The position numbers and the translations under genes are program-made. Under the pieces are notes generated by a model. It made no database searches and had not been told where the DNA came from. It saw only the letters and a program-made list of their open reading frames with translations. From Roseinatronobacter thiooxidans (lineage in GTDB: Bacteria; Pseudomonadota; Alphaproteobacteria; Rhodobacterales; Rhodobacteraceae): DNA of 64,000 nucleotides. How positions within the stretch are numbered: position 1 is the stretch's first letter; every line of letters begins with the position of its first letter. Positions 1-64,000 of the stretch are shown here, one piece after another. The stretch lies in contig NZ_MEHT01000007.1 in assembly GCF_001870675.1 (NCBI RefSeq), forward strand, positions 186,001 through 250,000, in the 5' to 3' direction.

Positions 1-40
1 AAGATGGCAGTCAGATAATGGGCTGGCGCGGGAATTGCAA

Positions 41-934
41 TCAGCGCCCGCGCAATGCCCGCCTGCAAATCGCCCAGACCAGCAGCATGCCCAGCAGATC
101 AAGCCCCAGAAGCGGCAGGATTGTCTCTGTATCACTGGCCGAGAATGGCAGCCGGTACAGCGCCAGCCCGTCCAGCGCCTCGCCGGTGGTGAACAGCAAG
201 ATCGCAAACAAGTTATTGGCGAAATGCAGCCCCCACGCCATGCCGATGGACCCAGAGCGCGCGGTCAGATCCGCCATCAACAGGCCAAACGCCCCTGTCA
301 GGAACACAATCATCCAGACAGACCCGCCCATCTCCTCGGGTGCGTAATGCACCAGCCCGAAGATAACCGAAGGCAGCACCATCCAGACCCAGCGCGAGGC
401 AAAGCGCGCCGCCAGTTGTTGCTGCATATAGCCGCGAAACACCAGCTCTTCCGCCCCTGTCTGGATCAACAACCCCACAAGCGCGAGGGGCAGGAACATC
501 AGCCACACATTCCACGCAACGCCGCGTGTCAGATCCAGCGTTGCCAGAAACCAGATGATGCCGGGCAGCGCCACAAGCGCGAAAATCCCGAACCCCACAG
601 CAAAATCGCGCAACACGATGTCGCGCGGGCCAAACAGCGTGGCAACAGGGCGTTTATGCACCCAGCGCGCAGCCGCAAAAGCCCCCAGGGCCATGCCCAC
701 AAATGTCAGCAGCAACAGGATCAGCGATGCAGGCGTGCTGCCAGTGCCAATCGCGCCCAGCGCCTCTTCCAGCCGGCTGGCCCCAAGCGCCAGACCGATG
801 ACACCCGCCATCGCGCCCATCCACAGAATGTAGATGACGAAAAGCAGCACCAGCCCCAAAACCAGCCGCCACAGCTGCGGGCGCAGCCGCGCAGGGGCCA
901 CATAACGATCAAAAACAAGCGGCTTGAGCAACAT
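41..934 (-). CDS. CPBP-family intramembrane metalloprotease (CAAX protease-like)
   Basis: This is a polytopic membrane protein of about 297 residues. It carries the three CPBP/Abi signatures: EELVFRGYM near residues 162-170 (paired Glu plus Arg), FGLVHY near 196 and HFANN near 237. These residues form the metal-binding active site in the type II CAAX prenyl endopeptidase family. Bacterial members cleave or process membrane proteins, but the substrate here cannot be told. The frame is open further upstream; I chose the internal ATG at 934 because a hydrophobic N-terminus follows and the upstream residues look like non-coding translation. It is divergent from the cardiolipin synthase gene, with about 140 bp between them. 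Confidence 0.85.
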   Translation of the reverse strand: MLLKPLVFDRYVAPARLRPQLWRLVLGLVLLFVIYILWMGAMAGVIGLALGASRLEEALGAIGTGSTPASLILLLLTFVGMALGAFAAARWVHKRPVATLFGPRDIVLRDFAVGFGIFALVALPGIIWFLATLDLTRGVAWNVWLMFLPLALVGLLIQTGAEELVFRGYMQQQLAARFASRWVWMVLPSVIFGLVHYAPEEMGGSVWMIVFLTGAFGLLMADLTARSGSIGMAWGLHFANNLFAILLFTTGEALDGLALYRLPFSASDTETILPLLGLDLLGMLLVWAICRRALRGR

Positions 935-1071
935 GACACACCCCAAGGCATAAATGAATGACACTTGCCTTAAATAGCCTATGTCGCGGGGCTTCAAGCA
1001 TTTCTGATCTGCGTGCATGCGTGACTCTGCCCGCGCAACGTGACAGTTTGGCGCAAAGGCCATGACAAGGT

Positions 1072-2508
1072 ATGTCAACGATGGCAGGCGCAACGCTGGC
1101 TCTGGTAATTATATTGCAGGTGAGTTTCATCATCCGCGCGTTGCTGCGCGCGGGGTTGACCCCTTCTGCGCGGCTGGCTTGGGTGACGGTCATCTCGGCC
1201 CTGCCGGGTGTGGGGATCGCGGCCTATTTCCTGTTTGGCGAAATCCGGCTGGAACGGGCCAAGCGCGAACGCATGCGCGAGGTGCGCAACCAGTTGCTGG
1301 CCGCACAGGCCAGCAGCCCCGACCAGCCCCTGACCCTGCAAGGCCCCGCCATTCCCAGTTTCGCGGCGGGCCACGCCACCAGCGGGTTCATTCCCGTTGC
1401 AGGCAACCGCCTGACCCTTCTGCCCGAAGGGGATGCGATGATGGAGGATATGTTCACCGCCATCGACGCGGCGCAAGACCATGTGCATGTGCTGTTCTAC
1501 ATCTGGCTGCCTGACATAACAGGCACCCGCATGGCCGACAGCCTGTGCCGCGCCGCACGGCGCGGCGTGGCCTGCCGCGTGCTGGTCGATGATCACGGCG
1601 CGCGGCGCCTGATCCGCTCGCCCCTATGGCGGCAGATGCAGGGCGCGGGTGTTGCGCTGGAACGTGCCGCACCTGTGGGCAACCCGCTGGTCAGCCTGCT
1701 GTTCCGGCGTCTGGACCTGCGCAATCACCGCAAGATCGTGGTGGTCGATAACCGCATCAGCTGGGTTGGCAGCCGCAATTGCGCCGATGCCGCCTTTGCC
1801 ATCAAGCCCCGTTTCGCGCCTTGGGTGGATATCCTGATGCGGCTGGAAGGGCCGATTGTGCGCCAGCAACAGGCGGTGTTCCTGCATGACTGGATGACGC
1901 ATCACGCCGAAGACCTGAGCGCGCTGTTGAGCACCGACGCGCCAGATCCGAATGCAGGGCCGGTGATTGCGCAAGTCATCGCCTCCGGGCCGGATGACGT
2001 CTATACCACCCCGTCCGACGCGATGCGCGCCATGATCTATGCGGCCACCGACCATCTGTTCCTGACCACCCCCTATTATGTGCCCGACCAAGCCTTGCAC
2101 ACAGCGCTATGTTCCGCAGCCGAACGCGGGGTGCGGGTGGACCTGATCCTGCCTGCGCGCAATGACAGCCTGATTGTGGGCGCAGCCAGCGAAAGCCTGT
2201 ATCCTGACCTGCTGCGCGCAGGGGTGCGCATTCACTTGTTCAAGGAAGGCTTGATCCATTCCAAGATCGTCACGGTTGACGGGCTGTTCGGCATGATCGG
2301 CACCGCCAATCTGGACCACCGCAGCTTTGACCTGAACTACGAAAATTCGCTGATGTTCCAATCCACCCAGGTCATCGCCGCGCTGGATGCCCGCCAGCAC
2401 AGCTATATCGCGCGCGCCCGCACCCTTGAAGGGGATGAGGTGCAGCGCTGGTCCGCCCTGCGCCGGTTGCGCAACAACACAGTGGCGCTGGCCTCGCCGC
2501 TTTTATAA
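1072..2508 (+). CDS. cls: Cardiolipin synthase (phospholipase D family)
   Basis: The 478-residue protein condenses phosphatidylglycerol (or a related donor) to cardiolipin at the inner membrane. Two N-terminal hydrophobic segments are followed by two HKD motifs, NHRKIVVVD near residue 217 and HSKIVTVDG near 396, each followed by the G-S/T-x-N signature (VGSRN, IGTANLDHRS). Length and architecture match ClsA-type enzymes. A second ATG at 1081 is better spaced from the AAGG at 1067-1070 and may be the true start. A second phospholipase-D gene of the same broad family lies at 35996-37288. Confidence 0.9.
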   Translation: MSTMAGATLALVIILQVSFIIRALLRAGLTPSARLAWVTVISALPGVGIAAYFLFGEIRLERAKRERMREVRNQLLAAQASSPDQPLTLQGPAIPSFAAGHATSGFIPVAGNRLTLLPEGDAMMEDMFTAIDAAQDHVHVLFYIWLPDITGTRMADSLCRAARRGVACRVLVDDHGARRLIRSPLWRQMQGAGVALERAAPVGNPLVSLLFRRLDLRNHRKIVVVDNRISWVGSRNCADAAFAIKPRFAPWVDILMRLEGPIVRQQQAVFLHDWMTHHAEDLSALLSTDAPDPNAGPVIAQVIASGPDDVYTTPSDAMRAMIYAATDHLFLTTPYYVPDQALHTALCSAAERGVRVDLILPARNDSLIVGAASESLYPDLLRAGVRIHLFKEGLIHSKIVTVDGLFGMIGTANLDHRSFDLNYENSLMFQSTQVIAALDARQHSYIARARTLEGDEVQRWSALRRLRNNTVALASPLL

Positions 2509-2593
2509 GCGCGCCCCTCTACCGTTGTGCCATCTTGTCATTGCAAAAGTGCTGGGCTATGCGTCAATCCTGAACATGTGAAGGTTATACCAC

Positions 2594-3790
2594 ATGAGCC
2601 TGACCGCCCAGACGCCGACTGCCGAACGCACCACATGGCTTGTGTTGCTGGCAATCAGCCTGTGTCACATGATCAATGACATCATGCAAAGCCTGCTGGC
2701 CGCGATCTATCCGCTGCTGGCGTTGGAATTTGACCTGAGTTTCTGGCAGATCGGGATGATGACCTTTGCCTTTCAGGTCACCGCATCCTTGTTGCAACCG
2801 CTGGTTGGCCTTGTCACCGACCGCCGCCCCATGCCGCAATCGCTGCCCATTGGCATGGGGTCCACGCTGTGCGGGCTGATCCTGCTGGCCTATGCCGACA
2901 GCTATGGCGGGCTGCTGACAGGGGCCATGCTGATCGGCATCGGCTCGGCGGTGTTTCACCCGGAATCAAGCCGCATCGCGCGGCTTGCCTCTGGCGGCAA
3001 ATTCGGCACCGCGCAATCGCTGTTTCAGGTGGGCGGCAATTTCGGCGCGGCCCTTGGCCCTTTGCTGGCCGCGTTCATTGTTGTGCCCTTGGGGCGGCCA
3101 AGTGTGGCGGCGTTTGCCATTATGGCGCTGGTGGGCATGGTCATCCTGAACCGCGTGGGGCTGTGGTATGGCACGCTGACCCGCGCCAGCGCAGGCAAGG
3201 GCCGGCTCACCCAGACACATGGACTGGCGCGCAACCGCGTGATCTGGGCGATTGTGGTGCTGGCCATCCTGACCTTCAGCAAGAACGCCTATACGGCCAG
3301 CATTTCCAGCTATTACACGTTTTTCCTGATCGAGCGGTTCGATCTGGGCATCGTGCCTGCGCAGCAGATGCTGTTCCTGTTTCTTGCCGCCTCTGCGGCA
3401 GGGGTCATGCTGGGCGGACTGATTGGCGACCGCTTCGGCCCGCTGGTGGTGATCTGGGCCTCGATTCTGGGCGTGCTGCCCTTCACACTGATGCTGCCTT
3501 ATGTGGGGCTTGGGGCAACGGCGGTGCTGTCGGTCATCATCGGGGTCATCATCGCCTCGGCCTTTCCGGCCATTGTGGTCTATGCCCAAACCCTGCTGCC
3601 CGGGCGCGTGGGGCTGGTGGCGGGCATCTTTTTCGGCTTTGCCTTTGGCATGGGCGGAATCGCGGCAGCGGTCTTGGGGGTATTGGCCGATTCCCGTGGC
3701 ATTGCATGGGTCTATCAGGCCTGCGCCTTTCTGCCGCTTCTGGGGCTGTTTACCATTTTCCTGCCGCGCCAATCCGCCCTCGGGTCTTGA
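2594..3790 (+). CDS. fsr: MFS transporter, Fsr (fosmidomycin resistance) type
   Basis: This is a 398-residue, twelve-helix major facilitator protein. The N-terminal helix with CHMINDIMQS, the following SLLAAIYPLL and the segment GSAVFHPESSRIAR match the Fsr subfamily, which exports fosmidomycin and probably other small molecules. No drug-resistance phenotype can be inferred from sequence alone. The gene stands alone, about 85 bp after cls, with an AAGG ribosome-binding site before the ATG. It is followed by tRNA-Gly. Confidence 0.85.
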   Translation: MSLTAQTPTAERTTWLVLLAISLCHMINDIMQSLLAAIYPLLALEFDLSFWQIGMMTFAFQVTASLLQPLVGLVTDRRPMPQSLPIGMGSTLCGLILLAYADSYGGLLTGAMLIGIGSAVFHPESSRIARLASGGKFGTAQSLFQVGGNFGAALGPLLAAFIVVPLGRPSVAAFAIMALVGMVILNRVGLWYGTLTRASAGKGRLTQTHGLARNRVIWAIVVLAILTFSKNAYTASISSYYTFFLIERFDLGIVPAQQMLFLFLAASAAGVMLGGLIGDRFGPLVVIWASILGVLPFTLMLPYVGLGATAVLSVIIGVIIASAFPAIVVYAQTLLPGRVGLVAGIFFGFAFGMGGIAAAVLGVLADSRGIAWVYQACAFLPLLGLFTIFLPRQSALGS

Positions 3791-3825
3791 CCCGCGCGCA
3801 GGCGGCTGCTACGTCCTGCAGAAGC

Positions 3826-3899
3826 GCGGGCGTTGTGTAATGGTAAGACCTCAGCCTTCCAAGCTGATGACGCGGGTTCGATTCCCGCCGCCCGCTCCA
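3826..3899 (+). tRNA. tRNA-Gly (anticodon TCC)
   Basis: The acceptor stem pairs GCGGGCG (3826-3832) with CGCCCGC (3889-3895), followed by discriminator T and an encoded CCA (3897-3899). The anticodon loop CTTCCAA (3856-3862) gives anticodon TCC at 3858-3860, and the T arm is GCGGG-TTCGATT-CCCGC. The total is 74 nt with no intron. Confidence 0.97.
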
Positions 3900-3963
3900 G
3901 AATCTCTTGCATCCTGCTCTATTTGCCTTTCTGCTGCATGGGTCAGCATGAGAGGGTCCGCGT

Positions 3964-4863
3964 ATGAGTTCAATTCCAATGCCACTCAACGGGAAGGTAA
4001 CAGCCTTCCTCAACCAGCACGCCCCCGAAGAAATACGCCGCACGGTCGAGCAGGCGCGCAAACGCGACACGCTGGCCGGCAGCTACCCCTATGACCGCTG
4101 GATGAACAAATCCGACTATCAAGACGCCCTCACCCCGCTGCAATTCGAACTGGCCAAACTTCAGCACTGGCTGGCCGAGACGCAGCAACGCGTCATCGTC
4201 ATCTTCGAGGGGCGCGACACGGCCGGTAAATCCGGCGCGATCAACCGCATCACCGAAGTCACCAATCCCCGCACTGTCCGGGTGGAAGCCTTGCCAAAAC
4301 CCACCGACCGCCAGCTGCGCGAATGGTTTTTCCAGCGCTATGTCGAACGCCTGCCTGCGGGGGGCGAAATGGTGCTGTTTGACCGCTCGTGGTACAACCG
4401 CGCCGTGATTGAACATGTCTTCGGCTTCTGCACCCCCGAGCAGCGCGCGCGATTCTTTCAGCAAGTGCCGGAATTTGAACGCATGCTGGTGGGCGACGGT
4501 GTGCATCTGGTCAAGATCTGGCTGAATGTCTCGCGCGCCGAACAATTGCGCCGCCTGCTGGCGCGCGAAGGCAACCCGATGCGCCATTGGAAACTCTCGC
4601 GCATCGATATCGAGGGGTTGGGCAAATGGGACAGCTACACCCATGCCATCGCCCAGACATTCGAGCGCACCCATACCACGCATGCCCCCTGGACAGTCAT
4701 CCGCGCGGAAGACAAGTATCGCGCGCGGCTGGCTGTCTTGCTGCACCTGCTGGGCACCCTGCCCTATGCGCTGAAAGAGCCCGCCAACATCCCCGCGCCC
4801 GACCCGAACATCTGCGGCACGCCCGCCATCTGGGACGCCGAGTTATGGGATGATGGCACCTGA
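3964..4863 (+). CDS. ppk2: Polyphosphate kinase 2 family protein
   Basis: The 299-residue protein transfers phosphate between polyphosphate and nucleoside di- or monophosphates. It shows the PPK2 P-loop FEGRDTAGKSG (residues ~81-91), the lid/Walker-B-like FDRSWYNRA (~139-147) and the downstream KIWLNVSRAEQ. Single-domain length and motif spacing fit class I PPK2 enzymes; the preferred nucleotide cannot be read from the sequence. The ATG at 3964 follows a GAGAGGG ribosome-binding site. It sits alone between tRNA-Gly and the ABC transporter genes. Confidence 0.92.
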   Translation: MSSIPMPLNGKVTAFLNQHAPEEIRRTVEQARKRDTLAGSYPYDRWMNKSDYQDALTPLQFELAKLQHWLAETQQRVIVIFEGRDTAGKSGAINRITEVTNPRTVRVEALPKPTDRQLREWFFQRYVERLPAGGEMVLFDRSWYNRAVIEHVFGFCTPEQRARFFQQVPEFERMLVGDGVHLVKIWLNVSRAEQLRRLLAREGNPMRHWKLSRIDIEGLGKWDSYTHAIAQTFERTHTTHAPWTVIRAEDKYRARLAVLLHLLGTLPYALKEPANIPAPDPNICGTPAIWDAELWDDGT

Positions 4864-4991
4864 CGGCCCCATTTTCTTGCGCCAAATACTCTCGGGGGGG
4901 GCCATGCCATGCATGGCGGGGGGCAGACAGCCCCCCAACACCGCTGGAAATCGCACCGCGCACGCCTAAACTGTGCAACACAGGAGGCTTC

Positions 4992-5656
<665 letters not shown>

Positions 5657-5660
<4 letters not shown>

Positions 5661-8044
5661 CGCGCGCGGCCCTTCTCGCGCTCATCTCACATTGGTGGCG
5701 CAATCCCTTGCAACTGGTCATGTTGCTGGTGGGGCTGGCGCTGGCAACCGCGCTGTGGTCCGGTGTGCAGGCCCTGAATGCCGAGGCCCGCGCGGCCTAT
5801 AGCACCGCCGAGGGGCTGTTGTCGGATGGCGGCACCGCGCGTCTGGAACACGCCTCTGGCCAGATGGATCAGGCCGAATTCGCCCGCCTGCGCCGCGCGG
5901 GCTGGCATGTCTCGCCTGTGATCGAGGGGCGCGCGGCTTTGGGCACAGGCCGCGTCACGGTTCTGGGGATCGACCCGCTCAGCACCGAGGCAGGCATGGG
6001 CGCGGCCCTTGCCGCGTCTGATCTGGAGGGGTTTTTCAACGGGCTTGGCTATGCCCACCCCCAGACGCTTGCAGAAATCGGCCCCACAGACCAGCCCTTG
6101 CGCGCCACGCAGGCCGTGCCGGTCGGCACAGTCCTGTTCGACATCGCAACTGCGCAAACCCTGTTGGGCGCTGATGGCTGGATCACCCGCCTTAGCCTTG
6201 CGGCCAGCCAACCCGACGGGCTGCAACCGCTGGAAACGCTTGCCCCCGGGCTGCGCCTGATTGCCCCTGATGACGGGGCAGAGCTTGCGGGCCTGACCGA
6301 CAGTTTCCATCTGAACCTGACAGCCTTTGGCCTGCTGGCCTTTGCAGTGGGGCTGTTCATTGTGCATTCTGCGGTTGGGCTGGCCTTCGAGCAGCGCCGC
6401 GCCATGTTTCGCACCCTGCGCGCCCTTGGCCTGCCGCTGCGCCATCTGACCGCCTGCCTTGCAGGCGAAATGGTGCTGTTCGCGCTGGTCGCAGGGGCTG
6501 CGGGGCTTGCCATGGGCTATCTGCTGGCCGCCGCCCTGCTGCCCGACGTCGCGCTGACGTTGCGCGGGCTTTACGGCGCGCCGGTTCCCGGCCGCCTGCA
6601 ATTCGACCCGCTCTGGGCGCTGGCGGGCCTGGGTATGACGCTGGCAGGCACCGCGCTGGCAGGCGCACAGGCGCTGTGGCGGCTGTGGCATATGCCTGTG
6701 CTTGCCCCCGCGCAGCCCCGCGCATGGGCGCATGCCAGCGCGCGCATGATGCGCCTGCAAGGCGCGGCGGCGCTGGCGCTGGCAGGGCTGGCGGGTGTCC
6801 TTGCCCTGACCGGCAGCGGGCTTGTCGCCGGATTTTCCCTGCTGGCCGCAACTCTGCTTGCAGCCGCGCTGGCCGTGCCGCTGGTGCTGTCTGCCCTGCT
6901 GGCCGTGGCTGAACGCATGGCCCGCGGGCCTGTGGCGCAATGGTTCTGGGCCGACAGCCGCCAGAACCTGCCACGCCTGTCGCTGGCACTTATGGCGCTG
7001 ATGCTGGCTCTTTCGGCCAATATCGGGGTGGGCACAATGGTCGCAAGTTTCCGCGCGACCTTTATCGACTGGCTGGACCTGCGCCTTGTGGCCGAGGTGA
7101 ATGTCCTGCCCCGCAGCCCGTCCGAGGCCGAAGCCCTGCATGCTTTCCTCACCCCGCGCGCCGATGCCATCCTGCCCATGCAGCGCATTGACGCAACACT
7201 TGGCGGCCAGCCCGCACAGGTCTACGCGATGAAAGACCACGCCACCTTCCGCGACAACTGGCCCCTGATCGCCCCTGTGGCCAATGTCTGGGACAGGCTG
7301 GCGGCAGGCGATGGTGTGCTGGTCAATGAGCAACTCTACCGCCGTGCCGGGCTACGACCCGGCACCTCGACGCTGGACTTGCCGGGCATTGGTCCCCTGC
7401 CGGTTCTGGGGGCCTACCCCGATTACGGCAACCCGCTGGCGCAGGCTGTGCTGTCGCAAGAGCGCTTTATCGCGGCCTACCCCGACACCCCCATCCGCCA
7501 ATTCGCCCTCCGCACCTCGGACGCCCCTGCCCTGATCGCCGCCCTTCAGGATGATTTCGGCCTGCCAGCCACCCAGATCACCGATCAGGCGCAGGCCAAG
7601 GCGCTGTCGCTCAGCATATTCGAGCGGACCTTCCTGATCACCCGCGCGCTGAATGTCCTGACGCTGTCGGTTGCGGCGCTGGCACTGTTTGCAGCCCTTG
7701 TCACCCTGTCGGGCATGCGGCTGGCGCAGCTGGCCCCGCTTTGGGCGCTGGGGCTGACGCCGCGGCATCTGGCCGCGCTGGAACTGGCGCGCGCGCTGGT
7801 GCTTGGCCTGCTGACGATGGTCTTTGCCCTGCCTGTGGGGGTGTTGCTGGCACAAGTGCTGCTGTCGGTCATCAATGTGCAGGCTTTTGGCTGGCGCTTG
7901 CCCATGCAGGTCTTTCCCGCCGATTGGGCGCGGCTGGGCCTATGGGCCAGTGTGGCCGTACTGGCCGCAGCCGCTGTGCCCGCGCTGCGGCTGTGGCGTA
8001 AGGGGGCTGCGCAATTGCTGCGCGTCTTTGCGTATGAACGCTAG
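5657..8044 (+). CDS. ABC transporter permease with two FtsX domains
   Basis: This large permease (about 795 residues) has an N-terminal membrane anchor, a periplasmic region, FtsX-type helices near residues 220-330, a central helical block, a second periplasmic region and a terminal FtsX helix set. The layout resembles the fused permeases of the LolCDE/YbbAP type, which move lipids or envelope molecules rather than soluble nutrients. The ATG at 5657 overlaps the ATPase stop. No lipoprotein or HlyD-like partner is adjacent, so the substrate is unknown. Confidence 0.85.
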
Positions 8045-8104
8045 CTGTGCCATCCCGCGCGCGCTGGTGCGCGGCTTGCCGCTCGGCACGCATTCCCCCT
8101 ATCA

Positions 8105-8611
8105 TCACGTTCCATGTGCCCGCATCATGGCGTTGATCTCTTTGATATGAAACGCCAGCATTGCATTTGCCTCGATGGACTGGCTGGCATTGCGGGCCTG
8201 TTCATAGCCTTCAAGCACATGTCTTTCGCCCTCTGCGACGCGGTCCATCACATCGTCATCCACATCTTCAAACCATGACCGGATTTCGATGAGAGAGCTG
8301 TTGACCGTTCCGAAAAATGACCCGTCCTTGTCGGGGTTGCGCCCTGATTTGCGCAAATACTCGGCCAGTTCGCGTTCATGCTTTTTATGGGTTGCAAGAA
8401 ACGTGTCGGACACAGGTTTGAACTCCGGCTCTGCTTTTTGCGAGAATTTCTCAAATCCCGCGATGGTATCAAGCACGCGGGTATGCACCTCTGCGATCTT
8501 GTCCAGCGGGTCATCGCCCGGGCCTTCCTGTGTGGCAGGCACCGTTTCGATGGGGTCACCGGCAGTCGGGGCCACTTTCGGGTTCAGATGTTTAATGTCT
8601 TTGGGGTCCAT
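8105..8611 (-). CDS. DUF2383-like predicted four-helix-bundle stress protein
   Basis: The 168-residue, acidic, soluble protein has a disordered N-terminus and then a helical domain (from ~residue 40) with regular charged heptads. The domain resembles the PA2169/DUF2383 family. No catalytic motif is visible. Family members often occur among general stress genes, which agrees with its place beside phyR-nepR-ecfG. It lies downstream of the DUF1328 gene but is separated from it by a hairpin terminator (8639-8668), and I found no EcfG promoter of its own. Confidence 0.65.
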   Translation of the reverse strand: MDPKDIKHLNPKVAPTAGDPIETVPATQEGPGDDPLDKIAEVHTRVLDTIAGFEKFSQKAEPEFKPVSDTFLATHKKHERELAEYLRKSGRNPDKDGSFFGTVNSSLIEIRSWFEDVDDDVMDRVAEGERHVLEGYEQARNASQSIEANAMLAFHIKEINAMMRAHGT

Positions 8612-8638
8612 GAGTTGGCCTTTCGCTGTAGAAACGTG

Positions 8639-8668
8639 AAAAAGCCGGTCCCGCAGAACCGGCTTTTT
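8639..8668 (-). terminator. Rho-independent terminator between DUF1328 and DUF2383 genes
   Basis: An 11-bp perfect inverted repeat (8639-8649 with 8658-8668) encloses an 8-nt loop. The A/T ends give a U run on either strand. It lies directly downstream of the DUF1328 stop on the minus strand. Confidence 0.8.
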
Positions 8669-8676
8669 GGGTTATG

Positions 8677-8850
8677 TCACATCGGCGGTTGCCCTCGGAC
8701 TGCGCGCGCGATCATTGCGACCACGAACAGCACAAGGAACACAACGAACAGAATTTGCGCAATCGATGATGCCGCACCCGCGATACCGGAGAATCCAAGT
8801 GCCGCAGCAACCAGAGCAACGATCAGAAAAGTAAGAGCCCAGCCTAGCAT
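8677..8850 (-). CDS. DUF1328 small membrane protein
   Basis: The 57-residue protein is almost entirely two hydrophobic helices starting [19 protein letters not shown], the hallmark of DUF1328 (YtjA-like). Function is unknown; it is a common stress-associated inner membrane protein in proteobacteria. The ATG at 8850 follows AAAGGAAACACC. An exact EcfG promoter lies about 50 nt upstream (8897-8922), placing it in the general stress regulon by inference. Confidence 0.9.
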
Positions 8851-8896
8851 GGTGTTTCCTTTCAATGTGCGTCGCATCTGCGACCATTGAAAGAAG

Positions 8897-8922
8897 AACG
8901 ACTTGCCCGCCCCCTCGGTTCC
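8897..8922 (-). promoter_or_regulatory. EcfG-type promoter for the DUF1328 gene
   Basis: On the minus strand GGAAC (8922-8918) is separated by exactly 17 nt from CGTT (8900-8897), a full match to the alphaproteobacterial EcfG consensus. The predicted start of transcription is about 40 nt before the ATG at 8850. Confidence 0.85.
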
Positions 8923-8956
8923 GTCCGCGCACAAACGGGTGTAGTGCAGCGCCCAT

Positions 8957-8983
8957 AAAAAAGGCCCGGCATTGCCGGGCCTT
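8957..8983 (-). terminator. Rho-independent terminator of phyR
   Basis: A 10-bp perfect stem (8961-8970 with 8974-8983) has a 3-nt loop and is followed on the minus strand by a run of six T. It sits 20 nt after the phyR stop codon. Confidence 0.9.
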
Positions 8984-9003
8984 CTTCGTGCGGGGGTTAA
9001 AAT

Positions 9004-9798
9004 TCAGGCATTCAGCGTCTGGGTGGAGGCAAAGAACATCGCTTGCGACACAGCAGAGCGCACCTGCTCTTCCTCGAAGGGTTTGGTGATCAGGAATGCC
9101 GGTTCCGGCTTGTCGCCAGTCAACAGGCGTTCGGGATAGGCGGTGATGAAGATCACAGGAATATCAGGGTATTGCGCCAACAGCTCGGTCACGGCTTCAA
9201 CCCCGGAAGAGCTGTCCGCCAGATGGATATCTGCCAATATCAGATCAGGGCGTTCGCGTTTGCCCAAAGCAACCGCTTCTGTATGGGTGCGCGCGATGCC
9301 TGTCACATTATGGCCCATTTCGGCAACAATGCTTTTGATGTCCAGCGCGATCAGCGGCTCATCCTCGATGATCTGGATATGCCCTTGCACGGATTTCGAC
9401 ATTTCGTGATAGGCGATGGCGATCAGTTCCTGCGCCTCGGCCACGGGCACCTGAATAATCTGGGCAATCTGGTCATAGGACAAATCTTCAAGCGAGCGCA
9501 GCAGCAACGCCTCGCGCGTGTTTGGGGTCAGTTCGGCCAGCAATGATTGCGCGCGCGCCTCGATCCCCTCGACAGGGTCAAGGCCGACGGGCGCGCCTGT
9601 GGTCTGCCAGACTGTATGAAATGCCTGAAACAGCGCCAGTTTGGGGGATAACGCATCATCCAGCAGACTGCGATCTTGCAAGATTGCTTCCAGCGTTGCG
9701 GCTGCGTAACTGTCACCCGATTGCTGTGATCCGGTCAGGGCGCGCGCATACCGGCGCAGATAGGGCAGTTGTTTTGCAATCTGCAAAGATGTTGACAT
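9004..9798 (-). CDS. phyR: General stress response anti-anti-sigma regulator PhyR
   Basis: The 264-residue protein has an N-terminal ECF-sigma-like output domain (residues ~5-130, with LPYLRRYARALTG and a sigma-4-like segment LEDLSYDQIAQ) and a C-terminal receiver domain (~140-260) with IEDEPL, the phospho-acceptor Asp in LILADIHLAD, ITAYPE and the KPF lysine. When phosphorylated, PhyR captures NepR and frees EcfG. The ATG at 9798 follows GGGAGA; the frame is open further upstream but that part does not look coding. It is divergent from nepR-ecfG, as in most alphaproteobacteria. Confidence 0.96.
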   Translation of the reverse strand: MSTSLQIAKQLPYLRRYARALTGSQQSGDSYAAATLEAILQDRSLLDDALSPKLALFQAFHTVWQTTGAPVGLDPVEGIEARAQSLLAELTPNTREALLLRSLEDLSYDQIAQIIQVPVAEAQELIAIAYHEMSKSVQGHIQIIEDEPLIALDIKSIVAEMGHNVTGIARTHTEAVALGKRERPDLILADIHLADSSSGVEAVTELLAQYPDIPVIFITAYPERLLTGDKPEPAFLITKPFEEEQVRSAVSQAMFFASTQTLNA

Positions 9799-9893
9799 GT
9801 TCTCTCCCAAGGGTGTGTGCATGAAGTAGTACCATCTTTTCATGTGACAATCAGGGAATTCTGACGTCTTCGGGTAACCATTTAATGTTTCAA

Positions 9894-9919
9894 GGAACCA
9901 AAACACATAACTCTGCGTT
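9894..9919 (+). promoter_or_regulatory. EcfG-type promoter of nepR-ecfG
   Basis: GGAAC (9894-9898), 17 nt, CGTT (9916-9919) is an exact EcfG consensus about 85 nt upstream of the nepR ATG. It implies autoregulation of the stress sigma factor operon. Confidence 0.88.
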
Positions 9920-9926
9920 TGGTTCC
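9902..9926 (-). promoter_or_regulatory. Probable EcfG-type promoter of phyR
   Basis: On the minus strand GGAAC (9926-9922) is followed after 16 nt by TGTT (9905-9902), one mismatch from consensus. It overlaps the nepR promoter within the inverted repeat formed by GGAACCAAA and TTTGGTTCC. Confidence 0.55.
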
Positions 9927-10003
9927 CTGATGCAGCCATGAGCGCTGCCTTGCGCATCCGGCAGGATCATGTCAGGTTTAGAGAAGTTGGAGCCTTTGGC
10001 GAA

Positions 10004-10192
10004 ATGATGATAATGAGTGGTAAGGACGACCCCGATTCCAATGCGATTTCGCCATCGGTGGCGCAACAAATCGATGAGAACCTGAAACGGCTTTACTCCG
10101 ACACCACGTCCGAAGCCCTGCCCCCTAGCCTGACTTCCCTTCTGAATGCGCTGCGAGAGAAAGACGCTCAGAAAAAGTCAGGTGACGAATGA
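10004..10192 (+). CDS. nepR: Anti-sigma factor NepR
   Basis: The small acidic protein (62 residues from the ATG at 10004) has the NepR core QQIDENLKRLYSDTTSEALP followed by LTSLLNALRE. NepR binds and holds EcfG until phosphorylated PhyR displaces it. A GGAG about 11 nt upstream supports this start; nearby in-frame ATGs at 10007 and 10013 are alternatives. The stop overlaps the ecfG start (ATGA), coupling anti-sigma and sigma synthesis. A second NepR-like gene lies at 35860. Confidence 0.94.
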   Translation: MMIMSGKDDPDSNAISPSVAQQIDENLKRLYSDTTSEALPPSLTSLLNALREKDAQKKSGDE

Positions 10193-10767
10193 CCACGGAA
10201 AAAAAGGCGCCCGCGCCTGCTGCCGATCCGCGTAATGAGATTGTCACGCACTTGCCCGCCTTGCGCGCCTTCGCGCGCGGGCTGACAGGAAATGTGTCCA
10301 GCGCGGATGATCTTGTGCAGGATACAGTGCTGAAAGCCTGGAGCAAGTTTGACCAGTTCAAGCAAGGCACCAATCTGCGCGCGTGGCTGTTTACCATTTT
10401 GCGCAATGCGTTTTTGTCACAGCAGCGCAAACGCGCCAAGGAAGTGTCTGACAGCACAGGTAGCTTTGCCGCCAAGCTGGCCTCCAAGCCCGACCATGAC
10501 GGCCGTCTGGCCCTGCAAGAATTGAATGATGCAATGCGCACCCTGCCTGTCGAGCAGCGCGAAGCGTTGCTTCTTGTGGGGGCTTTGGGCTTCTCGGTCG
10601 AGGAAGCTGCCGAAACCTGTGGCTGCGCCCCCGGAACAATCAAAAGCCGCGCCAATCGCGGGCGCAAAGCTTTGGCCGAAATTCTGCATCTCGATCAGGC
10701 AGAACAGATTGATCCGACCGACAGTTCTGTTGCAGCCGTCATGGCCGCGGCCCCGACAATATTCTGA
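10189..10767 (+). CDS. ecfG: ECF sigma factor EcfG (general stress sigma factor)
   Basis: The 192-residue ECF15-group sigma factor has a region 2 core with ADDLVQDTVLKAW and FKQGTNLRAWLFTILRN (residues ~40-75). Region 4 has LPVEQREALLLV and the helix-turn-helix GFSVEEAAETCGCAPGTIKS (~125-155). It directs RNA polymerase to GGAAC-N16/17-CGTT promoters, of which many are visible in this window. It is translationally coupled to nepR and followed closely by a sensor kinase. Confidence 0.96.
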   Translation: MTTEKKAPAPAADPRNEIVTHLPALRAFARGLTGNVSSADDLVQDTVLKAWSKFDQFKQGTNLRAWLFTILRNAFLSQQRKRAKEVSDSTGSFAAKLASKPDHDGRLALQELNDAMRTLPVEQREALLLVGALGFSVEEAAETCGCAPGTIKSRANRGRKALAEILHLDQAEQIDPTDSSVAAVMAAAPTIF

Positions 10768-10792
10768 GGGTGTAGCCATCAAGCGGCGCTAT

Positions 10793-12520
10793 TTGACATT
10801 GCCTGAAATCAGCAACCGTCTGGCGACACGCCTTGCGATCTTGCTGACTCTCGCGCTTGCGCCACTGGGCTCTATTGCCATCTATTCAGAGTTGGAGACA
10901 TGGCAGGCGCGAAAGGCCGCATCTGAATCGCGCCTGATTACCCGCACCGTCGAGACAGTGACCGGCCAGCGCGCCTTGCTTGAAAGTGCCATGCTGGCGT
11001 CAGATACTCTATCGCAGCTGGTTGTTGACAGGTTGGAAAACACAGCCGCCTGTTCTGCCTTTCTGGCAAATTTTATCGCAGATTCAGCGTTTTATGCTTT
11101 TGCAGGCTTTATCGGGGTCGATGGGCTGATGACCTGCATCTCAGAGGGGGAGCCTGTCGATTTCAGCGCAAGCCCGACTTTTGCCGAATCCGTCCAAAAC
11201 CCAAGGGCGTCATTCAGTTTTCAGCCCTCGGGGGCGATTACCGGCCGCCCTGTTGTGCTGATCAACCGCCCTGTATTCGAGGAGGACACCTTGCTTGGCT
11301 TCCTCTCGATCTCGATCTCTCGCAGAAGTTTCGATATGATCGCAACGGCACCGGATAACGAAAACTCGCCGCGCATCTCTTACCTTGTCAACAACCGTGG
11401 CCAGACGCTGACCAGTTCCGACACCCCGGATGCTGACGATTTCCTGCCGGAACCAGAGATGCTGGAACGGATCATCAACCAGCGCGAGGGTGTCTTTACG
11501 GCCCCCAGCTATGGCGGGGACAAGCGGCTGTTCACCATAGCAGAACTGATGCCGGGGCAATTATACGTCCTTGGCAGCTGGAATGCCGCGCAATCCAGCA
11601 ATCTGCGCGAGTTCAATTACTGGCGCGTCGGTTTTCCATTGCTGATGTGGCTGGCCTCGGTCGCGGTGGTGATGTTTGCTGTGCATTATATGGTCGTGCG
11701 GCATCTGCGCCAGATCAACAGGCAGTTGCGGCGCTTCGCCCTTGGCAATCGCGCCGAATTCCAGCGCCTGCCCGAAGAAGCCCCGACCGAACTGCGCGAG
11801 ATTGACTCGACCTTCACCAAAATGGCGCGTCTGATCCGGCGCGACGAAGACGAGCGCGAAGATGCCTTGCGCGAGAAGACAGTCTTGCTGAAAGAGGTTC
11901 ACCATCGGGTTAAGAATAATCTGCAACTCATCGGCTCGATCCTGAACCTGCAATTACGCCGAGTGACCGACACAGAGGCGCGCTGCATTTTGCAAGGGGT
12001 TCAGGCGCGCGTCCGCTCGCTGGCCTCGATCCATCGCAAGCTGTATGAACAAGACCGCCTCTCTTACACGAATGCGACAGATTTCCTTGAAACGATCTTG
12101 CGCGAGACACTGGCCCTTGCGCGGTCCGAACAGGCCGAAATTGATGTGAAGACAGAGTTTGAACCTGTTATCCTGCCGCCTGACAAAATCATCCCGACCG
12201 CGCTTTTATTCGCCGAGGCGCTGACAAACGCGTTGAAACATGCCCAAGCCCCGCAGCCCGATACGCCCCCGCGCCTGACCATCAGTTTCCGCGCACGCGA
12301 CGGATATGCAGATTTGCAGGTGCGCAATTCGCTTGCCGATGCGGGAACCGGAAGCGTGGCCTACGGGTTGGGACAAGAGTTGATGACGGCGTTTGCCCTA
12401 CAGATGCATGCCGAATTTGAAAGCGGCAGGGTGCAGGATGACCAAGGCCATGGCTGGGAATTGCGCCTGCGTCTGGGCGATTCCGGTTTGAATGACACCG
12501 CACCGCACGCACAGGCATAA
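10793..12520 (+). CDS. Sensor histidine kinase, HRxxN (HisKA_2) family, likely general stress sensor
   Basis: A membrane kinase of about 575 residues lies directly after ecfG. An N-terminal helix (RLAILLTLALAPLGSIA), a periplasmic sensor region of ~230 residues and a second helix (VGFPLLMWLASVAVVMFAV) precede a HAMP-like linker. The H-box EVHHRVKNNLQLIGSILNLQ and an HATPase with N-box ALTNALKHA follow. HRxxN kinases linked to PhyR phosphorylate it. The start is uncertain: no ATG or GTG is in frame after ecfG. A TTG at 10793 is used here, but an ATC at 10778 sits 7 nt after GAGGG. Confidence 0.85.
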   Translation: MTLPEISNRLATRLAILLTLALAPLGSIAIYSELETWQARKAASESRLITRTVETVTGQRALLESAMLASDTLSQLVVDRLENTAACSAFLANFIADSAFYAFAGFIGVDGLMTCISEGEPVDFSASPTFAESVQNPRASFSFQPSGAITGRPVVLINRPVFEEDTLLGFLSISISRRSFDMIATAPDNENSPRISYLVNNRGQTLTSSDTPDADDFLPEPEMLERIINQREGVFTAPSYGGDKRLFTIAELMPGQLYVLGSWNAAQSSNLREFNYWRVGFPLLMWLASVAVVMFAVHYMVVRHLRQINRQLRRFALGNRAEFQRLPEEAPTELREIDSTFTKMARLIRRDEDEREDALREKTVLLKEVHHRVKNNLQLIGSILNLQLRRVTDTEARCILQGVQARVRSLASIHRKLYEQDRLSYTNATDFLETILRETLALARSEQAEIDVKTEFEPVILPPDKIIPTALLFAEALTNALKHAQAPQPDTPPRLTISFRARDGYADLQVRNSLADAGTGSVAYGLGQELMTAFALQMHAEFESGRVQDDQGHGWELRLRLGDSGLNDTAPHAQA

Positions 12521-12557
12521 CCCGTGCCCCAATACGTTTGGCCGAAAGGCACAGCCC

Positions 12558-13067
12558 ATGTCAGACCCGCAGATCAAGTTGGACGACCCGGTTGACGAAC
12601 ACCGCGCCCTGCATGCGACCGAGTCGCGCATCGCATTGGCGGGGCATCCGCTGCATGCCATGCTGGTGGCCTTTCCCATTGCGCTGACAATGTCGGTCTT
12701 TGGCGCAGACCTTTTGTATTGGTGGACAGGAGATGCGTTCTGGGCGCGCGCCGCAGGGTGGGCGGCCTTCGGCGCATTTCTGCTGGGCGTGGTTGCAGGG
12801 GTTACAGGGACAGTTGAATTGCTGTTGGTGCGGGGCATTCGCAACCGCTCTGCCAGTTGGACGCATTTCATTCTGGCGGTCATGTTGCTGTCGATACTGG
12901 GAACCAACTGGGCCTATCGCATCGGGGATTATGAAGGCGCGGTTTTGCCCTTGGGGCTGATCTTGTCCGCAGTGGCAGCGGGGCTGACGGCGGCCACGGG
13001 CTGGCATGGGGGGAAACTGGTCTTTGACTATCAGATCGGCACCAAAATGCCACAAACCAAGCCCTGA
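12558..13067 (+). CDS. DUF2231 membrane protein
   Basis: The 169-residue protein has four hydrophobic helices and the DUF2231 opening GHPLHAMLVAFPIAL near residue 27, ending in GWHGGKLVFDYQIG near 155. Function is unknown; related proteins are annotated as predicted redox or heme-linked membrane proteins because of the conserved His residues. It starts 37 nt after the kinase stop with GAAAGG before the ATG, so it may be co-transcribed with the stress kinase. Confidence 0.8.
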   Translation: MSDPQIKLDDPVDEHRALHATESRIALAGHPLHAMLVAFPIALTMSVFGADLLYWWTGDAFWARAAGWAAFGAFLLGVVAGVTGTVELLLVRGIRNRSASWTHFILAVMLLSILGTNWAYRIGDYEGAVLPLGLILSAVAAGLTAATGWHGGKLVFDYQIGTKMPQTKP

Positions 13068-13093
13068 CACTCCGGCGCCGTGTCAGGTTTTGT

Positions 13094-13119
13094 GGAACCG
13101 ATCCGTCCCCCCGCCCGTT
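13094..13119 (+). promoter_or_regulatory. EcfG-type promoter of the ferric-reductase-like gene
   Basis: GGAAC (13094-13098), 17 nt, CGTT (13116-13119) matches the EcfG consensus exactly. The -10 element ends only 8 nt before the ATG at 13128, so the transcript would be almost leaderless. Confidence 0.82.
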
Positions 13120-13127
13120 AAAAAACG

Positions 13128-14513
13128 ATGAAGGCACCGTCCAAACCCACAACCCGCGTGGCCCGCGCCCACCAGCCCGCCGCAGATCGCCCGTTTGACG
13201 TGGTGATCCATGCAACAGCCCTTTTGGTGCTGGGCGCGGGCGCGGTGGTCGCGCCTTTTGCGGTGTTGCATTATGCAGGGCCTGCCCCCACTGGCGGGGG
13301 AATATGGAATTTCAGCATGGGTCTGGGGTTTGGCGCAATGGCGCTGGCGGCGCTGCAATTCGCGCTGACAGGGCGCTTGCGCTGGATCACGCATCCGTTC
13401 GGGGCCGATATTGTCTATCTGGCGCATCGCTATCTCAGCTGGGGCGCAGTGGCGCTGATGCTGGGGCATTTTGGCCTGCTTTATGTGTTCCACCAACCCG
13501 CGCTTGGTGTCCTCAACCCGCTGGAGGCGCGCTGGGAATTAACCGCAGGGCGCGTGGGTTTGGGCTGTTTTCTGGCACTGATTGTCACATCGGAATTTCG
13601 CAAACGCCTGCATCTGCGCCATGAATGGTGGCGCAGGCTGCATCTGGGGCTGGCGATATCTGGCATGATTGCCGCCACTGCCCATGTGCTGGGCGTGGGC
13701 AATCTGACCGACACGCCCGCCAAGCGCGCGCTATGGCTGGGGGTGACATTCGGGTTTGTGGCGGTGCTGGTCTATACACATCTGATCCGGCCGTGGTTCT
13801 CGGCGCGCAACCCGTGGCGCGTGGTGTCCAACACTGCAGAGCGCGGCGGCGTGCATACGCTGGAATTGGAACCCGAAGGCCGCGCGCTGCATCGCTGGAA
13901 GCCGGGACAATTTGCTTGGCTGAAGATAGACCGCTCGCCCTATTCGCTGGTCGAGCATCCTTTCACCATTTCCACCGCCCCCGAGAAAGGCCCGAATCTG
14001 GCCTTCTCGATCAAGCCGCTGGGCGATCATTCCGCAGAACTGGCGCAAACGCCTGTGGGCGCGCGGGCTTATGTGGATGGGCCTTATGGGGCCTTCTCGA
14101 TCGACCGTATGGCGAAAGCCCCCGGTCTGGTGATGATTGCAGGCGGTGTGGGGATCACGCCCATTCTGGCCAACCTGCATGCGCTGGACGCGCGCGGCGA
14201 CACGCGCCCTGTTATATTGATCTATGCCAACCCGACATGGGAAGAGGCCAGCTTCCGCGAGGAACTGGACGCGATGAAAAGACGCCTGAACCTGACGCTT
14301 GTGCATGTCATCGAAACCCCGCCAGAGGGGTGGCAGGGCGCGCAAGGCCGCGTCAACCGCGAGACGCTGATCCAGCATCTGCCCGCCGATACGCGCAGAT
14401 GGCCGCATCTGCTATGCGGGCCGGGGCCGATGGTGCAGGCCCTGCGCCACGAGTTGCATGATCTTGGTGTCAAACCCCGCCATATCGATTACGAAATCTT
14501 CGAGCTGGTCTGA
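13128..14513 (+). CDS. Ferric-reductase-like transmembrane flavoprotein
   Basis: The 461-residue protein joins an N-terminal six-helix ferric-reductase/NOX-like domain (residues ~20-220, with His in AHRYLSWGA, LGHFGLLYVFH and ATAHVLG as likely heme ligands) to a ferredoxin-NADP reductase module. That module has the FAD motif EHPFTIS near 275, the glycine-rich AGGVGITP near 340 and the C-terminal CGPGPM near 430. It should carry electrons from NAD(P)H through FAD and heme across the membrane; the acceptor is unknown. An exact EcfG promoter lies immediately upstream, with no clear ribosome-binding site. Confidence 0.85.
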   Translation: MKAPSKPTTRVARAHQPAADRPFDVVIHATALLVLGAGAVVAPFAVLHYAGPAPTGGGIWNFSMGLGFGAMALAALQFALTGRLRWITHPFGADIVYLAHRYLSWGAVALMLGHFGLLYVFHQPALGVLNPLEARWELTAGRVGLGCFLALIVTSEFRKRLHLRHEWWRRLHLGLAISGMIAATAHVLGVGNLTDTPAKRALWLGVTFGFVAVLVYTHLIRPWFSARNPWRVVSNTAERGGVHTLELEPEGRALHRWKPGQFAWLKIDRSPYSLVEHPFTISTAPEKGPNLAFSIKPLGDHSAELAQTPVGARAYVDGPYGAFSIDRMAKAPGLVMIAGGVGITPILANLHALDARGDTRPVILIYANPTWEEASFREELDAMKRRLNLTLVHVIETPPEGWQGAQGRVNRETLIQHLPADTRRWPHLLCGPGPMVQALRHELHDLGVKPRHIDYEIFELV

Positions 14514-14514
14514 G

Positions 14515-14604
14515 ATGCGCCCGAAACTCGCCCTGTTTTTCGCAATTTTCCTGACTGTGCTGGCCATAGCTTTGGCCGCGCTGCTGGCGCTTTCCGCAGT
14601 GTGA
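14515..14604 (+). CDS. Predicted 29-residue single-helix membrane peptide
   Basis: A short frame starts 1 nt after the ferric-reductase-like stop (TGAGATG) and encodes a peptide with basic N-terminus MRPKLALF followed by about 20 hydrophobic residues. Its position suggests translational coupling and a role as a small subunit of the same membrane complex. This rests only on hydrophobicity and spacing, with no recognised family. Confidence 0.45.
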   Translation: MRPKLALFFAIFLTVLAIALAALLALSAV

Positions 14605-14657
14605 GTGGTGCAAGATTTGGCGAAAGACTGGCGGCGCATCGCTGACCGCAACAAAGC

Positions 14658-14683
14658 AGGGCTGCATCGCGCGGCGACGCAGC
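14658..14683. terminator. Hairpin between convergent genes
   Basis: The repeat AGGGCTGC (14658-14665) pairs with GCAGCCCT (14676-14683) between the convergent ends of the ferric-reductase operon and the holin-like gene. There is no long U run, so terminator function is only likely by position. Confidence 0.4.
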
Positions 14684-14691
14684 CCTTGCCG

Positions 14692-15081
14692 CTATTTGCG
14701 CGGGCGCTCGCGCTTGCGGTTCCTGACTTGGGTATAGACACTGACCCCGAACAGGAACGCTTCCATCAATGCGGGAAACTCTCCTTTCGGTTGGTAATGC
14801 TCACCCCGCGCCGCATTCGCGCGCAACTGCTGGTCGATGGTGGGGATTTCCGGCGCGCCCCGCCCGCGCGCGGCCAGCACAATCAGGCCCACGCCACTTA
14901 GGATCGCGCCGCAGGCCAGATTTGCGACAAGTGGCGAAAACTCTTGCGCAATAACCATCCAGCCCGCCGCAACAAGGAAGCCGCCCCCTGCCAGCAGAAA
15001 GGCCGCCCCCAGTGCTGCCATGACAATCTGGCGCATCTGCCAATGCAGCTTGCGCCTGATCTGTTGGTATGGGACCAGCAT
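14692..15081 (-). CDS. Phage-holin-superfamily (YqjE/DUF1469-like) membrane protein
   Basis: The 129-residue protein has two adjacent hydrophobic helices (residues ~18-70: MAALGAAFLLAGGGFLVAAG and ACGAILSGVGLIVL) between charged termini. This matches the putative holin family that accompanies DUF883 proteins (YqjD-YqjE-YqjK arrangement in enterobacteria). Its ATG overlaps the stop of the DUF883 gene (TGATG), so the two form one operon. It is unlikely to be a phage lysis gene because nothing else phage-like is nearby. Confidence 0.7.
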   Translation of the reverse strand: MLVPYQQIRRKLHWQMRQIVMAALGAAFLLAGGGFLVAAGWMVIAQEFSPLVANLACGAILSGVGLIVLAARGRGAPEIPTIDQQLRANAARGEHYQPKGEFPALMEAFLFGVSVYTQVRNRKRERPRK

Positions 15082-15482
15082 CAGCGGCGCTGCATGACCA
15101 GTGCCAGCAAGAACCCCGCACCCGCCGCAAGGCCCAAGGCAAGGGCCGGGCGCTCCTTGGCGAAATCTTCGGCGGTTCCAAGGACATCTTCCACCTGATC
15201 GGCGGCATAGTCATAGCCTTCGCCCGCTGTCTCGACCGCCCTGCGTCCGCTGCGGCGCGCTGTTCTTGCGGCGTGGCGGGCGGTTTGCTGCCCTGCCCGT
15301 TTCACCGCCGATGTCAGTTCGGCAAGGTCGTTTTTCACAAGCTCAAGCTGCTCGCGCAGCTCGTCATAGGTCAGTTCCGCCAGCTCCTCGACATCTTGGG
15401 CGGTGCGCGCGGCATTATCCTTGGCCTGCGCGGCTTTTGCGCTGATATCCGTGTCCGAATTCTGAGGTGATTGTCGCGCCAT
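15081..15482 (-). CDS. DUF883 (ElaB/YqjD-like) stress protein
   Basis: The 133-residue protein is mainly a long amphipathic helix rich in Ala, Glu, Lys and Arg. It ends in a single membrane helix (RPALALGLAAGAGFLLALVM), the standard DUF883 layout. E. coli YqjD and ElaB are membrane-anchored ribosome-associated stationary-phase proteins. A near-consensus EcfG promoter lies about 150 nt upstream (15627-15651). It is co-transcribed with the holin-like gene. Confidence 0.8.
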   Translation of the reverse strand: MARQSPQNSDTDISAKAAQAKDNAARTAQDVEELAELTYDELREQLELVKNDLAELTSAVKRAGQQTARHAARTARRSGRRAVETAGEGYDYAADQVEDVLGTAEDFAKERPALALGLAAGAGFLLALVMQRR

Positions 15483-15871
15483 GATAACTCCTGTTCGCGC
15501 ACCTGTCCGGCGCGCTGTATGTGATGATGTGTGGGGCGTCTGGCGGGTCAGCTTACTTGGCCAACAGGCCGCTTTGAAAGGATGCCGCGCAAACGCCTTT
15601 GTGCCGAATACATCTAGAAGTTATGTAACTCTTCAAATGCGCGGCGGTTCCAAAGCCTGCAATTTCTTGCCGGAACCCAAGCTGCCGTAACGGCGCGGGG
15701 ACAAACCTCTTGCCTCTTACCGGAATATGCGGCACGCTTTGGGCAGTTGTGGATAAAAAAGGCACATTTCACACCCTTTCGGGGGGAGTGCGCCCCTTCA
15801 AGACAGGAAGTCGCTTGCGTCCCGACACAGATACGACCGTTTTTCAATCGCGCGGGTATTTTGGAAAGTTC
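15483..15871. other. Divergent intergenic region
   Basis: This 389-bp gap between the divergent DUF883 and histidine kinase genes holds the DUF883 leader (~135 nt) and its probable EcfG promoter. It also holds a GGAAC at 15672 on the plus strand that has no -10 partner at the right distance. No credible gene is visible. Confidence 0.6.
15627..15651 (-). promoter_or_regulatory. Probable EcfG-type promoter of the DUF883 operon
   Basis: On the minus strand GGAAC (15651-15647), 16 nt, AGTT (15630-15627) has one mismatch in the -10 element. The predicted leader is about 135 nt. Confidence 0.5.
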
Positions 15872-16972
15872 ATGAATGGACTGAGCGCCGCCTTGATGGC
15901 GCAGCGCAGCTTGAAATATCAGGTGATCTTCGGCCTTTGGGCCATTACGATCGCAACCTCGCTGCGGTTCGCGCTGGATGACGTGTTGCCACCGGGCTTT
16001 CCCTTTCTGACCTTTTTTCCTGCGGTCATGTTGTCGCTGGTCTTTGCCTCGGTGCGGTGTGGCATTGTCGTGGCGCTGGTCTGCGGGATGATTGCGTGGT
16101 TCTGGTTCATTGCCCCTGTGGGGCAATTCGGCCTGACACTCGGGGCGGTTCTTGCGATCGGCTTTTATGTCCTGATCACCACAACCGATGTGCTGTTCAT
16201 CACTGCTGCAATCTGGGCGCTGCGCGAATTGAACCTTGCGCGGCTCAAGGCAAATGACGTGGCGCAATCGCGCAGCCTGATGTTCTCGGAGTTGCAGCAT
16301 CGGGTGTCCAACAATCTGGCCACCATCGTGGCGCTGCTGCGGTTGCAAACGGCCAAAACCAAGGATGAGGGCGCGCGGCGCGCATTGTCCGCCTCTCAGG
16401 CGCGGATCAAGTCGATCTCGCGGTTGCAACGCCGCCTGCATTCGGTGGACATGCAACATGTCGATGCCGCCGAATATCTGCGCGAAGTGTTGCAGGACAC
16501 GCTGGATGTCGCAAAACTGGGCAAGCCGGTGGATCTGTCGATCAAGGCCGCCTCGCTGGTCGTGCCCAATGATGTGGCAGTGCCGCTTGGCCTGATTGCC
16601 AGCGAGTTGATGATGAATTCGATTGAACATGGCGCGCAGCTGGACCGCAGGATTGCCATTGACGTGCTGCTGGGCTGTGAAGAGGCAGATGGACAGATTT
16701 TTGCCACGCTGGAGCTGCGCGACAATGGCCCCGGCCTGCCAGAGGGGTTTGATCTGGCGCAGACCGACAGTCTTGGCCTGTCTGTGGCAAGCCAGTTCGC
16801 CACATCGCTTGACGGGGATTTGACATTGCGCACCGGCGCTGCTGGCGGCACGGTCGCGCATCTGCGCTTTTGCATCTCCTCAACTGCCGGATCGGGGGCG
16901 GCGCAAGCAGAGGCGGCAGAGACAGGGCGGCAGCCAAACGCACAGACGGGCACTTTGCAGCAAACCGGCTAG
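15872..16972 (+). CDS. Sensor histidine kinase, HRxxN family, with N-terminal membrane domain
   Basis: This is a 366-residue kinase. Residues ~15-125 form three or four hydrophobic helices of the DUF4118/KdpD-like sensor type (FPFLTFFPAVMLSLVFASVR). The cytoplasmic part has the H-box ELQHRVSNNLATIVALLRLQ near 150 and an HATPase with ELMMNSIEHG near 250 and DNGPGLP near 290. The HRxxN type often feeds into PhyR-like regulators, so it may be a second input to the stress pathway (inference). The ATG at 15872 follows GGAAAG. Confidence 0.87.
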   Translation: MNGLSAALMAQRSLKYQVIFGLWAITIATSLRFALDDVLPPGFPFLTFFPAVMLSLVFASVRCGIVVALVCGMIAWFWFIAPVGQFGLTLGAVLAIGFYVLITTTDVLFITAAIWALRELNLARLKANDVAQSRSLMFSELQHRVSNNLATIVALLRLQTAKTKDEGARRALSASQARIKSISRLQRRLHSVDMQHVDAAEYLREVLQDTLDVAKLGKPVDLSIKAASLVVPNDVAVPLGLIASELMMNSIEHGAQLDRRIAIDVLLGCEEADGQIFATLELRDNGPGLPEGFDLAQTDSLGLSVASQFATSLDGDLTLRTGAAGGTVAHLRFCISSTAGSGAAQAEAAETGRQPNAQTGTLQQTG

Positions 16973-17067
16973 CGCAGTGACACTGCGGGCTGTGACCTGT
17001 CGGCCCTTGCGCGAGGGGCAAATGTGTCACGGGTTGGCGCTGCGCCCCAGCCACACGCGACACAGGA

Positions 17068-19524
17068 TCATGCCGAGATTTCGGAACTCGCCTGTGGCAA
17101 TGTGCAACTGGCAGATTGGCCGGTTTCACGCCGCTGCAAAACCATCAATGTATAGCGCATCACACCGGCACGGTAGCCTTCCGTCAGGGCGTTGCCGCCG
17201 ATCATATTGCCAAATAGCGGCATCTGCGCCAGCCCCAGCCTGTCCGCAGCAGGCCCGACAACACGCAGCGCATGGTCGCGCAGACGGTTCAGTTTCAACA
17301 GCGGGGTCAGATCGCGGCTCTGCACCGCTTCAAAACCCGTCTCTGCCGCCACGCTGACAAGGTCGCTGCGGGCAGGCACATGGCCCAGACGCCAGCCCCT
17401 GCGAAAGGCTTTCACGCGCGCGGCATCAAGAGGGGGTAGGGCGTGCTCTGGCCGGGCCAGCATGTCATCGACCACCACCAACACGCCACCGGGCAGCACA
17501 TGCCGCCGCGCCGCGGCAAGAAATTGCGCCGCGCTGCGCGCATGTACATGGCTTTCCACCGCAATGACCAACTCTGCTGCGGGCAGGGTCATGGGCAGGG
17601 TGAAATCAGACCGGATGAAGGTGCAGCGCGGCGCAAGCCCGCGCGCAGCCGCCACCTGTTGGGCGATCCTGACCTGTTCATCGCTGATGGTAATGCCGCA
17701 AAGTTCCGCCTCGGGCCAGCGCTGTGCCAGGTGGAACAGCGTGCCGCCCACGCCGCAGCCCATATCGCGCACGCTCACAGGCGCGCGGCCCAGCGTGGTT
17801 TCTGCCGCCTCGGCGATCAGGTCGTTCACATGCCCAGAGGCCTGTTCGACACTGCTGACCCCATCAGCCCAAAGCGGGCGATGGATGGCAAGCGCGGCCC
17901 CGCTGCCGCCCATATTCAGAAACCGGCGGGTGCTGGCGTCATAATAGGCGGCAACAGAATGTCGCGGCGCGGCATGGTCGAACCACCGATACAGAAACGG
18001 CGCAAACAGAAGCGGCAACGCCACCGGCATGACCAGCAGCCCCGACATTTGCGCCGCCTGATAAGAGCTGATCAGCGCTTGCGGCAAGGTGACAATCGCC
18101 ACAATGACCAGCCCGACCCCCACTTCGGCCAGCCCTTGCAGGCGCGGGGCTTTGGCCGCCAGACCAGAGGGCACCCAGCCTTGCGCCCGCCCCGACAGCA
18201 CGGACAGCACAAACCCCGTGCGCCGCACCATGCTGATGGGGGCAAACAGGGTGGTCAAGGCAAGCTCGCGCCACAGCGCGCGCAGCACAATGCGGCGGCG
18301 CCAGTGATGGCGCCGCAAATCGCGGCGCGCCAGCAGCGCGGCCAGTTTCGGCACCAGCAAGGCCGCCAGCACACCCAGAAGCGGCACAATCACCGCCGCC
18401 GTTGCATGCACCGCGCCAGAGCCGGTCAGCACCACCAGCAACAGCCAGATCGGGGCCGAAAGATAGGATTGAATGCCCGCCATCAGGTGCAGGCGGCTGG
18501 ACGGGTGCAAGCCTGCCACGCCAAGCAGACGCAGATGTTGCAGATTGCCTTGCGACCAACGCCGGTCGCGGCGCAGATGGGCGGCAAGGGTTTCGGGCGC
18601 ATCCTCGAAACTGCCGCGCGCATCGGGATCGATAACCACTTTCCAGCCTGCGCGGCGCAAATAGGCCGCTTCGATGAAGTCATGGCTTAGCACAGGCCCG
18701 CCAAAAGGCGGCGGCCCCGACAGATGCGGCAAGGCCGCGACTTGCCGGAAGGCGCGCACGCGCAGCAGCGCGTTATGCCCCCAGTAATTGCCCGCATCCC
18801 CGCTCAGGCGTGCCAGCCCCGTGGCAAAAACCGGCCCCGACAGCCGCGAGGACAAGCGCTGCATATGCCCAAAGCGCGTATTCGCAGGCCGCAGGCTGAT
18901 GGCCGACTGGATCAGCCCCAGTTCCGGGTCTGCCGCCATGCGATGGCGCAAATCTGTCAGGCGCGCCAGAGTGAAGCTGCTATCGGCGTCCAGCACCAGC
19001 ATTGTGTCAAACCCTGCGCCATACCGGGTCAACCAGTCATGCAAATTGCCCGGCTTGCGCCCGACAGGTGCTGTGCGTGCGCGGTAGGTGATCCGCGCGT
19101 CCAAAGGCCGAAACGCTGCCTGTTCCCGCGCCAAAGCCTGCGGGTCGGTTGTGTCGGACAACACGAAAACCTGCGTATTGGCCCCCTGCCCTGCATGATC
19201 CAGCGCATCGCAGAATGCGGCAATCCTGCTGGACACGGCCTCTGGCGGCTCTGCGCAAAGCAGCCACAAGACCGCGCAGCGATCTGCGGGCGGCAGGGTC
19301 TGCGGCGCGCGCGCAGGCGCGCGTGCGACACCTGCAAGCGCCACTCCGGCGGCAGAAATCAGCATATAGCTGTTGATCAGGAACAAAACCGTCACCAACG
19401 CCGACAGCGCCGGATGCGTGGCCCCAAGGTCAAGCCCCAGAACCAGCAACCCGCCAAGGCCCGCTGTCAGGGCCGAAGTCACAAAAATGTGTCTTCGGCG
19501 TTGGGGGGTCAGCGCATGGGTCAT
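17068..19524 (-). CDS. opgH: OpgH-type glucosyltransferase fused to a SAM-dependent methyltransferase
   Basis: The 818-residue protein has two parts. Residues ~1-515 are an OpgH/MdoH-like membrane glucosyltransferase (GT2): helices at the N-terminus, DADS (179-182), NYWGHN (246-251), HDFIEA (281-286), the RxxRW motif in RDRRWSQGN (319-327) and further helices to ~515. In proteobacteria OpgH makes the osmoregulated periplasmic glucan backbone from UDP-glucose. Residues ~525-800 are a class I methyltransferase with motif I DMGCGVGG (587-594), preceded by YYDAST and IHRPLWADGV as in small-molecule C/O-methyltransferases. Its ATG overlaps the cytochrome b561 stop (ATGA). No opgG is present in the window. 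The substrate methylated is unknown. Confidence 0.85.
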   Translation of the reverse strand: MTHALTPQRRRHIFVTSALTAGLGGLLVLGLDLGATHPALSALVTVLFLINSYMLISAAGVALAGVARAPARAPQTLPPADRCAVLWLLCAEPPEAVSSRIAAFCDALDHAGQGANTQVFVLSDTTDPQALAREQAAFRPLDARITYRARTAPVGRKPGNLHDWLTRYGAGFDTMLVLDADSSFTLARLTDLRHRMAADPELGLIQSAISLRPANTRFGHMQRLSSRLSGPVFATGLARLSGDAGNYWGHNALLRVRAFRQVAALPHLSGPPPFGGPVLSHDFIEAAYLRRAGWKVVIDPDARGSFEDAPETLAAHLRRDRRWSQGNLQHLRLLGVAGLHPSSRLHLMAGIQSYLSAPIWLLLVVLTGSGAVHATAAVIVPLLGVLAALLVPKLAALLARRDLRRHHWRRRIVLRALWRELALTTLFAPISMVRRTGFVLSVLSGRAQGWVPSGLAAKAPRLQGLAEVGVGLVIVAIVTLPQALISSYQAAQMSGLLVMPVALPLLFAPFLYRWFDHAAPRHSVAAYYDASTRRFLNMGGSGAALAIHRPLWADGVSSVEQASGHVNDLIAEAAETTLGRAPVSVRDMGCGVGGTLFHLAQRWPEAELCGITISDEQVRIAQQVAAARGLAPRCTFIRSDFTLPMTLPAAELVIAVESHVHARSAAQFLAAARRHVLPGGVLVVVDDMLARPEHALPPLDAARVKAFRRGWRLGHVPARSDLVSVAAETGFEAVQSRDLTPLLKLNRLRDHALRVVGPAADRLGLAQMPLFGNMIGGNALTEGYRAGVMRYTLMVLQRRETGQSASCTLPQASSEISA

Positions 19525-20078
19525 CCGCGCCCCACAGGCGGCCAGATGCGGCTGAACACCCCGTCGCGCGCAACTGCGTGGCGCAGCGCCGCGCCCACAT
19601 GCACCAGTATCAGCGCCACCAGAACAAAGCGCGCATTGGAATGGATGGTCTGCGCCGTTTCGGCCAGCGCGTCAGAGCGTGGCACCATTGCCGGCACATT
19701 CAGCGCATCCAGCATCTCGACCGGAAACCCGCCCGCGCGCACACGGATATACCCGCTAAGCGCCATCACGATCAGCATGCCATACAGGCCCCATTGCACG
19801 CCGGACGCGGCTTTTACCTGCCATTTGGGCATATGCGCAGGCAGGGGCGGTGCCGGATAGGCCGCGCGCCATATCAGCCGCAAGACCACCAAAAGCAACA
19901 CAATCACCCCGCCATTCTTGTGCAGGATGAACATCAGGTCTTGGGTGGGGCGCGCCAAACCTTCTTGCTGCATGATCACCCCGATCGGGATCATCGCCAC
20001 AATCAGAACCGCACTGACCCAATGCAGCAGGCGCGTGGTGCCTGAAAGTTTCTTATATTCAATCGTCCGAGCGTCCAT
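19521..20078 (-). CDS. Cytochrome b561 family membrane protein
   Basis: The 185-residue four-helix di-heme cytochrome b561 has His in RLLHWVSAVLI, FILHKNGGVIVL, the third-helix region and LVHVGAALRHAVARDGV. The family passes electrons from quinol to periplasmic acceptors or acts against superoxide. It is the first gene of the operon with the OpgH-methyltransferase fusion, with overlapping stop and start. Why a redox cytochrome is coupled to glucan synthesis is unclear. Confidence 0.88.
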   Translation of the reverse strand: MDARTIEYKKLSGTTRLLHWVSAVLIVAMIPIGVIMQQEGLARPTQDLMFILHKNGGVIVLLLVVLRLIWRAAYPAPPLPAHMPKWQVKAASGVQWGLYGMLIVMALSGYIRVRAGGFPVEMLDALNVPAMVPRSDALAETAQTIHSNARFVLVALILVHVGAALRHAVARDGVFSRIWPPVGRG

Positions 20079-20207
20079 GGCTATATCCTGTCACGAAAGC
20101 CTATGCGCTAGACAATAGTGCATATCCGCGCAAGGCAAGTTCGCTTGTCTATCATCAAACCGTGTGTTTTGAGCGATATGGATTGACCTTTGGGCATGTG
20201 CACTAAG

Positions 20208-20990
20208 ATGACGGGGATGACACATATTCCAACCCAAACCAAACTTGCCCCAAGCAGCCCGTCGCGCGCTGTGATGGTGCAGGCGCTAGGCACATTGGCG
20301 GTGCTTGGCCCGATGGCAATTTGGCTAAGCTATAATCTGGCAGAGTTTGGCGGCGCGCCCATGCCGCGCGATGCCGCCGTGGCGACCGCGTTGATGCTGG
20401 CTTTGGGCGGGGCGGCCATGGTGGCGGCGCTGTGGCGAGGTGCCTATCCGCATGACCGGCTGGGATGGTGCAATGTGGTGACCGCCACGCGCGGGGCAGG
20501 AATATGCATTCTGGCGGGGCTGGTCTTTGTGCCCAATGCGCTTGGCACACTGGGCTGGGCCTTGGTCGGGCTTGCGGCCCTGACGCTTGCGCTGGACGGG
20601 CTGGACGGGTGGCTTGCGCGGCGCAGCGGGCTGCGGTCGGAATTCGGCGCGCGGTTCGATGTGGAATCGGATGTGGCCTTTGCCACGGTGCTGGCACTGC
20701 TGGCATGGCAGGCCGACAAGGCGGGGCTGTGGTTTGTCGCGCTGGGGGTGCTGCGCCCTGCCTATCTTGGCGCCAGCCTGTTCTGGGCTGCCTTGCGCAT
20801 CCCCTTGCCCGACGCCTATTGGCGCAAATGCATGGCCGCGATGCAAATGATTGTGCAAGTCGCCCTGCTGGCCCCGATTGTCGTGCCGCCGCTGTCAACA
20901 GGGATCGCGGGCGTGCTGCTATCGGTGATGATTTTGTCTTTCGCGGTCGATATCCGGTGGCAGTTCCAGCAGCATGGGCGCGTGCAATGA
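20208..20990 (+). CDS. CDP-alcohol phosphatidyltransferase family protein
   Basis: This is a membrane protein of about 260 residues with the complete CDP-alcohol transferase signature DGxxAR(x8)GxxxDxxxD, seen as DGWLARRSGLRSEFG followed by ARFDVESD. It transfers a phosphatidyl or similar group from a CDP-linked donor to an alcohol. The order of the helices, with extra N-terminal helices, differs from PgsA and PssA, so the alcohol acceptor is not assigned. Possible starts are the ATGs at 20196, 20208 and 20217; none has a clear ribosome-binding site. It heads a coupled three-gene operon. Confidence 0.85.
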   Translation: MTGMTHIPTQTKLAPSSPSRAVMVQALGTLAVLGPMAIWLSYNLAEFGGAPMPRDAAVATALMLALGGAAMVAALWRGAYPHDRLGWCNVVTATRGAGICILAGLVFVPNALGTLGWALVGLAALTLALDGLDGWLARRSGLRSEFGARFDVESDVAFATVLALLAWQADKAGLWFVALGVLRPAYLGASLFWAALRIPLPDAYWRKCMAAMQMIVQVALLAPIVVPPLSTGIAGVLLSVMILSFAVDIRWQFQQHGRVQ

Positions 20991-22606
20991 CGCTTGTGCG
21001 GGTGGTGCTGGCGAGCGTCGTCTTGTTTCTGGTGCTGATCCAGCCCAACCACCCGCAAGCAATGACATGGGGCGCGCTGCGGCTGTTCCCGCTGGAACTG
21101 CCCGTTATCCTTGCGGCACTTGTGCTGCTGGGGCGGGGTGCGCTTGGCTACGGGTTTCGCGCAGCACTGGTGGGCACACTCGGTGTGATCGTGCTGCTGA
21201 AACTGGCCGATTTCGGCACGTTCATCGCGTTCAATCGCGGGTTCAACCTGCTGGTGGACCTTGGCCTTGTGCATGCGGGCTGGACATTGCTGCAAGGCAG
21301 TATTGGCCTGCCACTGGCCACGCTGGCGGCAGGGGGCGCGCTGGTGGCCTTCGCGGCGCTGATCGCTGCGCTGTGGTGGGCAACAGGGGTCTGGGCCGCC
21401 CTGCCTGTGCCCCGCTTGGCGCGCGTGGGGGCGGCCATTCTGCTGGTGCCCGCTGCGGCAGCGGCCATCGCGGAAATCGGGCAGGCCAGACGCGCATGGA
21501 GCTTGCCAGAAACCGTGCGCGCAGCCCTTCCGGGCGCAGCCTTTACCGCGCGGGTGGGCATTGAACGGGTAGAGCAGTTCCGCGACACCCGCGCCGACAT
21601 CGCGGCCTTCCGCAAAGCGGCCCTGCAAGACCCGATGCGCGGCGCTGGCCCCTTGCTGGACCGGCTGGAGGGGCGCGATCTGATCCTGCTTTATGTCGAA
21701 AGCTATGGCCGGTCGAGTTTCGAGAATCCGTTATATGTGCCAACCCATACTGCCACCCTGCACGCGATTGAGGATGATCTGCGCGCGCGCGGCCTGTCCA
21801 TGCGGTCAGGCTGGGCGAGCGCGCCGATGGTGGGGGGGCAAAGCTGGTTGACGCACGGATCAGTCGCGTCGGGCATGTGGCTGAACACGCAAGGCCGCTA
21901 CCGCGCCCTGCTGGCCAGCCCGCGCCAGACCCTGTTCCATTTCGCGCAAGAGGCAGGCTTGCGCACAGTGGCGATAAAACCCGCGCATATCTTCCCTTGG
22001 CCGGAAGGCGATTATTTCGGCTTTGACGCGGTCTATAATGCTGCCGATCTGGGGTATGAGGGGGAACCCTTTAACTGGGTGACCATGCCTGACCAGTTTA
22101 CCCTGCATGCGCTGGACAGGCTGGAGCGCGACCACCCCGCGCGCGGCGCGCAGGTGGTGCAGGTGGCGCTTGTGTCGTCGCACGCGCCTTGGGTGCCGAT
22201 CCCTGAACTGGTGGACTGGGACCAGATTGGCGATGGCACCATCTTTAACCAATGGGCGCTGTCCGGTGATCCGCCCGAAGTGGTCTGGCGCGACCATGAC
22301 CGTGTGCGCGACCAGTTCCGGCTGGCGGTGGATTACAGCCTTCAGACTGTGGGCGCATGGGCGGCACGCCATGCCGATAACCCGCCGCTGATCGTCATGC
22401 TGGGCGACCATGAACCCGCGCGTTTTGTCTCTGGTGTGCAGGGGTTTGATGTGCCGGTTCACATTATCGGCCCCGAAGATCTGGTCAGCCGCTTTGCCGA
22501 GATTGGCTGGACCGAAGGCATGCTGCCCGCCCCTGATCTGCCTGCGCTGCGCATAGACCGCTTGCGCGATCTGCTGCTGGACCGGCTGAGCACCGGCGCG
22601 CCATGA
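20987..22606 (+). CDS. LtaS/OpgB-like membrane sulfatase-fold enzyme (probable phosphoglycerol or phospho-group transferase)
   Basis: The 539-residue protein has about five N-terminal helices (residues ~1-165) and a periplasmic alkaline-phosphatase-fold domain. Features are LYVESYGRSSFENPLY, the probable nucleophile region GGQSWLTHGS (~283-292) and the late metal site MLGDHEPARF (~472). Enzymes of this shape (LtaS, OpgB, EptA) move phosphoglycerol or phosphoethanolamine onto envelope glycans and lipids. The ATG overlaps the preceding stop (ATGA) and its own stop overlaps the next start. Specific substrate unknown. Confidence 0.8.
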   Translation: MTLVRVVLASVVLFLVLIQPNHPQAMTWGALRLFPLELPVILAALVLLGRGALGYGFRAALVGTLGVIVLLKLADFGTFIAFNRGFNLLVDLGLVHAGWTLLQGSIGLPLATLAAGGALVAFAALIAALWWATGVWAALPVPRLARVGAAILLVPAAAAAIAEIGQARRAWSLPETVRAALPGAAFTARVGIERVEQFRDTRADIAAFRKAALQDPMRGAGPLLDRLEGRDLILLYVESYGRSSFENPLYVPTHTATLHAIEDDLRARGLSMRSGWASAPMVGGQSWLTHGSVASGMWLNTQGRYRALLASPRQTLFHFAQEAGLRTVAIKPAHIFPWPEGDYFGFDAVYNAADLGYEGEPFNWVTMPDQFTLHALDRLERDHPARGAQVVQVALVSSHAPWVPIPELVDWDQIGDGTIFNQWALSGDPPEVVWRDHDRVRDQFRLAVDYSLQTVGAWAARHADNPPLIVMLGDHEPARFVSGVQGFDVPVHIIGPEDLVSRFAEIGWTEGMLPAPDLPALRIDRLRDLLLDRLSTGAP

Positions 22607-23499
22607 GTGCGCGCATCAAGGTTTTGGCGCGCGCGCTGGCGTCGATGGGTTTGCTTGCAGCCGTGCTGTGGCAGTTCGGGGCGGGCGATATTGTTGCAGA
22701 TTTGCAGGCCGCATCGGGGCTGTGGTTCGCGCTTGCCTGCCTTGCGCTTAGTGTGCAAATTCCGCTTTCGGCGCTGCGCTGGCGCGTCACGGCGCGGGCC
22801 TTGGGCCTGCCCCTGACGCGCGGCCATGCGCTTAGCGAATACGGGCTGTCGGTTTTGGTAAACACCTTTCTGCCCGGTGGCGTGCTGGGCGATCTGGGGC
22901 GCGTGTTGCGCATGCGCCATGTGCGCGGCTGGCAGATGGCGGCGGCAACTGTGGTGATTGAACGGCTGGCGGGGCAGATTGCCTTGGCGTTGACGGCCAT
23001 TCTCGGGGTGGGCCTGTGGTATGGCGCGGCGGTGGGGCTGGCGCTGGCGGGGGGCATGCTGGCGCTAGGTGCTGCGGCCTATGCGCTGGGGCGGATTGTG
23101 CCAAAGCTGGTGAAGGCGCTGCGCCTTGCGTGGTTCGCGCGCCAAGTCTGGCCTGCGCAACTGGGGCTGAGCATTGCGATTTTGGCCTGCAACCTGTTTG
23201 GCTTCTGGGCAGCGGCACGCGCGGTCGGCATAAGCGTGCCGTTCGAGGTGGCGATTTTCATTCTGCCCCTGACGCTGATGGTCATGCTTGTACCTGTTAC
23301 GCTGAATGGCTGGGGCCTGCGCGAAGGGGCGGCGGCGCTGCTATGGCCCCTTGTGGGCATCGCTGCGCAGTCCGCTGTTGCGGCCAGTGTGGTCTTTGGG
23401 GCGGCGGTTGCTGGCGCGGCACTGCTTGGGGCCGTGCCTTGGGCACTTTACGCCTGGCGCACGCGCCACGCCTCTGCGCCCGAAGTGCAGGGCAAGTAA
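22603..23499 (+). CDS. UPF0104/LPG-synthase-type flippase-like membrane protein
   Basis: The 298-residue polytopic protein is of the lysylphosphatidylglycerol synthase transmembrane (UPF0104, AglD-like) family: ALRWRVTARALGL, the conserved NTFLPGGVLGDLGRVLRM near residue 87 and VTLNGWGLREGAAA near 230. Members flip or modify lipids and glycolipids in the inner membrane; the MprF catalytic domain is absent. It is the last gene of the operon with the CDP-alcohol transferase and sulfatase-fold enzyme, with an ATGA overlap. Confidence 0.85.
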   Translation: MSARIKVLARALASMGLLAAVLWQFGAGDIVADLQAASGLWFALACLALSVQIPLSALRWRVTARALGLPLTRGHALSEYGLSVLVNTFLPGGVLGDLGRVLRMRHVRGWQMAAATVVIERLAGQIALALTAILGVGLWYGAAVGLALAGGMLALGAAAYALGRIVPKLVKALRLAWFARQVWPAQLGLSIAILACNLFGFWAAARAVGISVPFEVAIFILPLTLMVMLVPVTLNGWGLREGAAALLWPLVGIAAQSAVAASVVFGAAVAGAALLGAVPWALYAWRTRHASAPEVQGK

Positions 23500-23517
23500 G
23501 CCGCCCAAATGACAACG

Positions 23518-24189
23518 CTACCCCAGTGTCAGGTTGCGCACATGGGCCACCACGCGGGTGGGCGTATTCTCGCTGTTGGACGAGACGGCCACTGCCACCA
23601 ACCGTTCTAGCGGGGTGTTGAACACGCGCGGGAAATCGCGCGTCAGATCCACCGTTTCCGAGAAGCGCCCCGTTTCGGGCCGCCGCGTGATCAGATTGCG
23701 CAGCCTGTCAGGCGCATGCGGGCTGGGCACAACCGTGCCCGGCGGCTGGTTGCCGCCCCAAGTATACATCAGCACCCGCGCCGAGCGGTTGCGCAACAGG
23801 CGCGAAATACTGGTCCCCTCGCGCACGCCCGCTGCATCCTGTTCGGGCATGCTGACAAAGAACACCCCAAGATTCCTGTCATCATTGCCGATCTGCGACA
23901 AATCCGAGGGCGGGGCCGAGCTTTCCACCTCCCATGTCCAGGATGCGCTGGTCTGGCCGCGCAAGGCAGGGGGCAGAATGCGGTAGAGGATGGAAGATGT
24001 CCCTTCCGAGATGACGGTCAGAGTGCTCTGGCGCAGCTCGAAACGGTTGGGCGACAGCCTGCGGAATGTCAGGTGGTCCCATTGCGTATCGAAAGCCACG
24101 GTATTGGCATGCGCCACACCGGGCAACACCGCATATGCACCAAATGCGGTTGCGGAACCTGTCAGGAATACTCTGCGTGAAACGGCCAT
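23518..24189 (-). CDS. Tat-exported DUF3047 protein
   Basis: The 223-residue protein begins MAVSRRVFLTGSATAFGAYA, with a twin-arginine-like signal and cleavage near AHA. The rest matches DUF3047: an early F-x-R-L-x-P-N-R-F-E strand, SWTWEV, DDRNLGVFFVS and VLMYTWGG. The family is periplasmic and of unknown function, predicted beta-rich and possibly sugar-binding. It is convergent with the flippase-like gene, 18 nt away. The ATG at 24189 follows a strong GGAGGT. Confidence 0.75.
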   Translation of the reverse strand: MAVSRRVFLTGSATAFGAYAVLPGVAHANTVAFDTQWDHLTFRRLSPNRFELRQSTLTVISEGTSSILYRILPPALRGQTSASWTWEVESSAPPSDLSQIGNDDRNLGVFFVSMPEQDAAGVREGTSISRLLRNRSARVLMYTWGGNQPPGTVVPSPHAPDRLRNLITRRPETGRFSETVDLTRDFPRVFNTPLERLVAVAVSSNSENTPTRVVAHVRNLTLG

Positions 24190-24296
24190 GTTACCTCCAA
24201 CTGTGGTGATCCTATCATGGATACGGGGGGCGGGGATGCGAAGTTTCAAACGCGGCCTTCACAAGGCCGCGACATTGCCGCCGCGCATCGGCGCTG

Positions 24297-27200
24297 TCAG
24301 ACACGCGCGGCAATAACCGCCGACAGCGCGGCTTGCAGATCGGCGCGTTTGAAGGGCTTTGCCACATGCGCACTGAACCCCGCCGCGATATATTCGGCCA
24401 CCTGATGCGTCATGGCATTGGCAGAGATTGCCAGCGCCGGTGTCATGGGGCCGCCTTGGGCGGCGGCACGCGCGCGGATGCGCGCCAAGGCGCTGATCCC
24501 GTCCAGTTCCGGCATCGAGATGTCCAGCAAGACCGCGTCAAAGCGCTGTGGCTCCCACGCCTCGACGGCGGCGCGGCCATCGCTGACCGAAACCGCCTCT
24601 ACCCCAAGGCTGGACAGCATTGATTTCAGGATCAGCATATTCGTGGCATTGTCATCGGCCACCAGCACACGCATCCCCTGAAGCGAGGTTTCGGCCCCTG
24701 CCTGTTCCTGTTCGGCGCAGTGGGTTGTGCGCGGCAGTGGCAGACGGACATGCACAGTGGTCCCCTGCCCCAAGGCACTTTCGACCGAAATCTGCCCGCC
24801 CATCAGCCCGATCAGCCGCCGCACAATCGACATGCCAAGGCCGGTGCCACCAAAGCGGCGGGTGACTGTGCCATCTGCCTGTTCGAAATCCTCGAACATG
24901 CGGGCCTGTTGCTCAAGGCTCATCCCGATGCCTGTGTCACGCACGCTGATGTCAAGCTGGCCATCGGTCGAGATGGCCAGCGCAACTTTGACAGACCCTT
25001 TTTCGGTAAATTTCACCGCATTCCCCACCAGATTATGCAGGATCTGGCTAAGGCGGTTAGGGTCGCCACTGCGCAACAGATGCGTGTCCGGCCCCAGGCA
25101 AAGGTCAAACTCCAGCCCTTTGCCCACAGCAACCAGCTTGTGCATAGTCTCGATGCGGGTGGCGATATCTGACGGGGCGAAGGCCACCTTCTCCAATGTC
25201 AGCTTGCCTGCCTCGATCTTGGACATGTCCAGCAGATCATTCAGGATGCTAAGCAGCGTTTCGCCGGAATCGCGGATGATGCCCAGCATGCGCTTGTGCA
25301 TCGGGTCTGACAATTCATCTTCCAGAATTTGCACCATGCCCAGCACCCCATTCAACGGCGTGCGGATTTCATGGCTCATATTCGCAAGAAAGCGCGATTT
25401 TGCCTGATTGGCGGCCTCTGCCTGTTGGGCGGTGACGCGCAACTCATCCTCGGTGGCGGCTTGCGCGGTGATGTCGCTGATCGACACGACGACGCGCACC
25501 TGCAATTCTTCGGCGGTGATGGGCGCGGCATTGACCGACAGCGCGCGGCGCGTACCGTCCGGCCGGATGATAGCAAAGCGGACATCGCGCACGATCTGCT
25601 TTTCGGCGATGGCCCGCGCGAACGGAAGCGCTGCAAGGTCGAACGGGCCACCATCCAGCGCCTGAATTTGCAAGTCGGGCAGGTTCCATGGCATGTCCTG
25701 CATGCTGTCCACCCCGCGGCCCAGAATGCATTCTGCCTCTCGATTGGCAAAGATGATGCGGCCCTTGTCATCCAGTGCCGCGATCCCTGATGCGGACGTG
25801 TCCATCAGGCGGGCCAGATAATCCCGCTCGACCACCAGCTGCGATTCCAGTCGCTTGCGTTCGGTGATATCAAGATGGATGCCCGCCACTTTCAGCGCTT
25901 GTCCTGCCTCATCGCGGGCGACAACCCGCCCGCGCGACAAGATCCATACCCAATGCCCGTCACGGTGGCGCATGCGGATTTCATGTCCGAATGTTTCGCA
26001 TCCCATGGACAGGGACTGGTCGCGCTGCGCTTCCATCAGCGCGAAATCGTCAGGATGCATCAGGGATTGGAACCCGAAATTGGGCTGGACCGACAGTTCG
26101 GCGCGGGTATAGCCCAGCATCTCTGCCCAACGGTCATTCACATCTTGTGTGCCGGTCAGCACATCAAATTCCCATATCCCCGCCGAGGCGGCGTCAATAA
26201 TCTGTTCCAGACGCTCTTCCGCGCGCTTCAGCGCGGTTATGTCGATATGCACACCCGCCATAAGTTCGGGCGTCCCTTCCGGCGTCCAGCGGGCGACACG
26301 GCCACGCGACAAAACCCAGACCCAATGGCCTGCCTTGTGACGCATGCGCTTTTCATATTCAAAGCGGTCAATCTCTCTGGAGAATACTTTGGCAAGCTCG
26401 CGTTCGGCGGCGGCAAGATCGTCAGGGTGAACCAGCCTGCGCCAGACGTGAATATCTGCCGGTGCAATTTCCTCTGGTGTGTAGCCGATAATTTCGGCCC
26501 AGCGCGGATTGATAAGATTTGTGTCGGTCAGAAGGTTCCATTCCCATGTTCCGGCCTGCGCCCCATGGATGATGTCGGCCTGTCGGCGCTCTGCCTCTTT
26601 CAACTCGGTAATGTCGAGTTCCATGGCAACACGGCCCCCATCGGGGGTGGCGTGTTCGATCACCCGCAACCACCGCCCCCCCGCCATCCGCGTATGTGTG
26701 GTGGCCTGCGCATCCGTTGGCTGTGGCCCCGCGCCATCGGGTATCAGCGCGACAGGGGCCTTGGTGCAGGTGCCCGCTTCGGCTGCGGGATACAGATCGC
26801 GGTGGCGTTGATTGCACAAAACCAGCCGGTTATCGGCATCGTAATAGGCAAATGCATCGGGCAGCGCCTCGACCGCCATTTCCAGCCTTGCGCGGGCCTC
26901 ATTGGCGTCATGCGCAAGCCGCTGAAGTGCTGTTTCCTGCCTTTTCCTGTCGGTAATATCGGTTTCGATCGAGACGAAGCCCACATGCTGCCCGTCACAC
27001 GCGTGCAGCGGGTAAAGCTGCACATCTACCCAATAAGGCACACCATCGCGGGTGTAATTCAGAATTTCTTCGCGCACGGGCTGCAAGGCGGCAATGGCGC
27101 GGTCAATCCGCTCTGATGTCAGTGCATCCGTATGCCTGCCGCGCGAGACGTCTTGGGGGCGTCTGCCGCGCAGATCCGCCAGTTTCCAGCCGGTGCGCGC

Positions 27201-28277
27201 CTCGAATGCGGGGTTGATCCATTCGATGCGTTGCTTGGTATCGGCAATAAGCACCAGATTGGTCATGTGCTGCGCGATCAGGCTCATCCGCTCCCGCTCG
27301 CGTTGAAGGCGCCATTCATCTGTCACGTCACGCGAAATGAACACAAAACCCGGTGCCTCTCCGGGCTTGTCGGATTTGCGCGTGGCAACAGTAAGGGCAT
27401 ATCGACGCCGCCCACGCGGCGTTTCTATGTCGAACGGGTGGGGGCCAGACACGCCATTCGCCAATGCCTCGGACATTGCGCGCCGGTTCAGGGCCACGAT
27501 TTCGGGGGGCATCAGGTCTTCATCCTTGCGGCCCAACAACGCGTCTTCGGGCAGCATCATCTGGCCGGGATCGCTGGTATGAACACTGCGATAGCGGCCC
27601 TGCGAATCCACTTCCAAAATCAGGTCCGGCACTGCGTCCAAGGTGGCCTGCAACCTGTTGCGCGCAGCCGCAAGCGAGTCGCGCGTCTGCGCGATTTCGG
27701 TTTCCGCATCGACCCGCGCCAGCAAATTGCCCACGGCATCGGCCACGGTTTTGAACATCTGCACAGTGTCACTGTGGAAGGCCGCGCGCGGGCAGGCGGA
27801 ATCGAACCCGATAAAGCCCGCGCATCGGCCACCGGCCTGCATTGGCAAAGCCAGCATCGCCTGTATGCCCTGCGCCGCAAGATGCCGCTTTTCGGGCGCA
27901 GACGGCGGCAGGGCACCGACATCGGGTATCTCGACAGGGGTATCTGTGTCGAACCGCGCGCGCAAAAGGGGGATGACGGCAGGCAGCAGCCTATCGGGCG
28001 AGGCGCGCGCCCCGTCCGCGCCACTGTTCTGGTGCCATATATGTGTGGTGTCGATCCGCTCCCCCTCGGGGGTGCGGCGCAGGCGCACCAGATACGCGCG
28101 GTCCATATCGCTAAGGCGGGCGAGTTGTGACAAAACCCGCTCTATCGCGGCATCTGTCTGGGACAGCGGCGTGCGGATCAGATCGCTGAGCATGTCGATC
28201 ACACGCGCATGAAGCTGGATAATCTGCGGGCCCACAGCAGATAGGGCGGCGGTGTCCAGATTGGTCGGGCCTACCAT
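24297..28277 (-). CDS. Hybrid sensor histidine kinase with GAF and six PAS domains
   Basis: This soluble multi-domain kinase (about 1326 residues) has an N-terminal GAF-like domain (~20-180) and about six PAS repeats (~190-930; two contain the related WEWNLLTDTNLINPRWAE and WEFDVLTGTQDVNDRWAE). A HisKA domain with SHEIRTPLNG (~967), an HATPase (NLVGNAVKFTE, FGGTGLGMSIV) and a C-terminal receiver with the acceptor Asp in AVLLDISMP (~1250) follow. There are no membrane helices, so the signal is cytoplasmic (light, redox or a ligand). No cognate regulator is adjacent. The ATG at 28277 follows a run of G. Confidence 0.9.
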   Translation of the reverse strand: MVGPTNLDTAALSAVGPQIIQLHARVIDMLSDLIRTPLSQTDAAIERVLSQLARLSDMDRAYLVRLRRTPEGERIDTTHIWHQNSGADGARASPDRLLPAVIPLLRARFDTDTPVEIPDVGALPPSAPEKRHLAAQGIQAMLALPMQAGGRCAGFIGFDSACPRAAFHSDTVQMFKTVADAVGNLLARVDAETEIAQTRDSLAAARNRLQATLDAVPDLILEVDSQGRYRSVHTSDPGQMMLPEDALLGRKDEDLMPPEIVALNRRAMSEALANGVSGPHPFDIETPRGRRRYALTVATRKSDKPGEAPGFVFISRDVTDEWRLQRERERMSLIAQHMTNLVLIADTKQRIEWINPAFEARTGWKLADLRGRRPQDVSRGRHTDALTSERIDRAIAALQPVREEILNYTRDGVPYWVDVQLYPLHACDGQHVGFVSIETDITDRKRQETALQRLAHDANEARARLEMAVEALPDAFAYYDADNRLVLCNQRHRDLYPAAEAGTCTKAPVALIPDGAGPQPTDAQATTHTRMAGGRWLRVIEHATPDGGRVAMELDITELKEAERRQADIIHGAQAGTWEWNLLTDTNLINPRWAEIIGYTPEEIAPADIHVWRRLVHPDDLAAAERELAKVFSREIDRFEYEKRMRHKAGHWVWVLSRGRVARWTPEGTPELMAGVHIDITALKRAEERLEQIIDAASAGIWEFDVLTGTQDVNDRWAEMLGYTRAELSVQPNFGFQSLMHPDDFALMEAQRDQSLSMGCETFGHEIRMRHRDGHWVWILSRGRVVARDEAGQALKVAGIHLDITERKRLESQLVVERDYLARLMDTSASGIAALDDKGRIIFANREAECILGRGVDSMQDMPWNLPDLQIQALDGGPFDLAALPFARAIAEKQIVRDVRFAIIRPDGTRRALSVNAAPITAEELQVRVVVSISDITAQAATEDELRVTAQQAEAANQAKSRFLANMSHEIRTPLNGVLGMVQILEDELSDPMHKRMLGIIRDSGETLLSILNDLLDMSKIEAGKLTLEKVAFAPSDIATRIETMHKLVAVGKGLEFDLCLGPDTHLLRSGDPNRLSQILHNLVGNAVKFTEKGSVKVALAISTDGQLDISVRDTGIGMSLEQQARMFEDFEQADGTVTRRFGGTGLGMSIVRRLIGLMGGQISVESALGQGTTVHVRLPLPRTTHCAEQEQAGAETSLQGMRVLVADDNATNMLILKSMLSSLGVEAVSVSDGRAAVEAWEPQRFDAVLLDISMPELDGISALARIRARAAAQGGPMTPALAISANAMTHQVAEYIAAGFSAHVAKPFKRADLQAALSAVIAARV

Positions 28278-28565
28278 GTCCCCCCCGCGCAAATATGTTT
28301 TGTGCCGCCCACAACACCCCCCTTTCGGCGCGATTTCCCAAAGCCCAGACCGAAAGTTACCTGCACAATCCTATATCTCACAATCCCTAAAACATTGTAA
28401 ACTGCCCGAGGCGTTGCGTGGCAGTGCTGCAATCGGTGCCATAGCCCGTGGCGCATGGCATCTGACAGCATCAGCAAAGGTATGGGATGAGGCGTTGTCT
28501 CGAAACATCGGATAAGTACCAAAATGTGATTTTCACAAGTAACGGAATATTATTTTAATAAGACG

Positions 28566-28590
28566 GGAACGCATATGCTGCGCAAACGTT
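28566..28590 (+). promoter_or_regulatory. Orphan EcfG-type promoter
   Basis: GGAAC (28566-28570), 16 nt, CGTT (28587-28590) matches the EcfG consensus exactly. No protein gene starts soon after it; the next convincing ATG is at 29030. Confidence 0.75.
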
Positions 28591-28596
28591 AGTGTC

Positions 28597-28800
28597 AGTT
28601 GCGCTTTTAAAAAATTCCAAGTCACAGGTTCTGCCGCTATTAAAAAGGCAGCATGGCGCCGAATTGTCGGCGGCTGTTTTAATTACCCGCTTTGCACCAG
28701 ACAACTGCGCCTGTTTTCACAGGGTTTTCGAGTGTGCCGCAGGCTGCGCGGTAGGGACGGCCGCTTTTGAATTTCTGCCCATCGGGCCGTTTCGGCCCTG
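28597..28800 (+). ncRNA. Candidate EcfG-dependent small RNA
   Basis: This is inferred only from the exact upstream EcfG promoter, the lack of a credible reading frame and a GGGCCG-TTT-CGGCCC hairpin at 28783-28797. The hairpin is not followed by a strong U run, so the 3' end is a guess. It could instead be a long leader of the PRC-barrel gene. Confidence 0.3.
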
Positions 28801-28956
28801 ATTTCAGGCGAAAAATCTCTGCCCCTTGAATTTGCAATCGGGCCTTTTCTGTCAGCCCCTACATGAGAAACCAAAACCCCGCCCGCATCTTCCGGGAGAA
28901 AACAGCAGATATAACCTCATGTTTTCAAATACCCCGATCAAACACACAAGTTTTCA

Positions 28957-28981
28957 GGAACCCAATTAATTCTCGTTGGTT
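28957..28981 (+). promoter_or_regulatory. Probable EcfG-type promoter of the PRC-barrel gene
   Basis: GGAAC (28957-28961), 16 nt, GGTT (28978-28981) has one mismatch, and the same GGTT variant occurs before csbD. It lies about 50 nt upstream of the ATG at 29030. Confidence 0.55.
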
Positions 28982-29029
28982 TATTTGTCAGAGCCTTCAT
29001 GGGGCCAAACGGACTATAGGAGTAGTGTG

Positions 29030-30040
29030 ATGAACAAGTTTATGCTTACAACCGCAATTGTCGCTGTAACCTCGATGGGGGCAGTTGCGCAGACAACAGA
29101 TACCGGAATGGACCAGCAGGCAACTGGCGCCGGCATGGACCAGATGACAGGCAATGTACCTGCGTTTCTGGCAACCGATTTCACCGGCATGAATCTGTAT
29201 ACGCTTGATACAGAGGAAACGCGCGCCCTGTCCGAAGATCGCATGGCACAAGGGCAAGCGGCGGACCGTTCGCGCATGCGGTGGGAAAGTGGCGATGTGT
29301 TCGCATCCAGCCGCGACTCGTGGGAGAATGTCGGCAATATTGACGACATCATCATCACGATGGATGGCGAAATCCGTGGTATCCTGATCGATGTGGGCGG
29401 CTTCCTTGGTCTTGGGGCGCGCAGTGTGATGGTTGATATTGACGATCTGTATTTCGTCAGTGACGACAGCACACCAGAAGATATTGACGATTTCTTCGTT
29501 GTCGCCTCGATGACGCAAGAGCAACTGGAAGCGTTGCCGGAATGGAGCGAAGACCAGCTGGCCATGGGGTTTGAACAGCGCAGCTATCATGATGCGCAGG
29601 CAGAACCCGGCGGGACAATGGGCCATGACGGCGATGTAGCCGAACGCGAGGGCCGCACCGACACCATGGACATGCAGGCCGGTGACGGCATGCAAGCGCA
29701 AGATGACATGACAACCCAGTCACAAGCGCGCACAGAAGTGCCGCAAGGGTATCAGGTCATGAGTGCGCAAGACCGCACCGCAGACCGCCTGATGGGGGCT
29801 GATGTCTATGGCCGCGAAGGCGAGTCAATCGCCACAGTGGACGATCTTGTCATCGGCGATGATGGCACTGTGACACATGCCATCATGGATGTTGGCGGTT
29901 TCCTTGGAATGGGCGAACACACTGTCGCACTGGAGATCGATGACATCGACATCTTGTGGAATGACACGGATGGAAATGTGCGCGTTCAGTTGCCAATGAC
30001 ACAGGAAGAGATGGAAAGCCTGCCCGAATATCAGGGCTGA
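29030..30040 (+). CDS. Secreted protein with two PRC-barrel domains
   Basis: The 336-residue acidic protein has a signal peptide (MNKFMLTTAIVAVTSMGAVA) and two PRC-barrel domains. Both repeat the pattern DDxxIxxDGxxxxxIxDVGGFLGxG (residues ~105-135 and ~268-300). A Met/Gln/Asp-rich linker separates them. PRC-barrel proteins bind RNA or protein partners; exported alphaproteobacterial versions are common in the general stress regulon and thought to act at the envelope. A near-consensus EcfG promoter precedes it and a strong terminator follows. Confidence 0.88.
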   Translation: MNKFMLTTAIVAVTSMGAVAQTTDTGMDQQATGAGMDQMTGNVPAFLATDFTGMNLYTLDTEETRALSEDRMAQGQAADRSRMRWESGDVFASSRDSWENVGNIDDIIITMDGEIRGILIDVGGFLGLGARSVMVDIDDLYFVSDDSTPEDIDDFFVVASMTQEQLEALPEWSEDQLAMGFEQRSYHDAQAEPGGTMGHDGDVAEREGRTDTMDMQAGDGMQAQDDMTTQSQARTEVPQGYQVMSAQDRTADRLMGADVYGREGESIATVDDLVIGDDGTVTHAIMDVGGFLGMGEHTVALEIDDIDILWNDTDGNVRVQLPMTQEEMESLPEYQG

Positions 30041-30079
30041 CATCCTCTCGCCTGTAACCCGTGTTGCGTAACGAGTGCC

Positions 30080-30107
30080 AAGGCCCGCCAACTGGCGGGC
30101 CTTTTTT
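30080..30107 (+). terminator. Rho-independent terminator of the PRC-barrel gene
   Basis: An inverted repeat (30080-30089 with 30094-30103) forms a 10-bp GC-rich stem with a 4-nt loop, followed by six T. It begins 40 nt after the stop codon. Confidence 0.92.
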
Positions 30108-30139
30108 CGGGGCCTGCGCCACAGCCGCAGGCAGCATTC

Positions 30140-30164
30140 GGAACCAACCCGCGCATGTAACGTT
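30140..30164 (+). promoter_or_regulatory. EcfG-type promoter of a 25-residue membrane peptide gene
   Basis: GGAAC (30140-30144), 16 nt, CGTT (30161-30164) is an exact consensus. The predicted transcript would start about 40 nt before the ATG at 30212. Confidence 0.82.
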
Positions 30165-30211
30165 ATGTTGGCAGGTTTGTGTTTTTTCGGGCAGCAAGGA
30201 AAGGTCAGATC

Positions 30212-30289
30212 ATGCGCGGCATTTTGCTTTGGTTCGTCGGTATTCCCGTCCCTGTCATCATCTTGTTGTTCGTGTTCGGGGTGCTGTGA
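30212..30289 (+). CDS. 25-residue hydrophobic membrane peptide, stress-regulated
   Basis: A short frame reads MRGILLWFVGIPVPVIILLF and a few further hydrophobic residues, with an AGGAAAGG ribosome-binding site about 8 nt before the ATG. It is one membrane helix broken by two prolines. It lies between a terminator and the cytochrome oxidase operon and has its own exact EcfG promoter, which supports it as a real gene. I recognise similar tiny proteins in alphaproteobacteria but no characterised function. Confidence 0.7.
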   Translation: MRGILLWFVGIPVPVIILLFVFGVL

Positions 30290-30366
30290 CGGGTGCCCCT
30301 TCGTGCATGCAACCCCAACACCCAGCCTTATCAGGACGATATGACACCCAATCCATTTAACCAGAC

Positions 30367-31086
30367 ATGACACAAGCCCACCCATATTGCGGCCCCGCGC
30401 CTGACCAAAGCACTTGGCTTTGGGCATGGAACCTTGACCCGTATCTGATTTTTGCGCTGCTGGCCCTTGGTGGCGCGGGGGCTTGGGCCTTGCGCGGCAC
30501 AGACAGGGGCAGGCAAGGGGCATCGGGTGTGGCCTTTGGCGCGGCGGTGCTCGCCTTTGTCTCGCCGCTTTGCGCGCTGACAGTGGCGCTGTTTGCCGCG
30601 CGCACGCTGCATCATCTGGTGGTTTTCGGCATTCTGGCCCCTGCGCTTGCGCTGGCCTTTCCGCTGCGCAAAATCCCTGTCACTGCCAGTTTTGCCACGC
30701 TGTCTGGCGCATTGTGGTTATGGCACATCCCGCAAGCCTATAGTGCGGCATGGGACAGCGCGCTTGTCTATTGGGGCATGCAGGCGGCGCTGATCGTGCC
30801 TGCATGGGCGTTCTGGTCCACTGTCCTTGGCCGCGCGGCCAAGCTGGAACATGTGATCTGGCTGGTGCCAATGGTCGGGCAGATGGGCCTGCTTGGCGCG
30901 CTGCTGACCTTTGCGCAGCGCCCCTTTTATCTGGAACATCTGGCCCAGGCCGAGCGCTTCGGGCTGTCCGCGCTACAAGACCAACAGCTTGCAGGGCTGA
31001 TCATGTGGGTGCCGGGAATGATTCCGGTGGCCGTGCTGGCAGGCGTGATGGCGCAGCGGCTGTTGCACAGGGATATGCGCATATGA
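30367..31086 (+). CDS. ctaG: CtaG-family (caa3-type) cytochrome oxidase assembly protein
   Basis: The 239-residue polytopic protein is of the caa3_CtaG family, with conserved His-containing helices (TLHHLVVFGILAPAL, LWLWHIPQAY, EHVIWLVPM). Family members help assemble copper into cytochrome c oxidase; they differ from the Cox11-type CtaG. It is the first gene of a tight five-gene operon in which every gene overlaps the next by 4 nt. Confidence 0.85.
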   Translation: MTQAHPYCGPAPDQSTWLWAWNLDPYLIFALLALGGAGAWALRGTDRGRQGASGVAFGAAVLAFVSPLCALTVALFAARTLHHLVVFGILAPALALAFPLRKIPVTASFATLSGALWLWHIPQAYSAAWDSALVYWGMQAALIVPAWAFWSTVLGRAAKLEHVIWLVPMVGQMGLLGALLTFAQRPFYLEHLAQAERFGLSALQDQQLAGLIMWVPGMIPVAVLAGVMAQRLLHRDMRI

Positions 31087-31589
31087 TCGCAGCATTGAAG
31101 GCGGCACATATCATTGCCTTGTCGATCTGGTGCGCAGGGCTGATCGTGCTGCCGATTATCCTGCATGTCTATGGCCGCAGGCCAGAGAACCGCACACAGG
31201 CAGGTTTTGCCGAATTCCGCTGGCTGACACATTACAGCTATACAGGCGTCATCACCCCTGCCGCTGTGATTGCCGTGACTTTCGGCACAATCCTGATCTT
31301 CGCATTAGAGGTGCTGGAGGCGTGGATGCTGGCCAAGCTGGTTGCGGTTTCGGGTATGGTGCTGCTGCATGCGTGGATGGGCCATGTGATCGTAGAGGCG
31401 GGCGAGGGGCAAGGGGCATATCGCACCCCCATGGCGGGCCTGTCGCTTCTGGCGCTGGTGCCGCTGATGGGGCTGGTTCTGTGGCTGGTGCTGGCAAAAC
31501 CCGCGCTAGAGGATTTCATCGCCCTGATGCCCGCAATCTTGCAAGAACCGCGCGGCAACCAGATACCGGCAAGGTTTGACCCGCTATGA
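31083..31589 (+). CDS. CopD-like small membrane protein of the oxidase operon
   Basis: The 168-residue protein has about four hydrophobic helices, with His residues in KAAHIIALSIWCAG, FRWLTHYSYTG and VLLHAWMGHVIVEAG. The pattern resembles CopD or HemJ-type membrane proteins that bind copper or heme. In this place it probably helps metal or heme delivery to the oxidase. Its ATG overlaps the ctaG stop and its stop overlaps the coxB start. Confidence 0.7.
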   Translation: MIAALKAAHIIALSIWCAGLIVLPIILHVYGRRPENRTQAGFAEFRWLTHYSYTGVITPAAVIAVTFGTILIFALEVLEAWMLAKLVAVSGMVLLHAWMGHVIVEAGEGQGAYRTPMAGLSLLALVPLMGLVLWLVLAKPALEDFIALMPAILQEPRGNQIPARFDPL

Positions 31590-32266
31590 CCCGCCCTGCC
31601 CTTGCCCTTTGCGCGCTTTGCCTGCTGGCGGCCTGCGATGGCCCGCTATCGACCTTGCAGCCCTCTGGGCCGATTGCCACGGAAATTGCGTGGCTGTGGT
31701 GGGCCATGCTGGCGGGTGCTGCGCTGATCACGGTTTTTGTGCTGGGTCTGCTGGCGATGGGCTTTGGCGCACCGCGCAAGACCCAAGCGCGGGTCTGGAC
31801 GCATGGTCTTGGCCTGTGGTTTTCAATGGCGATCCTTGGCAGTGTCTTGGGCGCAGGGCTGTGGGTGGGCGAGCGGATCTTGCCGCGCGATGACGGTGCC
31901 GTGACAGTGCAGGCCCATGCCTTTCAATGGGGGTGGGAATTCACCCATGAAGACGCAAATGGCGCCGCGATGCGCAGCACAGACCTGCTGCATATTCCCG
32001 CAGGCCAGCCCGTGGATGTTCTGATCACATCCGAGGATGTGATCCATTCCTTCTGGGTGCCGCAACTGGCCGGCAAGATGGATGCCATCCCCGGCCGGAC
32101 CAACCGCGCCCGGCTGAAGGCAGATACTCCCGGCATCTATGACGGGATTTGCGCTGAATTCTGCGGCGTGGGCCATGCCCATATGCGCTTTACAGTGCAG
32201 GCGCATGCGGATTGGCCGCCGGATTTGTCCGATGAAGGCACAGAGCAGCAGGAGGGTGCGCCGTGA
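31586..32266 (+). CDS. coxB: Cytochrome c oxidase subunit II
   Basis: The 226-residue protein has a lipoprotein-type N-terminus (CLLAAC lipobox near residue 16), two membrane helices (~35-95) and a periplasmic cupredoxin domain. The CuA site is complete: His in DVIHSFWVP and the C-x-E-x-C-x3-H-x2-M set in ICAEFCGVGHAHM. There is no fused cytochrome c domain, so the electron donor is a separate cytochrome. It is part of the ATGA-coupled oxidase operon. Confidence 0.93.
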   Translation: MTRPALALCALCLLAACDGPLSTLQPSGPIATEIAWLWWAMLAGAALITVFVLGLLAMGFGAPRKTQARVWTHGLGLWFSMAILGSVLGAGLWVGERILPRDDGAVTVQAHAFQWGWEFTHEDANGAAMRSTDLLHIPAGQPVDVLITSEDVIHSFWVPQLAGKMDAIPGRTNRARLKADTPGIYDGICAEFCGVGHAHMRFTVQAHADWPPDLSDEGTEQQEGAP

Positions 32267-34797
32267 CCGATATCCCCACACCCGCCGCCGCATCCGCGCG
32301 CGCGGACAGCGTGCATGTTGCCCCTGCCCCCGCCCAGCGCGCCTTGGCGTTGCACCGCGACTTGACGCGGGTCTGGCGCAATGATCGCGGCCTTTGGGGC
32401 CAGATTACGGCTGTCAACCACACCACGCTTGGCCTGCGCTTCATGGGCACGGCGCTGGTATTCTTTGCCATTGGCGGCATTCTCTCCATGCTGATCCGTG
32501 CGCAGCTGGCCACCCATCAGGGCGCGTTTCTGGACACGGCCCTGTATAACCAGATTTTCACGATGCATGGCAGCATCATGATGTTCCTGTTCGCCATTCC
32601 CATGTTGGAGGGGTTGGGCATCTGGCTTTTGCCCAAGCTTCTGGGCACGCGCGACATGGCCTTTCCGCGCCTGACAGCGCTTGGCTATTGGTGCTATCTG
32701 TTTGGCGGGCTGATCATGCTGACCGCGCTTTTATTCGGCGTGGCCCCGCATGACGGCTGGTTCATGTACACACCGCTGTCGGATGCCACCCATTCCCCCG
32801 GCATCAATGCCGATGTCTGGCTGCTGGGGGTGACATTCGTGGAAATCTCTGCCGTGGCGGCGGCGGTGGAGATTACCGTCACCATCCTGCGCCAGCGCGC
32901 CCCCGGCATGAAGCTGACCGAAATGCCGCTATTTGCATGGTATATGCTGGGCACGAGTGCGATGATGCTGGTGGGGTTTCCGCCGTTGATTGCAGGGTCA
33001 GTGCTGCTGGAGTTGGAGCGCGCCTTTGGCTGGCCCTTCTTCGACCCCACGCGCGGGGGTGATCCGCTGCTGTGGCAGCACCTGTTCTGGCTGTTTGGCC
33101 ACCCGGAGGTGTATATCATCTTCCTGCCTGCAGCAGGCGTTATGTCGATGATCATTCCTGTCATGTGCCGCACGACGATTCTGGGCTACGGGGCTATTGT
33201 TGCGGCCATTCTGGCGCTGGTGTTCCTGTCTTTCGGGCTGTGGGTGCATCATATGTTCACAGTGGGCATTCCGCATATGGCGCTGGCGTTTTTCTCGGCG
33301 GCCTCGGTGTTGGTGGCGGTGCCGACAGCGGTGCAGGTTTTCGCGTGGATCGGCACCATGTGGAAGGGCCATCCGCAGCTGCATCTGCCGATGTATCATA
33401 TCTGCGGCTTTTTCCTGACATTCGTCATGGGCGGGCTGACAGGCGTGATGCTGGCCATTGTGCCGTTCAACTGGCAGGCGCATGACACGGCCTTTGTCAC
33501 CGCGCATCTGCATTATGTGCTGATCGGGGGGTTTGTCTTCCCGATGATGGCAGCGGCCACCTACTGGCTGCCGCTGATCACAGGCAAGGCCCGCATCAGG
33601 GGCGTGGGAGAAGCTGCCTTCTGGGTCATTCTGCTGGGCTTTCACGGCACGTTTTTCATCATGCATCTGACGGGCCTTATGGGCATGCCGCGCCGGATAG
33701 ATGTCTATCCCGACAATCCCGAATGGGTCTGGCTGAACCTGACCTCGTCCATCTTCAGCTTCGTGCTGACAATCGGCTTTGCGATGTTTGTGCTGGACCT
33801 GATCTTGCAGGCCACACTGGGCCAGCGCACGCGGCGCGATCCATGGGATGCGCCAACGCTGGATTGGGCCATGCCGGTCCCCTCGCCCAGTTATAACTTC
33901 GCCTCGCTGCCCATATCGCGGCATCTGGGGCAAAGCGCGCGCGATGCGGTGTTGTCACTGGCGCGGGGCGAAGGGGCCTTGGCGGGGGCGGCACGGGGGC
34001 GACGGGAATTGCTGGTCACATCCGTCGGGGTGGCGCGCCCGCATCATGTGGCCATTCTGCCGGGCAATACGGCGCTGCCCTTGTATCTGTCGGCCAGTAT
34101 CGGGGTGTTTGTGCTGATGATGCTGGCGGGCCAGTATAGGCTGGCCGCGCTGGCGCTGGTGCCAGTGGGCGCGCTGATCTGGGTCTGGGCGCGCGGCATG
34201 GCGCCCGCGGGCGATCTGCGCGCGGTCGAGGTTGCGCCCAACCTGAACCTGCCTGTCCACCACTGTGCGCAGCATAGCTTGGCGCGCACGGGGCTTGCGG
34301 CTGTGCTGGTGGCGGATGGCACGCTGTTCGTCTCGCTGTTGTTCGGGGTGGCGTTTTTGTCTGTGGTCACCCCCGCCACACCGCCACCCGCCGCAGGGGC
34401 CGACACTGTGACAAGTCTGGTCGGGCTGGGGGTGATCGGCATCGCGCTGGTTCTTGCGGCTTTGGTCGGGCGGTTGAACACGCGCAGCGCGGCCGCCCTT
34501 GGGCTGGGCGCGAACCTGCTGGCGCTGGCAGCCCTGCTATGGCTTGCATTCAGCCAGATGGATGACCCCACCGCCCATGCCCGCGACGCGCTGCGCGCAG
34601 CAGTTGCAGGCTATGTCGGGCTGCATATGCTGGTGGCAGCGGCAATGGCGGCCTTCGTGCTGGACCAGTTCCGGCGCGGCGAGATTACCCCGCAGACGCA
34701 GGGTGCCTTGGGGGCATGGCAGATGTGGCAGCACTTTACCACAGCGGTTGCACTGCTCGCGGCGCTGGTTCTTATTGCGCAGGTGGGGGTGTCATGA
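32263..34797 (+). CDS. coxA: Cytochrome c oxidase subunit I fused to subunit III
   Basis: The 844-residue fusion begins with a GTG that overlaps the coxB stop, after GGAGGG. Residues ~40-550 are heme-copper oxidase subunit I: FTMHGSIMM (heme a ligand), HPEVY (280-284, CuB His, gate Glu and cross-linked Tyr), VHHMF (CuB) and TAHLHYV (heme a3 and a ligands). Residues ~590-844 are subunit III-like helices. The D-channel Asp is kept in RDMAFPR, but the Asn residues usually around it are absent, and the position of the K-channel Lys aligns by eye with His374 (LHLPM). Subunit I-III fusions are known in SoxM-type oxidases. Confidence 0.92.
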   Translation: MTDIPTPAAASARADSVHVAPAPAQRALALHRDLTRVWRNDRGLWGQITAVNHTTLGLRFMGTALVFFAIGGILSMLIRAQLATHQGAFLDTALYNQIFTMHGSIMMFLFAIPMLEGLGIWLLPKLLGTRDMAFPRLTALGYWCYLFGGLIMLTALLFGVAPHDGWFMYTPLSDATHSPGINADVWLLGVTFVEISAVAAAVEITVTILRQRAPGMKLTEMPLFAWYMLGTSAMMLVGFPPLIAGSVLLELERAFGWPFFDPTRGGDPLLWQHLFWLFGHPEVYIIFLPAAGVMSMIIPVMCRTTILGYGAIVAAILALVFLSFGLWVHHMFTVGIPHMALAFFSAASVLVAVPTAVQVFAWIGTMWKGHPQLHLPMYHICGFFLTFVMGGLTGVMLAIVPFNWQAHDTAFVTAHLHYVLIGGFVFPMMAAATYWLPLITGKARIRGVGEAAFWVILLGFHGTFFIMHLTGLMGMPRRIDVYPDNPEWVWLNLTSSIFSFVLTIGFAMFVLDLILQATLGQRTRRDPWDAPTLDWAMPVPSPSYNFASLPISRHLGQSARDAVLSLARGEGALAGAARGRRELLVTSVGVARPHHVAILPGNTALPLYLSASIGVFVLMMLAGQYRLAALALVPVGALIWVWARGMAPAGDLRAVEVAPNLNLPVHHCAQHSLARTGLAAVLVADGTLFVSLLFGVAFLSVVTPATPPPAAGADTVTSLVGLGVIGIALVLAALVGRLNTRSAAALGLGANLLALAALLWLAFSQMDDPTAHARDALRAAVAGYVGLHMLVAAAMAAFVLDQFRRGEITPQTQGALGAWQMWQHFTTAVALLAALVLIAQVGVS

Positions 34798-35093
34798 GGT
34801 GGCTTGCGCTTCTTATCAGCGGCCCGATGCTATGGGCGTTCCTGTTCAGCCTGATCTATGCGCTGCATGGTTGGGCCTGCGCAGGCGGAAGCGGCCCGGA
34901 AGGTTTGGATGGGGGCGCACGGATGCTGTTGATCGGCGTCTGGGTTTTGGGGCTGATCGCCTTTATCCCCCTGCTGCGACTGGCCCCATCAGGGCAAGAG
35001 CGGCACCAAAGATTGCCCCGCATGGCCGTATGGATCGGGCTGGCGGCCACGATTGTGACCTTGTTCCCCGTCACTGTAATTACAAGCTGCTGA
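34794..35093 (+). CDS. Small membrane protein of the oxidase operon
   Basis: The 99-residue protein has three hydrophobic helices (MRWLALLISGPMLWAFLFSL, MLLIGVWVLGLIAFIPLL and a C-terminal helix ending in Cys). It overlaps the subunit I-III stop by ATGA and is the last gene of the operon. It may be a subunit-IV-like or assembly partner, inferred from position only. A GC-rich 11-bp inverted repeat follows at 35100-35137. Confidence 0.65.
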   Translation: MRWLALLISGPMLWAFLFSLIYALHGWACAGGSGPEGLDGGARMLLIGVWVLGLIAFIPLLRLAPSGQERHQRLPRMAVWIGLAATIVTLFPVTVITSC

Positions 35094-35099
35094 CAAAAA

Positions 35100-35137
35100 T
35101 GCCCGCCTTGCCACGAGGGACCGGACAAGGCGGGCAA
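35100..35137 (+). terminator. Hairpin after the oxidase operon
   Basis: TGCCCGCCTTG and CAAGGCGGGCA form an 11-bp stem directly after the last oxidase gene. It lacks a U run, so it may be a weak or Rho-assisted terminator. Confidence 0.45.
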
Positions 35138-35325
35138 AGACCCGAGCGGGACCGGGAGGGATGAGAGACCCGACACCCGAGCAGGGACATCCAACCAAAC
35201 GCGGATCACGGATATCGGTTCCAGCGGGTGGCACAGAAAATATCCGTCCTTGCAGGCCCCCTCGCGCAGGCCAAAGCCCCCTGCCAGCACCGGCAAGGGG
35301 CCAAAGACCCAAAGGGGTCACACTG

Positions 35326-35610
35326 TCACTCGCCGGGCAAAGGCTCTGGTTCCGGCGCTTGCTCTGGCTCGAAACTTTGTGGGGCACCCGTGTCCCCTGG
35401 CCCTGAAACGCTGCCCGAAGCGGGCGGGCCAACAGTTTCTTCATCTTGCGCGGGTGCTGCCTGATCTTCGTCTGTCACCTCTGTGCCCAGATTGTTCGAC
35501 AGCATCCATAGCAGGAATACCACCGCCACTGTCACAGCAACCGCCATACCGATCAGCGGGCCTTTGTGGCGCTTTTTCTGCTTTTTCAGATTTGTATCGG
35601 GGGCTGTCAT
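35326..35610 (-). CDS. Single-helix membrane protein, probable general stress gene
   Basis: The 94-residue protein has a basic N-terminus (KKQKKRHKG), one membrane helix (GMAVAVTVAVVFLLWML) and an acidic Pro/Glu-rich tail predicted to lie in the periplasm. No family is recognised. An AGGAAAAG site precedes the ATG, and an exact EcfG promoter lies about 100 nt upstream. The tail composition suggests a low-complexity, disordered region. Confidence 0.7.
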   Translation of the reverse strand: MTAPDTNLKKQKKRHKGPLIGMAVAVTVAVVFLLWMLSNNLGTEVTDEDQAAPAQDEETVGPPASGSVSGPGDTGAPQSFEPEQAPEPEPLPGE

Positions 35611-35705
35611 AACTTTTCCTTTCCAGACTGCTTGGGACACATGCCCAAACAGCTGTGTCTTGCGCGCGTCGCGCCGCGCGCCTTGCGCTCGACCATCACT
35701 GACAA

Positions 35706-35730
35706 AACGCGCGCACAGCCATCAGGTTCC
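35706..35730 (-). promoter_or_regulatory. EcfG-type promoter of the single-helix membrane protein gene
   Basis: On the minus strand GGAAC (35730-35726), 16 nt, CGTT (35709-35706) is an exact consensus. The leader to the ATG at 35610 is about 85 nt. Confidence 0.82.
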
Positions 35731-35785
35731 ATGCCCCGCTCTGTCACACGATTGTCGCAAAGGCACAAAACCGGCGTGATTTGAC

Positions 35786-35810
35786 GGAACCGATTGAAGG
35801 CACAGACATT
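35786..35810 (+). promoter_or_regulatory. Possible EcfG-type promoter of the second nepR-like gene
   Basis: GGAAC (35786-35790), 16 nt, CATT (35807-35810) has one mismatch to consensus and lies 50 nt upstream of the ATG at 35860. Confidence 0.4.
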
Positions 35811-35859
35811 ACACTTGCTGACAACGCATGCGTAAAATCACACAAAACCGAGAGAGCCG

Positions 35860-36153
35860 ATGACCCCCGCCGCCCATCAGACACAACAGATCAATGAGAA
35901 CCTGCGCCGCTCTTATCCGCTTGGTGCATCGCAGGCGCTGCCGGACCATCTGGCACAGCTTCTTGGCCGTTTCGGGGAACCTGTGGGCAAGCCCCCTACA
36001 GATGGGGCCGAAGCAACCCCAAAGCCGCAGCCTGAACATGGTCAAGCCAGCCAATCTTGTCCAGATCGTCCCCGCGCACCAATCGGGCGCGTTCGCAATC
36101 TGCTTCAAAAATGCGGATTTGTTCAGCCACGAAAGCGGTGTCATAGACGTTAA
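35860..36153 (+). CDS. Second NepR-like anti-sigma factor
   Basis: The 97-residue protein has a NepR core near residues 8-40: QQINENLRRSYPLGASQALP followed by DHLAQLLGRFGE. It lines up without gaps with NepR from 10004 (shared QQI-ENL-R-Y, S-ALP, L--LL). A GAGAGAG site precedes the ATG. The last ~52 codons run antisense through the 3' end of the phospholipase D gene (from 35996) and have odd composition, so the C-terminal tail may be recently acquired or the frame may be broken. Likely a second brake on EcfG or a related sigma factor. Confidence 0.7.
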   Translation: MTPAAHQTQQINENLRRSYPLGASQALPDHLAQLLGRFGEPVGKPPTDGAEATPKPQPEHGQASQSCPDRPRAPIGRVRNLLQKCGFVQPRKRCHRR

Positions 36154-37288
36154 GATTGGCCTCGTCGTTCAAGCGGAAAGAGCGTTCATCGAAATTTGCC
36201 GACCCGACAGAGGCCCAGCATTCATCGACAATCACCAGCTTGGCATGCAGGAATGTCGGCGCGTATTCGTGGATGCGAATGCCCGCGTCCAGCAGCTTGC
36301 GCCATGATGTGCGCGAGACGCGCCGCACCAGCCACGAATCCGTATGTTTGCCTGCGATCAGCAGATCAACCTTCACGCCGCGCGCGCGCGCTTCCAGCAA
36401 TTGCGCAATGGCCACCTTGTCCGGCACGAAATACGGCGTCGAGATGCGGATATGGTCTTGCGCGGCGGCCAGCGCTGTCATGAACATCAGATGAATTTCG
36501 TTGCGGCTGCCGGTATTGCTTTTGACCATCTGGATTTCGGTTGTGCCCACGGGCGAAAGCGGCGGGTAAAATGCCTGCCCGCGCAAAACCTCGCCGCTGG
36601 CTTCCACCCAGTTATGGGCGAAGGCATTTTGCATCAGCGCCACAACTGGCCCTGTGACGCAATAATGCGTGTCGCGCCATTCATCGGGGGTGCGCGCATT
36701 GCCCATCCAGACATCGGCCACGCCAACCCCGCCAATGAAGCCGGTCTTGCCGTCAACCACCAGCACCTTGCGATGTGTCCTGTTGTTCAGGCGCGAGAGC
36801 GTGCGCGGGCGCATGGGGCGGAACATGCGCAACTCTACCCCGCCTGTGTGCATACGCTCGATCAGGTCATCATCCATTGGCAAACCGCCAAACCAGTCGA
36901 TCAGCACCTTTACGGCAATTCCGGCCTGCGCCTTCTCGATCAGCAGGTCACAAAAGCGCGTGCCGATCTGGCCGCTCCAATAGATATAGGTTTCAAAGGT
37001 GATCGAATGCTGCGCGGCGCGGATCGCAGAGAGCATGGCCGCGAATATGGCATCCCCGTTCAGCAAAGTGTCGATCCGGTTACCCCCCATGATGGGGCTG
37101 CCACTCAGCCCGCCCATGTCGCGCGGAAATTGCGGATCACAGGCCGCGGCACCGGGGGGCACGGCGTGGCGCAACTCGCGCCGGTAGGGCATCAGGGCAA
37201 TCAATAAAAACCAGAACAGAACCAGCCCCAGAACAGCGGCCACAGCCGCGCGGATTTTTCGACGGAACCGGTGCGGCAGTCGCGGCAT
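35996..37288 (-). CDS. Phospholipase D family protein (cardiolipin synthase-like)
   Basis: The 430-residue protein has an N-terminal membrane helix (AVLGLVLFWFLLIALMPYRR) and two HKD motifs, THRKVLVVDG (~residue 198) and HAKLVIVDE (~364) followed by SVGSANFDERS. It resembles ClsB/ClsC-type cardiolipin synthases and related phosphatidyltransferases. An exact EcfG promoter lies 38 nt upstream, so cardiolipin or similar lipids are probably made under stress. Its 3' end overlaps the NepR-like gene on the other strand. Confidence 0.88.
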   Translation of the reverse strand: MPRLPHRFRRKIRAAVAAVLGLVLFWFLLIALMPYRRELRHAVPPGAAACDPQFPRDMGGLSGSPIMGGNRIDTLLNGDAIFAAMLSAIRAAQHSITFETYIYWSGQIGTRFCDLLIEKAQAGIAVKVLIDWFGGLPMDDDLIERMHTGGVELRMFRPMRPRTLSRLNNRTHRKVLVVDGKTGFIGGVGVADVWMGNARTPDEWRDTHYCVTGPVVALMQNAFAHNWVEASGEVLRGQAFYPPLSPVGTTEIQMVKSNTGSRNEIHLMFMTALAAAQDHIRISTPYFVPDKVAIAQLLEARARGVKVDLLIAGKHTDSWLVRRVSRTSWRKLLDAGIRIHEYAPTFLHAKLVIVDECWASVGSANFDERSFRLNDEANLNVYDTAFVAEQIRIFEADCERARLVRGDDLDKIGWLDHVQAAALGLLRPHL

Positions 37289-37325
37289 GTTCAAGGCTCG
37301 CTTCTTTGGGAAAGGGCAAATCTGT

Positions 37326-37351
37326 AACGCTGCCCGCCTGCCTTCGGTTCC
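37326..37351 (-). promoter_or_regulatory. EcfG-type promoter of the phospholipase D gene
   Basis: On the minus strand GGAAC (37351-37347), 17 nt, CGTT (37329-37326) is an exact consensus, about 38 nt before the ATG at 37288. Confidence 0.85.
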
Positions 37352-37368
37352 CGAAATTCGCCGCACTT

Positions 37369-37394
37369 GGAACCATTTACCAAGATCACGCGTT
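37369..37394 (+). promoter_or_regulatory. EcfG-type promoter of the AI-2E family gene
   Basis: GGAAC (37369-37373), 17 nt, CGTT (37391-37394) is an exact consensus, divergent from and 17 bp away from the phospholipase D promoter. Confidence 0.85.
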
Positions 37395-37419
37395 CTGTAG
37401 TGTGACGCCTTCCCCGTAA

Positions 37420-38628
37420 TTGCTGGATATCCCCTTGCCCCTGCCTGCGCCCGACCTCAAACGCTCCGATGATGCTGGCGCAGAGCGCCGCGCCGCTGTG
37501 CCCTCGACAGCGGTGGTGGGGATTTTCATCATCCTGTTGCTTGCCGCTATTCAATATGCGCGCGAATTCCTGCTGCCTGTGGTGGTGGCGTTGTTGCTGT
37601 TCTTTGTCTTTGTGCCCTTGCAGCGGCGCGCGCAGCGCATTGGCCTGCCGGGCTCGGGCGTTGCTGCGGTATTGGTGCTTAGCCTGTTGATGGGAATTGC
37701 GGCAATATTTTTCCTGCTTAGCGGGCCGATCATGGAAGTGGCCAATAACCTGCCCGATATCGTGCGCGACATCACTGCCAGAATTGAAGCGGCGCGCGAT
37801 GTCTTTCTGGCTGTCATTCAGAATTTCCGCGCCGGGGCCGAGAATGACATCCCCGATCTGCGCCCTGCGCGTATCGCCGAAGACGGGGAAAATGGCGATG
37901 AGGAAGATGATCTGTTAATGAGCACAGTAAGCGGCGCGCTGCTGTACCTGACCGAGACACCCGCGATGGTTGCGCAGGTCATCTTTGCATTGGTGCTGTT
38001 GTTCTTCTTGCTGTCTTCCAGCGACCTGATCTATCTGAAAATCATCCAGAGTTTTGACGGCTTTGGCGAAAAGCGCGCAGCCCTGACTGCCCTGCGCGAG
38101 GTCGAGCGCAACCTTGGCGGTTATCTGGGCACTGTCAGCTTGATCAATGCAGGGCTGGGGGTCAGCATTGGCCTTGCCATGTGGGCGCTGGGTATGCCGG
38201 TGCCGCTGTTATTTGCGGTGCTGGCATTCTTGTTGAATTTCATTCCCTATCTGGGCGCGGTCATGGGGGTTGTGCTGGCGTCAGTTGTGGCGCTGCTATG
38301 GTTCAACACATTGTCCAGTGTGCTGTTGGTGGGCGGGGTGTATCTGCTGCTGACATCGCTGGAAGGGCAGTTGATTACCCCTGCCTTTCTGGCAAAACGC
38401 CTGCGCATGAACACTGTGCTGGTGTTCCTGTCGGTCGCGTTCTGGGCATGGATGTGGTCGTTTCTGGGCATGCTGATTGCTGTGCCCATTCTGGTGGCGC
38501 TGCGCGTCATCGCAGAGCAGGTGCCCCGCTGGCATGTGTTTGCAAACCTGCTGTCGGGTTCGGCGGCGCAGCTTCCCGCCACATCAGAGCTTGAGATGCC
38601 ACCATCCCGCCCCTCAGACGCCGATTGA
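37420..38628 (+). CDS. AI-2E family transporter (PerM/YdiK-like permease)
   Basis: The 402-residue polytopic protein has the family layout: two N-terminal helix pairs (residues ~25-90), a soluble middle (~95-170) and C-terminal helices. The late conserved GGVYLLLTSLEGQLITP and GMLIAVPILVALRVI are present. Members export small molecules or ions and some confer salt tolerance. The start is probably the TTG at 37420, since a TAA in frame ends at 37419 and no good ATG follows; there is no clear ribosome-binding site. Expression is predicted from an exact EcfG promoter. Confidence 0.85.
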   Translation: MLDIPLPLPAPDLKRSDDAGAERRAAVPSTAVVGIFIILLLAAIQYAREFLLPVVVALLLFFVFVPLQRRAQRIGLPGSGVAAVLVLSLLMGIAAIFFLLSGPIMEVANNLPDIVRDITARIEAARDVFLAVIQNFRAGAENDIPDLRPARIAEDGENGDEEDDLLMSTVSGALLYLTETPAMVAQVIFALVLLFFLLSSSDLIYLKIIQSFDGFGEKRAALTALREVERNLGGYLGTVSLINAGLGVSIGLAMWALGMPVPLLFAVLAFLLNFIPYLGAVMGVVLASVVALLWFNTLSSVLLVGGVYLLLTSLEGQLITPAFLAKRLRMNTVLVFLSVAFWAWMWSFLGMLIAVPILVALRVIAEQVPRWHVFANLLSGSAAQLPATSELEMPPSRPSDAD

Positions 38629-38632
38629 AAGT

Positions 38633-38659
38633 CCCGGTGCCACCAAAGGTGGCACCGGG
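38633..38659. terminator. Bidirectional hairpin between AI-2E and csbD genes
   Basis: A perfect 12-bp stem (38633-38644 with 38648-38659) with loop AAA lies between the two convergent stop codons. No U run is present. Confidence 0.6.
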
Positions 38660-38667
38660 TCGGGCGA

Positions 38668-38865
38668 TTACCGGCCGGAAGACCAGCTATCGACCTGCTT
38701 TTCGGCCTCGTCCTTGGCGATCCCGTATCTTTCCTGAACCTTGCCAACAAGCTTGTCACGCTTGCCTGCGGCCTGATCAAGATCGTCATCGGTCAGCTTG
38801 CCCCATTGGTCCTTTGCTGACCCTTTCATCTGTTTCCATTTGCCTTCGATCTGGTCCCAGTTCAT
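38668..38865 (-). CDS. CsbD family stress protein
   Basis: The 65-residue hydrophilic protein has the CsbD pattern: MNWDQIEGKWKQMKGSAKDQ, then WGKLTDDDLDQAAGKRDKLV. CsbD is a general stress protein of unknown mechanism in Bacillus and is widespread in proteobacterial stress regulons. A near-consensus EcfG promoter lies about 35 nt upstream. It is convergent with the AI-2E gene. Confidence 0.92.
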   Translation of the reverse strand: MNWDQIEGKWKQMKGSAKDQWGKLTDDDLDQAAGKRDKLVGKVQERYGIAKDEAEKQVDSWSSGR

Positions 38866-38900
38866 GACACTCTCCTTTTACTGAACACATGTCCCCCTAT

Positions 38901-38925
38901 AACCCGCAGGATTGGGCAAGGTTCC
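38901..38925 (-). promoter_or_regulatory. Probable EcfG-type promoter of csbD
   Basis: On the minus strand GGAAC (38925-38921), 16 nt, GGTT (38904-38901) has one mismatch. The same GGTT variant precedes the PRC-barrel gene. Confidence 0.6.
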
Positions 38926-39030
38926 GTGCCCATGCATGCGGGGCACACCAACAGGCCCTTGCACGCCGCGCTCGTATCTGGCGGGAAACTCTGTTAGCGG
39001 TAAATCGCCCGATGCCAGACGAGAGGACGC

Positions 39031-39936
39031 ATGCGCCATATCGCAACATTGAACGCACGCGAAACACCGCTTGCCATTCTGGCCATCTGTGCGGGCGTGG
39101 CGTTTCTTGTGGGCAATGACGCTTTGGCCAAAGTGCTGACCGACCGATACCCGCCCATTCAGATCGTGTTTTTGCGCAATGCGATTGCTGTGCCGATCAT
39201 TGCGGCGCTGGTTTTCGGCCTGTTCGGCCCGCAGGCACTGCGCAGCGCGCATATGGGTCTGCATGCGCTGCGCGGGCTGCTGATGGTGACGGGGGCATGG
39301 CTGTATTTCACAGGGCTGATGTATCTGCCCCTTGCCGAAGCCACTGCGCTGGTCTTCTCTGCGCCCATTTTCATCACTGCGCTGTCAGTGCCGCTGCTGG
39401 GCGAGCATGTCGGCTGGCGGCGCTGGTCTGCGGTGCTTTTGGGCTTTGCTGGCGTGCTGGTGATTGTGCAGCCGGGCGGGGCCACTTTTCAGATGGCCTC
39501 TCTTCTGCCCGTAGGCACGGCGCTGTGCTATGCGATCTTCATGATCAGCGCGCGCTGGATCGGGCGGGGCGAACGGCTGTGGACAATGATGCTCTTCGCC
39601 ATGTTCTTTCCAATGATCTATGCAGCCCCCATGGCCGCCGCCTATTGGCAACCCGTCCAGCCTGCGGATATGGGCCTGTTCCTTGCGATTGCCGCATGTG
39701 GCAGCCTTGGGCTGGCGCTGATCGGGCAGGCGTTCCGGCTGGCCCCTGCGGCATTGGTGGCCCCGTTCGATTATACCGCGCTGATCTGGGCAACAGGGCT
39801 GGGCTGGCTGATCTGGCGCGACATTCCCGGCCTAAGCACGATCACCGGCGCCGCGATCATTGTCCTAAGCGGGGGCGTTATCCTGCTGCGCGAAGCCCAG
39901 CACAAACCCGCCCCACACGCGCCCAAACCCAAATAA
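39031..39936 (+). CDS. EamA/DMT family transporter
   Basis: The 301-residue protein has ten predicted helices in two EamA repeats, with a family-typical FLRNAIAVPIIAAL in the first half and LLGEHVGWRRWSAVLLGFAG at the end of the first repeat. The family exports metabolites or amino acids; the substrate is not identifiable. The ATG follows GAGAGGA. It is a single gene between csbD and the cold-shock gene. Confidence 0.87.
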   Translation: MRHIATLNARETPLAILAICAGVAFLVGNDALAKVLTDRYPPIQIVFLRNAIAVPIIAALVFGLFGPQALRSAHMGLHALRGLLMVTGAWLYFTGLMYLPLAEATALVFSAPIFITALSVPLLGEHVGWRRWSAVLLGFAGVLVIVQPGGATFQMASLLPVGTALCYAIFMISARWIGRGERLWTMMLFAMFFPMIYAAPMAAAYWQPVQPADMGLFLAIAACGSLGLALIGQAFRLAPAALVAPFDYTALIWATGLGWLIWRDIPGLSTITGAAIIVLSGGVILLREAQHKPAPHAPKPK

Positions 39937-40109
39937 AGACAGGTATATGTGCCGTCCCCCTTGCAATCTGTCTGGATAACGGGCATATGGGTCAGGCAAA
40001 GCTTCTTCATTCGATCTTCTGTCTCCTTCCGGCTTCAGTTGCGACTCTGACGACACTGAGCCAAGTCATCGCAATACTGCGGATGGCACTATAATAAGGA
40101 GATATCACG

Positions 40110-40316
40110 ATGGCTAAAGGCACCGTGAAATGGTTTAACGCAACTAAAGGTTTTGGCTTTATCGCGCCCGAGCATGGCTCCAAGGACGTTTTCGTTCATG
40201 TGTCCGCTCTTGAGCGCGCTGGCATCCGCCAGCTGGATGACGGCCAAGCCGTACAGTTCGATCTGGAAAGCGACCGTAACGGCCGTGAATCCGCAACGAA
40301 CCTCGTTCTGGCCTGA
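40110..40316 (+). CDS. Cold-shock protein (CspA family)
   Basis: The 68-residue single cold-shock domain has RNP1 KGFGFI and RNP2 VFVHVSA. It binds single-stranded RNA and DNA as a chaperone. AAGGAG precedes the ATG. The 173-bp gap upstream is long enough for a structured leader, as is usual for cold-inducible csp genes, but no specific element is identified. A strong hairpin terminator follows. Confidence 0.96.
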
Positions 40317-40342
40317 ACGAAAGTTCAGTCCGTGTGACGCGA

Positions 40343-40377
40343 AAAGCGGGGGTGACGCAAGTCACCCCCGCTTTTTG
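40343..40377. terminator. Bidirectional Rho-independent terminator (csp and mct operon)
   Basis: A near-perfect 15-bp stem (40343-40357 with 40362-40376) is flanked by A and T runs. It lies after the csp gene on the plus strand and after the mct gene on the minus strand. Confidence 0.9.
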
Positions 40378-40403
40378 GTATGCGGTGCAGGGGCTGCATG
40401 CCC

Positions 40404-41648
40404 CTACTCTGCCGCAGTGACAAAAAACTTGTCGCCGCGCGGGCCGGTAACCGTGCCCTCATCGAACAGCGCCGCAATCTCGCCCCCTGACAGCCCAGCC
40501 ACATCGGCCAGCACTTCTTCGGTATGCGCGCCCAGAGCGGGGGCGGGGGCCGGTTTTTGCCGCGCGCTTTGCGAGAAATCCAGCGGGGAGGCGGGCGTCG
40601 GATAGCGGCCGATGCCGGGCTGGTGCACCATATGGAACATCGGATTTTCCGGCGAAAGGTCAGGGTCTTCGTGAACCGCCTGCGCGAAACTGCGAAATTG
40701 CGACCATGTCACGCCTGCGCGGTCAAACTCTGCGGCGAATTGCGCAACGCCATGGCGCGCGAAAAACGGGGCAAGGATTTCGGTAATCGCAGCGCGGTGG
40801 CGGAAGCGCGCGCCCTCCTCCGACAGGGTCTCGCCAATGCGGGCCTGCAAAGCGGCAATCGCGTCTTGCGTGCCAGTGGCTTTTACCAGCCCGCGCCATT
40901 GCCGGTCGGTCAGGCCAATGACCATGACGCGCGCACCATCGGCGCAGATGAAATCCTGCCCGTAGCCGCCATATAGCGCATTGCCATATTTGGCCCGGTC
41001 GGTGCCATTGACCGCCACTTCCCCAATGATCCCCAGATTGCCCAGCATCGCCGCCGCCGCATCTTTCAGCGAGAACAGCACTTCCTGCCCCTGCCCTGTG
41101 CGCAAACGGTGCCGCTCTGCCGCCAGCAGGGCCGTGACGGCCATATTGCCTGCAATGCAATCCCAAGCGGGCAACACATGCGAGACAGGGTCGGACGACC
41201 CCTCTGGCCCTGTGGCCGCCGGAAAGCCCAAGGACGGGTTGACCGAGTAATCCACCGCCGCGCGGCCATGCCGGTCACCCAGAAGCGCCACCATCACCAG
41301 ATCTTTGCGGTAGCGCGAAAGCGTTTCATGGTCCATCCAGCCGCGCACGCGCAGATTTGTCAGGAACAGGCCCGCATCCTCGCCCGGTGCGGTGATGATG
41401 CGGGTGATCAATTCGCGCCCTTTGGGCGATTTCATATCGACCGCGACAGATTTCTTGCCCTTGTTCAGCCCCGCCCAGAACAGGCTTTGCCCGTCTTTCG
41501 TGACCGGCCAGCGCTTGGCGTCCAAGCCCCCCTCGATGCGGTCAAAGCGGATCACCTCTGCGCCCATCTGCGCCAGTGTCATGCCCGCCAGCGGAATTGC
41601 CACAAATGCCGACCCTTCAATGACGCGCATCCCCTTGAGAATTCCCAT
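40404..41648 (-). CDS. mct: 2-methylfumaryl-CoA isomerase (mesaconyl-CoA C1-C4 CoA transferase)
   Basis: The 414-residue family III CoA transferase has the conserved FVAIPLAGMTLAQMGAEVIR N-terminus followed by LNKGKKSVAVDMKSPKG. From memory, the segments GILKGMRVIEGSAFVA, RWPVTKDGQSLFWAGLNKGK and QPGIGRYPTPASPLDF closely resemble Chloroflexus Mct, which moves CoA within mesaconate in the 3-hydroxypropionate bicycle. It is the last gene of a six-gene operon, 3 nt after meh, with Mcl and malate-CoA ligase genes upstream, which supports the assignment over generic CaiB-like transferases. Confidence 0.8.
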   Translation of the reverse strand: MGILKGMRVIEGSAFVAIPLAGMTLAQMGAEVIRFDRIEGGLDAKRWPVTKDGQSLFWAGLNKGKKSVAVDMKSPKGRELITRIITAPGEDAGLFLTNLRVRGWMDHETLSRYRKDLVMVALLGDRHGRAAVDYSVNPSLGFPAATGPEGSSDPVSHVLPAWDCIAGNMAVTALLAAERHRLRTGQGQEVLFSLKDAAAAMLGNLGIIGEVAVNGTDRAKYGNALYGGYGQDFICADGARVMVIGLTDRQWRGLVKATGTQDAIAALQARIGETLSEEGARFRHRAAITEILAPFFARHGVAQFAAEFDRAGVTWSQFRSFAQAVHEDPDLSPENPMFHMVHQPGIGRYPTPASPLDFSQSARQKPAPAPALGAHTEEVLADVAGLSGGEIAALFDEGTVTGPRGDKFFVTAAE

Positions 41649-41651
41649 TGG

Positions 41652-42536
41652 CTATTCCTCCCAGTCAAAGCGGGCTTGCAGCCCTTGGTGGCCTGCTTCG
41701 GCCACAGTGCAGAGCTTGAGCGCCCCCGGCCCATCGGCTTCGGCTTGCAGGTGCAAATGCCCGTCAAACATCGGATGCACGCCGCGAAAGCTGAAGCGCG
41801 TGGGCGCGTGGCCGGTGTGGCGCATGGCCGCTTCCATCAGCAATGTCGCCTGCATCGGCCCATGCACAACCAAACCGGGGTAGCGTTCGGCCCCTGTGGC
41901 ATAGTCGCGGTCATAATGGATGCGATGCGCGTTATACGTCGCCGCCGAATAGCGAAACAGCCGCACAGGGCCAACTTCGACCCGTTCGTTGAAGATCGGG
42001 GCCTCTGGCGCAGCTATGGCACGCGGCGCGCGAAACCTGTCGGGGATCGGCAGATAGACGATATCCTGTTCCTCGCGGATCTGCGCGCCGCCCTGCCCGC
42101 GCAGGTCGTGGCCGACGCGCACGAAAGCCATGTCGCCGGTATGGCCGGTCTTGAAATCGACACTCAGGATTTCAGAGCGTTTGGTGATCTTCTCGCCAAT
42201 GGCAAAGCGGCCCTTGAAGGCCAGCTTGCCGCCCGCCCACATGCGCCGGTTAAAGGGCAAGGGCGGCAGAAAGCCGCCCAGTTTGGGGTGTCCGTCAGTG
42301 GCGATATCTGCAATCGGCACAAATTCGGGAAACGCCGCCCAATGCCACAGAACCGGCATGATTGCGCCTGTGTGAATGGCGGGTTGCGGGGCCGCCGGTT
42401 GCCCCAGCGCGCCCATCAGCATGCCTGCAAATTCGGGCGACAGCGCGCCTTCGCGCGTCTCGACGCGTCCGACCCAGGCCTGCGCGTCTTGCGGGGTGGC
42501 GGCGGTGCCGTGCATCGGGCCTTCGGATTTGCTCAT
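41652..42536 (-). CDS. meh: Mesaconyl-C4-CoA hydratase (MaoC/FAS1-like dehydratase fold)
   Basis: The 294-residue double-hotdog protein has the hydratase signature in its second half: YNAHRIHYDRDYATG followed by YPGLVVHGPMQATLLM. An N-terminal hotdog contains WAGGKLAFKGRFAIG. Meh hydrates mesaconyl-C4-CoA to citramalyl-CoA in the 3-hydroxypropionate bicycle; homologs in other contexts are generic acyl dehydratases, so the call leans on adjacency to mct and mcl. The ATG overlaps the mtkB stop. Confidence 0.75.
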   Translation of the reverse strand: MSKSEGPMHGTAATPQDAQAWVGRVETREGALSPEFAGMLMGALGQPAAPQPAIHTGAIMPVLWHWAAFPEFVPIADIATDGHPKLGGFLPPLPFNRRMWAGGKLAFKGRFAIGEKITKRSEILSVDFKTGHTGDMAFVRVGHDLRGQGGAQIREEQDIVYLPIPDRFRAPRAIAAPEAPIFNERVEVGPVRLFRYSAATYNAHRIHYDRDYATGAERYPGLVVHGPMQATLLMEAAMRHTGHAPTRFSFRGVHPMFDGHLHLQAEADGPGALKLCTVAEAGHQGLQARFDWEE

Positions 42537-43429
42537 GCGGCCTGCCTCGCACCCAGAACGCGCGCGATGGTTTCGCCCATAGCAGACGGTGTGGGGGCCA
42601 CTGTAATGCCCGCAGCAGACAGGATTTCGACCTTTTCCTGTGCAGATTCGCCAAAGGCCGAGATGATCGCGCCCGCATGGCCCATCTTGCGGCCCTTGGG
42701 GGCCGACAGACCGGCGATATAGGCCACAACAGGCTTGGTCATGTGATCGCGCGCATAGGCGGCGGCTTCAGCTTCCTGCGGGCCGCCGATTTCGCCGATC
42801 ATCATGACGGCATCGGTATCGGGGTCTGCCTCGAACAGTTCCAGAATGTCGCGGAAGGATGAGCCGTTGATCGGATCACCGCCAATGCCCACCGAGGTGG
42901 ACACGCCAATGCCCAGCGCCTTCATCTGGCTGGCGGCCTCATAGCCCAGAGTGCCCGACCGCCCCACAATGCCCACACGCCCCGGCAGGTAGATTGCGGG
43001 CGGCATGATGCCCATGAACCCTTTGCCGGGGCTGATGATGCCTGCGCAATTGGGGCCGATGAAGCGCATTTTGCGCGCGGCGGGAAAGCGGCGCAGGAAC
43101 CGTTTGACGCGCATCATGTCTTGCGAGGGGATGCCATCTGTCACGCAGACCGCGAATTTCAGCCCTGCTTCGGCCGCTTCCATAATCGCATCCGCCGCAC
43201 CGGGGGGCGGCACGAAGACCAGCGAGGCTTCTGCCCCCACGGCCTCGACCGCTTCTTTCACAGTGTTGAAAATCGGGCGGCCCAATACGGTTTCGCCCCC
43301 CCGCCCCGGCGTTACACCGCCCACGACATTGGTGCCGTGTTTGATCATGTCTTCGGCGTGGAATTTGCCAATACGCCCGGACATGCCTTGCACGATAACG
43401 CGGGTGCTCTCGTCAATCAGAATGGTCAT
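42533..43429 (-). CDS. mtkB: Malate-CoA ligase (malate thiokinase) alpha subunit
   Basis: The 298-residue protein of the succinyl-CoA synthetase alpha family has a CoA-binding Rossmann domain ([26 protein letters not shown]), [12 protein letters not shown] and the phospho-His loop GHAGAIIS. The start [13 protein letters not shown] and [12 protein letters not shown] match the methylotroph MtkB better than SucD. With MtkA it makes malyl-CoA from malate, ATP and CoA. The ATG at 43429 follows GGAGC; the gene is 13 nt after mtkA. Confidence 0.88.
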
Positions 43430-43442
43430 TGTGAATGCTCCT

Positions 43443-44612
43443 TCAAGCGGCCATGCGGGGGCGTGCGGCCACCGCAGTGGCGGCGGCTTCGGCCAAAGTA
43501 TCGGCAGACAGCAGCGGCAGGCCCGACTCGATAATGATCTGCCGCCCTTCTTCCACATTGGTGCCCGCAAGGCGCACCACGACCGGCAGGGTCAGGTTCA
43601 GGTCGCGGTAAGCTTGCACCACACCAGCGGCCACCCAGTCGCAGCGGTTGATGCCTGCGAAGATATTGACCAAGATCACCGACACGTTCGGGTCTGACAG
43701 CACAGTGCGAAAGGCCGCGACCACGCGCTCCGCGCTGGCCCCGCCCCCGATATCAAGGAAATTGGCAGGCTGCCCGCCTGCAAGCTGGATCATGTCCATC
43801 GTGGCCATCGCCAGCCCTGCGCCATTGATGATGCAGCCGATATCGCCCTCCAGCCCCACATAGCTCAGGCCATGTTCAGCGGCGGCATCTTCGCGCGGGT
43901 CTTCTTGGCCCGGGTCGCGCAGGGCCGCGACTTCGGGGCGGCGGAACAGCGCGTTTGTGTCGAAACTCATCTTTGCATCCAGCGCCACCAGATCACCGCT
44001 GCCAGTGATAACCAGCGGGTTGATTTCCACCATCGTGGCATCCTGATCGCGGAAGGCGCGGTAGCAGGCGCGCAGCACCGTGGCGAATTGCGCAACCTGT
44101 GCGCCTGCCATGCCCAGCCCGAAGGCCAGTTCACGCGACTGGAACGGCGCAAGCCCCACGGCGGGGTCAATCACCATGCGGATCAGGGCGTCGGGCTGTT
44201 CTTCGGCCAGATCCTCGATCTCCATGCCCCCTTCGCGCGAGGCGACGATCATGATGCGTTCGGATTTGCGGTCCAGAACAAGGCCCAGATACAGTTCCTT
44301 GCCAATATCCGTGGCCTGTTCCACCAGCAGTCGGTGCACGGGCTTGCCGCCCGCATCCGTCTGCTTGGTCACCAGATTGCGGCCCAGAAGCGACAGCGCA
44401 AAGGCGCTGACTTCGGCCTCGGACTGGCACAGCTTGACGCCGCCTGCCGCCCCGCGCCCGCCTGCATGGACCTGCGCCTTGACGACAACCGGAAAGCCCA
44501 GTTTGCGCGCCTCGTGCATGGCCTGTTCGGGTGCAAAGGCAATGCCGCCATCGGGGACGGGCATGCCAAAGCGTTTTAAAAGATCCTTGGCCTGATGTTC
44601 GTGAATATCCAT
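43443..44612 (-). CDS. mtkA: Malate-CoA ligase (malate thiokinase) beta subunit
   Basis: The 389-residue ATP-grasp protein begins [20 protein letters not shown] and has [24 protein letters not shown]-site segment VEINPL and the C-terminal FLDIGGGAS and [11 protein letters not shown]. The fold is shared with SucC; the assignment as malate thiokinase rests on the adjacent MtkB-like partner and malyl-CoA lyase. GAGGGATT precedes the ATG. It is 14 nt after mcl. Confidence 0.86.
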
Positions 44613-44626
44613 GATCAATCCCTCTT

Positions 44627-45601
44627 TTATTCGGCGGCAACAGGGGCTTGCCCGCGCGCCTCGATGGCCTGAGCCAGTGAAATCACGTTCATCGCCATCT
44701 TCTCGGATGCTGCATCGATCATCTTGCCATCCAGCGCGGCGGCCCCTTTGCCTGCCGCTTCGGCCTTGCGCAATTCCTCGATAATGCGGTGTGCGCGGGT
44801 GACTTCGGCCTCTGGCGGGCTGAAAACGGTATTTGCCATCTCGATCTGGCTTGGATGAATGGCCCATTTCCCTTCAAACCCAAGGGCCGCAGCGCGTTCG
44901 GCGGCCAGAATATAGCCATCAGGGTCGGCGAAATCGCCAAAGGGGCCGTCCAGCGCGCGCAAACCATAGGCACGGCAGGCAATGATCATACGCGACAGTG
45001 ACGCATGCCATTGATCGCCCGGATAGGCGGGGTTCAACCCGCCGATATTGACTGTGCGCGCGCGCATGGAGGCTGCGTAATCCGCCACCCCGAAATGCAA
45101 CGCTTCCAACCGCGAGTCGGATGTGGCGGCATAGCGGGCAATCTCTTCGACATTGGCCATGCCAAGGGCGGTTTCTATCAGCGCCTCGATCCCCACACGG
45201 CGGGTCAATCCACAGGCCTGCTCGATCTGGTTGACCAGTGCTTCAACCATATACAGATCGGCCACAACGCCCAGTTTCGGCACCAAGAGCATATGCACGC
45301 GGTCGCCTGCCTGTTCCATGATATCGACCACATCGCGGTACATATAGGGCGTGTCCAACCCGTTGATCCGCACACTGACAGTCTTGCCGCGTGCTTCCCA
45401 GTCGATGCGGTTCAGCGCCTCGACCGCGTTTTTGCGGGCCTGTGCCTTTTCGGGCGGGGCCACGGCATCTTCCAGATCCAGAAACACCACATCGGCGGCA
45501 CTTTCAGCGGCCTTGTCGATCATGGTGACATTCGATGCGGGTACTGCAAGCGTAGAGCGTTGCAGCCGCTGCCTGCGCAGCGGATAAAGAGAATGGCTCA
45601 T
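44627..45601 (-). CDS. mcl: L-malyl-CoA/beta-methylmalyl-CoA lyase
   Basis: The 324-residue CitE-like lyase has [31 protein letters not shown], a substrate Arg in [21 protein letters not shown] and [15 protein letters not shown]. Mcl cleaves malyl-CoA to acetyl-CoA and glyoxylate and can condense glyoxylate with propionyl-CoA; in Chloroflexus the enzyme also cleaves citramalyl-CoA. Whether this copy is trifunctional is unknown but would complete the chemistry offered by mct and meh. It is 12 nt after the aminotransferase gene. Confidence 0.88.
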
Positions 45602-45613
45602 CGGGGGAAATCC

Positions 45614-46813
45614 TTATTCGGCGGCTATGGACAGGGCAGGCGCTTGGGCTTCGCCAGCGAAGATATGTTGCGCGGCGGTAATGCCAGCACCAAGGGTGAC
45701 AGGCGCACCCGCCGCTTTCAGCGACAATTCGGCAATGCCAAGGGCAGTCAGACACATGCCTTCATTCAGATCGCCCAAATGGCCGATGCGGAACGCCTTG
45801 CCCGCAAGCGGGCCAAGCCCGCCGCCGAAATGGGTGTTGTACCGCGTGCGCGCGATCGAGATCACCTCGCGCGCGTCAATGCCGTGGGGGGTGCGGATGG
45901 CGGTCACCGTGTCCGAGGCGAAGATGCGATGCTCGGCCACAGTGGACAGGCCAAGAGCGGCCACGCCCGCGCGCACCCCTTCGGCCAGCCGGTGATGGCG
46001 GGCAAAGACATTTTCCAGCCCCTCGCTGTGCAACCGCGTCAGCGCGGCGCGCAACCCGTGCAGCAATTGCGCAGGCGGGGTGAAACAGAACGAGCCACCC
46101 TCATGCGCGGCCAGCATGGCGCGCAGGTTCAGAAAGCTGCGTGGCATATGGCTGTTCTCCATCGCGGCAAGGGCGCGCGGGCTGGCGGCCAGAATGCCCA
46201 GCCCTGCGGGGCACATCAGCCCTTTCTGGCTGCCCGCCACGGCCATATCGACGCCCCATTGGTCCATCTCGAAGGGGATGGACCCGATAGAGGACACACC
46301 ATCCACAAACAACAGCGCATCATGGAAACAGGCGTCCAGCGCGTGACGCACGGCACCCACATCCGAGGTGACACCCGTTGCGGTTTCATTATGAGTGACA
46401 AACACCGCCCTAATCTCGCCATGCCGGTCAGCACCAAGGCGGCGTTCCACCTCGCGCACCGGACAGGGCGCACCCCATGCGACATCGATAATCTCGACCT
46501 GCAAGCCCATCGCCTGCGCCATATCGGCCCAGAGTGCGGAAAACTGCCCGTGGCGTGCCATCAGCACTTTGTCGCCCGCATTCAGCGTGTTGGTGATTGC
46601 CGCTTCCCATGCGGCTGTGCCGGAACCGGGAAGCAAGGCAATCTGCGCCTCTCGCGTGCCGAAGACGGGCTTCAGCCCTGCCAGCACAGGCTGCAACAAA
46701 GCGCCGAATTCCGGCGCGCGGTGGTCTTGCATCGGCACGATCATGGCGCGCTGCACGTCAGCGGGCACATTGGTGGGGCCGGGAATGAACAGATGGGCAG
46801 TGCCGGTCAGCAT
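45614..46813 (-). CDS. Class V aminotransferase, glyoxylate-using (serine- or aspartate-glyoxylate type)
   Basis: The 399-residue PLP enzyme has IPGPTNVPADVQRAM, the GSGTAAWEAAITN cofactor region, HNETATGV, VDGVSSIGSIPFEMD and the Schiff-base Lys in AGSQKGLMCP. It belongs to the group of serine-glyoxylate aminotransferase (SgaA) and aspartate-glyoxylate aminotransferase (BhcA); the amino donor cannot be settled by eye. As first gene of the operon it would turn the glyoxylate made by Mcl into glycine. A good GGGAGGATT site precedes the ATG at 46813. Confidence 0.85.
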   Translation of the reverse strand: MLTGTAHLFIPGPTNVPADVQRAMIVPMQDHRAPEFGALLQPVLAGLKPVFGTREAQIALLPGSGTAAWEAAITNTLNAGDKVLMARHGQFSALWADMAQAMGLQVEIIDVAWGAPCPVREVERRLGADRHGEIRAVFVTHNETATGVTSDVGAVRHALDACFHDALLFVDGVSSIGSIPFEMDQWGVDMAVAGSQKGLMCPAGLGILAASPRALAAMENSHMPRSFLNLRAMLAAHEGGSFCFTPPAQLLHGLRAALTRLHSEGLENVFARHHRLAEGVRAGVAALGLSTVAEHRIFASDTVTAIRTPHGIDAREVISIARTRYNTHFGGGLGPLAGKAFRIGHLGDLNEGMCLTALGIAELSLKAAGAPVTLGAGITAAQHIFAGEAQAPALSIAAE

Positions 46814-46937
46814 AACGAATCCTCCCTCGTTAGCGTCACCATGACAGACGCAACCGCGATGCTGCGAATGAAAGCGGGTTCTGCTGTAAATGCGAGAGTT
46901 TACACAAACGTGTTCTTGTAATATTGTAAACACAACA

Positions 46938-46945
46938 TTTGCAAA
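46938..46945 (+). promoter_or_regulatory. Candidate ScfR/PccR-type operator TTTGCAAA
   Basis: The palindrome TTTGCAAA lies 20 nt before the regulator ATG in the divergent 152-bp promoter region. A weaker related octamer, ATTGTAAA, is at 46923-46930 and an inverted pair GTAAA/TTTAC is at 46886-46903. TTTGCAAA is the half-site known for PccR and RamB family regulators. Confidence 0.5.
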
Positions 46946-46965
46946 GACTGTCGAGGGATGGCAAC

Positions 46966-48372
46966 ATGCGCAAAACCTTTATCGGGCCCCATCTGCGCCG
47001 CCTGCGACAGGATGCCGGTGAAACCCAAGCCCATATGGCGCGGCGGCTGGGGATCAGCGCGGCCTATGTCAACCTGCTGGAAAACAACCAGCGGTCGGTG
47101 TCTGTGGCCATTTTGCTGCGGCTGTTTGAACATTACGGTGTGGATTGGCACGACATTGCCGAAGATGGCGCAGGCGCGCGGCTGGCAGATATGCGCGGTG
47201 CGCTGCAAGACCCGTTATTTGACGGCACGCGCCCCGATCTGCATGAATTGCGCGGCGCGCAGACCCATAGCCCCACTGTGATCGAGGCCTTCTTGCGCCT
47301 GCACCGCGCCTATATGACCGCCTCTGACCAGTTGCTGGCCCTTGCCGCCCACCCCGGAGAGATGGAGCCGATTTTCAGCGCATCGCCCGAAGGGGCCGTG
47401 CATCATTTCTTTCGCCGCCAGCGCAACCATTTCCCCGTGCTGGAACAGGCCGCAGCTGAAGTCTGGGGCGATGCACCGCCCGCCACAGATGACCTGTATG
47501 CCGCGCTGAAAGCGCGCCTGCATGACCGCCATGGAATTTCTGTCCGGCAGGTGCGGGTCAATGACCTGCCCCGCACCCTGCGCCAATATGACCAAAGGCG
47601 CGGCGAAGTGCTGCTATCCGAAGCCCTTGACCACCCCAACCGTGTCTTTCAGCTGGTGCATGTTCTGGGGCTGATCGAATGCCGCGACCAGATCGAGGGG
47701 TTGCTTGTCACCTCCGGGATTGAAGACAAACAGGGTCGCGCGCGCTGTCTGGTGGAACTGGCAAATTATTTCTCTGCCGCAGTCCTGATGCCCTATGACG
47801 CCTTTCTGGCCGAGGCGCGCGCCTCGAAATATGATTTCGACCATTTGGCCACGCGCTTTGGTGTCAGTTTTGAACAGGCCTGCCACCGCGCCACAACAAT
47901 GCAGCGCGAAGGGGCGCAGGGTGTTGCCTTTTTCTTTCTGCGTTTGGACAAGGCGGGCAACGTGACCAAACGCTTCAATGCAACCGATTTTCATCTGGCC
48001 GAATATGGCGGTGCCTGCCCCAAGCTGGATGTGCACATGACCTTTCGCCTGCCGGGGCGGATTGTGCCGCAGCTGGTGGAAATGCCCGATGCTTCGCAAT
48101 ATTTCGTCTTCGCGCGCACTGTGGACCGCCCGACATTTGAACGCCACGGGCAGGATAACCGGCTGACTGTGGCGATGGGCTGCACGATCCAGCATGCGCC
48201 GGAAATCGGCTATGCCGAAGGGATTGCCCTGCAAGGGGCCGCGGCCACGCCCATCGGGATCAACTGCCGCATCTGCCCGCGCGCGGGCTGTGAACAACGC
48301 GCGCATCAGGCCAGTGTGCTGAAAACCCCTGTCGATGAAAGCCGCAGAGGGGCCACGCGCTATGATGCCTGA
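46966..48372 (+). CDS. Short-chain fatty acyl-CoA regulator (ScfR/PccR/RamB family)
   Basis: The 468-residue regulator has an N-terminal XRE helix-turn-helix (LRRLRQDAGETQAHMARRLG, residues ~10-60) and a middle IrrE/M78-peptidase-like region (LLSEALDHPNRVFQLVHVLG, without a clear HExxH). A C-terminal Cys-rich DUF2083-type segment contains CRICPRAGCEQRA. Family members sense acyl-CoA (propionyl-, acetyl-CoA) and control propionyl-CoA carboxylase or glyoxylate-bypass genes. It is divergent from the malyl-CoA operon and probably controls it. GAGGGATG precedes the ATG at 46966. Confidence 0.87.
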   Translation: MRKTFIGPHLRRLRQDAGETQAHMARRLGISAAYVNLLENNQRSVSVAILLRLFEHYGVDWHDIAEDGAGARLADMRGALQDPLFDGTRPDLHELRGAQTHSPTVIEAFLRLHRAYMTASDQLLALAAHPGEMEPIFSASPEGAVHHFFRRQRNHFPVLEQAAAEVWGDAPPATDDLYAALKARLHDRHGISVRQVRVNDLPRTLRQYDQRRGEVLLSEALDHPNRVFQLVHVLGLIECRDQIEGLLVTSGIEDKQGRARCLVELANYFSAAVLMPYDAFLAEARASKYDFDHLATRFGVSFEQACHRATTMQREGAQGVAFFFLRLDKAGNVTKRFNATDFHLAEYGGACPKLDVHMTFRLPGRIVPQLVEMPDASQYFVFARTVDRPTFERHGQDNRLTVAMGCTIQHAPEIGYAEGIALQGAAATPIGINCRICPRAGCEQRAHQASVLKTPVDESRRGATRYDA

Positions 48373-48489
48373 GCGGGCAGTTGTGCCAGCCACCTGTGCG
48401 CCTTAGCACAGCAGCTGTTGGCCTGTGTCCCATGCGGATGGCCGCGAATTGCGCTATATGTGGCTCAAGTCAATATGCAGGAGCACGCC

Positions 48490-49404
48490 ATGACACCCCC
48501 ACACGCGCAAGCGCCCATTGCAGGACTGCACCATGTCACTGCCATTTCCGGCCCAGCGCAGGAAAATCTGGAATTCTACACAAGCACGCTGAAAACGCGG
48601 CTGATTAAACAGACGGTCAATTTCGATGCGCCTGAAATGTACCATCTGTATTATGGCGCAAAGGATGCGACGCCCGGTTCCGTGCTGACATTCTTCAACC
48701 GCGAGTCGCGCGAACAGGGGCAGGCGGGCGCAGGGGCCGCGCAGGCTTTTGCCTATGCGGTCGCGCCCGATGATCTGGCGCGGTGGCATGCCGAACTTGG
48801 CGGGCGGATAACAACGCGCTTTGGCGCGCAGGTGCTGTCGCTAAGCGACCCGCATGGCCAAGCCTTTGAAATGGTGGCAGATGCGGATGCGGGCGCATGG
48901 GGCGAGTTTCATTCGGTCACCCTATGGGTCGCGGACCCTGCCCCCACGGCGCAAATTCTGACCGAGGTGTTCGGCTATGCCTTTGCGGGCGAAGACCGCG
49001 GGCCGGATGGCACACGCCTGCGCTACACCCTGCCCGGCGATGCGCCGGGGCGCGTGGTGGACCTGTGGCGCGCGGACACGCCGCGCAAGGCCCGCCCCGG
49101 CCCTGGCACCATCCACCATGTGGCCTTTCGCGCGCGCGACGGCGCGCATCAGCAACAGTTGCGCGCGGCATTGCTGGCGCGGGGTGAAAACGTAACCGAG
49201 GTGAAGGACCGCCAGTATTTCAAAGCCATCTATTTCCGCGAACCGAGCGGGATATTGTTTGAAATCGCCACTGACGGGCCGGGTTTTGATGCGGACGAGC
49301 CGATGTCCAGCCTTGGCCAAAGCCTGAAGCTGCCCCCCCAGCACGAGCCGCGCCGCGCGGAATTGGAACAGCGCTTGCCACCGCTGAAGCTGACGCACGC
49401 ATAA
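48490..49404 (+). CDS. VOC-family ring-cleaving dioxygenase-like protein (LinE/MhqO type)
   Basis: The 304-residue protein has two vicinal-oxygen-chelate modules: GLHHVTAISGPAQENLEFYT at the N-terminus and TIHHVAFRARDGAHQQQLRA near 210. Metal ligands are the His in LHHVT and IHHVAF and the Glu in ILFEIATDGPGF. Related proteins are annotated as hydroquinone or chlorohydroquinone dioxygenases and some protect from thiol-reactive quinones. AGGAG precedes the ATG at 48490. Confidence 0.82.
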   Translation: MTPPHAQAPIAGLHHVTAISGPAQENLEFYTSTLKTRLIKQTVNFDAPEMYHLYYGAKDATPGSVLTFFNRESREQGQAGAGAAQAFAYAVAPDDLARWHAELGGRITTRFGAQVLSLSDPHGQAFEMVADADAGAWGEFHSVTLWVADPAPTAQILTEVFGYAFAGEDRGPDGTRLRYTLPGDAPGRVVDLWRADTPRKARPGPGTIHHVAFRARDGAHQQQLRAALLARGENVTEVKDRQYFKAIYFREPSGILFEIATDGPGFDADEPMSSLGQSLKLPPQHEPRRAELEQRLPPLKLTHA

Positions 49405-49553
49405 CACCCAAGGGCGCGCCGCACAAAACATGCGGGAGTCCCTGATGCAGGTTAGTGTCGGGGTGCAGGCAACCAGCGAAAGCTGTCTGGTGGCGCATAT
49501 GGCCTTGCGGTGTGTTCGGCCAGCGCCAACCCCCTTCTGAAAGGACCAACGCG

Positions 49554-49712
49554 ATGGGTAACGACAAGAAGAAAAAAGCCGCATCAGGATCAAAAGCTGC
49601 CAAACCGCAATCGGATTACAAGGCAAATGAATCCGAGGGCAAGGCCAGCAAATCCGACAGCAAATTTCAAAAAGCCATCGGCAAGGCAAAAGACGCCTCG
49701 CGCAAGGGCTAA
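49554..49712 (+). CDS. 52-residue Lys/Ser-rich basic protein
   Basis: A short, very hydrophilic protein (MGNDKKKKAASGSKAAKPQS and onward) is rich in Lys, Ser and Ala and ends in KAKDASRKG. The composition suggests a disordered nucleic-acid-associated or stress protein. GAAAGG precedes the ATG at 49554. No family is recognised and no EcfG promoter is seen. Confidence 0.5.
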   Translation: MGNDKKKKAASGSKAAKPQSDYKANESEGKASKSDSKFQKAIGKAKDASRKG

Positions 49713-49772
49713 AGCAACCTCAGGAAAAAACTGACAGACTTTCGGTTCAAAATTGCGGCCAAACCAAAAAAG

Positions 49773-49879
49773 CTAAAGCGTTTCGGTGTTGCACCAAAAA
49801 ACCGGAACGCTTTCAGCGCGCCCGCTCACTGCCGGTTGGCAGAAAGCCTGCACTGCTTGGGCGGTGCAGGCTTTCTGCC
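49773..49879. repeat. Two adjacent inverted repeats
   Basis: A 13-bp repeat with one wobble (AAAGCGTTTCGGT / ACCGGAACGCTTT, ~49773-49813) is followed by a perfect 16-bp inverted repeat (49838-49853 with 49864-49879). They separate the basic-protein gene from the convergent small gene. They may act as terminators although neither has a long U run. Confidence 0.6.
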
Positions 49880-49889
49880 GCGCGCCCCC

Positions 49890-50126
49890 TTACCGCCGCC
49901 GGACAGAGTTGCCACCCGCTACAATCCCGTTAATCAGGGCTGCGACGGCTGCGTGTTTGTCTGCGTGATCACCAGCGGGGGCATATTCATGGGCATCTGC
50001 CGCATCCCGCAACAGGCCGACAATCTCTTTCTCGGGCAGGATGTTGCGGTCATTCAGCGCCAGAAGCAGCGCTTCACAAATGGCCAAGGCGGCTGTTCCG
50101 GCAATATCGTTGGGGACAGTCATCAT
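49890..50126 (-). CDS. Small conserved hypothetical protein
   Basis: The soluble protein of 78 residues begins MMTVPNDIAGTAALAICEAL and continues with a helical stretch LLLALNDRNILPEKEIVGLL. I recall similar short proteins in alphaproteobacteria but no function. The ATG pair at 50126/50123 follows GAGG; an ATG at 50141 is less well placed. It is divergent from the Crp/Fnr-type gene. Confidence 0.6.
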   Translation of the reverse strand: MMTVPNDIAGTAALAICEALLLALNDRNILPEKEIVGLLRDAADAHEYAPAGDHADKHAAVAALINGIVAGGNSVRRR

Positions 50127-50178
50127 CAGCCTCGCTTTCATATGGACAGGAACGGATGCGCCTGCATCCGCGTCATCG

Positions 50179-50203
50179 GGAACGTTGCGTGATCTTAGGG
50201 GTT
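50179..50203 (+). promoter_or_regulatory. Weak EcfG-like promoter upstream of the Crp/Fnr gene
   Basis: GGAAC (50179-50183), 16 nt, GGTT (50200-50203) has one mismatch and uses the GGTT variant seen before csbD. Confidence 0.35.
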
Positions 50204-50301
50204 GTCGTGTTGAAATGACTGATCCAAAGCAGCTTGACTCGGAACTTTATAAACGATCTGGAAGGGCTGGCAGCATTCCGCCATGCCTTGGGGCGACATG
50301 C

Positions 50302-51033
50302 ATGCAAATCGCGCACAGCGCCCTGACCCAAAAACTCTCTGCTTTTGTGGTGTTGTCAGACACCGATCTGGACACGCTGGCGCGATTTCACCGCCGCAGG
50401 CGCAGCTTTGCTGCCGGACATTCCCTGATCCATGAAGGGCAAAACCACAAATCCGCCTTCATTCTGGCCGAAGGCTGGGCCTGTTCCTACAAGATGTTGC
50501 CAGATGGCGAGCGACAGATCGTCGGCATTCAGATCGCAGGTGACTTTCTGGGCTTGCGCAGCATTCTGTTCCGAACCTCGGATCATAGTCTGGAAGCGGT
50601 GACCCGCATTGAGGCATCCGAAGTGCTGGCATCCGATATTCTGGACAGTTTCGCGCAAGCCCCGCGCCTTGCCACCGCTGTGCTATGGGCCGCATCGCGG
50701 GATGAGGCGATGGTGGTCGAGCATCTGGTCAATCTGGGGCGGCGCTCTGCCGAGATGCGCATGGCGCATTTCCTGCTGGAACTGCGCGCAAGGCTGAAAC
50801 TTGTCGGCATCGGCGATGCAAGCGGGTTTGACTGCCCGCTGACACAATACCATTTGGCCGATATCCTTGGCCTGAGCGCGGTGCATGTCAATCGCGTCTT
50901 GCGTCATTTGCGCGAAGATGGGCTGGTCACCTTTCAGAAAGGGCGTGTCATGTTCCATGACATTGCCGCACTTGGAACCCTTGCAGGGTTCGACCCCGAT
51001 TATCTGGATCAGGACGGGCCATTGCTGCGCTAG
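50302..51033 (+). CDS. Crp/Fnr family transcriptional regulator
   Basis: The 243-residue regulator has an N-terminal cyclic-nucleotide-like beta barrel (LSAFVVLSDTDLDTLARF, then GERQIVGIQIAGDFLGL) and a C-terminal winged helix (~residues 160-225) with CPLTQYHLADILGLSAVHVN and RVLRHLREDGL. No Fnr-type Cys cluster is visible, so it is not an obvious oxygen sensor. The ATG at 50302 follows GGGGCG; another in-frame ATG at 50215 would add 29 residues. The target genes are unknown. Confidence 0.85.
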   Translation: MQIAHSALTQKLSAFVVLSDTDLDTLARFHRRRRSFAAGHSLIHEGQNHKSAFILAEGWACSYKMLPDGERQIVGIQIAGDFLGLRSILFRTSDHSLEAVTRIEASEVLASDILDSFAQAPRLATAVLWAASRDEAMVVEHLVNLGRRSAEMRMAHFLLELRARLKLVGIGDASGFDCPLTQYHLADILGLSAVHVNRVLRHLREDGLVTFQKGRVMFHDIAALGTLAGFDPDYLDQDGPLLR

Positions 51034-51340
51034 TGCTCCGTGCCTGACACAAAATGCCGCCCTGCGTGACAAAGGGCGGTTTGGCGGGGTTTTCAGCCGT
51101 TTGCGCGGAGTCAAGGCGCGTAGCGCCGCCGCGCATCGCCGGGCCGTACCCCGGCACGGCGATTTGGCTTGGCTACGCGCAAAGCCTTGATCTTTCGCGG
51201 ATTTGGCTGGTATAAAGTGCTGTAGCAGGGCGCGAGGATCGCCGCACCACGGCCCGACGCTACGCGGCTTGGGTCATCTTTCCAATCTCCGCCAGGCCCT
51301 CAAACCTGTCATTGCGCATTTTTTTGTCAGATAGGAACCA
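51034..51340. other. Intergenic region with a long structured inverted repeat
   Basis: About 307 bp without a gene. Nested repeats at 51111-51190 (TCAAGGC/GCCTTGA, GCGTAGC/GCTACGC, ATCGCC/GGCGAT and an inner GCCGGG/CCCGGC) could fold into one ~80-nt hairpin with small internal loops. The rest, 51200-51330, shows no feature I can name. Confidence 0.55.
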
Positions 51341-51682
51341 TCAACTATAAGCGCTTTCCTTGCCGAAATGCCGTGTCAGCAGATAATAGACGACAGCGCG
51401 GTATTTGTTGCGCTCTGAGCGTCCGTATTGTTCGATCACTGCATCAATCGCATCATGCAACTCCTGTCCGTCAGACAGACCCAGCCGCTTTATCAGAAAA
51501 TTCCGGCGCACTGTGTCCAGTTCATGCTGTTGGGTGGCCGCGACTGTGCTGGCATCGGCATTATAGATCGACGGGCCACACCCGATCGTCACTTTGCGCA
51601 GCAAATCCATATCGGGTTCAACCCCGCATTTTTCGCGCAGATCGCTTGCATAACGCGCGATCAGGTCATCTCTGCGTCCCAT
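51341..51682 (-). CDS. DUF2853 family protein
   Basis: The 113-residue soluble protein matches DUF2853: N-terminal MGRRDDLIARYASDLREKCG, the central IYNADASTVAATQQHELDTV and the end KYRAVVYYLLTRHFGKE. Function is unknown. GGAGATT lies 8 nt before the ATG at 51682, which is preferred to an upstream in-frame start. It is transcribed alone. Confidence 0.85.
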   Translation of the reverse strand: MGRRDDLIARYASDLREKCGVEPDMDLLRKVTIGCGPSIYNADASTVAATQQHELDTVRRNFLIKRLGLSDGQELHDAIDAVIEQYGRSERNKYRAVVYYLLTRHFGKESAYS

Positions 51683-51805
51683 ATCTTTAATCTCCAAAAT
51701 TGAAATCATGAAAAAAGCCTTGATCCGACTGCGCAGATCAGGCCCAGAGTGGAAGAAAACCCACCCTGAACCAAGTTAAATTTGCACGCTGCGGCTAATT
51801 TTTCG

Positions 51806-52984
51806 TCACAGCATCCCAAGCAGTTGCGGGGTTGGCCAGCCATCGGCAGGCAGGCCAAGCTGGGCTTGAATATCTTGCACCGCCGCGCGCGTATTCGCGC
51901 CCAAGATCCCGTCAACCGCACCCACATTGAAGCCGCGCTGTGACAGGCGTTGCTGCAACTGGCGCATCTGGTCTTGATTCAAACCTGTCTCTGGGTTTCC
52001 GGCCTGATAGACCGGCGCGCCCGACAGGCGCGTGGCGAAATAGGCAGCCGTGGTGACATAGATAAAGCTTTGGTTCCATTCAAACAGCACGCGGTAATTG
52101 TGGAACACCATAAAGGCTGGCCCCCGATGGCCCTGCGGCACAATGACCGAGGCCCGCAGATTGCCCGATGGCAAACGCCCATGCGTGGGGCGCACGCCCA
52201 ATTGCTCCCACTGGCTGACTGTCATCTCGGTGCGAATACCCGTGCGCGTCAGGTCCAGCCCTTGCGGCAGCGCGACTTCATGCATCCACGGCTCGTTCGC
52301 GCGCCAGCCCTTGGCGCGCAGCATGGCAGCGGCAGAAAGCAGCGCATCGGGGGCCGAGCGTTGCAAATCAATCCGCCCGTCGCCATCGCCGTCGACAGCG
52401 TAATTGATGATATCCGAGGGCAGCTTTTGCACCATGCCAATCTCGCCCGCCCATGCGCCGCGCGTCTGCACAGGGTCCAGCATGCCGCGGCGATACATTT
52501 CCAGTGCTGCGAAAACCTGCGGGCGGAACAACTCTGGCCTGCGGCAGTCATGCGCCAAAGTCACCAGCGCGTTCACTGTGTTGAAATCGCCCTGAACTGC
52601 ACCAAAATCCGTCTCGAACGCCCAGAAGGCCAGCAAGATGCCGGGCTGAACCCCGTATTGCTGCTGTGCGCGGTCAAACACCGCGCGCTGGCGGTCATAA
52701 TTGCGCTGACCATTGCTCATCCGGCCTTGCGAGATCAGCGCGCGCGAGAAATCCAGAAACGGGCGCTGGAAAATGCCTTGGCGGCGATCGGCATTGATGA
52801 CGCTTTGTTCTTGCCGGACATTGCGAAAGAAACTGTCAATGCGGGCACGGTCATGGCCCTGTTGGGCGGCCTCGGATTTCAGCCCCTCCACGAAAGCGCC
52901 GAAATTGCCACCACAGCTTTGGGCCTGCACACCAGATGCAAGGCCAACCGATAGAACTGCTGCAAATATTGAAAGAAAACGCAT
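51806..52984 (-). CDS. Lytic murein transglycosylase (MltB type) with peptidoglycan-binding domain
   Basis: The 392-residue exported enzyme has a signal peptide (MRFLSIFAAVLSVGLASGVQ), a MltB-like SLT domain (~25-325; catalytic Glu in FWAFETDFGAVQGDFNT; AGEIGMVQKLPSDIINYAVD) and a C-terminal PG_binding_1 domain (LQQRLSQRGFNVGAVDGILG). It cleaves peptidoglycan glycan chains to 1,6-anhydro ends. The Shine-Dalgarno region lies within a 9-bp inverted repeat (52989-53036). Confidence 0.93.
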   Translation of the reverse strand: MRFLSIFAAVLSVGLASGVQAQSCGGNFGAFVEGLKSEAAQQGHDRARIDSFFRNVRQEQSVINADRRQGIFQRPFLDFSRALISQGRMSNGQRNYDRQRAVFDRAQQQYGVQPGILLAFWAFETDFGAVQGDFNTVNALVTLAHDCRRPELFRPQVFAALEMYRRGMLDPVQTRGAWAGEIGMVQKLPSDIINYAVDGDGDGRIDLQRSAPDALLSAAAMLRAKGWRANEPWMHEVALPQGLDLTRTGIRTEMTVSQWEQLGVRPTHGRLPSGNLRASVIVPQGHRGPAFMVFHNYRVLFEWNQSFIYVTTAAYFATRLSGAPVYQAGNPETGLNQDQMRQLQQRLSQRGFNVGAVDGILGANTRAAVQDIQAQLGLPADGWPTPQLLGML

Positions 52985-52988
52985 AACA

Positions 52989-53036
52989 CCCCCTGAGAAA
53001 CTTGTCACACGCTAGCGCATGAAAACCCTCAGGGGG
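52989..53036 (-). promoter_or_regulatory. Inverted repeat covering the transglycosylase ribosome-binding site
   Basis: CCCCCTGAG (52989-52997) and CTCAGGGGG (53028-53036) are exact inverted repeats. On the minus-strand transcript the 3' arm contains the G-rich ribosome-binding site 5 nt before the ATG at 52984. Confidence 0.45.
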
Positions 53037-53057
53037 AGTCGTTTTTATGTGATCTGT

Positions 53058-54038
53058 TTACAGAGATGCGCGGCCATGCGGGGCATCGAAATCCAGCACA
53101 GGATTGATCGGGATGATCCGGTTGGGGTTAATCGTGTCATGGCTGTAATGGTAATGCCGCACGATATGGTCCATCCGCACAGTCTGCGCCACGCCGGGGT
53201 GTTGGTACAGATCGCGCGTATAGGCCCAAAGGGCCGGGTAATCGACGATCCGGCGGCGGTTGCATTTGAAATGCAGGTGATAGACGTTGTCAAAGCGCAC
53301 CAGTGTGGTGAACAGCCGCCAATCCGCTTCGGTCAGCGTGTCGCCCATCAGGTAGCGCCGCGTGCTCAGGCGCTCTTCCAGCCAGTCCAGCGCGTCGAAT
53401 AGCGGGTAGACGGCCTTCTCATAAGCCTCTTGCGTGGTGGCAAAGCCCGATTTGTAAACGCCGTTATTCACTTCGTCATAGACCCGCGCATTGATCGCGT
53501 CGATCTCTTCGCGCAGGGCTTCGGGGTAGTAGTCGTCGGAATTGCCGGTCAGCCCGTCAAAGGCCGAGTTGAGCATGCGGATAATCTCTGCCGATTCATT
53601 TGACACAATCTTGCCCTGCTTTTTGTCCCACAGCACAGGCACAGTCACGCGCCCCGAAATCTGCGGGTCGGCGCGGGTATAGATGTCGCGCATAAAGGCA
53701 GAGCCGAACAGCTTATCGCCGGTCGCACCGTCGAAATCATCACCAAAGGTCCAGCCGTCATCCAGCATTTCGGGATGCACTGCCGAGACATCGATCATCC
53801 CCTCCAAGCCTTTCAGCGCGCGAAAGATCAAGGTGCGGTGCGCCCAAGGGCAGGCATAGGACACATACAGGTGGTAGCGCCCCGCTTCGGCCTTGAACCC
53901 GCCCTCGCCCGAGGGGCCGGCACTGCCATCGGCGGTGACCCAGTTGCGAAACCGCGATGTATCGCGCTTGAACGCGCCGCCGGTCTTGCTGGTGTCATAC
54001 CATGCGCTTGACCATTCTCCATTGACCAGTTGGCCCAT
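53058..54038 (-). CDS. Glutathionyl-hydroquinone reductase (Xi-class glutathione transferase)
   Basis: The 326-residue protein has the GS-hydroquinone reductase signatures: active-site Cys in YVSYACPWAHRTLIFR, VPVLWDKKQGKIVSNES, AYEKAVYPLFDALDWLEERL and the TEADWRLFTTLVRFDNVYHL block. It reduces glutathionyl-hydroquinones formed in quinone stress. AGGAG precedes the ATG at 54038. The quinone theme fits the VOC dioxygenase a few kb upstream, but the genes are not in one operon. Confidence 0.93.
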   Translation of the reverse strand: MGQLVNGEWSSAWYDTSKTGGAFKRDTSRFRNWVTADGSAGPSGEGGFKAEAGRYHLYVSYACPWAHRTLIFRALKGLEGMIDVSAVHPEMLDDGWTFGDDFDGATGDKLFGSAFMRDIYTRADPQISGRVTVPVLWDKKQGKIVSNESAEIIRMLNSAFDGLTGNSDDYYPEALREEIDAINARVYDEVNNGVYKSGFATTQEAYEKAVYPLFDALDWLEERLSTRRYLMGDTLTEADWRLFTTLVRFDNVYHLHFKCNRRRIVDYPALWAYTRDLYQHPGVAQTVRMDHIVRHYHYSHDTINPNRIIPINPVLDFDAPHGRASL

Positions 54039-54125
54039 TGCTAAACTCCTTTTGCTACCCGACTGATTTGGCCCCAACCCGTCGGGATAACAAGCTGCGC
54101 ACATGCGCAGGGCCTGTGCGCGGCA

Positions 54126-55298
54126 CTATTGCAGATCACCAAAGGCGCGCTGCAACCGTGCGACTGCGTCCTCTATCACGGATCGCGGCGCGCCCAAATT
54201 GAAGCGCAGGAAGCTGGTGCCGCCGGTGCCGAAAGTCGGCCCATGATTGGCGGCAATCTGCGCCTCGTGTTCCACCCTTGCAGTGAATTCGGCCACATCC
54301 ATGCCTGTGCCCGAAAAATCGACCCATGCCAGATAGGTCGACTCCAGCGGCATGGACTGCAGGCCGGGGATTGCATTCACCCCGTCATCAAACACTTTGC
54401 GGTTGCCATCCAGATAGGCGCATAGCGCATCGACCCATTCCGCGCCTGCGGGCGAATAGGCGGCCGTTACGGCATGCAAACCGAATGAATTGGGTGAAAT
54501 GCCCATCGCGGCCAGGGTTGCCCCGAACTGGCGGCGCAGCGCCTCGTCCCCAATAATAACATTCCCGCAATGCGTGCCTGCAAGATTGAAGGTCTTGGAT
54601 GCAGCGGTCAGCATAACCAGCCGGTCTGCGCAATCGGGTGCGGCCACAGGCATGGGCGTGTGGTGGCACCCGGGCATGACCAGATCATGGTGTATCTCGT
54701 CCGAGACAAGCAGCAGATCATGGCGCGCGCAGAATTCTGCCACTCCGCGCAATTCCTCCGCGCTCCAGACCCGCCCGCCGGGATTATGGGGCGAGCACAG
54801 GATCAACATCCGCTCTGCCCCTGTCATCTGCGCATCGGCGGCGTCGAAATCCATCTCGTAGCGCCCCCCCACCAGCGCCAGCGGGCATTCGACCACGCGC
54901 CGCCCCGCCGCATGGATGGTTCGTGCAAAGGCGTGGTAGACAGGTGTGAACAAAACCACACCGTCACCCGGCTGCGTCCATGTGTGCAGGCACAGACCAA
55001 CCGCATTGACCAGCCCATGGGTGGTGAAAATATCGCCCGGCGCCACCTGCCAGCCATGGCGGTGGTCCATCCACCAGCAGATCGCCGCGCGATAGGCGGA
55101 ATCATCGCCGAAATAGCCGTAAATCCCATGATCCAGTGCGGCTTGCAGCGCATCCTGCACCGTTTGCGGCGGGCGGAAATCCATATCGGCCACCCACATG
55201 GCAATGCCTGTGTCAGGCGACACGCCATACAGCTTTTCCATCATGTCCCATTTGGTGGAATGCGTGCCGCGCCGGTCGATGATCTGGTCGAAATTCAT
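54126..55298 (-). CDS. PatB/MalY-type PLP enzyme (cystathionine beta-lyase-like)
   Basis: The 390-residue fold-type I aminotransferase starts MNFDQIIDRRGTHSTKWDMM, then MWVADMDFRPPQTV, with CSPHNPGGRVW, VSDEIHHDLVM and the Schiff-base Lys in LTAASKTFNLAGTHCGNVI. This is typical of PatB/MalY C-S lyases that release homocysteine from cystathionine. GGAGGGC precedes the ATG at 55298. It is divergent from def with a 100-bp gap. Confidence 0.9.
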   Translation of the reverse strand: MNFDQIIDRRGTHSTKWDMMEKLYGVSPDTGIAMWVADMDFRPPQTVQDALQAALDHGIYGYFGDDSAYRAAICWWMDHRHGWQVAPGDIFTTHGLVNAVGLCLHTWTQPGDGVVLFTPVYHAFARTIHAAGRRVVECPLALVGGRYEMDFDAADAQMTGAERMLILCSPHNPGGRVWSAEELRGVAEFCARHDLLLVSDEIHHDLVMPGCHHTPMPVAAPDCADRLVMLTAASKTFNLAGTHCGNVIIGDEALRRQFGATLAAMGISPNSFGLHAVTAAYSPAGAEWVDALCAYLDGNRKVFDDGVNAIPGLQSMPLESTYLAWVDFSGTGMDVAEFTARVEHEAQIAANHGPTFGTGGTSFLRFNLGAPRSVIEDAVARLQRAFGDLQ

Positions 55299-55397
55299 GT
55301 CTGCCCTCCGTTTCGCACCAAAGCTGGCCCGCCTGTCCGCAAGGTGCAAGCACAAAAGCCATTGAACGGCGCTTTGGCTTGGCTTACATCGCCGGTC

Positions 55398-55919
55398 ATG
55401 AGCATTAGACCGATCCTGATCCACCCCGACCCGCGCCTCAAGAAGCTGTGCCAGCCGATTGAGAGTGTCAGCACAGATATCGGCAAACTGGCCGAAGACA
55501 TGCTGGAAACCATGTATGACGCGCCGGGCGTGGGCCTGGCCGCGCCGCAGGTCGGTGTGCTAAAGCGCCTGTTCGTGATGGATTGCGTCAAGGAAGAGGG
55601 GGAAAGCCCCCGCCCCATGGCGCTGATCAACCCCGAGATTATCGCCACCTCGGACGAGGTGAACACCTATGAGGAAGGCTGCCTGTCCATTCCCGAACAT
55701 TATGCCGAAGTCACCCGCCCCAAGCGGGTGACCCTGCGCTGGTTGGGGCTGGACGGAAAAACCCATGAAGAAGAATTCGATGGGCTGTGGGCCACCTGCG
55801 CCCAGCACGAGCTGGACCACCTGAATGGCAAGCTGTTCATCGACCATCTGGGCACGATCAAACGCAGCATGATCACCCGCAAGATGCAGAAACTCAAGCG
55901 CGACAAGGCACGCGGGTGA
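55398..55919 (+). CDS. def: Peptide deformylase
   Basis: The 173-residue metallohydrolase has all three motifs: [20 protein letters not shown] (metal Cys) and QHELDHLNG (metal His pair and catalytic Glu). It removes N-formyl groups from nascent proteins. Its stop overlaps the GTG start of a second deformylase-like gene, and fmt follows, forming a def-def-fmt operon. Confidence 0.96.
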   Translation: MSIRPILIHPDPRLKKLCQPIESVSTDIGKLAEDMLETMYDAPGVGLAAPQVGVLKRLFVMDCVKEEGESPRPMALINPEIIATSDEVNTYEEGCLSIPEHYAEVTRPKRVTLRWLGLDGKTHEEEFDGLWATCAQHELDHLNGKLFIDHLGTIKRSMITRKMQKLKRDKARG

Positions 55920-56410
55920 GCGTGCGGCCCTGCATCCGCTGGCCCGACAAGCGGCTGCGCAGCCCCGCCGCGCCGGTTGAGGGGATCTCGGACGAGATCC
56001 GCGCCATCTGGGCCGATATGATCGACACGATGGAGGCAATGCCCGGCGTGGGCCTTGCTGCCCCCCAAATCGGCGTGATGTTGCGGCTGGCCGTGGTCGA
56101 TGCGTCAGAGGGGCGCGGGCAAGCGGTGTGCATGGCCAACCCCGAAATCCTGCATGCCAGCGCCAAATTGCGCGCCCATGATGAAGGCAGCCCCAACCTG
56201 CCCGGCGTCTGGGCGCGGATCGAACGGCCCCGCGCGGTGACGGTTCAGTTCCTGAATGCGGCAGGCGAGGTCGAGCAGCGCGATTTCGTGCATCTCTGGG
56301 CGACAAGCGTGCAACACCAGATCGACCATCTGAATGGCCGGATGTATTTCGACCATCTCAGCCCGCTGAAACGCGACATGCTGCTGCGCCGCGCCCGCAA
56401 ATCGGGCTAG
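55916..56410 (+). CDS. Degenerate peptide deformylase paralog
   Basis: The 164-residue protein begins at a GTG overlapping the def stop (GTGA). Motif 1 ([10 protein letters not shown]) is intact, but the metal Cys is replaced by Ser92 in DEGSPNLPG and the catalytic Glu by Gln135 in QHQIDHLNG. It should therefore lack normal deformylase activity. It is kept in frame between def and fmt, so it may be a regulatory or structural partner or act on a different substrate. Confidence 0.85.
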
Positions 56411-56435
56411 CCCCTCGCCAGAAAGGACCGACAGA

Positions 56436-57326
56436 ATGCGCGTTATCTTCATGGGCACGCCCGATTTCTCGGTCCCCGCACTAGAGGCCGTGCATGCCGA
56501 ACATGACGTGGTCTGCGTCTATACCCAGCCCCCGCGCCCCGCAGGGCGGGGCAAGAAACCCCGCCTGACAGCTGTGCATGCCCGCGCCGAGGCCCTGGGG
56601 CTGGAGGTGCGCCACCCTGCCAGCCTGAAAGACGCAGCCGCACAGGCCGAATTTGCAGAAATTCAGGCCGATATTGCTGTGGTGGTCGCCTATGGGTTGA
56701 TCCTGCCGCAAGCGGCGCTGGACGCGCCGCGCTTGGGCTGCCTGAACATCCATGCCAGCCTGCTGCCGCGCTGGCGCGGCGCGGCACCCATCCAGCGCGC
56801 GATCATGGCGGGCGATGCCGAGACAGGCATCTGCATCATGCAGATGGAAGCGGGGCTGGATACAGGCCCCGTCCTGCTGCGCGACACGACCCCAATTGCA
56901 CCGCTGGACACCGCCCAGACCCTGCATGACAGGCTGTCGCAGATGGGCGCGCGGCTGATTGCGCGTGCCTTGGCCGAATTGCCCGCGCTGCGTGCTACAG
57001 CGCAGCCCGAAAATGGCGTCACCTATGCCGCCAAGATCGACAAATCCGAGGCGCGTCTGGACTGGACCCGCCCCGCCGAAGAGGTCGCGCGCCAGATCCG
57101 TGGCCTCTCCCCCTTTCCGGGGGTGTGGATCGACAGCCCGCTTGGGCGGCTGAAACTTCTGAACGCGCGCGCGGTGGACGGGGACGGCACACCGGGCGCA
57201 CTCCTGCACGGGCTGACCGTGGCCTGTGGCACAGGCGCGGTGGAAGTGCTGGAAGCCCAGCGCGAAGGCAAACGCGCGATGTCGGCAGAGGAGTTGCTGC
57301 GCGGGGCGGGTGCGGCGCGCGGGTGA
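56436..57326 (+). CDS. fmt: Methionyl-tRNA formyltransferase
   Basis: The 296-residue enzyme has [31 protein letters not shown], the catalytic [20 protein letters not shown] and a C-terminal OB-like tRNA-binding domain ([20 protein letters not shown]). It formylates initiator Met-tRNA. It ends the def-def-fmt operon. The downstream 420 bp contain a duplicated 105-bp sequence. Confidence 0.96.
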
Positions 57327-57354
57327 TCTGCGACCAGCGTCGGGGAACCAGAGC

Positions 57355-57459
57355 GCAAGGGCCGTCGCGCGCGGGGGCGCTCCACCCGTTGGGCTATTGC
57401 GCTTTATGCAGGCCATGTCCGAATGGCGGTCAGGCTATGCGCTTGTGGTGGCCAAGGCG
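57355..57459 (+). repeat. 105-bp direct repeat, copy 1
   Basis: It begins GCAAGGGCCGTCGCGCGCGG and matches 57530-57634 with only a few substitutions and no gaps that I can see. Confidence 0.85.
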
Positions 57460-57529
57460 TTGCGGGTTTGTGGCAAGCGGTCTTCCTATTGACGCAAGCG
57501 CAAACACAAAAAGCAAAGCGCAAAGCCGC

Positions 57530-57634
57530 GCAAGGGCCGTCGCGCGCGGGGGCGCCCCACGCGTTGGGCTATTGAGCTTTATGCTGGCAATGTCCGAATG
57601 ACGGTCAGGCTATGCGCTTGTGGTGGCCAAAGCG
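57530..57634 (+). repeat. 105-bp direct repeat, copy 2
   Basis: This is the second copy of the element at 57355-57459, offset by 175 bp. The first 25 bases are identical to copy 1. Confidence 0.85.
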
Positions 57635-57747
57635 CCGCCGCTCGGGGGCGCGACGGCGCTTGCGCGGCGGGCTGACGCCCTTGATCCCGCGCAAAGATAT
57701 TCCTGCCGTTCCGTAAAGTAGTCTTCATCAAGGCTTTTTATGTCCAG

Positions 57748-59697
57748 TCACACATCCAACTCCTCCACAAACCGCGCATTCTCTGAAATATACTGGAACC
57801 GCAATTCCGGCTTCTTGCCCATCAGCCGCTCGACCAGATCTGACGTCTCGCCCGGCAGGTCGTCATCCACCGACACCCGGATCAACCGGCGCGAGGCGGG
57901 GTCCATGGTGGTTTCTTTGAGGTCTTTCGCGTCCATCTCGCCCAAGCCCTTGAAGCGCGACACATCGACCTTGCCCTTGCCGCCAAACCCTTCGGCCATC
58001 AGCCGGTCTTTTTCGGCCTGATCCAGCGCATAGACGCGCTTGGCCCCCTGGGTCAGGCGAAACAGCGGCGGGCAGGCCAGATACAGGTGGCCTGCATCGA
58101 TCATGGGCCGCATCTGGGTGAAGAAAAACGTCATCAGCAGCGCTGCAATATGCGCCCCGTCCACATCGGCATCGGTCATGATGATGATCTTGTCATAGCG
58201 CAGGTCATCCAGCCGGAACTTGGTACCCAGCCCCACCCCCATCGCCTGACACAGATCCGAGATTTCGGCATTCGTCCCCATCTTGGACGAGGCCGCGCCC
58301 AGCACGTTCAAAATCTTGCCGCGCAGGGGCAGCAGCGCCTGTGTTCTGCGGTCGCGTGCCATTTTGGCCGACCCGCCCGCAGAATCCCCCTCGACGATGA
58401 ACAATTCGGTGCCCGCGCGGTTGGTGGCCGAGCAATCCACCAGTTTGCCCGGCAGGCGCAGTTTCTTGGTGGCGGTCTTGCGGCTGGTTTCCTTTTCCTG
58501 CCGCCGCTTCAGCCGTTCTTCGGCCCGCAGCACCAGAAAATCAAGGATTGCCCCTGCCGCTTTGGGGTCGGCGGCCAGCCAGTTGTCGAAATGGTCGCGC
58601 ACGGCCCCTTCGACAAGGCGCGCGGCCTCGGTCGTGGCAAGGCGGTCCTTGGTCTGGCCCACGAATTCCGGCTCTCGGATAAAGCACGACACCAGCGCGC
58701 AACCGCCTGTTATCATGTCTTCGCGGGTGATCTGTGCGGCCTTTTTGTTATTGGCCAATTCACCATAAGCGCGGATGCCTTTCAGCACGGCCGCCCAGAA
58801 ACCTGCCTCATGCGTGCCGCCCTCGGGCGTGGGCACAGTGTTACAGTAGGATTGCACGAACCCGTCACGCGCGGGCGTCCAGTTGATCGCCCATTCCACC
58901 GATCCGGGCTGGTTGAACTTTTCCTGAAAGCCCACCTTGCCCGCAAAGGGCTTGTCGGCATAGGTCAGATTGCCTTTCAACTGCTCGTTCAGATAATCCG
59001 CCAGACCACCGGGGAAGTGGAACACCGCTTCCATCGGGGTGTCGCCATCCTCGACCGCGGATTTCCAGCGGATTTCCACGCCCGAAAACAGATAGGCCTT
59101 GGAGCGTACCATTTTCAGCAGCCGCGCGGGGCGGAATTTCAGCGCCCCGAAAATCTCGGCATCGGGGTGAAAGGTAAAGGTTGTGCCGCGCCGGTTGGGC
59201 GCTGGCCCCACCTTGACCACCGGCCCTTGTGGAATGCCGCGCGAGAATTCCTGCGCGTAAAGTTCACGGTTGCGCGCCACCTCGACCCGCAGGTGATCTG
59301 ACAGCGCATTGACCACGCTGGCCCCTACCCCGTGCAACCCGCCCGAAGTTTCATAGGCTTTGCCCGAAAACTTGCCGCCAGCATGCAGGGTGCACAAGAT
59401 CACCTCCAATGCCGACTTGCCGGGGAATTTGGGGTGCGGGTCAATCGGGATGCCGCGCCCGTTGTCGCGGATGGTGATCGAATGATCGGCGTGCAACTCC
59501 ACCTCGATGCGCGAAGCATGGCCCGCCACGGCCTCGTCCATCGAGTTGTCCAGAACTTCGGCAACCAGATGGTGCAGCGCGCGTTCATCGGTGCCGCCGA
59601 TATACATGCCGGGGCGCTTGCGCACCGGCTCCAACCCCTCCAGCACTTCGATGGAAGAGGCATCGTAACTCTCGGATTGCGACAACAGGTCGGACAT
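57748..59697 (-). CDS. parE: DNA topoisomerase IV subunit B
   Basis: The 649-residue type IIA topoisomerase ATPase subunit has a GHKL domain (EVLDNSMDEAVAG, DNGRGIP, TSGGLHGVGASVVNALS) and a TOPRIM domain (VEGDSAGGSAKMARDRRTQA, ITDADVDGAHIAALL-like segment) with the ParE-type C-terminus. It decatenates chromosomes with ParC. The ATG at 59697 starts MSDLLSQSESYDASSIEVLE. The gene is alone on its strand. Confidence 0.95.
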   Translation of the reverse strand: MSDLLSQSESYDASSIEVLEGLEPVRKRPGMYIGGTDERALHHLVAEVLDNSMDEAVAGHASRIEVELHADHSITIRDNGRGIPIDPHPKFPGKSALEVILCTLHAGGKFSGKAYETSGGLHGVGASVVNALSDHLRVEVARNRELYAQEFSRGIPQGPVVKVGPAPNRRGTTFTFHPDAEIFGALKFRPARLLKMVRSKAYLFSGVEIRWKSAVEDGDTPMEAVFHFPGGLADYLNEQLKGNLTYADKPFAGKVGFQEKFNQPGSVEWAINWTPARDGFVQSYCNTVPTPEGGTHEAGFWAAVLKGIRAYGELANNKKAAQITREDMITGGCALVSCFIREPEFVGQTKDRLATTEAARLVEGAVRDHFDNWLAADPKAAGAILDFLVLRAEERLKRRQEKETSRKTATKKLRLPGKLVDCSATNRAGTELFIVEGDSAGGSAKMARDRRTQALLPLRGKILNVLGAASSKMGTNAEISDLCQAMGVGLGTKFRLDDLRYDKIIIMTDADVDGAHIAALLMTFFFTQMRPMIDAGHLYLACPPLFRLTQGAKRVYALDQAEKDRLMAEGFGGKGKVDVSRFKGLGEMDAKDLKETTMDPASRRLIRVSVDDDLPGETSDLVERLMGKKPELRFQYISENARFVEELDV

Positions 59698-59838
59698 GGG
59701 CTGCTCGATTCTACAAGGGGTGATTACACCACCAATAGACCATTGCCGCGCGAGAGTCGCAAGGCGTTGGGGCCGTGCCGCATTATGTGATGCCGCCAGC
59801 ACGTTTTGCGTTCACAAGACGCAAGGCGTACAGATATG

Positions 59839-60615
59839 TCAGTCCCGAAACGCCCTGACCGAAAAATTGTCCAGCCCCATGCTTTCATCGCGGACATGCT
59901 GGTTGGTCGTGGCCTTCAGCCCGAAATTAAAGCCCTGTGGCGGTGGATTATCGGCAACAACCTGCACCCGCCAGACCCCATCGCGCCAACTTTCGGGCCT
60001 ATCACTGATCGTGCTGTCGGTAAAATAGCCGGCGCGCTGGTGAACGATGTTGACGTCATATGTGGTGCCATTCAGTTCAAAACTGCCGGTCGGGTTTTGG
60101 GTCGAGTTGCTGGTAAAGGCGCTGAAATGCACTTCCTGCCCATTGATCTGGAAAGCCACCCCATCACCACGCCCGCCAAGATGGACATCATTGTTAAGAT
60201 TGTCTGCGCGCCAGCCATCCCAGCTGTCCAGCGTCAGCAGGTCAAATTCGATCACTGCGCGCGTTGTGTCACTGGGCAGGCGCACGGCATATTCAATCGG
60301 GGCTTCGGACCCTGCGAAAGGGCCAAGGAAATGGCCCAGCGCCTCTGTGTAGCTGATGCGGCCGACATTCCAGCCACTCGTATCGCCATTCTCGAAACTG
60401 GCCGAGACCAGCTCGAAACTGTTGCCAAGAAAGTCGTAAAGCCGCCCGACGCTTCCGCCGGACAGGGTTTGTTGAATCGTATTGCCAAGTTCGGCCACGC
60501 CAACCCGCACCGGCCCCGCGCTTAACAGCCCCAACCCAACAACTGAGCCAGTCAGCACCACCCAGTCAACGGTTACCGCGCCATCTTCGCTCTGCAAAAA
60601 ATTTCTTATCCGCAT
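59839..60615 (-). CDS. Flp-pilin-like N-terminus fused to a beta-rich secreted domain
   Basis: The 258-residue protein starts MRIRNFLQSEDGAVTVDWVV, like short Flp/TadE-type prepilins of Rhodobacterales (conserved xGAVTVDWVVLT). That segment is followed by a membrane helix to ~45. Residues ~65-258 form a predicted beta-sandwich (SFENGDTSGWNVG, AVIEFDLLTLDSWDGW, GVWRVQVVADNPPPQGFNFG, LDNFSVRAF), a pattern seen in secreted lectin-like domains. GAGGAT precedes the ATG. Function is unknown; it could be a surface or pseudopilin-anchored adhesin. Confidence 0.7.
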   Translation of the reverse strand: MRIRNFLQSEDGAVTVDWVVLTGSVVGLGLLSAGPVRVGVAELGNTIQQTLSGGSVGRLYDFLGNSFELVSASFENGDTSGWNVGRISYTEALGHFLGPFAGSEAPIEYAVRLPSDTTRAVIEFDLLTLDSWDGWRADNLNNDVHLGGRGDGVAFQINGQEVHFSAFTSNSTQNPTGSFELNGTTYDVNIVHQRAGYFTDSTISDRPESWRDGVWRVQVVADNPPPQGFNFGLKATTNQHVRDESMGLDNFSVRAFRD

Positions 60616-60761
60616 AATATCCTCAAGAATCTGGCGATAATGAAGGCGTGTTTACTGTGTGAATAGGGCGATATCTTGACGAAACCTGTGCGTGAATATG
60701 ACCCGGCGCCGCACTCATGCGGGCGGCGCGCAGCCCCAGTCAGCACCATGTGCAGGAAGTG

Positions 60762-61814
60762 TCAGACCTGCGTCCAGAGGTGAAACAGCATGCCCATTGC
60801 GAACGCGCCGCCCAGCGAAATTGCGATATACAGCGCAAAGACACGCAACTTGACCAAAGCCCAGACCGCAATCGCCGCAGGCAGAGAGGTGACGCCGCCT
60901 GCGATCAGAAACGCCATGCCTGCACCTGCCTGCATGCCTTGATCCATCAGCGTGGCGATCAGCGGCAGTGCCGCATAGCCGTTGAAATAGGCGGGCACCC
61001 CCACAACTGTTGCAATCGCAATCGGGGCAAGGCCAGTGCCGCCCAGCGTCTGCGTGACCAGTTCGGCAGGCAGATACGCCAGCATCAGGCTTTCCAGCAG
61101 AAACGCAAGCGATAGCCATTTCAGCAGGAACAGGAATGTCTTGGCCCCCTCAGTGCGGAATTTGCTGACCCGCGCAGGGTCTTGCCAGAAGGCCCAGACG
61201 GGCGGCTTTGGCGCGCGCACTTTCGTGCCGCCGCAGCCGCCATTGCCCACCCCCTCGCGCAAGGGGTCGCTCAGCCCGCCTGCGCGGATGATCAGATGCA
61301 CGACAGTGCCGCCCAATACCCCCATGCCAAGCGCGATCAGCGTCTTGGCAATCGCAAATTCCAGCCCCAGCACACCGGCTGTCAGAACAAACATTGACGG
61401 GTCCATCAAGGGAGAGGCAAGCCAGAACGCCATGACCGGCGCCAATGGCACGCCAATGGCCAGAAGTGCTGCAATCAGCGGAATTACCCCGCAGGAACAA
61501 AACGGCGACAGCCCCCCCGCCAGCGCGCCCATCACAATCATCATCGCGGGCGCGCCGGTAAAAGCTTTTGCGATCAGGTTATCTGCCCCTGTGGCCCCGG
61601 CCCATGCAGCAATCAGAATAGAGACAGCAAGGAAGGGGGCAATCGACACCAGCGCATTTGCCACTTTCGCCACAGATGGCCCGAATTGCCCCGGATCAAC
61701 CACACTCACCCCCAACAAGATGACAAGAAATGCCACCCAAGGCCGCTCTTTGCGCCACAAATGCTGCCACGCCGCCGCCAAAGGGCCGGGTTGCGGAAGG
61801 GAATGGTCGGTCAT
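60762..61814 (-). CDS. ArsP/UPF0718-type permease
   Basis: The 350-residue polytopic permease has eight to ten helices and the family motif SPFCSCGVIPLIAALLAIGV (~residue 104). A Cys/Gly loop GNGGCGG lies midway and a repeat of the core appears in the second half (VVGVPAYFNGYAALPLIATL). Relatives (ArsP and DUF318) export trivalent organoarsenicals or are of unknown function. It lies 54 nt after arsR on the same strand, so metal(loid)-regulated export is likely. Confidence 0.8.
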   Translation of the reverse strand: MTDHSLPQPGPLAAAWQHLWRKERPWVAFLVILLGVSVVDPGQFGPSVAKVANALVSIAPFLAVSILIAAWAGATGADNLIAKAFTGAPAMMIVMGALAGGLSPFCSCGVIPLIAALLAIGVPLAPVMAFWLASPLMDPSMFVLTAGVLGLEFAIAKTLIALGMGVLGGTVVHLIIRAGGLSDPLREGVGNGGCGGTKVRAPKPPVWAFWQDPARVSKFRTEGAKTFLFLLKWLSLAFLLESLMLAYLPAELVTQTLGGTGLAPIAIATVVGVPAYFNGYAALPLIATLMDQGMQAGAGMAFLIAGGVTSLPAAIAVWALVKLRVFALYIAISLGGAFAMGMLFHLWTQV

Positions 61815-61868
61815 ATCTATATCTCCGGCTTTCTGGTTATATTTGGCGCACTGCTTAATTTTGAGGCT

Positions 61869-62183
61869 TTAATCTTGGCGCGCCAATGCTGGCACGCCCT
61901 TGCAACACTCGCTCATCAGGAAATCCAGCACATCGCGCATGGCGTCCATATCCGCGCGCGTCTCAACCTCTCGCCCCTTGCGGGTTTGCACAATAAGGCC
62001 CGCTTGTTTCAGGCTGCGCAGATGATGCGCAAGCGTGGATAGCGGCATATCCAGATGCGCCGCGATTTCCCCCACCAGCACCCCATCAGGGCCAGCCCGC
62101 ACCAACAGCCGGAACAATGTCAGCCGTGCGGGGTGACCAAGGGCCGCGAGGGCTGCGGCGGCGGAATCGGTTTGTGTGCTCAT
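61869..62183 (-). CDS. ArsR family repressor
   Basis: The 104-residue winged-helix regulator has LAALGHPARLTLFRLLVRAG, a recognition helix in MPLSTLAHHLRSLKQAGLIV and a C-terminal vicinal Cys pair in SECCKG that could bind As(III) or another soft metal. GGGAG precedes the ATG. AAAAC/GTTTT symmetry just upstream (around 62200-62212) may be its operator. It probably controls the downstream permease. Confidence 0.88.
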   Translation of the reverse strand: MSTQTDSAAAALAALGHPARLTLFRLLVRAGPDGVLVGEIAAHLDMPLSTLAHHLRSLKQAGLIVQTRKGREVETRADMDAMRDVLDFLMSECCKGVPALARQD

Positions 62184-62303
62184 ACTCCCAAATATAACTA
62201 AAAAACTGGTTTTGTAAATACACCACCGACAGGTTTACCCCGCCCGCGCGCAACAAATGAAAAGAAATCTGCCCATTTTGCGCAATCTCGCCTTTTTCCG
62301 GCA

Positions 62304-62332
62304 TTGACGCGGGGATATCGCGCGCTTAGTTA
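62304..62332 (+). promoter_or_regulatory. Possible sigma-70 promoter of the ilv leader
   Basis: TTGACG (62304-62309) is a good -35 match, with TAGTTA (62327-62332) 17 nt on as a poor -10. It is placed right for the leader peptide at 62360. Confidence 0.3.
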
Positions 62333-62359
62333 CGGCATGCTGGCGAATGGTGGATGGCA

Positions 62360-62410
62360 ATGGAAAATGCTCTCGTAGGGATTGTGGGAAAGATGCGCAT
62401 GGGCCGGTAA
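62360..62410 (+). CDS. ilvB leader peptide (attenuator)
   Basis: A 16-codon frame encodes MENALVGIVGKMRMGR, with the run Leu-Val-Gly-Ile-Val (CTC GTA GGG ATT GTG) of branched-chain residues. GGTGG lies 6 nt upstream of the ATG. The stop is 25 nt before a rho-independent terminator, the layout of a branched-chain amino acid leader peptide. Confidence 0.7.
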   Translation: MENALVGIVGKMRMGR

Positions 62411-62462
62411 CGGACTCCCACTCAGGAACCCATGCGCCCCCGAAACCCACGGGGGCTTTTTT
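62384..62462 (+). promoter_or_regulatory. Transcription attenuator upstream of ilvB
   Basis: Competing pairings are visible: GTGGGA (62384-62389) with TCCCAC (62416-62421), against GCGCATGGG (62395-62403) with CCCATGCGC (62429-62437). The terminator GCCCCCG (62436-62442) / CGGGGGC (62450-62456) is followed by six T. The second stem shares 2 nt with the terminator arm. Confidence 0.7.
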
Positions 62463-62517
62463 AATGCCTGCCGCCGCGCTAAAGCGCATTTGAATTCGAC
62501 GTTGGATGGAGCAAACG

Positions 62518-64000
62518 ATGACACGTCAGATGACCGGAGCGAAGATGGTGGTTCAGGCCCTGAAGGATCAGGGCGTCGAAGTGGTGTTCGGCTATCCCGG
62601 CGGTGCTGTACTGCCCATCTATGATGAGGTTTTTCAGCAAAACGACATTCGCCACATTCTTGTACGCCATGAACAGGGCGCGATCCATGCCGCCGAAGGC
62701 TATGCGCGCTCGACCGGCAAGCCCGGTGTTGTGCTGGTCACCTCTGGCCCCGGTGCAACCAATGTGGTGACCGGCATTGTCGATGCGCTGATGGATTCCA
62801 TCCCGATAGTCGTGCTTGCCGGTCAGGTGCCGACATTCATGATCGGCTCTGATGCGTTTCAGGAAGGCGACACTGTCGGCATCACCCGCCCCTGTACCAA
62901 GATGAACTGGCTGGTCAAGGAAACCGACAAGCTGGCGGAAACGATCCATCAGGCGTTTCATGTTGCAACCTCTGGCCGCCCCGGCCCTGTTTTGGTGGAC
63001 ATCCCCAAGGATGTGCAATTCGCCACCGGCACCTATTGCGAAAAGCCAAAGGCCAAAACCAGCCATTACGCCCCCCGCGTCAAGGGTGACCCCGAGATGA
63101 TCACCAGACTGGTCGAGTTGATCGAGACTGCGGAACGCCCTGTGTTCTACACAGGCGGCGGCGTCATCAACTCTGGCCCTGCGGCCAGCCAACTGCTGCG
63201 CGAACTGGCCGAGGCAACAGGCTTTCCTGTCACCTCGACCCTGATGGGGCTTGGGGCCTATCCGGCATCCGGTCAGGCATGGCTGGGCATGCTGGGCATG
63301 CATGGCACCTATCAGGCGAATTGGGCGATGCATGATTGCGACCTGATGATCAATATCGGCGCGCGGTTCGACGACCGGATCACAGGGCGGATCAACGCGT
63401 TCAGCCCCGACTCGAAAAAAGCGCATATCGACATTGACCCGTCTTCAATCAACAAGGTCATTCATACCGATGTGCCCATCATCGGCGATGTGGGGCATGT
63501 GCTGGAAGATGTGCTGAAAATCTGGAAATCACGCGGGCGCAAGATCAACCGCGAAGGGCTGGCGCGCTGGTGGAAACAGATTGAAGAATGGAAGGCCGTG
63601 AATTGTCTGGCCTATAAACCCAGCGCCACCTCGATCCGTCCGCAACATGCCATTGCGCGGCTGGAAGCGCTGACCAAAGGCATGGACCGCTACATCACCA
63701 CCGAAGTGGGCCAGCACCAGATGTGGGCGGCGCAATACCTGGGCTTCGAAGACCCCAACCGCTGGATGACATCGGGGGGCTTGGGCACCATGGGCTATGG
63801 CCTGCCTGCCTCGGTCGGGGTGCAGATTGCCCACCCGGATGCGCTGGTCATCAATGTCGCGGGCGAGGCGTCTTGGCTGATGAACATGCAGGAAATGGGC
63901 ACGGCCATGCAATACCGCGCCCCCGTCAAGCAGTTCATCCTGAACAATGAACGCCTTGGCATGGTGCGCCAATGGCAGGAACTCTTGCATGGCGAACGCT
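62518..64000 (+). CDS. ilvB: Acetolactate synthase large subunit (partial, runs off the window)
   Basis: The first ~494 residues of a protein usually near 585 long are present. MTRQMTGAKMVVQALKDQGV and FGYPGGAVLPIYDEV begin the PYR domain, with catalytic Glu in RHEQGAIHAAEGYAR. A middle FAD-binding domain follows. The ThDP motif is AGEAS...LNN rather than the usual GDGS, a variant I recall in Rhodobacterales. It makes acetolactate and acetohydroxybutyrate for Val, Leu and Ile synthesis. GGAG precedes the ATG. It is regulated by the attenuator above. Confidence 0.95.
   Translation, partial: MTRQMTGAKMVVQALKDQGVEVVFGYPGGAVLPIYDEVFQQNDIRHILVRHEQGAIHAAEGYARSTGKPGVVLVTSGPGATNVVTGIVDALMDSIPIVVLAGQVPTFMIGSDAFQEGDTVGITRPCTKMNWLVKETDKLAETIHQAFHVATSGRPGPVLVDIPKDVQFATGTYCEKPKAKTSHYAPRVKGDPEMITRLVELIETAERPVFYTGGGVINSGPAASQLLRELAEATGFPVTSTLMGLGAYPASGQAWLGMLGMHGTYQANWAMHDCDLMINIGARFDDRITGRINAFSPDSKKAHIDIDPSSINKVIHTDVPIIGDVGHVLEDVLKIWKSRGRKINREGLARWWKQIEEWKAVNCLAYKPSATSIRPQHAIARLEALTKGMDRYITTEVGQHQMWAAQYLGFEDPNRWMTSGGLGTMGYGLPASVGVQIAHPDALVINVAGEASWLMNMQEMGTAMQYRAPVKQFILNNERLGMVRQWQELLHGER

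Follow-up and report, generated by a model that had tools for sequence, protein, structure and literature searches.

A 30-kb stretch of DNA from Roseinatronobacter thiooxidans very probably holds the regulator locus of an EcfG-type stress response together with about a dozen of its target transcription units and a small RNA (sRNA) candidate, working by the mechanism proposed below. This reading comes from a computational, sequence-based analysis of a 64-kb window, to whose positions all coordinates without a contig name refer. Thirteen credible EcfG-type sites of the pattern GGAAC-N16/17-CGTT, eight exact and five with one mismatch, were found in the 30 kb. They stand before DUF1328, phyR, nepR-ecfG, a ferric-reductase-like gene, DUF883, PRC, a 25-aa ORF with an oxidase operon, a 94-aa gene, a second nepR, a cardiolipin-synthase-like gene, AI-2E, csbD and the sRNA candidate. 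The first-pass annotation had read this island as an EcfG regulon, which is supported by sites that are enriched, intergenic, correctly placed, conserved and scarcer in congeners lacking ecfG. The core EcfG general stress response is known; the additions made here are the packing of targets, the sRNA family and a two-way promoter. To judge from the portions available, the literature on EcfG regulons mostly concerns other bacterial orders. The locus brings together within 30 kb a set of genes that are probably under direct control, several of them functionally uncharacterized. It also points to a predicted sRNA whose 5' end is defined, and its compact promoter makes a possible competition between activator and inhibitor expression addressable by single base changes.

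The presence of a phyR-nepR-ecfG locus was confirmed by Pfam. PhyR (9004-9798, minus strand) contains both sigma-like domains and a receiver domain (PhyR_sigma2, PhyR_sigma-like and Response_reg; PF22029 90.7, PF22233 42.5 and PF00072 52.1 bits). On the plus strand, nepR (9938-10192) directly precedes the sigma gene, and its NepR domain (PF18557, residues 43-76) scores 33.8 bits, above the curated cut-off of 25.7; translation may in fact begin at one of the ATGs near 10004-10016. The product of ecfG (10189-10767, plus strand) is 88-89% identical to the orthologues in genomes G165 and G153, and was assigned to the EcfG type from its Sigma70_r2 and Sigma70_r4_2 domains and its place behind nepR, rather than from an ECF15-specific model. 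Next to it lies a PhyK-like histidine kinase (10793-12520, plus strand) with a HisKA_2 domain and a dCache match below its cut-off; it matches the PhyK profile NF051872 over most of its length with 208 bits, below the equivalog cut-off of 750. EcfG-type promoters precede both regulator units, an exact one for nepR-ecfG and one with a single mismatch for phyR. By analogy with the established pathway, stress would signal through the kinase to PhyR, phosphorylated PhyR would take up NepR and thereby free EcfG, and free EcfG would direct RNA polymerase to the sites of the island.

In the available portions of reports on alphaproteobacterial systems (PMC8103513, PMC4814048, PMC7083833), phyR is likewise divergent from nepR-ecfG, a kinase adjoins, and EcfG-type promoters precede both regulator units. 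In the present locus, by contrast, a dozen or so additional target units, among them an oxidase operon and the sRNA candidate, are packed into 30 kb, and neither this packing nor an interleaving of the regulator promoters is mentioned in those portions. Rhodobacter sphaeroides, of the same bacterial order, shows the same order of phyR, a small NepR-like gene, sigma factor and kinase (RSP_1271-1274), with neither a promoter island nor an EcfG-dependent sRNA mentioned in the accessible part of the source, which ties its PhyR to membrane stress rather than to general stress (PMC5830050).

The two regulator promoters are interleaved in one 33-bp element (9894-9926, both strands), in which the exact plus-strand site of nepR-ecfG (9894-9919) faces the one-mismatch minus-strand site of phyR (9926-9902). 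Both sites had been listed before, but their interleaving had been missed. The same face-to-face arrangement within 32-34 bp was found in 19 of 20 ecfG loci. As the two promoters occupy one and the same 33 bp but point opposite ways, polymerase would serve one of them at a time, firing either phyR or nepR-ecfG. Overlap is frequent among promoters of compact divergent genes, and the facing sites may be two ordinary divergent promoters whose overlap is a matter of history and leaves the output unaffected, an explanation to which we give a considerable, though less than even, chance; against it, the spacing of 32-34 bp is kept in 19 of the 20 loci despite changing inner bases. As a general alphaproteobacterial feature the two-way promoter was rejected, the strict pattern occurring in just 2 (R. 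thiooxidans itself and G582) among 385 genomes from the class, a sample that holds five genomes of the family; this pattern demands GGAACC at both ends, and looser two-way forms would thus be missed. The pattern in G582 has a receiver-domain protein encoded about 200 bp away, but the 3 kb inspected there showed no phyR-ecfG locus.

A ninth exact site (35198-35222, minus strand), absent from the earlier list of eight, was found by the pattern search and would drive a terminated RNA of about 95 nt (35095-35192, minus strand). This sRNA candidate was characterized by covariance models, folds and covariation, and comprises UGUYCC at its 5' end, a hairpin with covarying pairs and a terminator; in predicted folds the UGUYCC is unpaired and the loop is pyrimidine-rich. 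The covariation score was 0.383 as compared to 0.183 in shuffles, with pair counts taken from a structure-fitted alignment. At E<1e-4, 17 copies were detected in 15 of 19 congeners with ecfG and none in the 18 other congeners. With model R1, searched in the genus, the site directly upstream was exact in 10 and had one mismatch in 2 of the 12 matches below 1e-4, as against 0 of 20 weaker matches with a site in that place. No match below 0.01 was obtained in the ecfG-containing genomes G155, G161, G169 and G184, and two genomes lacking ecfG gave weak matches without a site (G164, 0.004; G183, 0.006). Plain DNA searches recovered the sRNA candidate from two of 37 congeners and, of 149 family genomes, from none but the own one, so that covariance models were needed. 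Among 345 family genomes under stricter filters the own copy alone was strong, and the 11 other matches, in 10 genomes, were weak, lacked an upstream site and look like shared terminators. One match outside the genus (G373, 5.4e-5) had no site, and no Rfam family matched the candidate. One of the 11 weak family matches, at G185 C1:533579-533663, has a layout similar to that of the candidate. The sRNA candidate lies about 25 kb from ecfG here and in the same island in G153, G182, G177, G149 and G173, and the copies G177b, G182b and G178 are on contigs other than that of ecfG. A small-protein gene was rejected as an explanation: reading frames of 3 to 44 codons encode no common protein, though several copies have a start-like codon at the 5' end.

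The oxidase operon ends right beside the element, and 14 of the 17 copies lie at or near such an operon end, once with one gene between; terminators, moreover, yield weak model matches elsewhere. It might be argued from this that 35095-35192 is no more than a terminator or 3' UTR belonging to either that operon or the 94-aa gene, without a promoter of its own. This we regard as unlikely, as only the minus strand carries the T-run, the 5' UGUYCC and first hairpin are conserved besides the terminator, three copies located elsewhere (G177 C18, G182 C3 and G178 C86) still have an exact site directly upstream, and all 16 copies uncut by a contig end have an upstream site (10 exact, 6 with one mismatch).

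As a putative EcfG-promoted sRNA, the candidate resembles GsrN, a Caulobacter sRNA that depends on EcfG/SigT and has predicted counterparts in Rhizobiales. As far as the accessible part of the report goes, GsrN has in common with it an EcfG-type promoter, a short stand-alone RNA, a C-rich exposed 5' part and a usual location near the regulator locus (PMC5869019); the word Rhodobacter is absent from the text of that paper. The likeness described is one of features. Unlike GsrN, the candidate adjoins the oxidase operon and carries UGUYCC directly at its predicted 5' end. By analogy with GsrN, the 5' UGUYCC and the C-rich loop may pair with purine-rich stretches of mRNAs. We tentatively suggest, at somewhat under even odds, that the general stress response of this clade is run from a compact island with two devices: a symmetric 32-34 bp site whose mutually exclusive firing fixes how much activator is made relative to inhibitor plus sigma factor, and an independently evolved, seed-first counterpart of GsrN that abuts the distal end of a stress-linked oxidase operon and carries the response to mRNAs lacking EcfG sites.

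The other target units are arranged on both sides of the regulator genes. An exact site (8897-8922, minus strand), present in 9 of 9 relatives (8 exact), precedes a DUF1328 small membrane protein (8677-8850, minus; PF07043, 59.9 bits), behind which a DUF2383 protein is encoded (8105-8611, minus; PF09537, 68.4 bits). A DUF2231 membrane protein (12558-13067, plus; PF09990, 126.6 bits) is followed by an exact site (13094-13119, plus; in 10 of 10 relatives, 7 exact) before a ferric-reductase-like flavoprotein (13128-14513, plus; PF01794, PF08022, PF00175). The DUF883-like gene (15081-15482, minus) adjoins that of a holin-like membrane protein (14692-15081, minus), both with Pfam matches below cut-off; its site has one mismatch (15627-15651, minus) and is exact in G153 and G165, where the DUF883 gene stands alone. 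A PRC-barrel protein (29030-30040, plus; PF05239) has a one-mismatch site (28957-28981, plus), also found with one mismatch in 5 of 6 relatives. The exact site at 30140-30164 (plus), which stands before ctaG in 4 of 5 relatives and before the 25-aa ORF in 3 of 3, precedes a 25-aa hydrophobic micro-ORF (30212-30289, plus; tblastn matches in L057, L068, L062, L060, L058 and L014 with E of 2e-6 or better) and a cytochrome c oxidase operon (30367-35093, plus) of CtaG, UPF0093, COX2, COX1 (844 aa) and a 99-aa protein.

Beyond the sRNA candidate, a 94-aa protein (35326-35610, minus) with one hydrophobic stretch, read from its sequence, and no Pfam or NCBIfam match has an exact site (35706-35730, minus) that is likewise exact in 10 of 10 readable relatives. 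The second nepR-like gene (35860-36153, plus) scores 22.7 bits with Pfam NepR, below the cut-off of 25.7, and its orthologues in G153 and G165 score 28.2 and 41.9 bits; its site (35786-35810, plus; -10 CATT) has one mismatch here and in both of these genomes. The second NepR would provide negative feedback. In the part of the source at hand, META2_0735 of Methylobacterium extorquens is likewise a second NepR-like gene, preceded by an EcfG-type promoter of its own (PMC4814048); unlike it, the gene found here, of putative function, is part of the island and has the 94-aa and cardiolipin-synthase-like genes as neighbours. The latter (35996-37288, minus) encodes a phospholipase D protein (PLDc_2; TIGR04265 248 bits, below the cut-off of 290) and has an exact site (37326-37351, minus) that is also exact in 5 of 5 relatives. 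An exact site (37369-37394, plus; site in 7 of 9 relatives) precedes the AI-2E family transporter (37420-38628, plus; PF01594), and a one-mismatch site (38901-38925, minus; -10 GGTT), exact in 11 of 11 relatives, precedes csbD (38668-38865, minus; PF05532), which the accessible part of a study of Sphingopyxis gives as a direct EcfG target (PMC7083833).

In 11 congeners, member genes kept the site in 88 of 92 cells (65 exact; absent in 4), whereas other genes of the same congeners had it in 5 of 81 (0 exact). The sites stay with member genes when the relatives' gene order changes. Site density was 4.69 per Mb in congeners with ecfG versus 1.98 per Mb in those without (p 5e-6), and the reversed-pattern control gave p 0.10; given that the genomes are related to one another and in several cases incomplete, these p-values serve as guides only. 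Another ECF sigma factor might use the sites, for example the EcfG-like protein on contig C1 (54% identical; G000 C1:309625-310068), which has three exact sites within about 17 kb (C1:293257, 300584 and 302331); EcfG paralogues of M. extorquens, too, recognise similar promoters, according to the portion seen of PMC4814048. None of the three C1 sites has C at the sixth base, versus eight of nine here, and the sites cluster round the primary ecfG (10 of 23 in 35 kb in G153, 12 of 31 in 17.5 kb in G182 and 9 of 30 in 16 kb in G149), which makes such an assignment very unlikely. Two congeners with the paralogue only, a number too small to decide, had 0.9 and 4.0 sites per Mb.

All eight sites originally listed proved exact in position and strand, and the five one-mismatch sites described before phyR, DUF883, PRC-barrel, csbD and the second nepR were all found in intergenic DNA, where they are the only five between 7.5 and 40.5 kb. 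About one exact match had been expected by chance in 64 kb, in line with 100 dinucleotide-preserving shuffles of the window (mean 0.68, maximum 4). Permuted-word controls (n=400) averaged 1.2 matches per word, one word having 8 in all, with a mean of 0.125 and a maximum of 2 in intergenic DNA. The nine exact sites are all intergenic, as against a 12% intergenic share of the window, the 8897 site being counted so with the DUF1328 start at the ATG at 8850 (an upstream TTG start would make it genic). That all sites are chance matches in G+C-rich DNA, where the reversed pattern is common (176 matches in the genome) and 24 of the 42 exact sites outside the island lie inside genes, is largely excluded, to the point of being negligible, by the shuffles, the permuted words and the conservation before the same genes.

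Chance probably does account for the exact site at 28566-28590 (plus), credited too highly before. Alone among the nine it lacks C at the sixth base, and 440 bp separate it from the next gene; its surroundings fail to align with G153, the nearest complete relative, and a DNA search with 28530-29000 among 149 genomes found the own genome only. It was rejected as a promoter of PRC or of an sRNA; the site at 28957, which does align, is the real PRC candidate. The exact site C11:52642 (L088) is probably not an EcfG site either: it contains an inverted repeat, has a nearly identical spacer in other congeners, and adjoins what we take to be photosynthesis genes.

The pattern search of the genome that had been proposed for comparing intergenic with genic density returned 51 exact sites, 9 of them in 28.5 kb here (expected 0.415, binomial p 3e-10). 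With 42 sites outside it, the island is not the whole regulon, and the intergenic excess extends to these (24 genic and 18 intergenic, p 5e-7 against 12%). Eight of the 15 GGAACC-type exact sites of the genome lie inside the 28.5-kb island.

A pattern search of the window for the EcfG-type promoter sequence GGAAC-N16/17-CGTT returned nine exact sites, where shuffles gave an expectation of 0.68. Eight of these had been listed in the first-pass annotation, which had proposed an EcfG regulon around phyR-nepR-ecfG, and all eight were recovered; the ninth, at 35222-35198 (-), was absent from its list. All nine were intergenic, compared with 12% intergenic DNA, and none of 400 permuted-word controls gave more than two intergenic matches. 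Five one-mismatch sites were found in intergenic DNA between positions 7.5 and 40.5 kb, each where the annotation had placed it. The genome of this organism (G000; 3.50 Mb in 50 contigs) harbors 51 exact sites, nine of which are packed into 28.5 kb of the window. The remaining 42 were divided into 24 genic and 18 intergenic ones, again an excess over the 12% expectation (p = 5e-7), so that a part of the regulon seems to be dispersed beyond the island, for instance at CarD-like and ribosome-hibernation-like genes. These two, labeled by eye from their translations and not by family search, lie outside the island downstream of exact sites with C as sixth base (GGAACC) on contig C44 (107503-107528, L106; 146422-146447, L107). 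Both the observation and its reading as a regulon proved right, the latter as far as sequence can show.

PhyR, NepR and EcfG all scored above their Pfam cut-offs, and the nearest named relative of ecfG belongs to a MAG labeled Roseinatronobacter sp. (88% identity). The kinase behind ecfG matched the PhyK profile over nearly its full length, its 208 bits falling short of the equivalog cut-off (750). Marked by sites are DUF1328-DUF2383, phyR, nepR-ecfG, a ferric-reductase-like gene, a DUF883-like gene with a holin-like protein (both family matches below cut-off), PRC-barrel, a 25-aa micro-ORF followed by the cytochrome c oxidase operon, a 94-aa protein without family, a second NepR, a cardiolipin-synthase-like protein, an AI-2E transporter, csbD and an sRNA candidate. 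Neither exact nor one-mismatch intergenic sites were found between 15.7 and 28.3 kb, which encodes a kinase, a glycosyltransferase-methyltransferase, cytochrome b561, sulfatase-like, LPG-synthase-like and DUF3047 proteins and a 1326-aa hybrid kinase; this stretch is largely common to genomes G153 and G165, and is not shared by G182 and G177, whose islands are compact. The hydrophobic 25-aa ORF (30212-30289), behind an exact site, has matches in six other loci (59-80% identity). A small membrane protein of ~60 aa, which stands behind an exact site in L062:15349-15531, L059:300-491 and L070:10706-10888 and is also encoded in other loci, gave no good match in the window. In oxidase subunit I (32263-34797, 844 aa) the subunit I profile spans residues 48-551; the remaining ~290 residues matched no family in the profile search and may represent a fused subunit.

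The island gene set is largely the same, in different order, in the stretches of 11 congeners, in the part listed. A site within 250 nt upstream was present in 88 of 92 gene-genome combinations for member genes (65 exact) vs 5 of 81 for other genes (none exact); four combinations running past a contig end and six marked as cut were left out, and the combinations are not independent, as close relatives (G177 and G182; G154 and G173) are included. Exact sites preceded csbD in 11/11 and the 94-aa gene in 10/10 congeners. DUF883, tallied separately, had a site in 2/11 and sits behind csbD in most other genomes. G182 has 12 of its 31 exact GGAACC sites (4.4 Mb) within 17.5 kb.

As a natural control, 19 of 37 genomes of the genus, the own included, contain an ecfG match of at least 64% identity, two only a ~52% paralogue and 16 no match at E 1e-30. 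Median GGAACC density was 4.69 per Mb with ecfG vs 1.98 without (p = 5e-6), with genome sizes rounded and several genomes incomplete; the reversed pattern differed in the opposite direction, not significantly (p = 0.10). The own genome also encodes a second EcfG-like sigma factor (54% identical; C1:309625-310068, L049, L114), and 7-9 kb from it two PRC-like genes are preceded by exact sites that lack the sixth-base C (C1:300584 and C1:302331, L077).

The phyR and nepR promoters are interleaved in a 32-34 bp element, GGAAC(C)-N1-2-AACG...CGTT-N1-2-G(G)TTCC, in 19 of 20 ecfG loci (19 genomes), with both sites exact in nine, one exact in six and one mismatch in each in four; in the window it reads GGAACCAAAACACATAACTCTGCGTTTGGTTCC. 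Among loci fetched by EcfG similarity, some being contigs of the same genomes, 13/20 had an exact overlapping pair, which the Oceanicaulis locus L016 had not. Among 385 genomes from across the class, two carry a strict form of the element. Since two polymerases cannot occupy this element together, each initiation should yield either a phyR or a nepR-ecfG transcript, and such either-or initiation would set the ratio of the two.

Behind the ninth site lies a gene-free stretch with a strong terminator; the T-run of this terminator is confined to the minus strand, and here we place the sRNA candidate (35095..35192 (-), ~95 nt). The first eight copies were found by motif, position and similarity, and a model (R1) was built on six of them with the promoter sequence excluded. 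Within the genus R1 gave 12 matches below 1e-4, namely the six training copies, the two left out (G154, G173) and four new ones (second copies of G177 and G182, plus G178 and G160). All 12 had a site directly upstream (10 exact, two one-mismatch), as did none of 20 weaker matches examined. The successive model R2 added G171, G179, G158 and G156, with one-mismatch sites, and a contig-end copy in G167 cut before the -35. The resulting 17 copies below 1e-4 occur in 15/19 ecfG-positive genomes vs 0/18 others (Fisher p = 5e-7); weak matches in two of the latter (G164, 0.004; G183, 0.006) lack a site. Of the 16 copies that allow the distance to be measured, 15 have UGUYCC starting 7-8 nt behind the -10; G178 has a first UGUYCC 1 nt and, by eye, a second one 8 nt behind it. 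Both-sided changes affect 7 of 10 pairs of the first long hairpin and 15 of 27 in the whole structure, to which the alignment was fitted, and the seven copies folded singly (of 17) were 4.5-7.1 sd below shuffles. No ORF common to the copies was found, and no Rfam family fits. Fourteen of 17 copies are found where the oxidase operon ends or close to that point (one gene intervenes in G149); the three elsewhere speak against a mere terminator. Against the sRNA reading stand four ecfG-positive genomes without a match in the model search and one match outside the genus (5.4e-5) without a site. A hairpin-terminator element of sRNA-like layout in another genus (G185 C1:533579-533663, L159), without an EcfG-type site, is possibly a relative under other control, or chance.

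The response system itself is already known (literature drawn on: PMC5869019, PMC5830050, PMC4814048, PMC7083833, PMC8103513); what this analysis adds to it is the packing, a candidate sRNA family and a two-way promoter, each open to bench testing. Among the openly licensed papers listed by our searches, none deals in Rhodobacteraceae with an sRNA that depends on EcfG, with an island of promoters or with interleaving of the phyR and nepR promoters, which is weak evidence of novelty.

The second nepR-like gene (35860-36153) gave a sub-threshold NepR match, while its orthologues in G153 and G165 scored above the cut-off, and GGAACC-N15-CATT precedes all three. According to PMC4814048, a second NepR of M. 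extorquens lies behind an EcfG-type promoter and has a negative effect. The gene at 35860-36153 overlaps the cardiolipin-synthase-like gene (35996-37288) tail-to-tail by 158 bp, and the NepR-like part of its product (residues 9-37) precedes this overlap.
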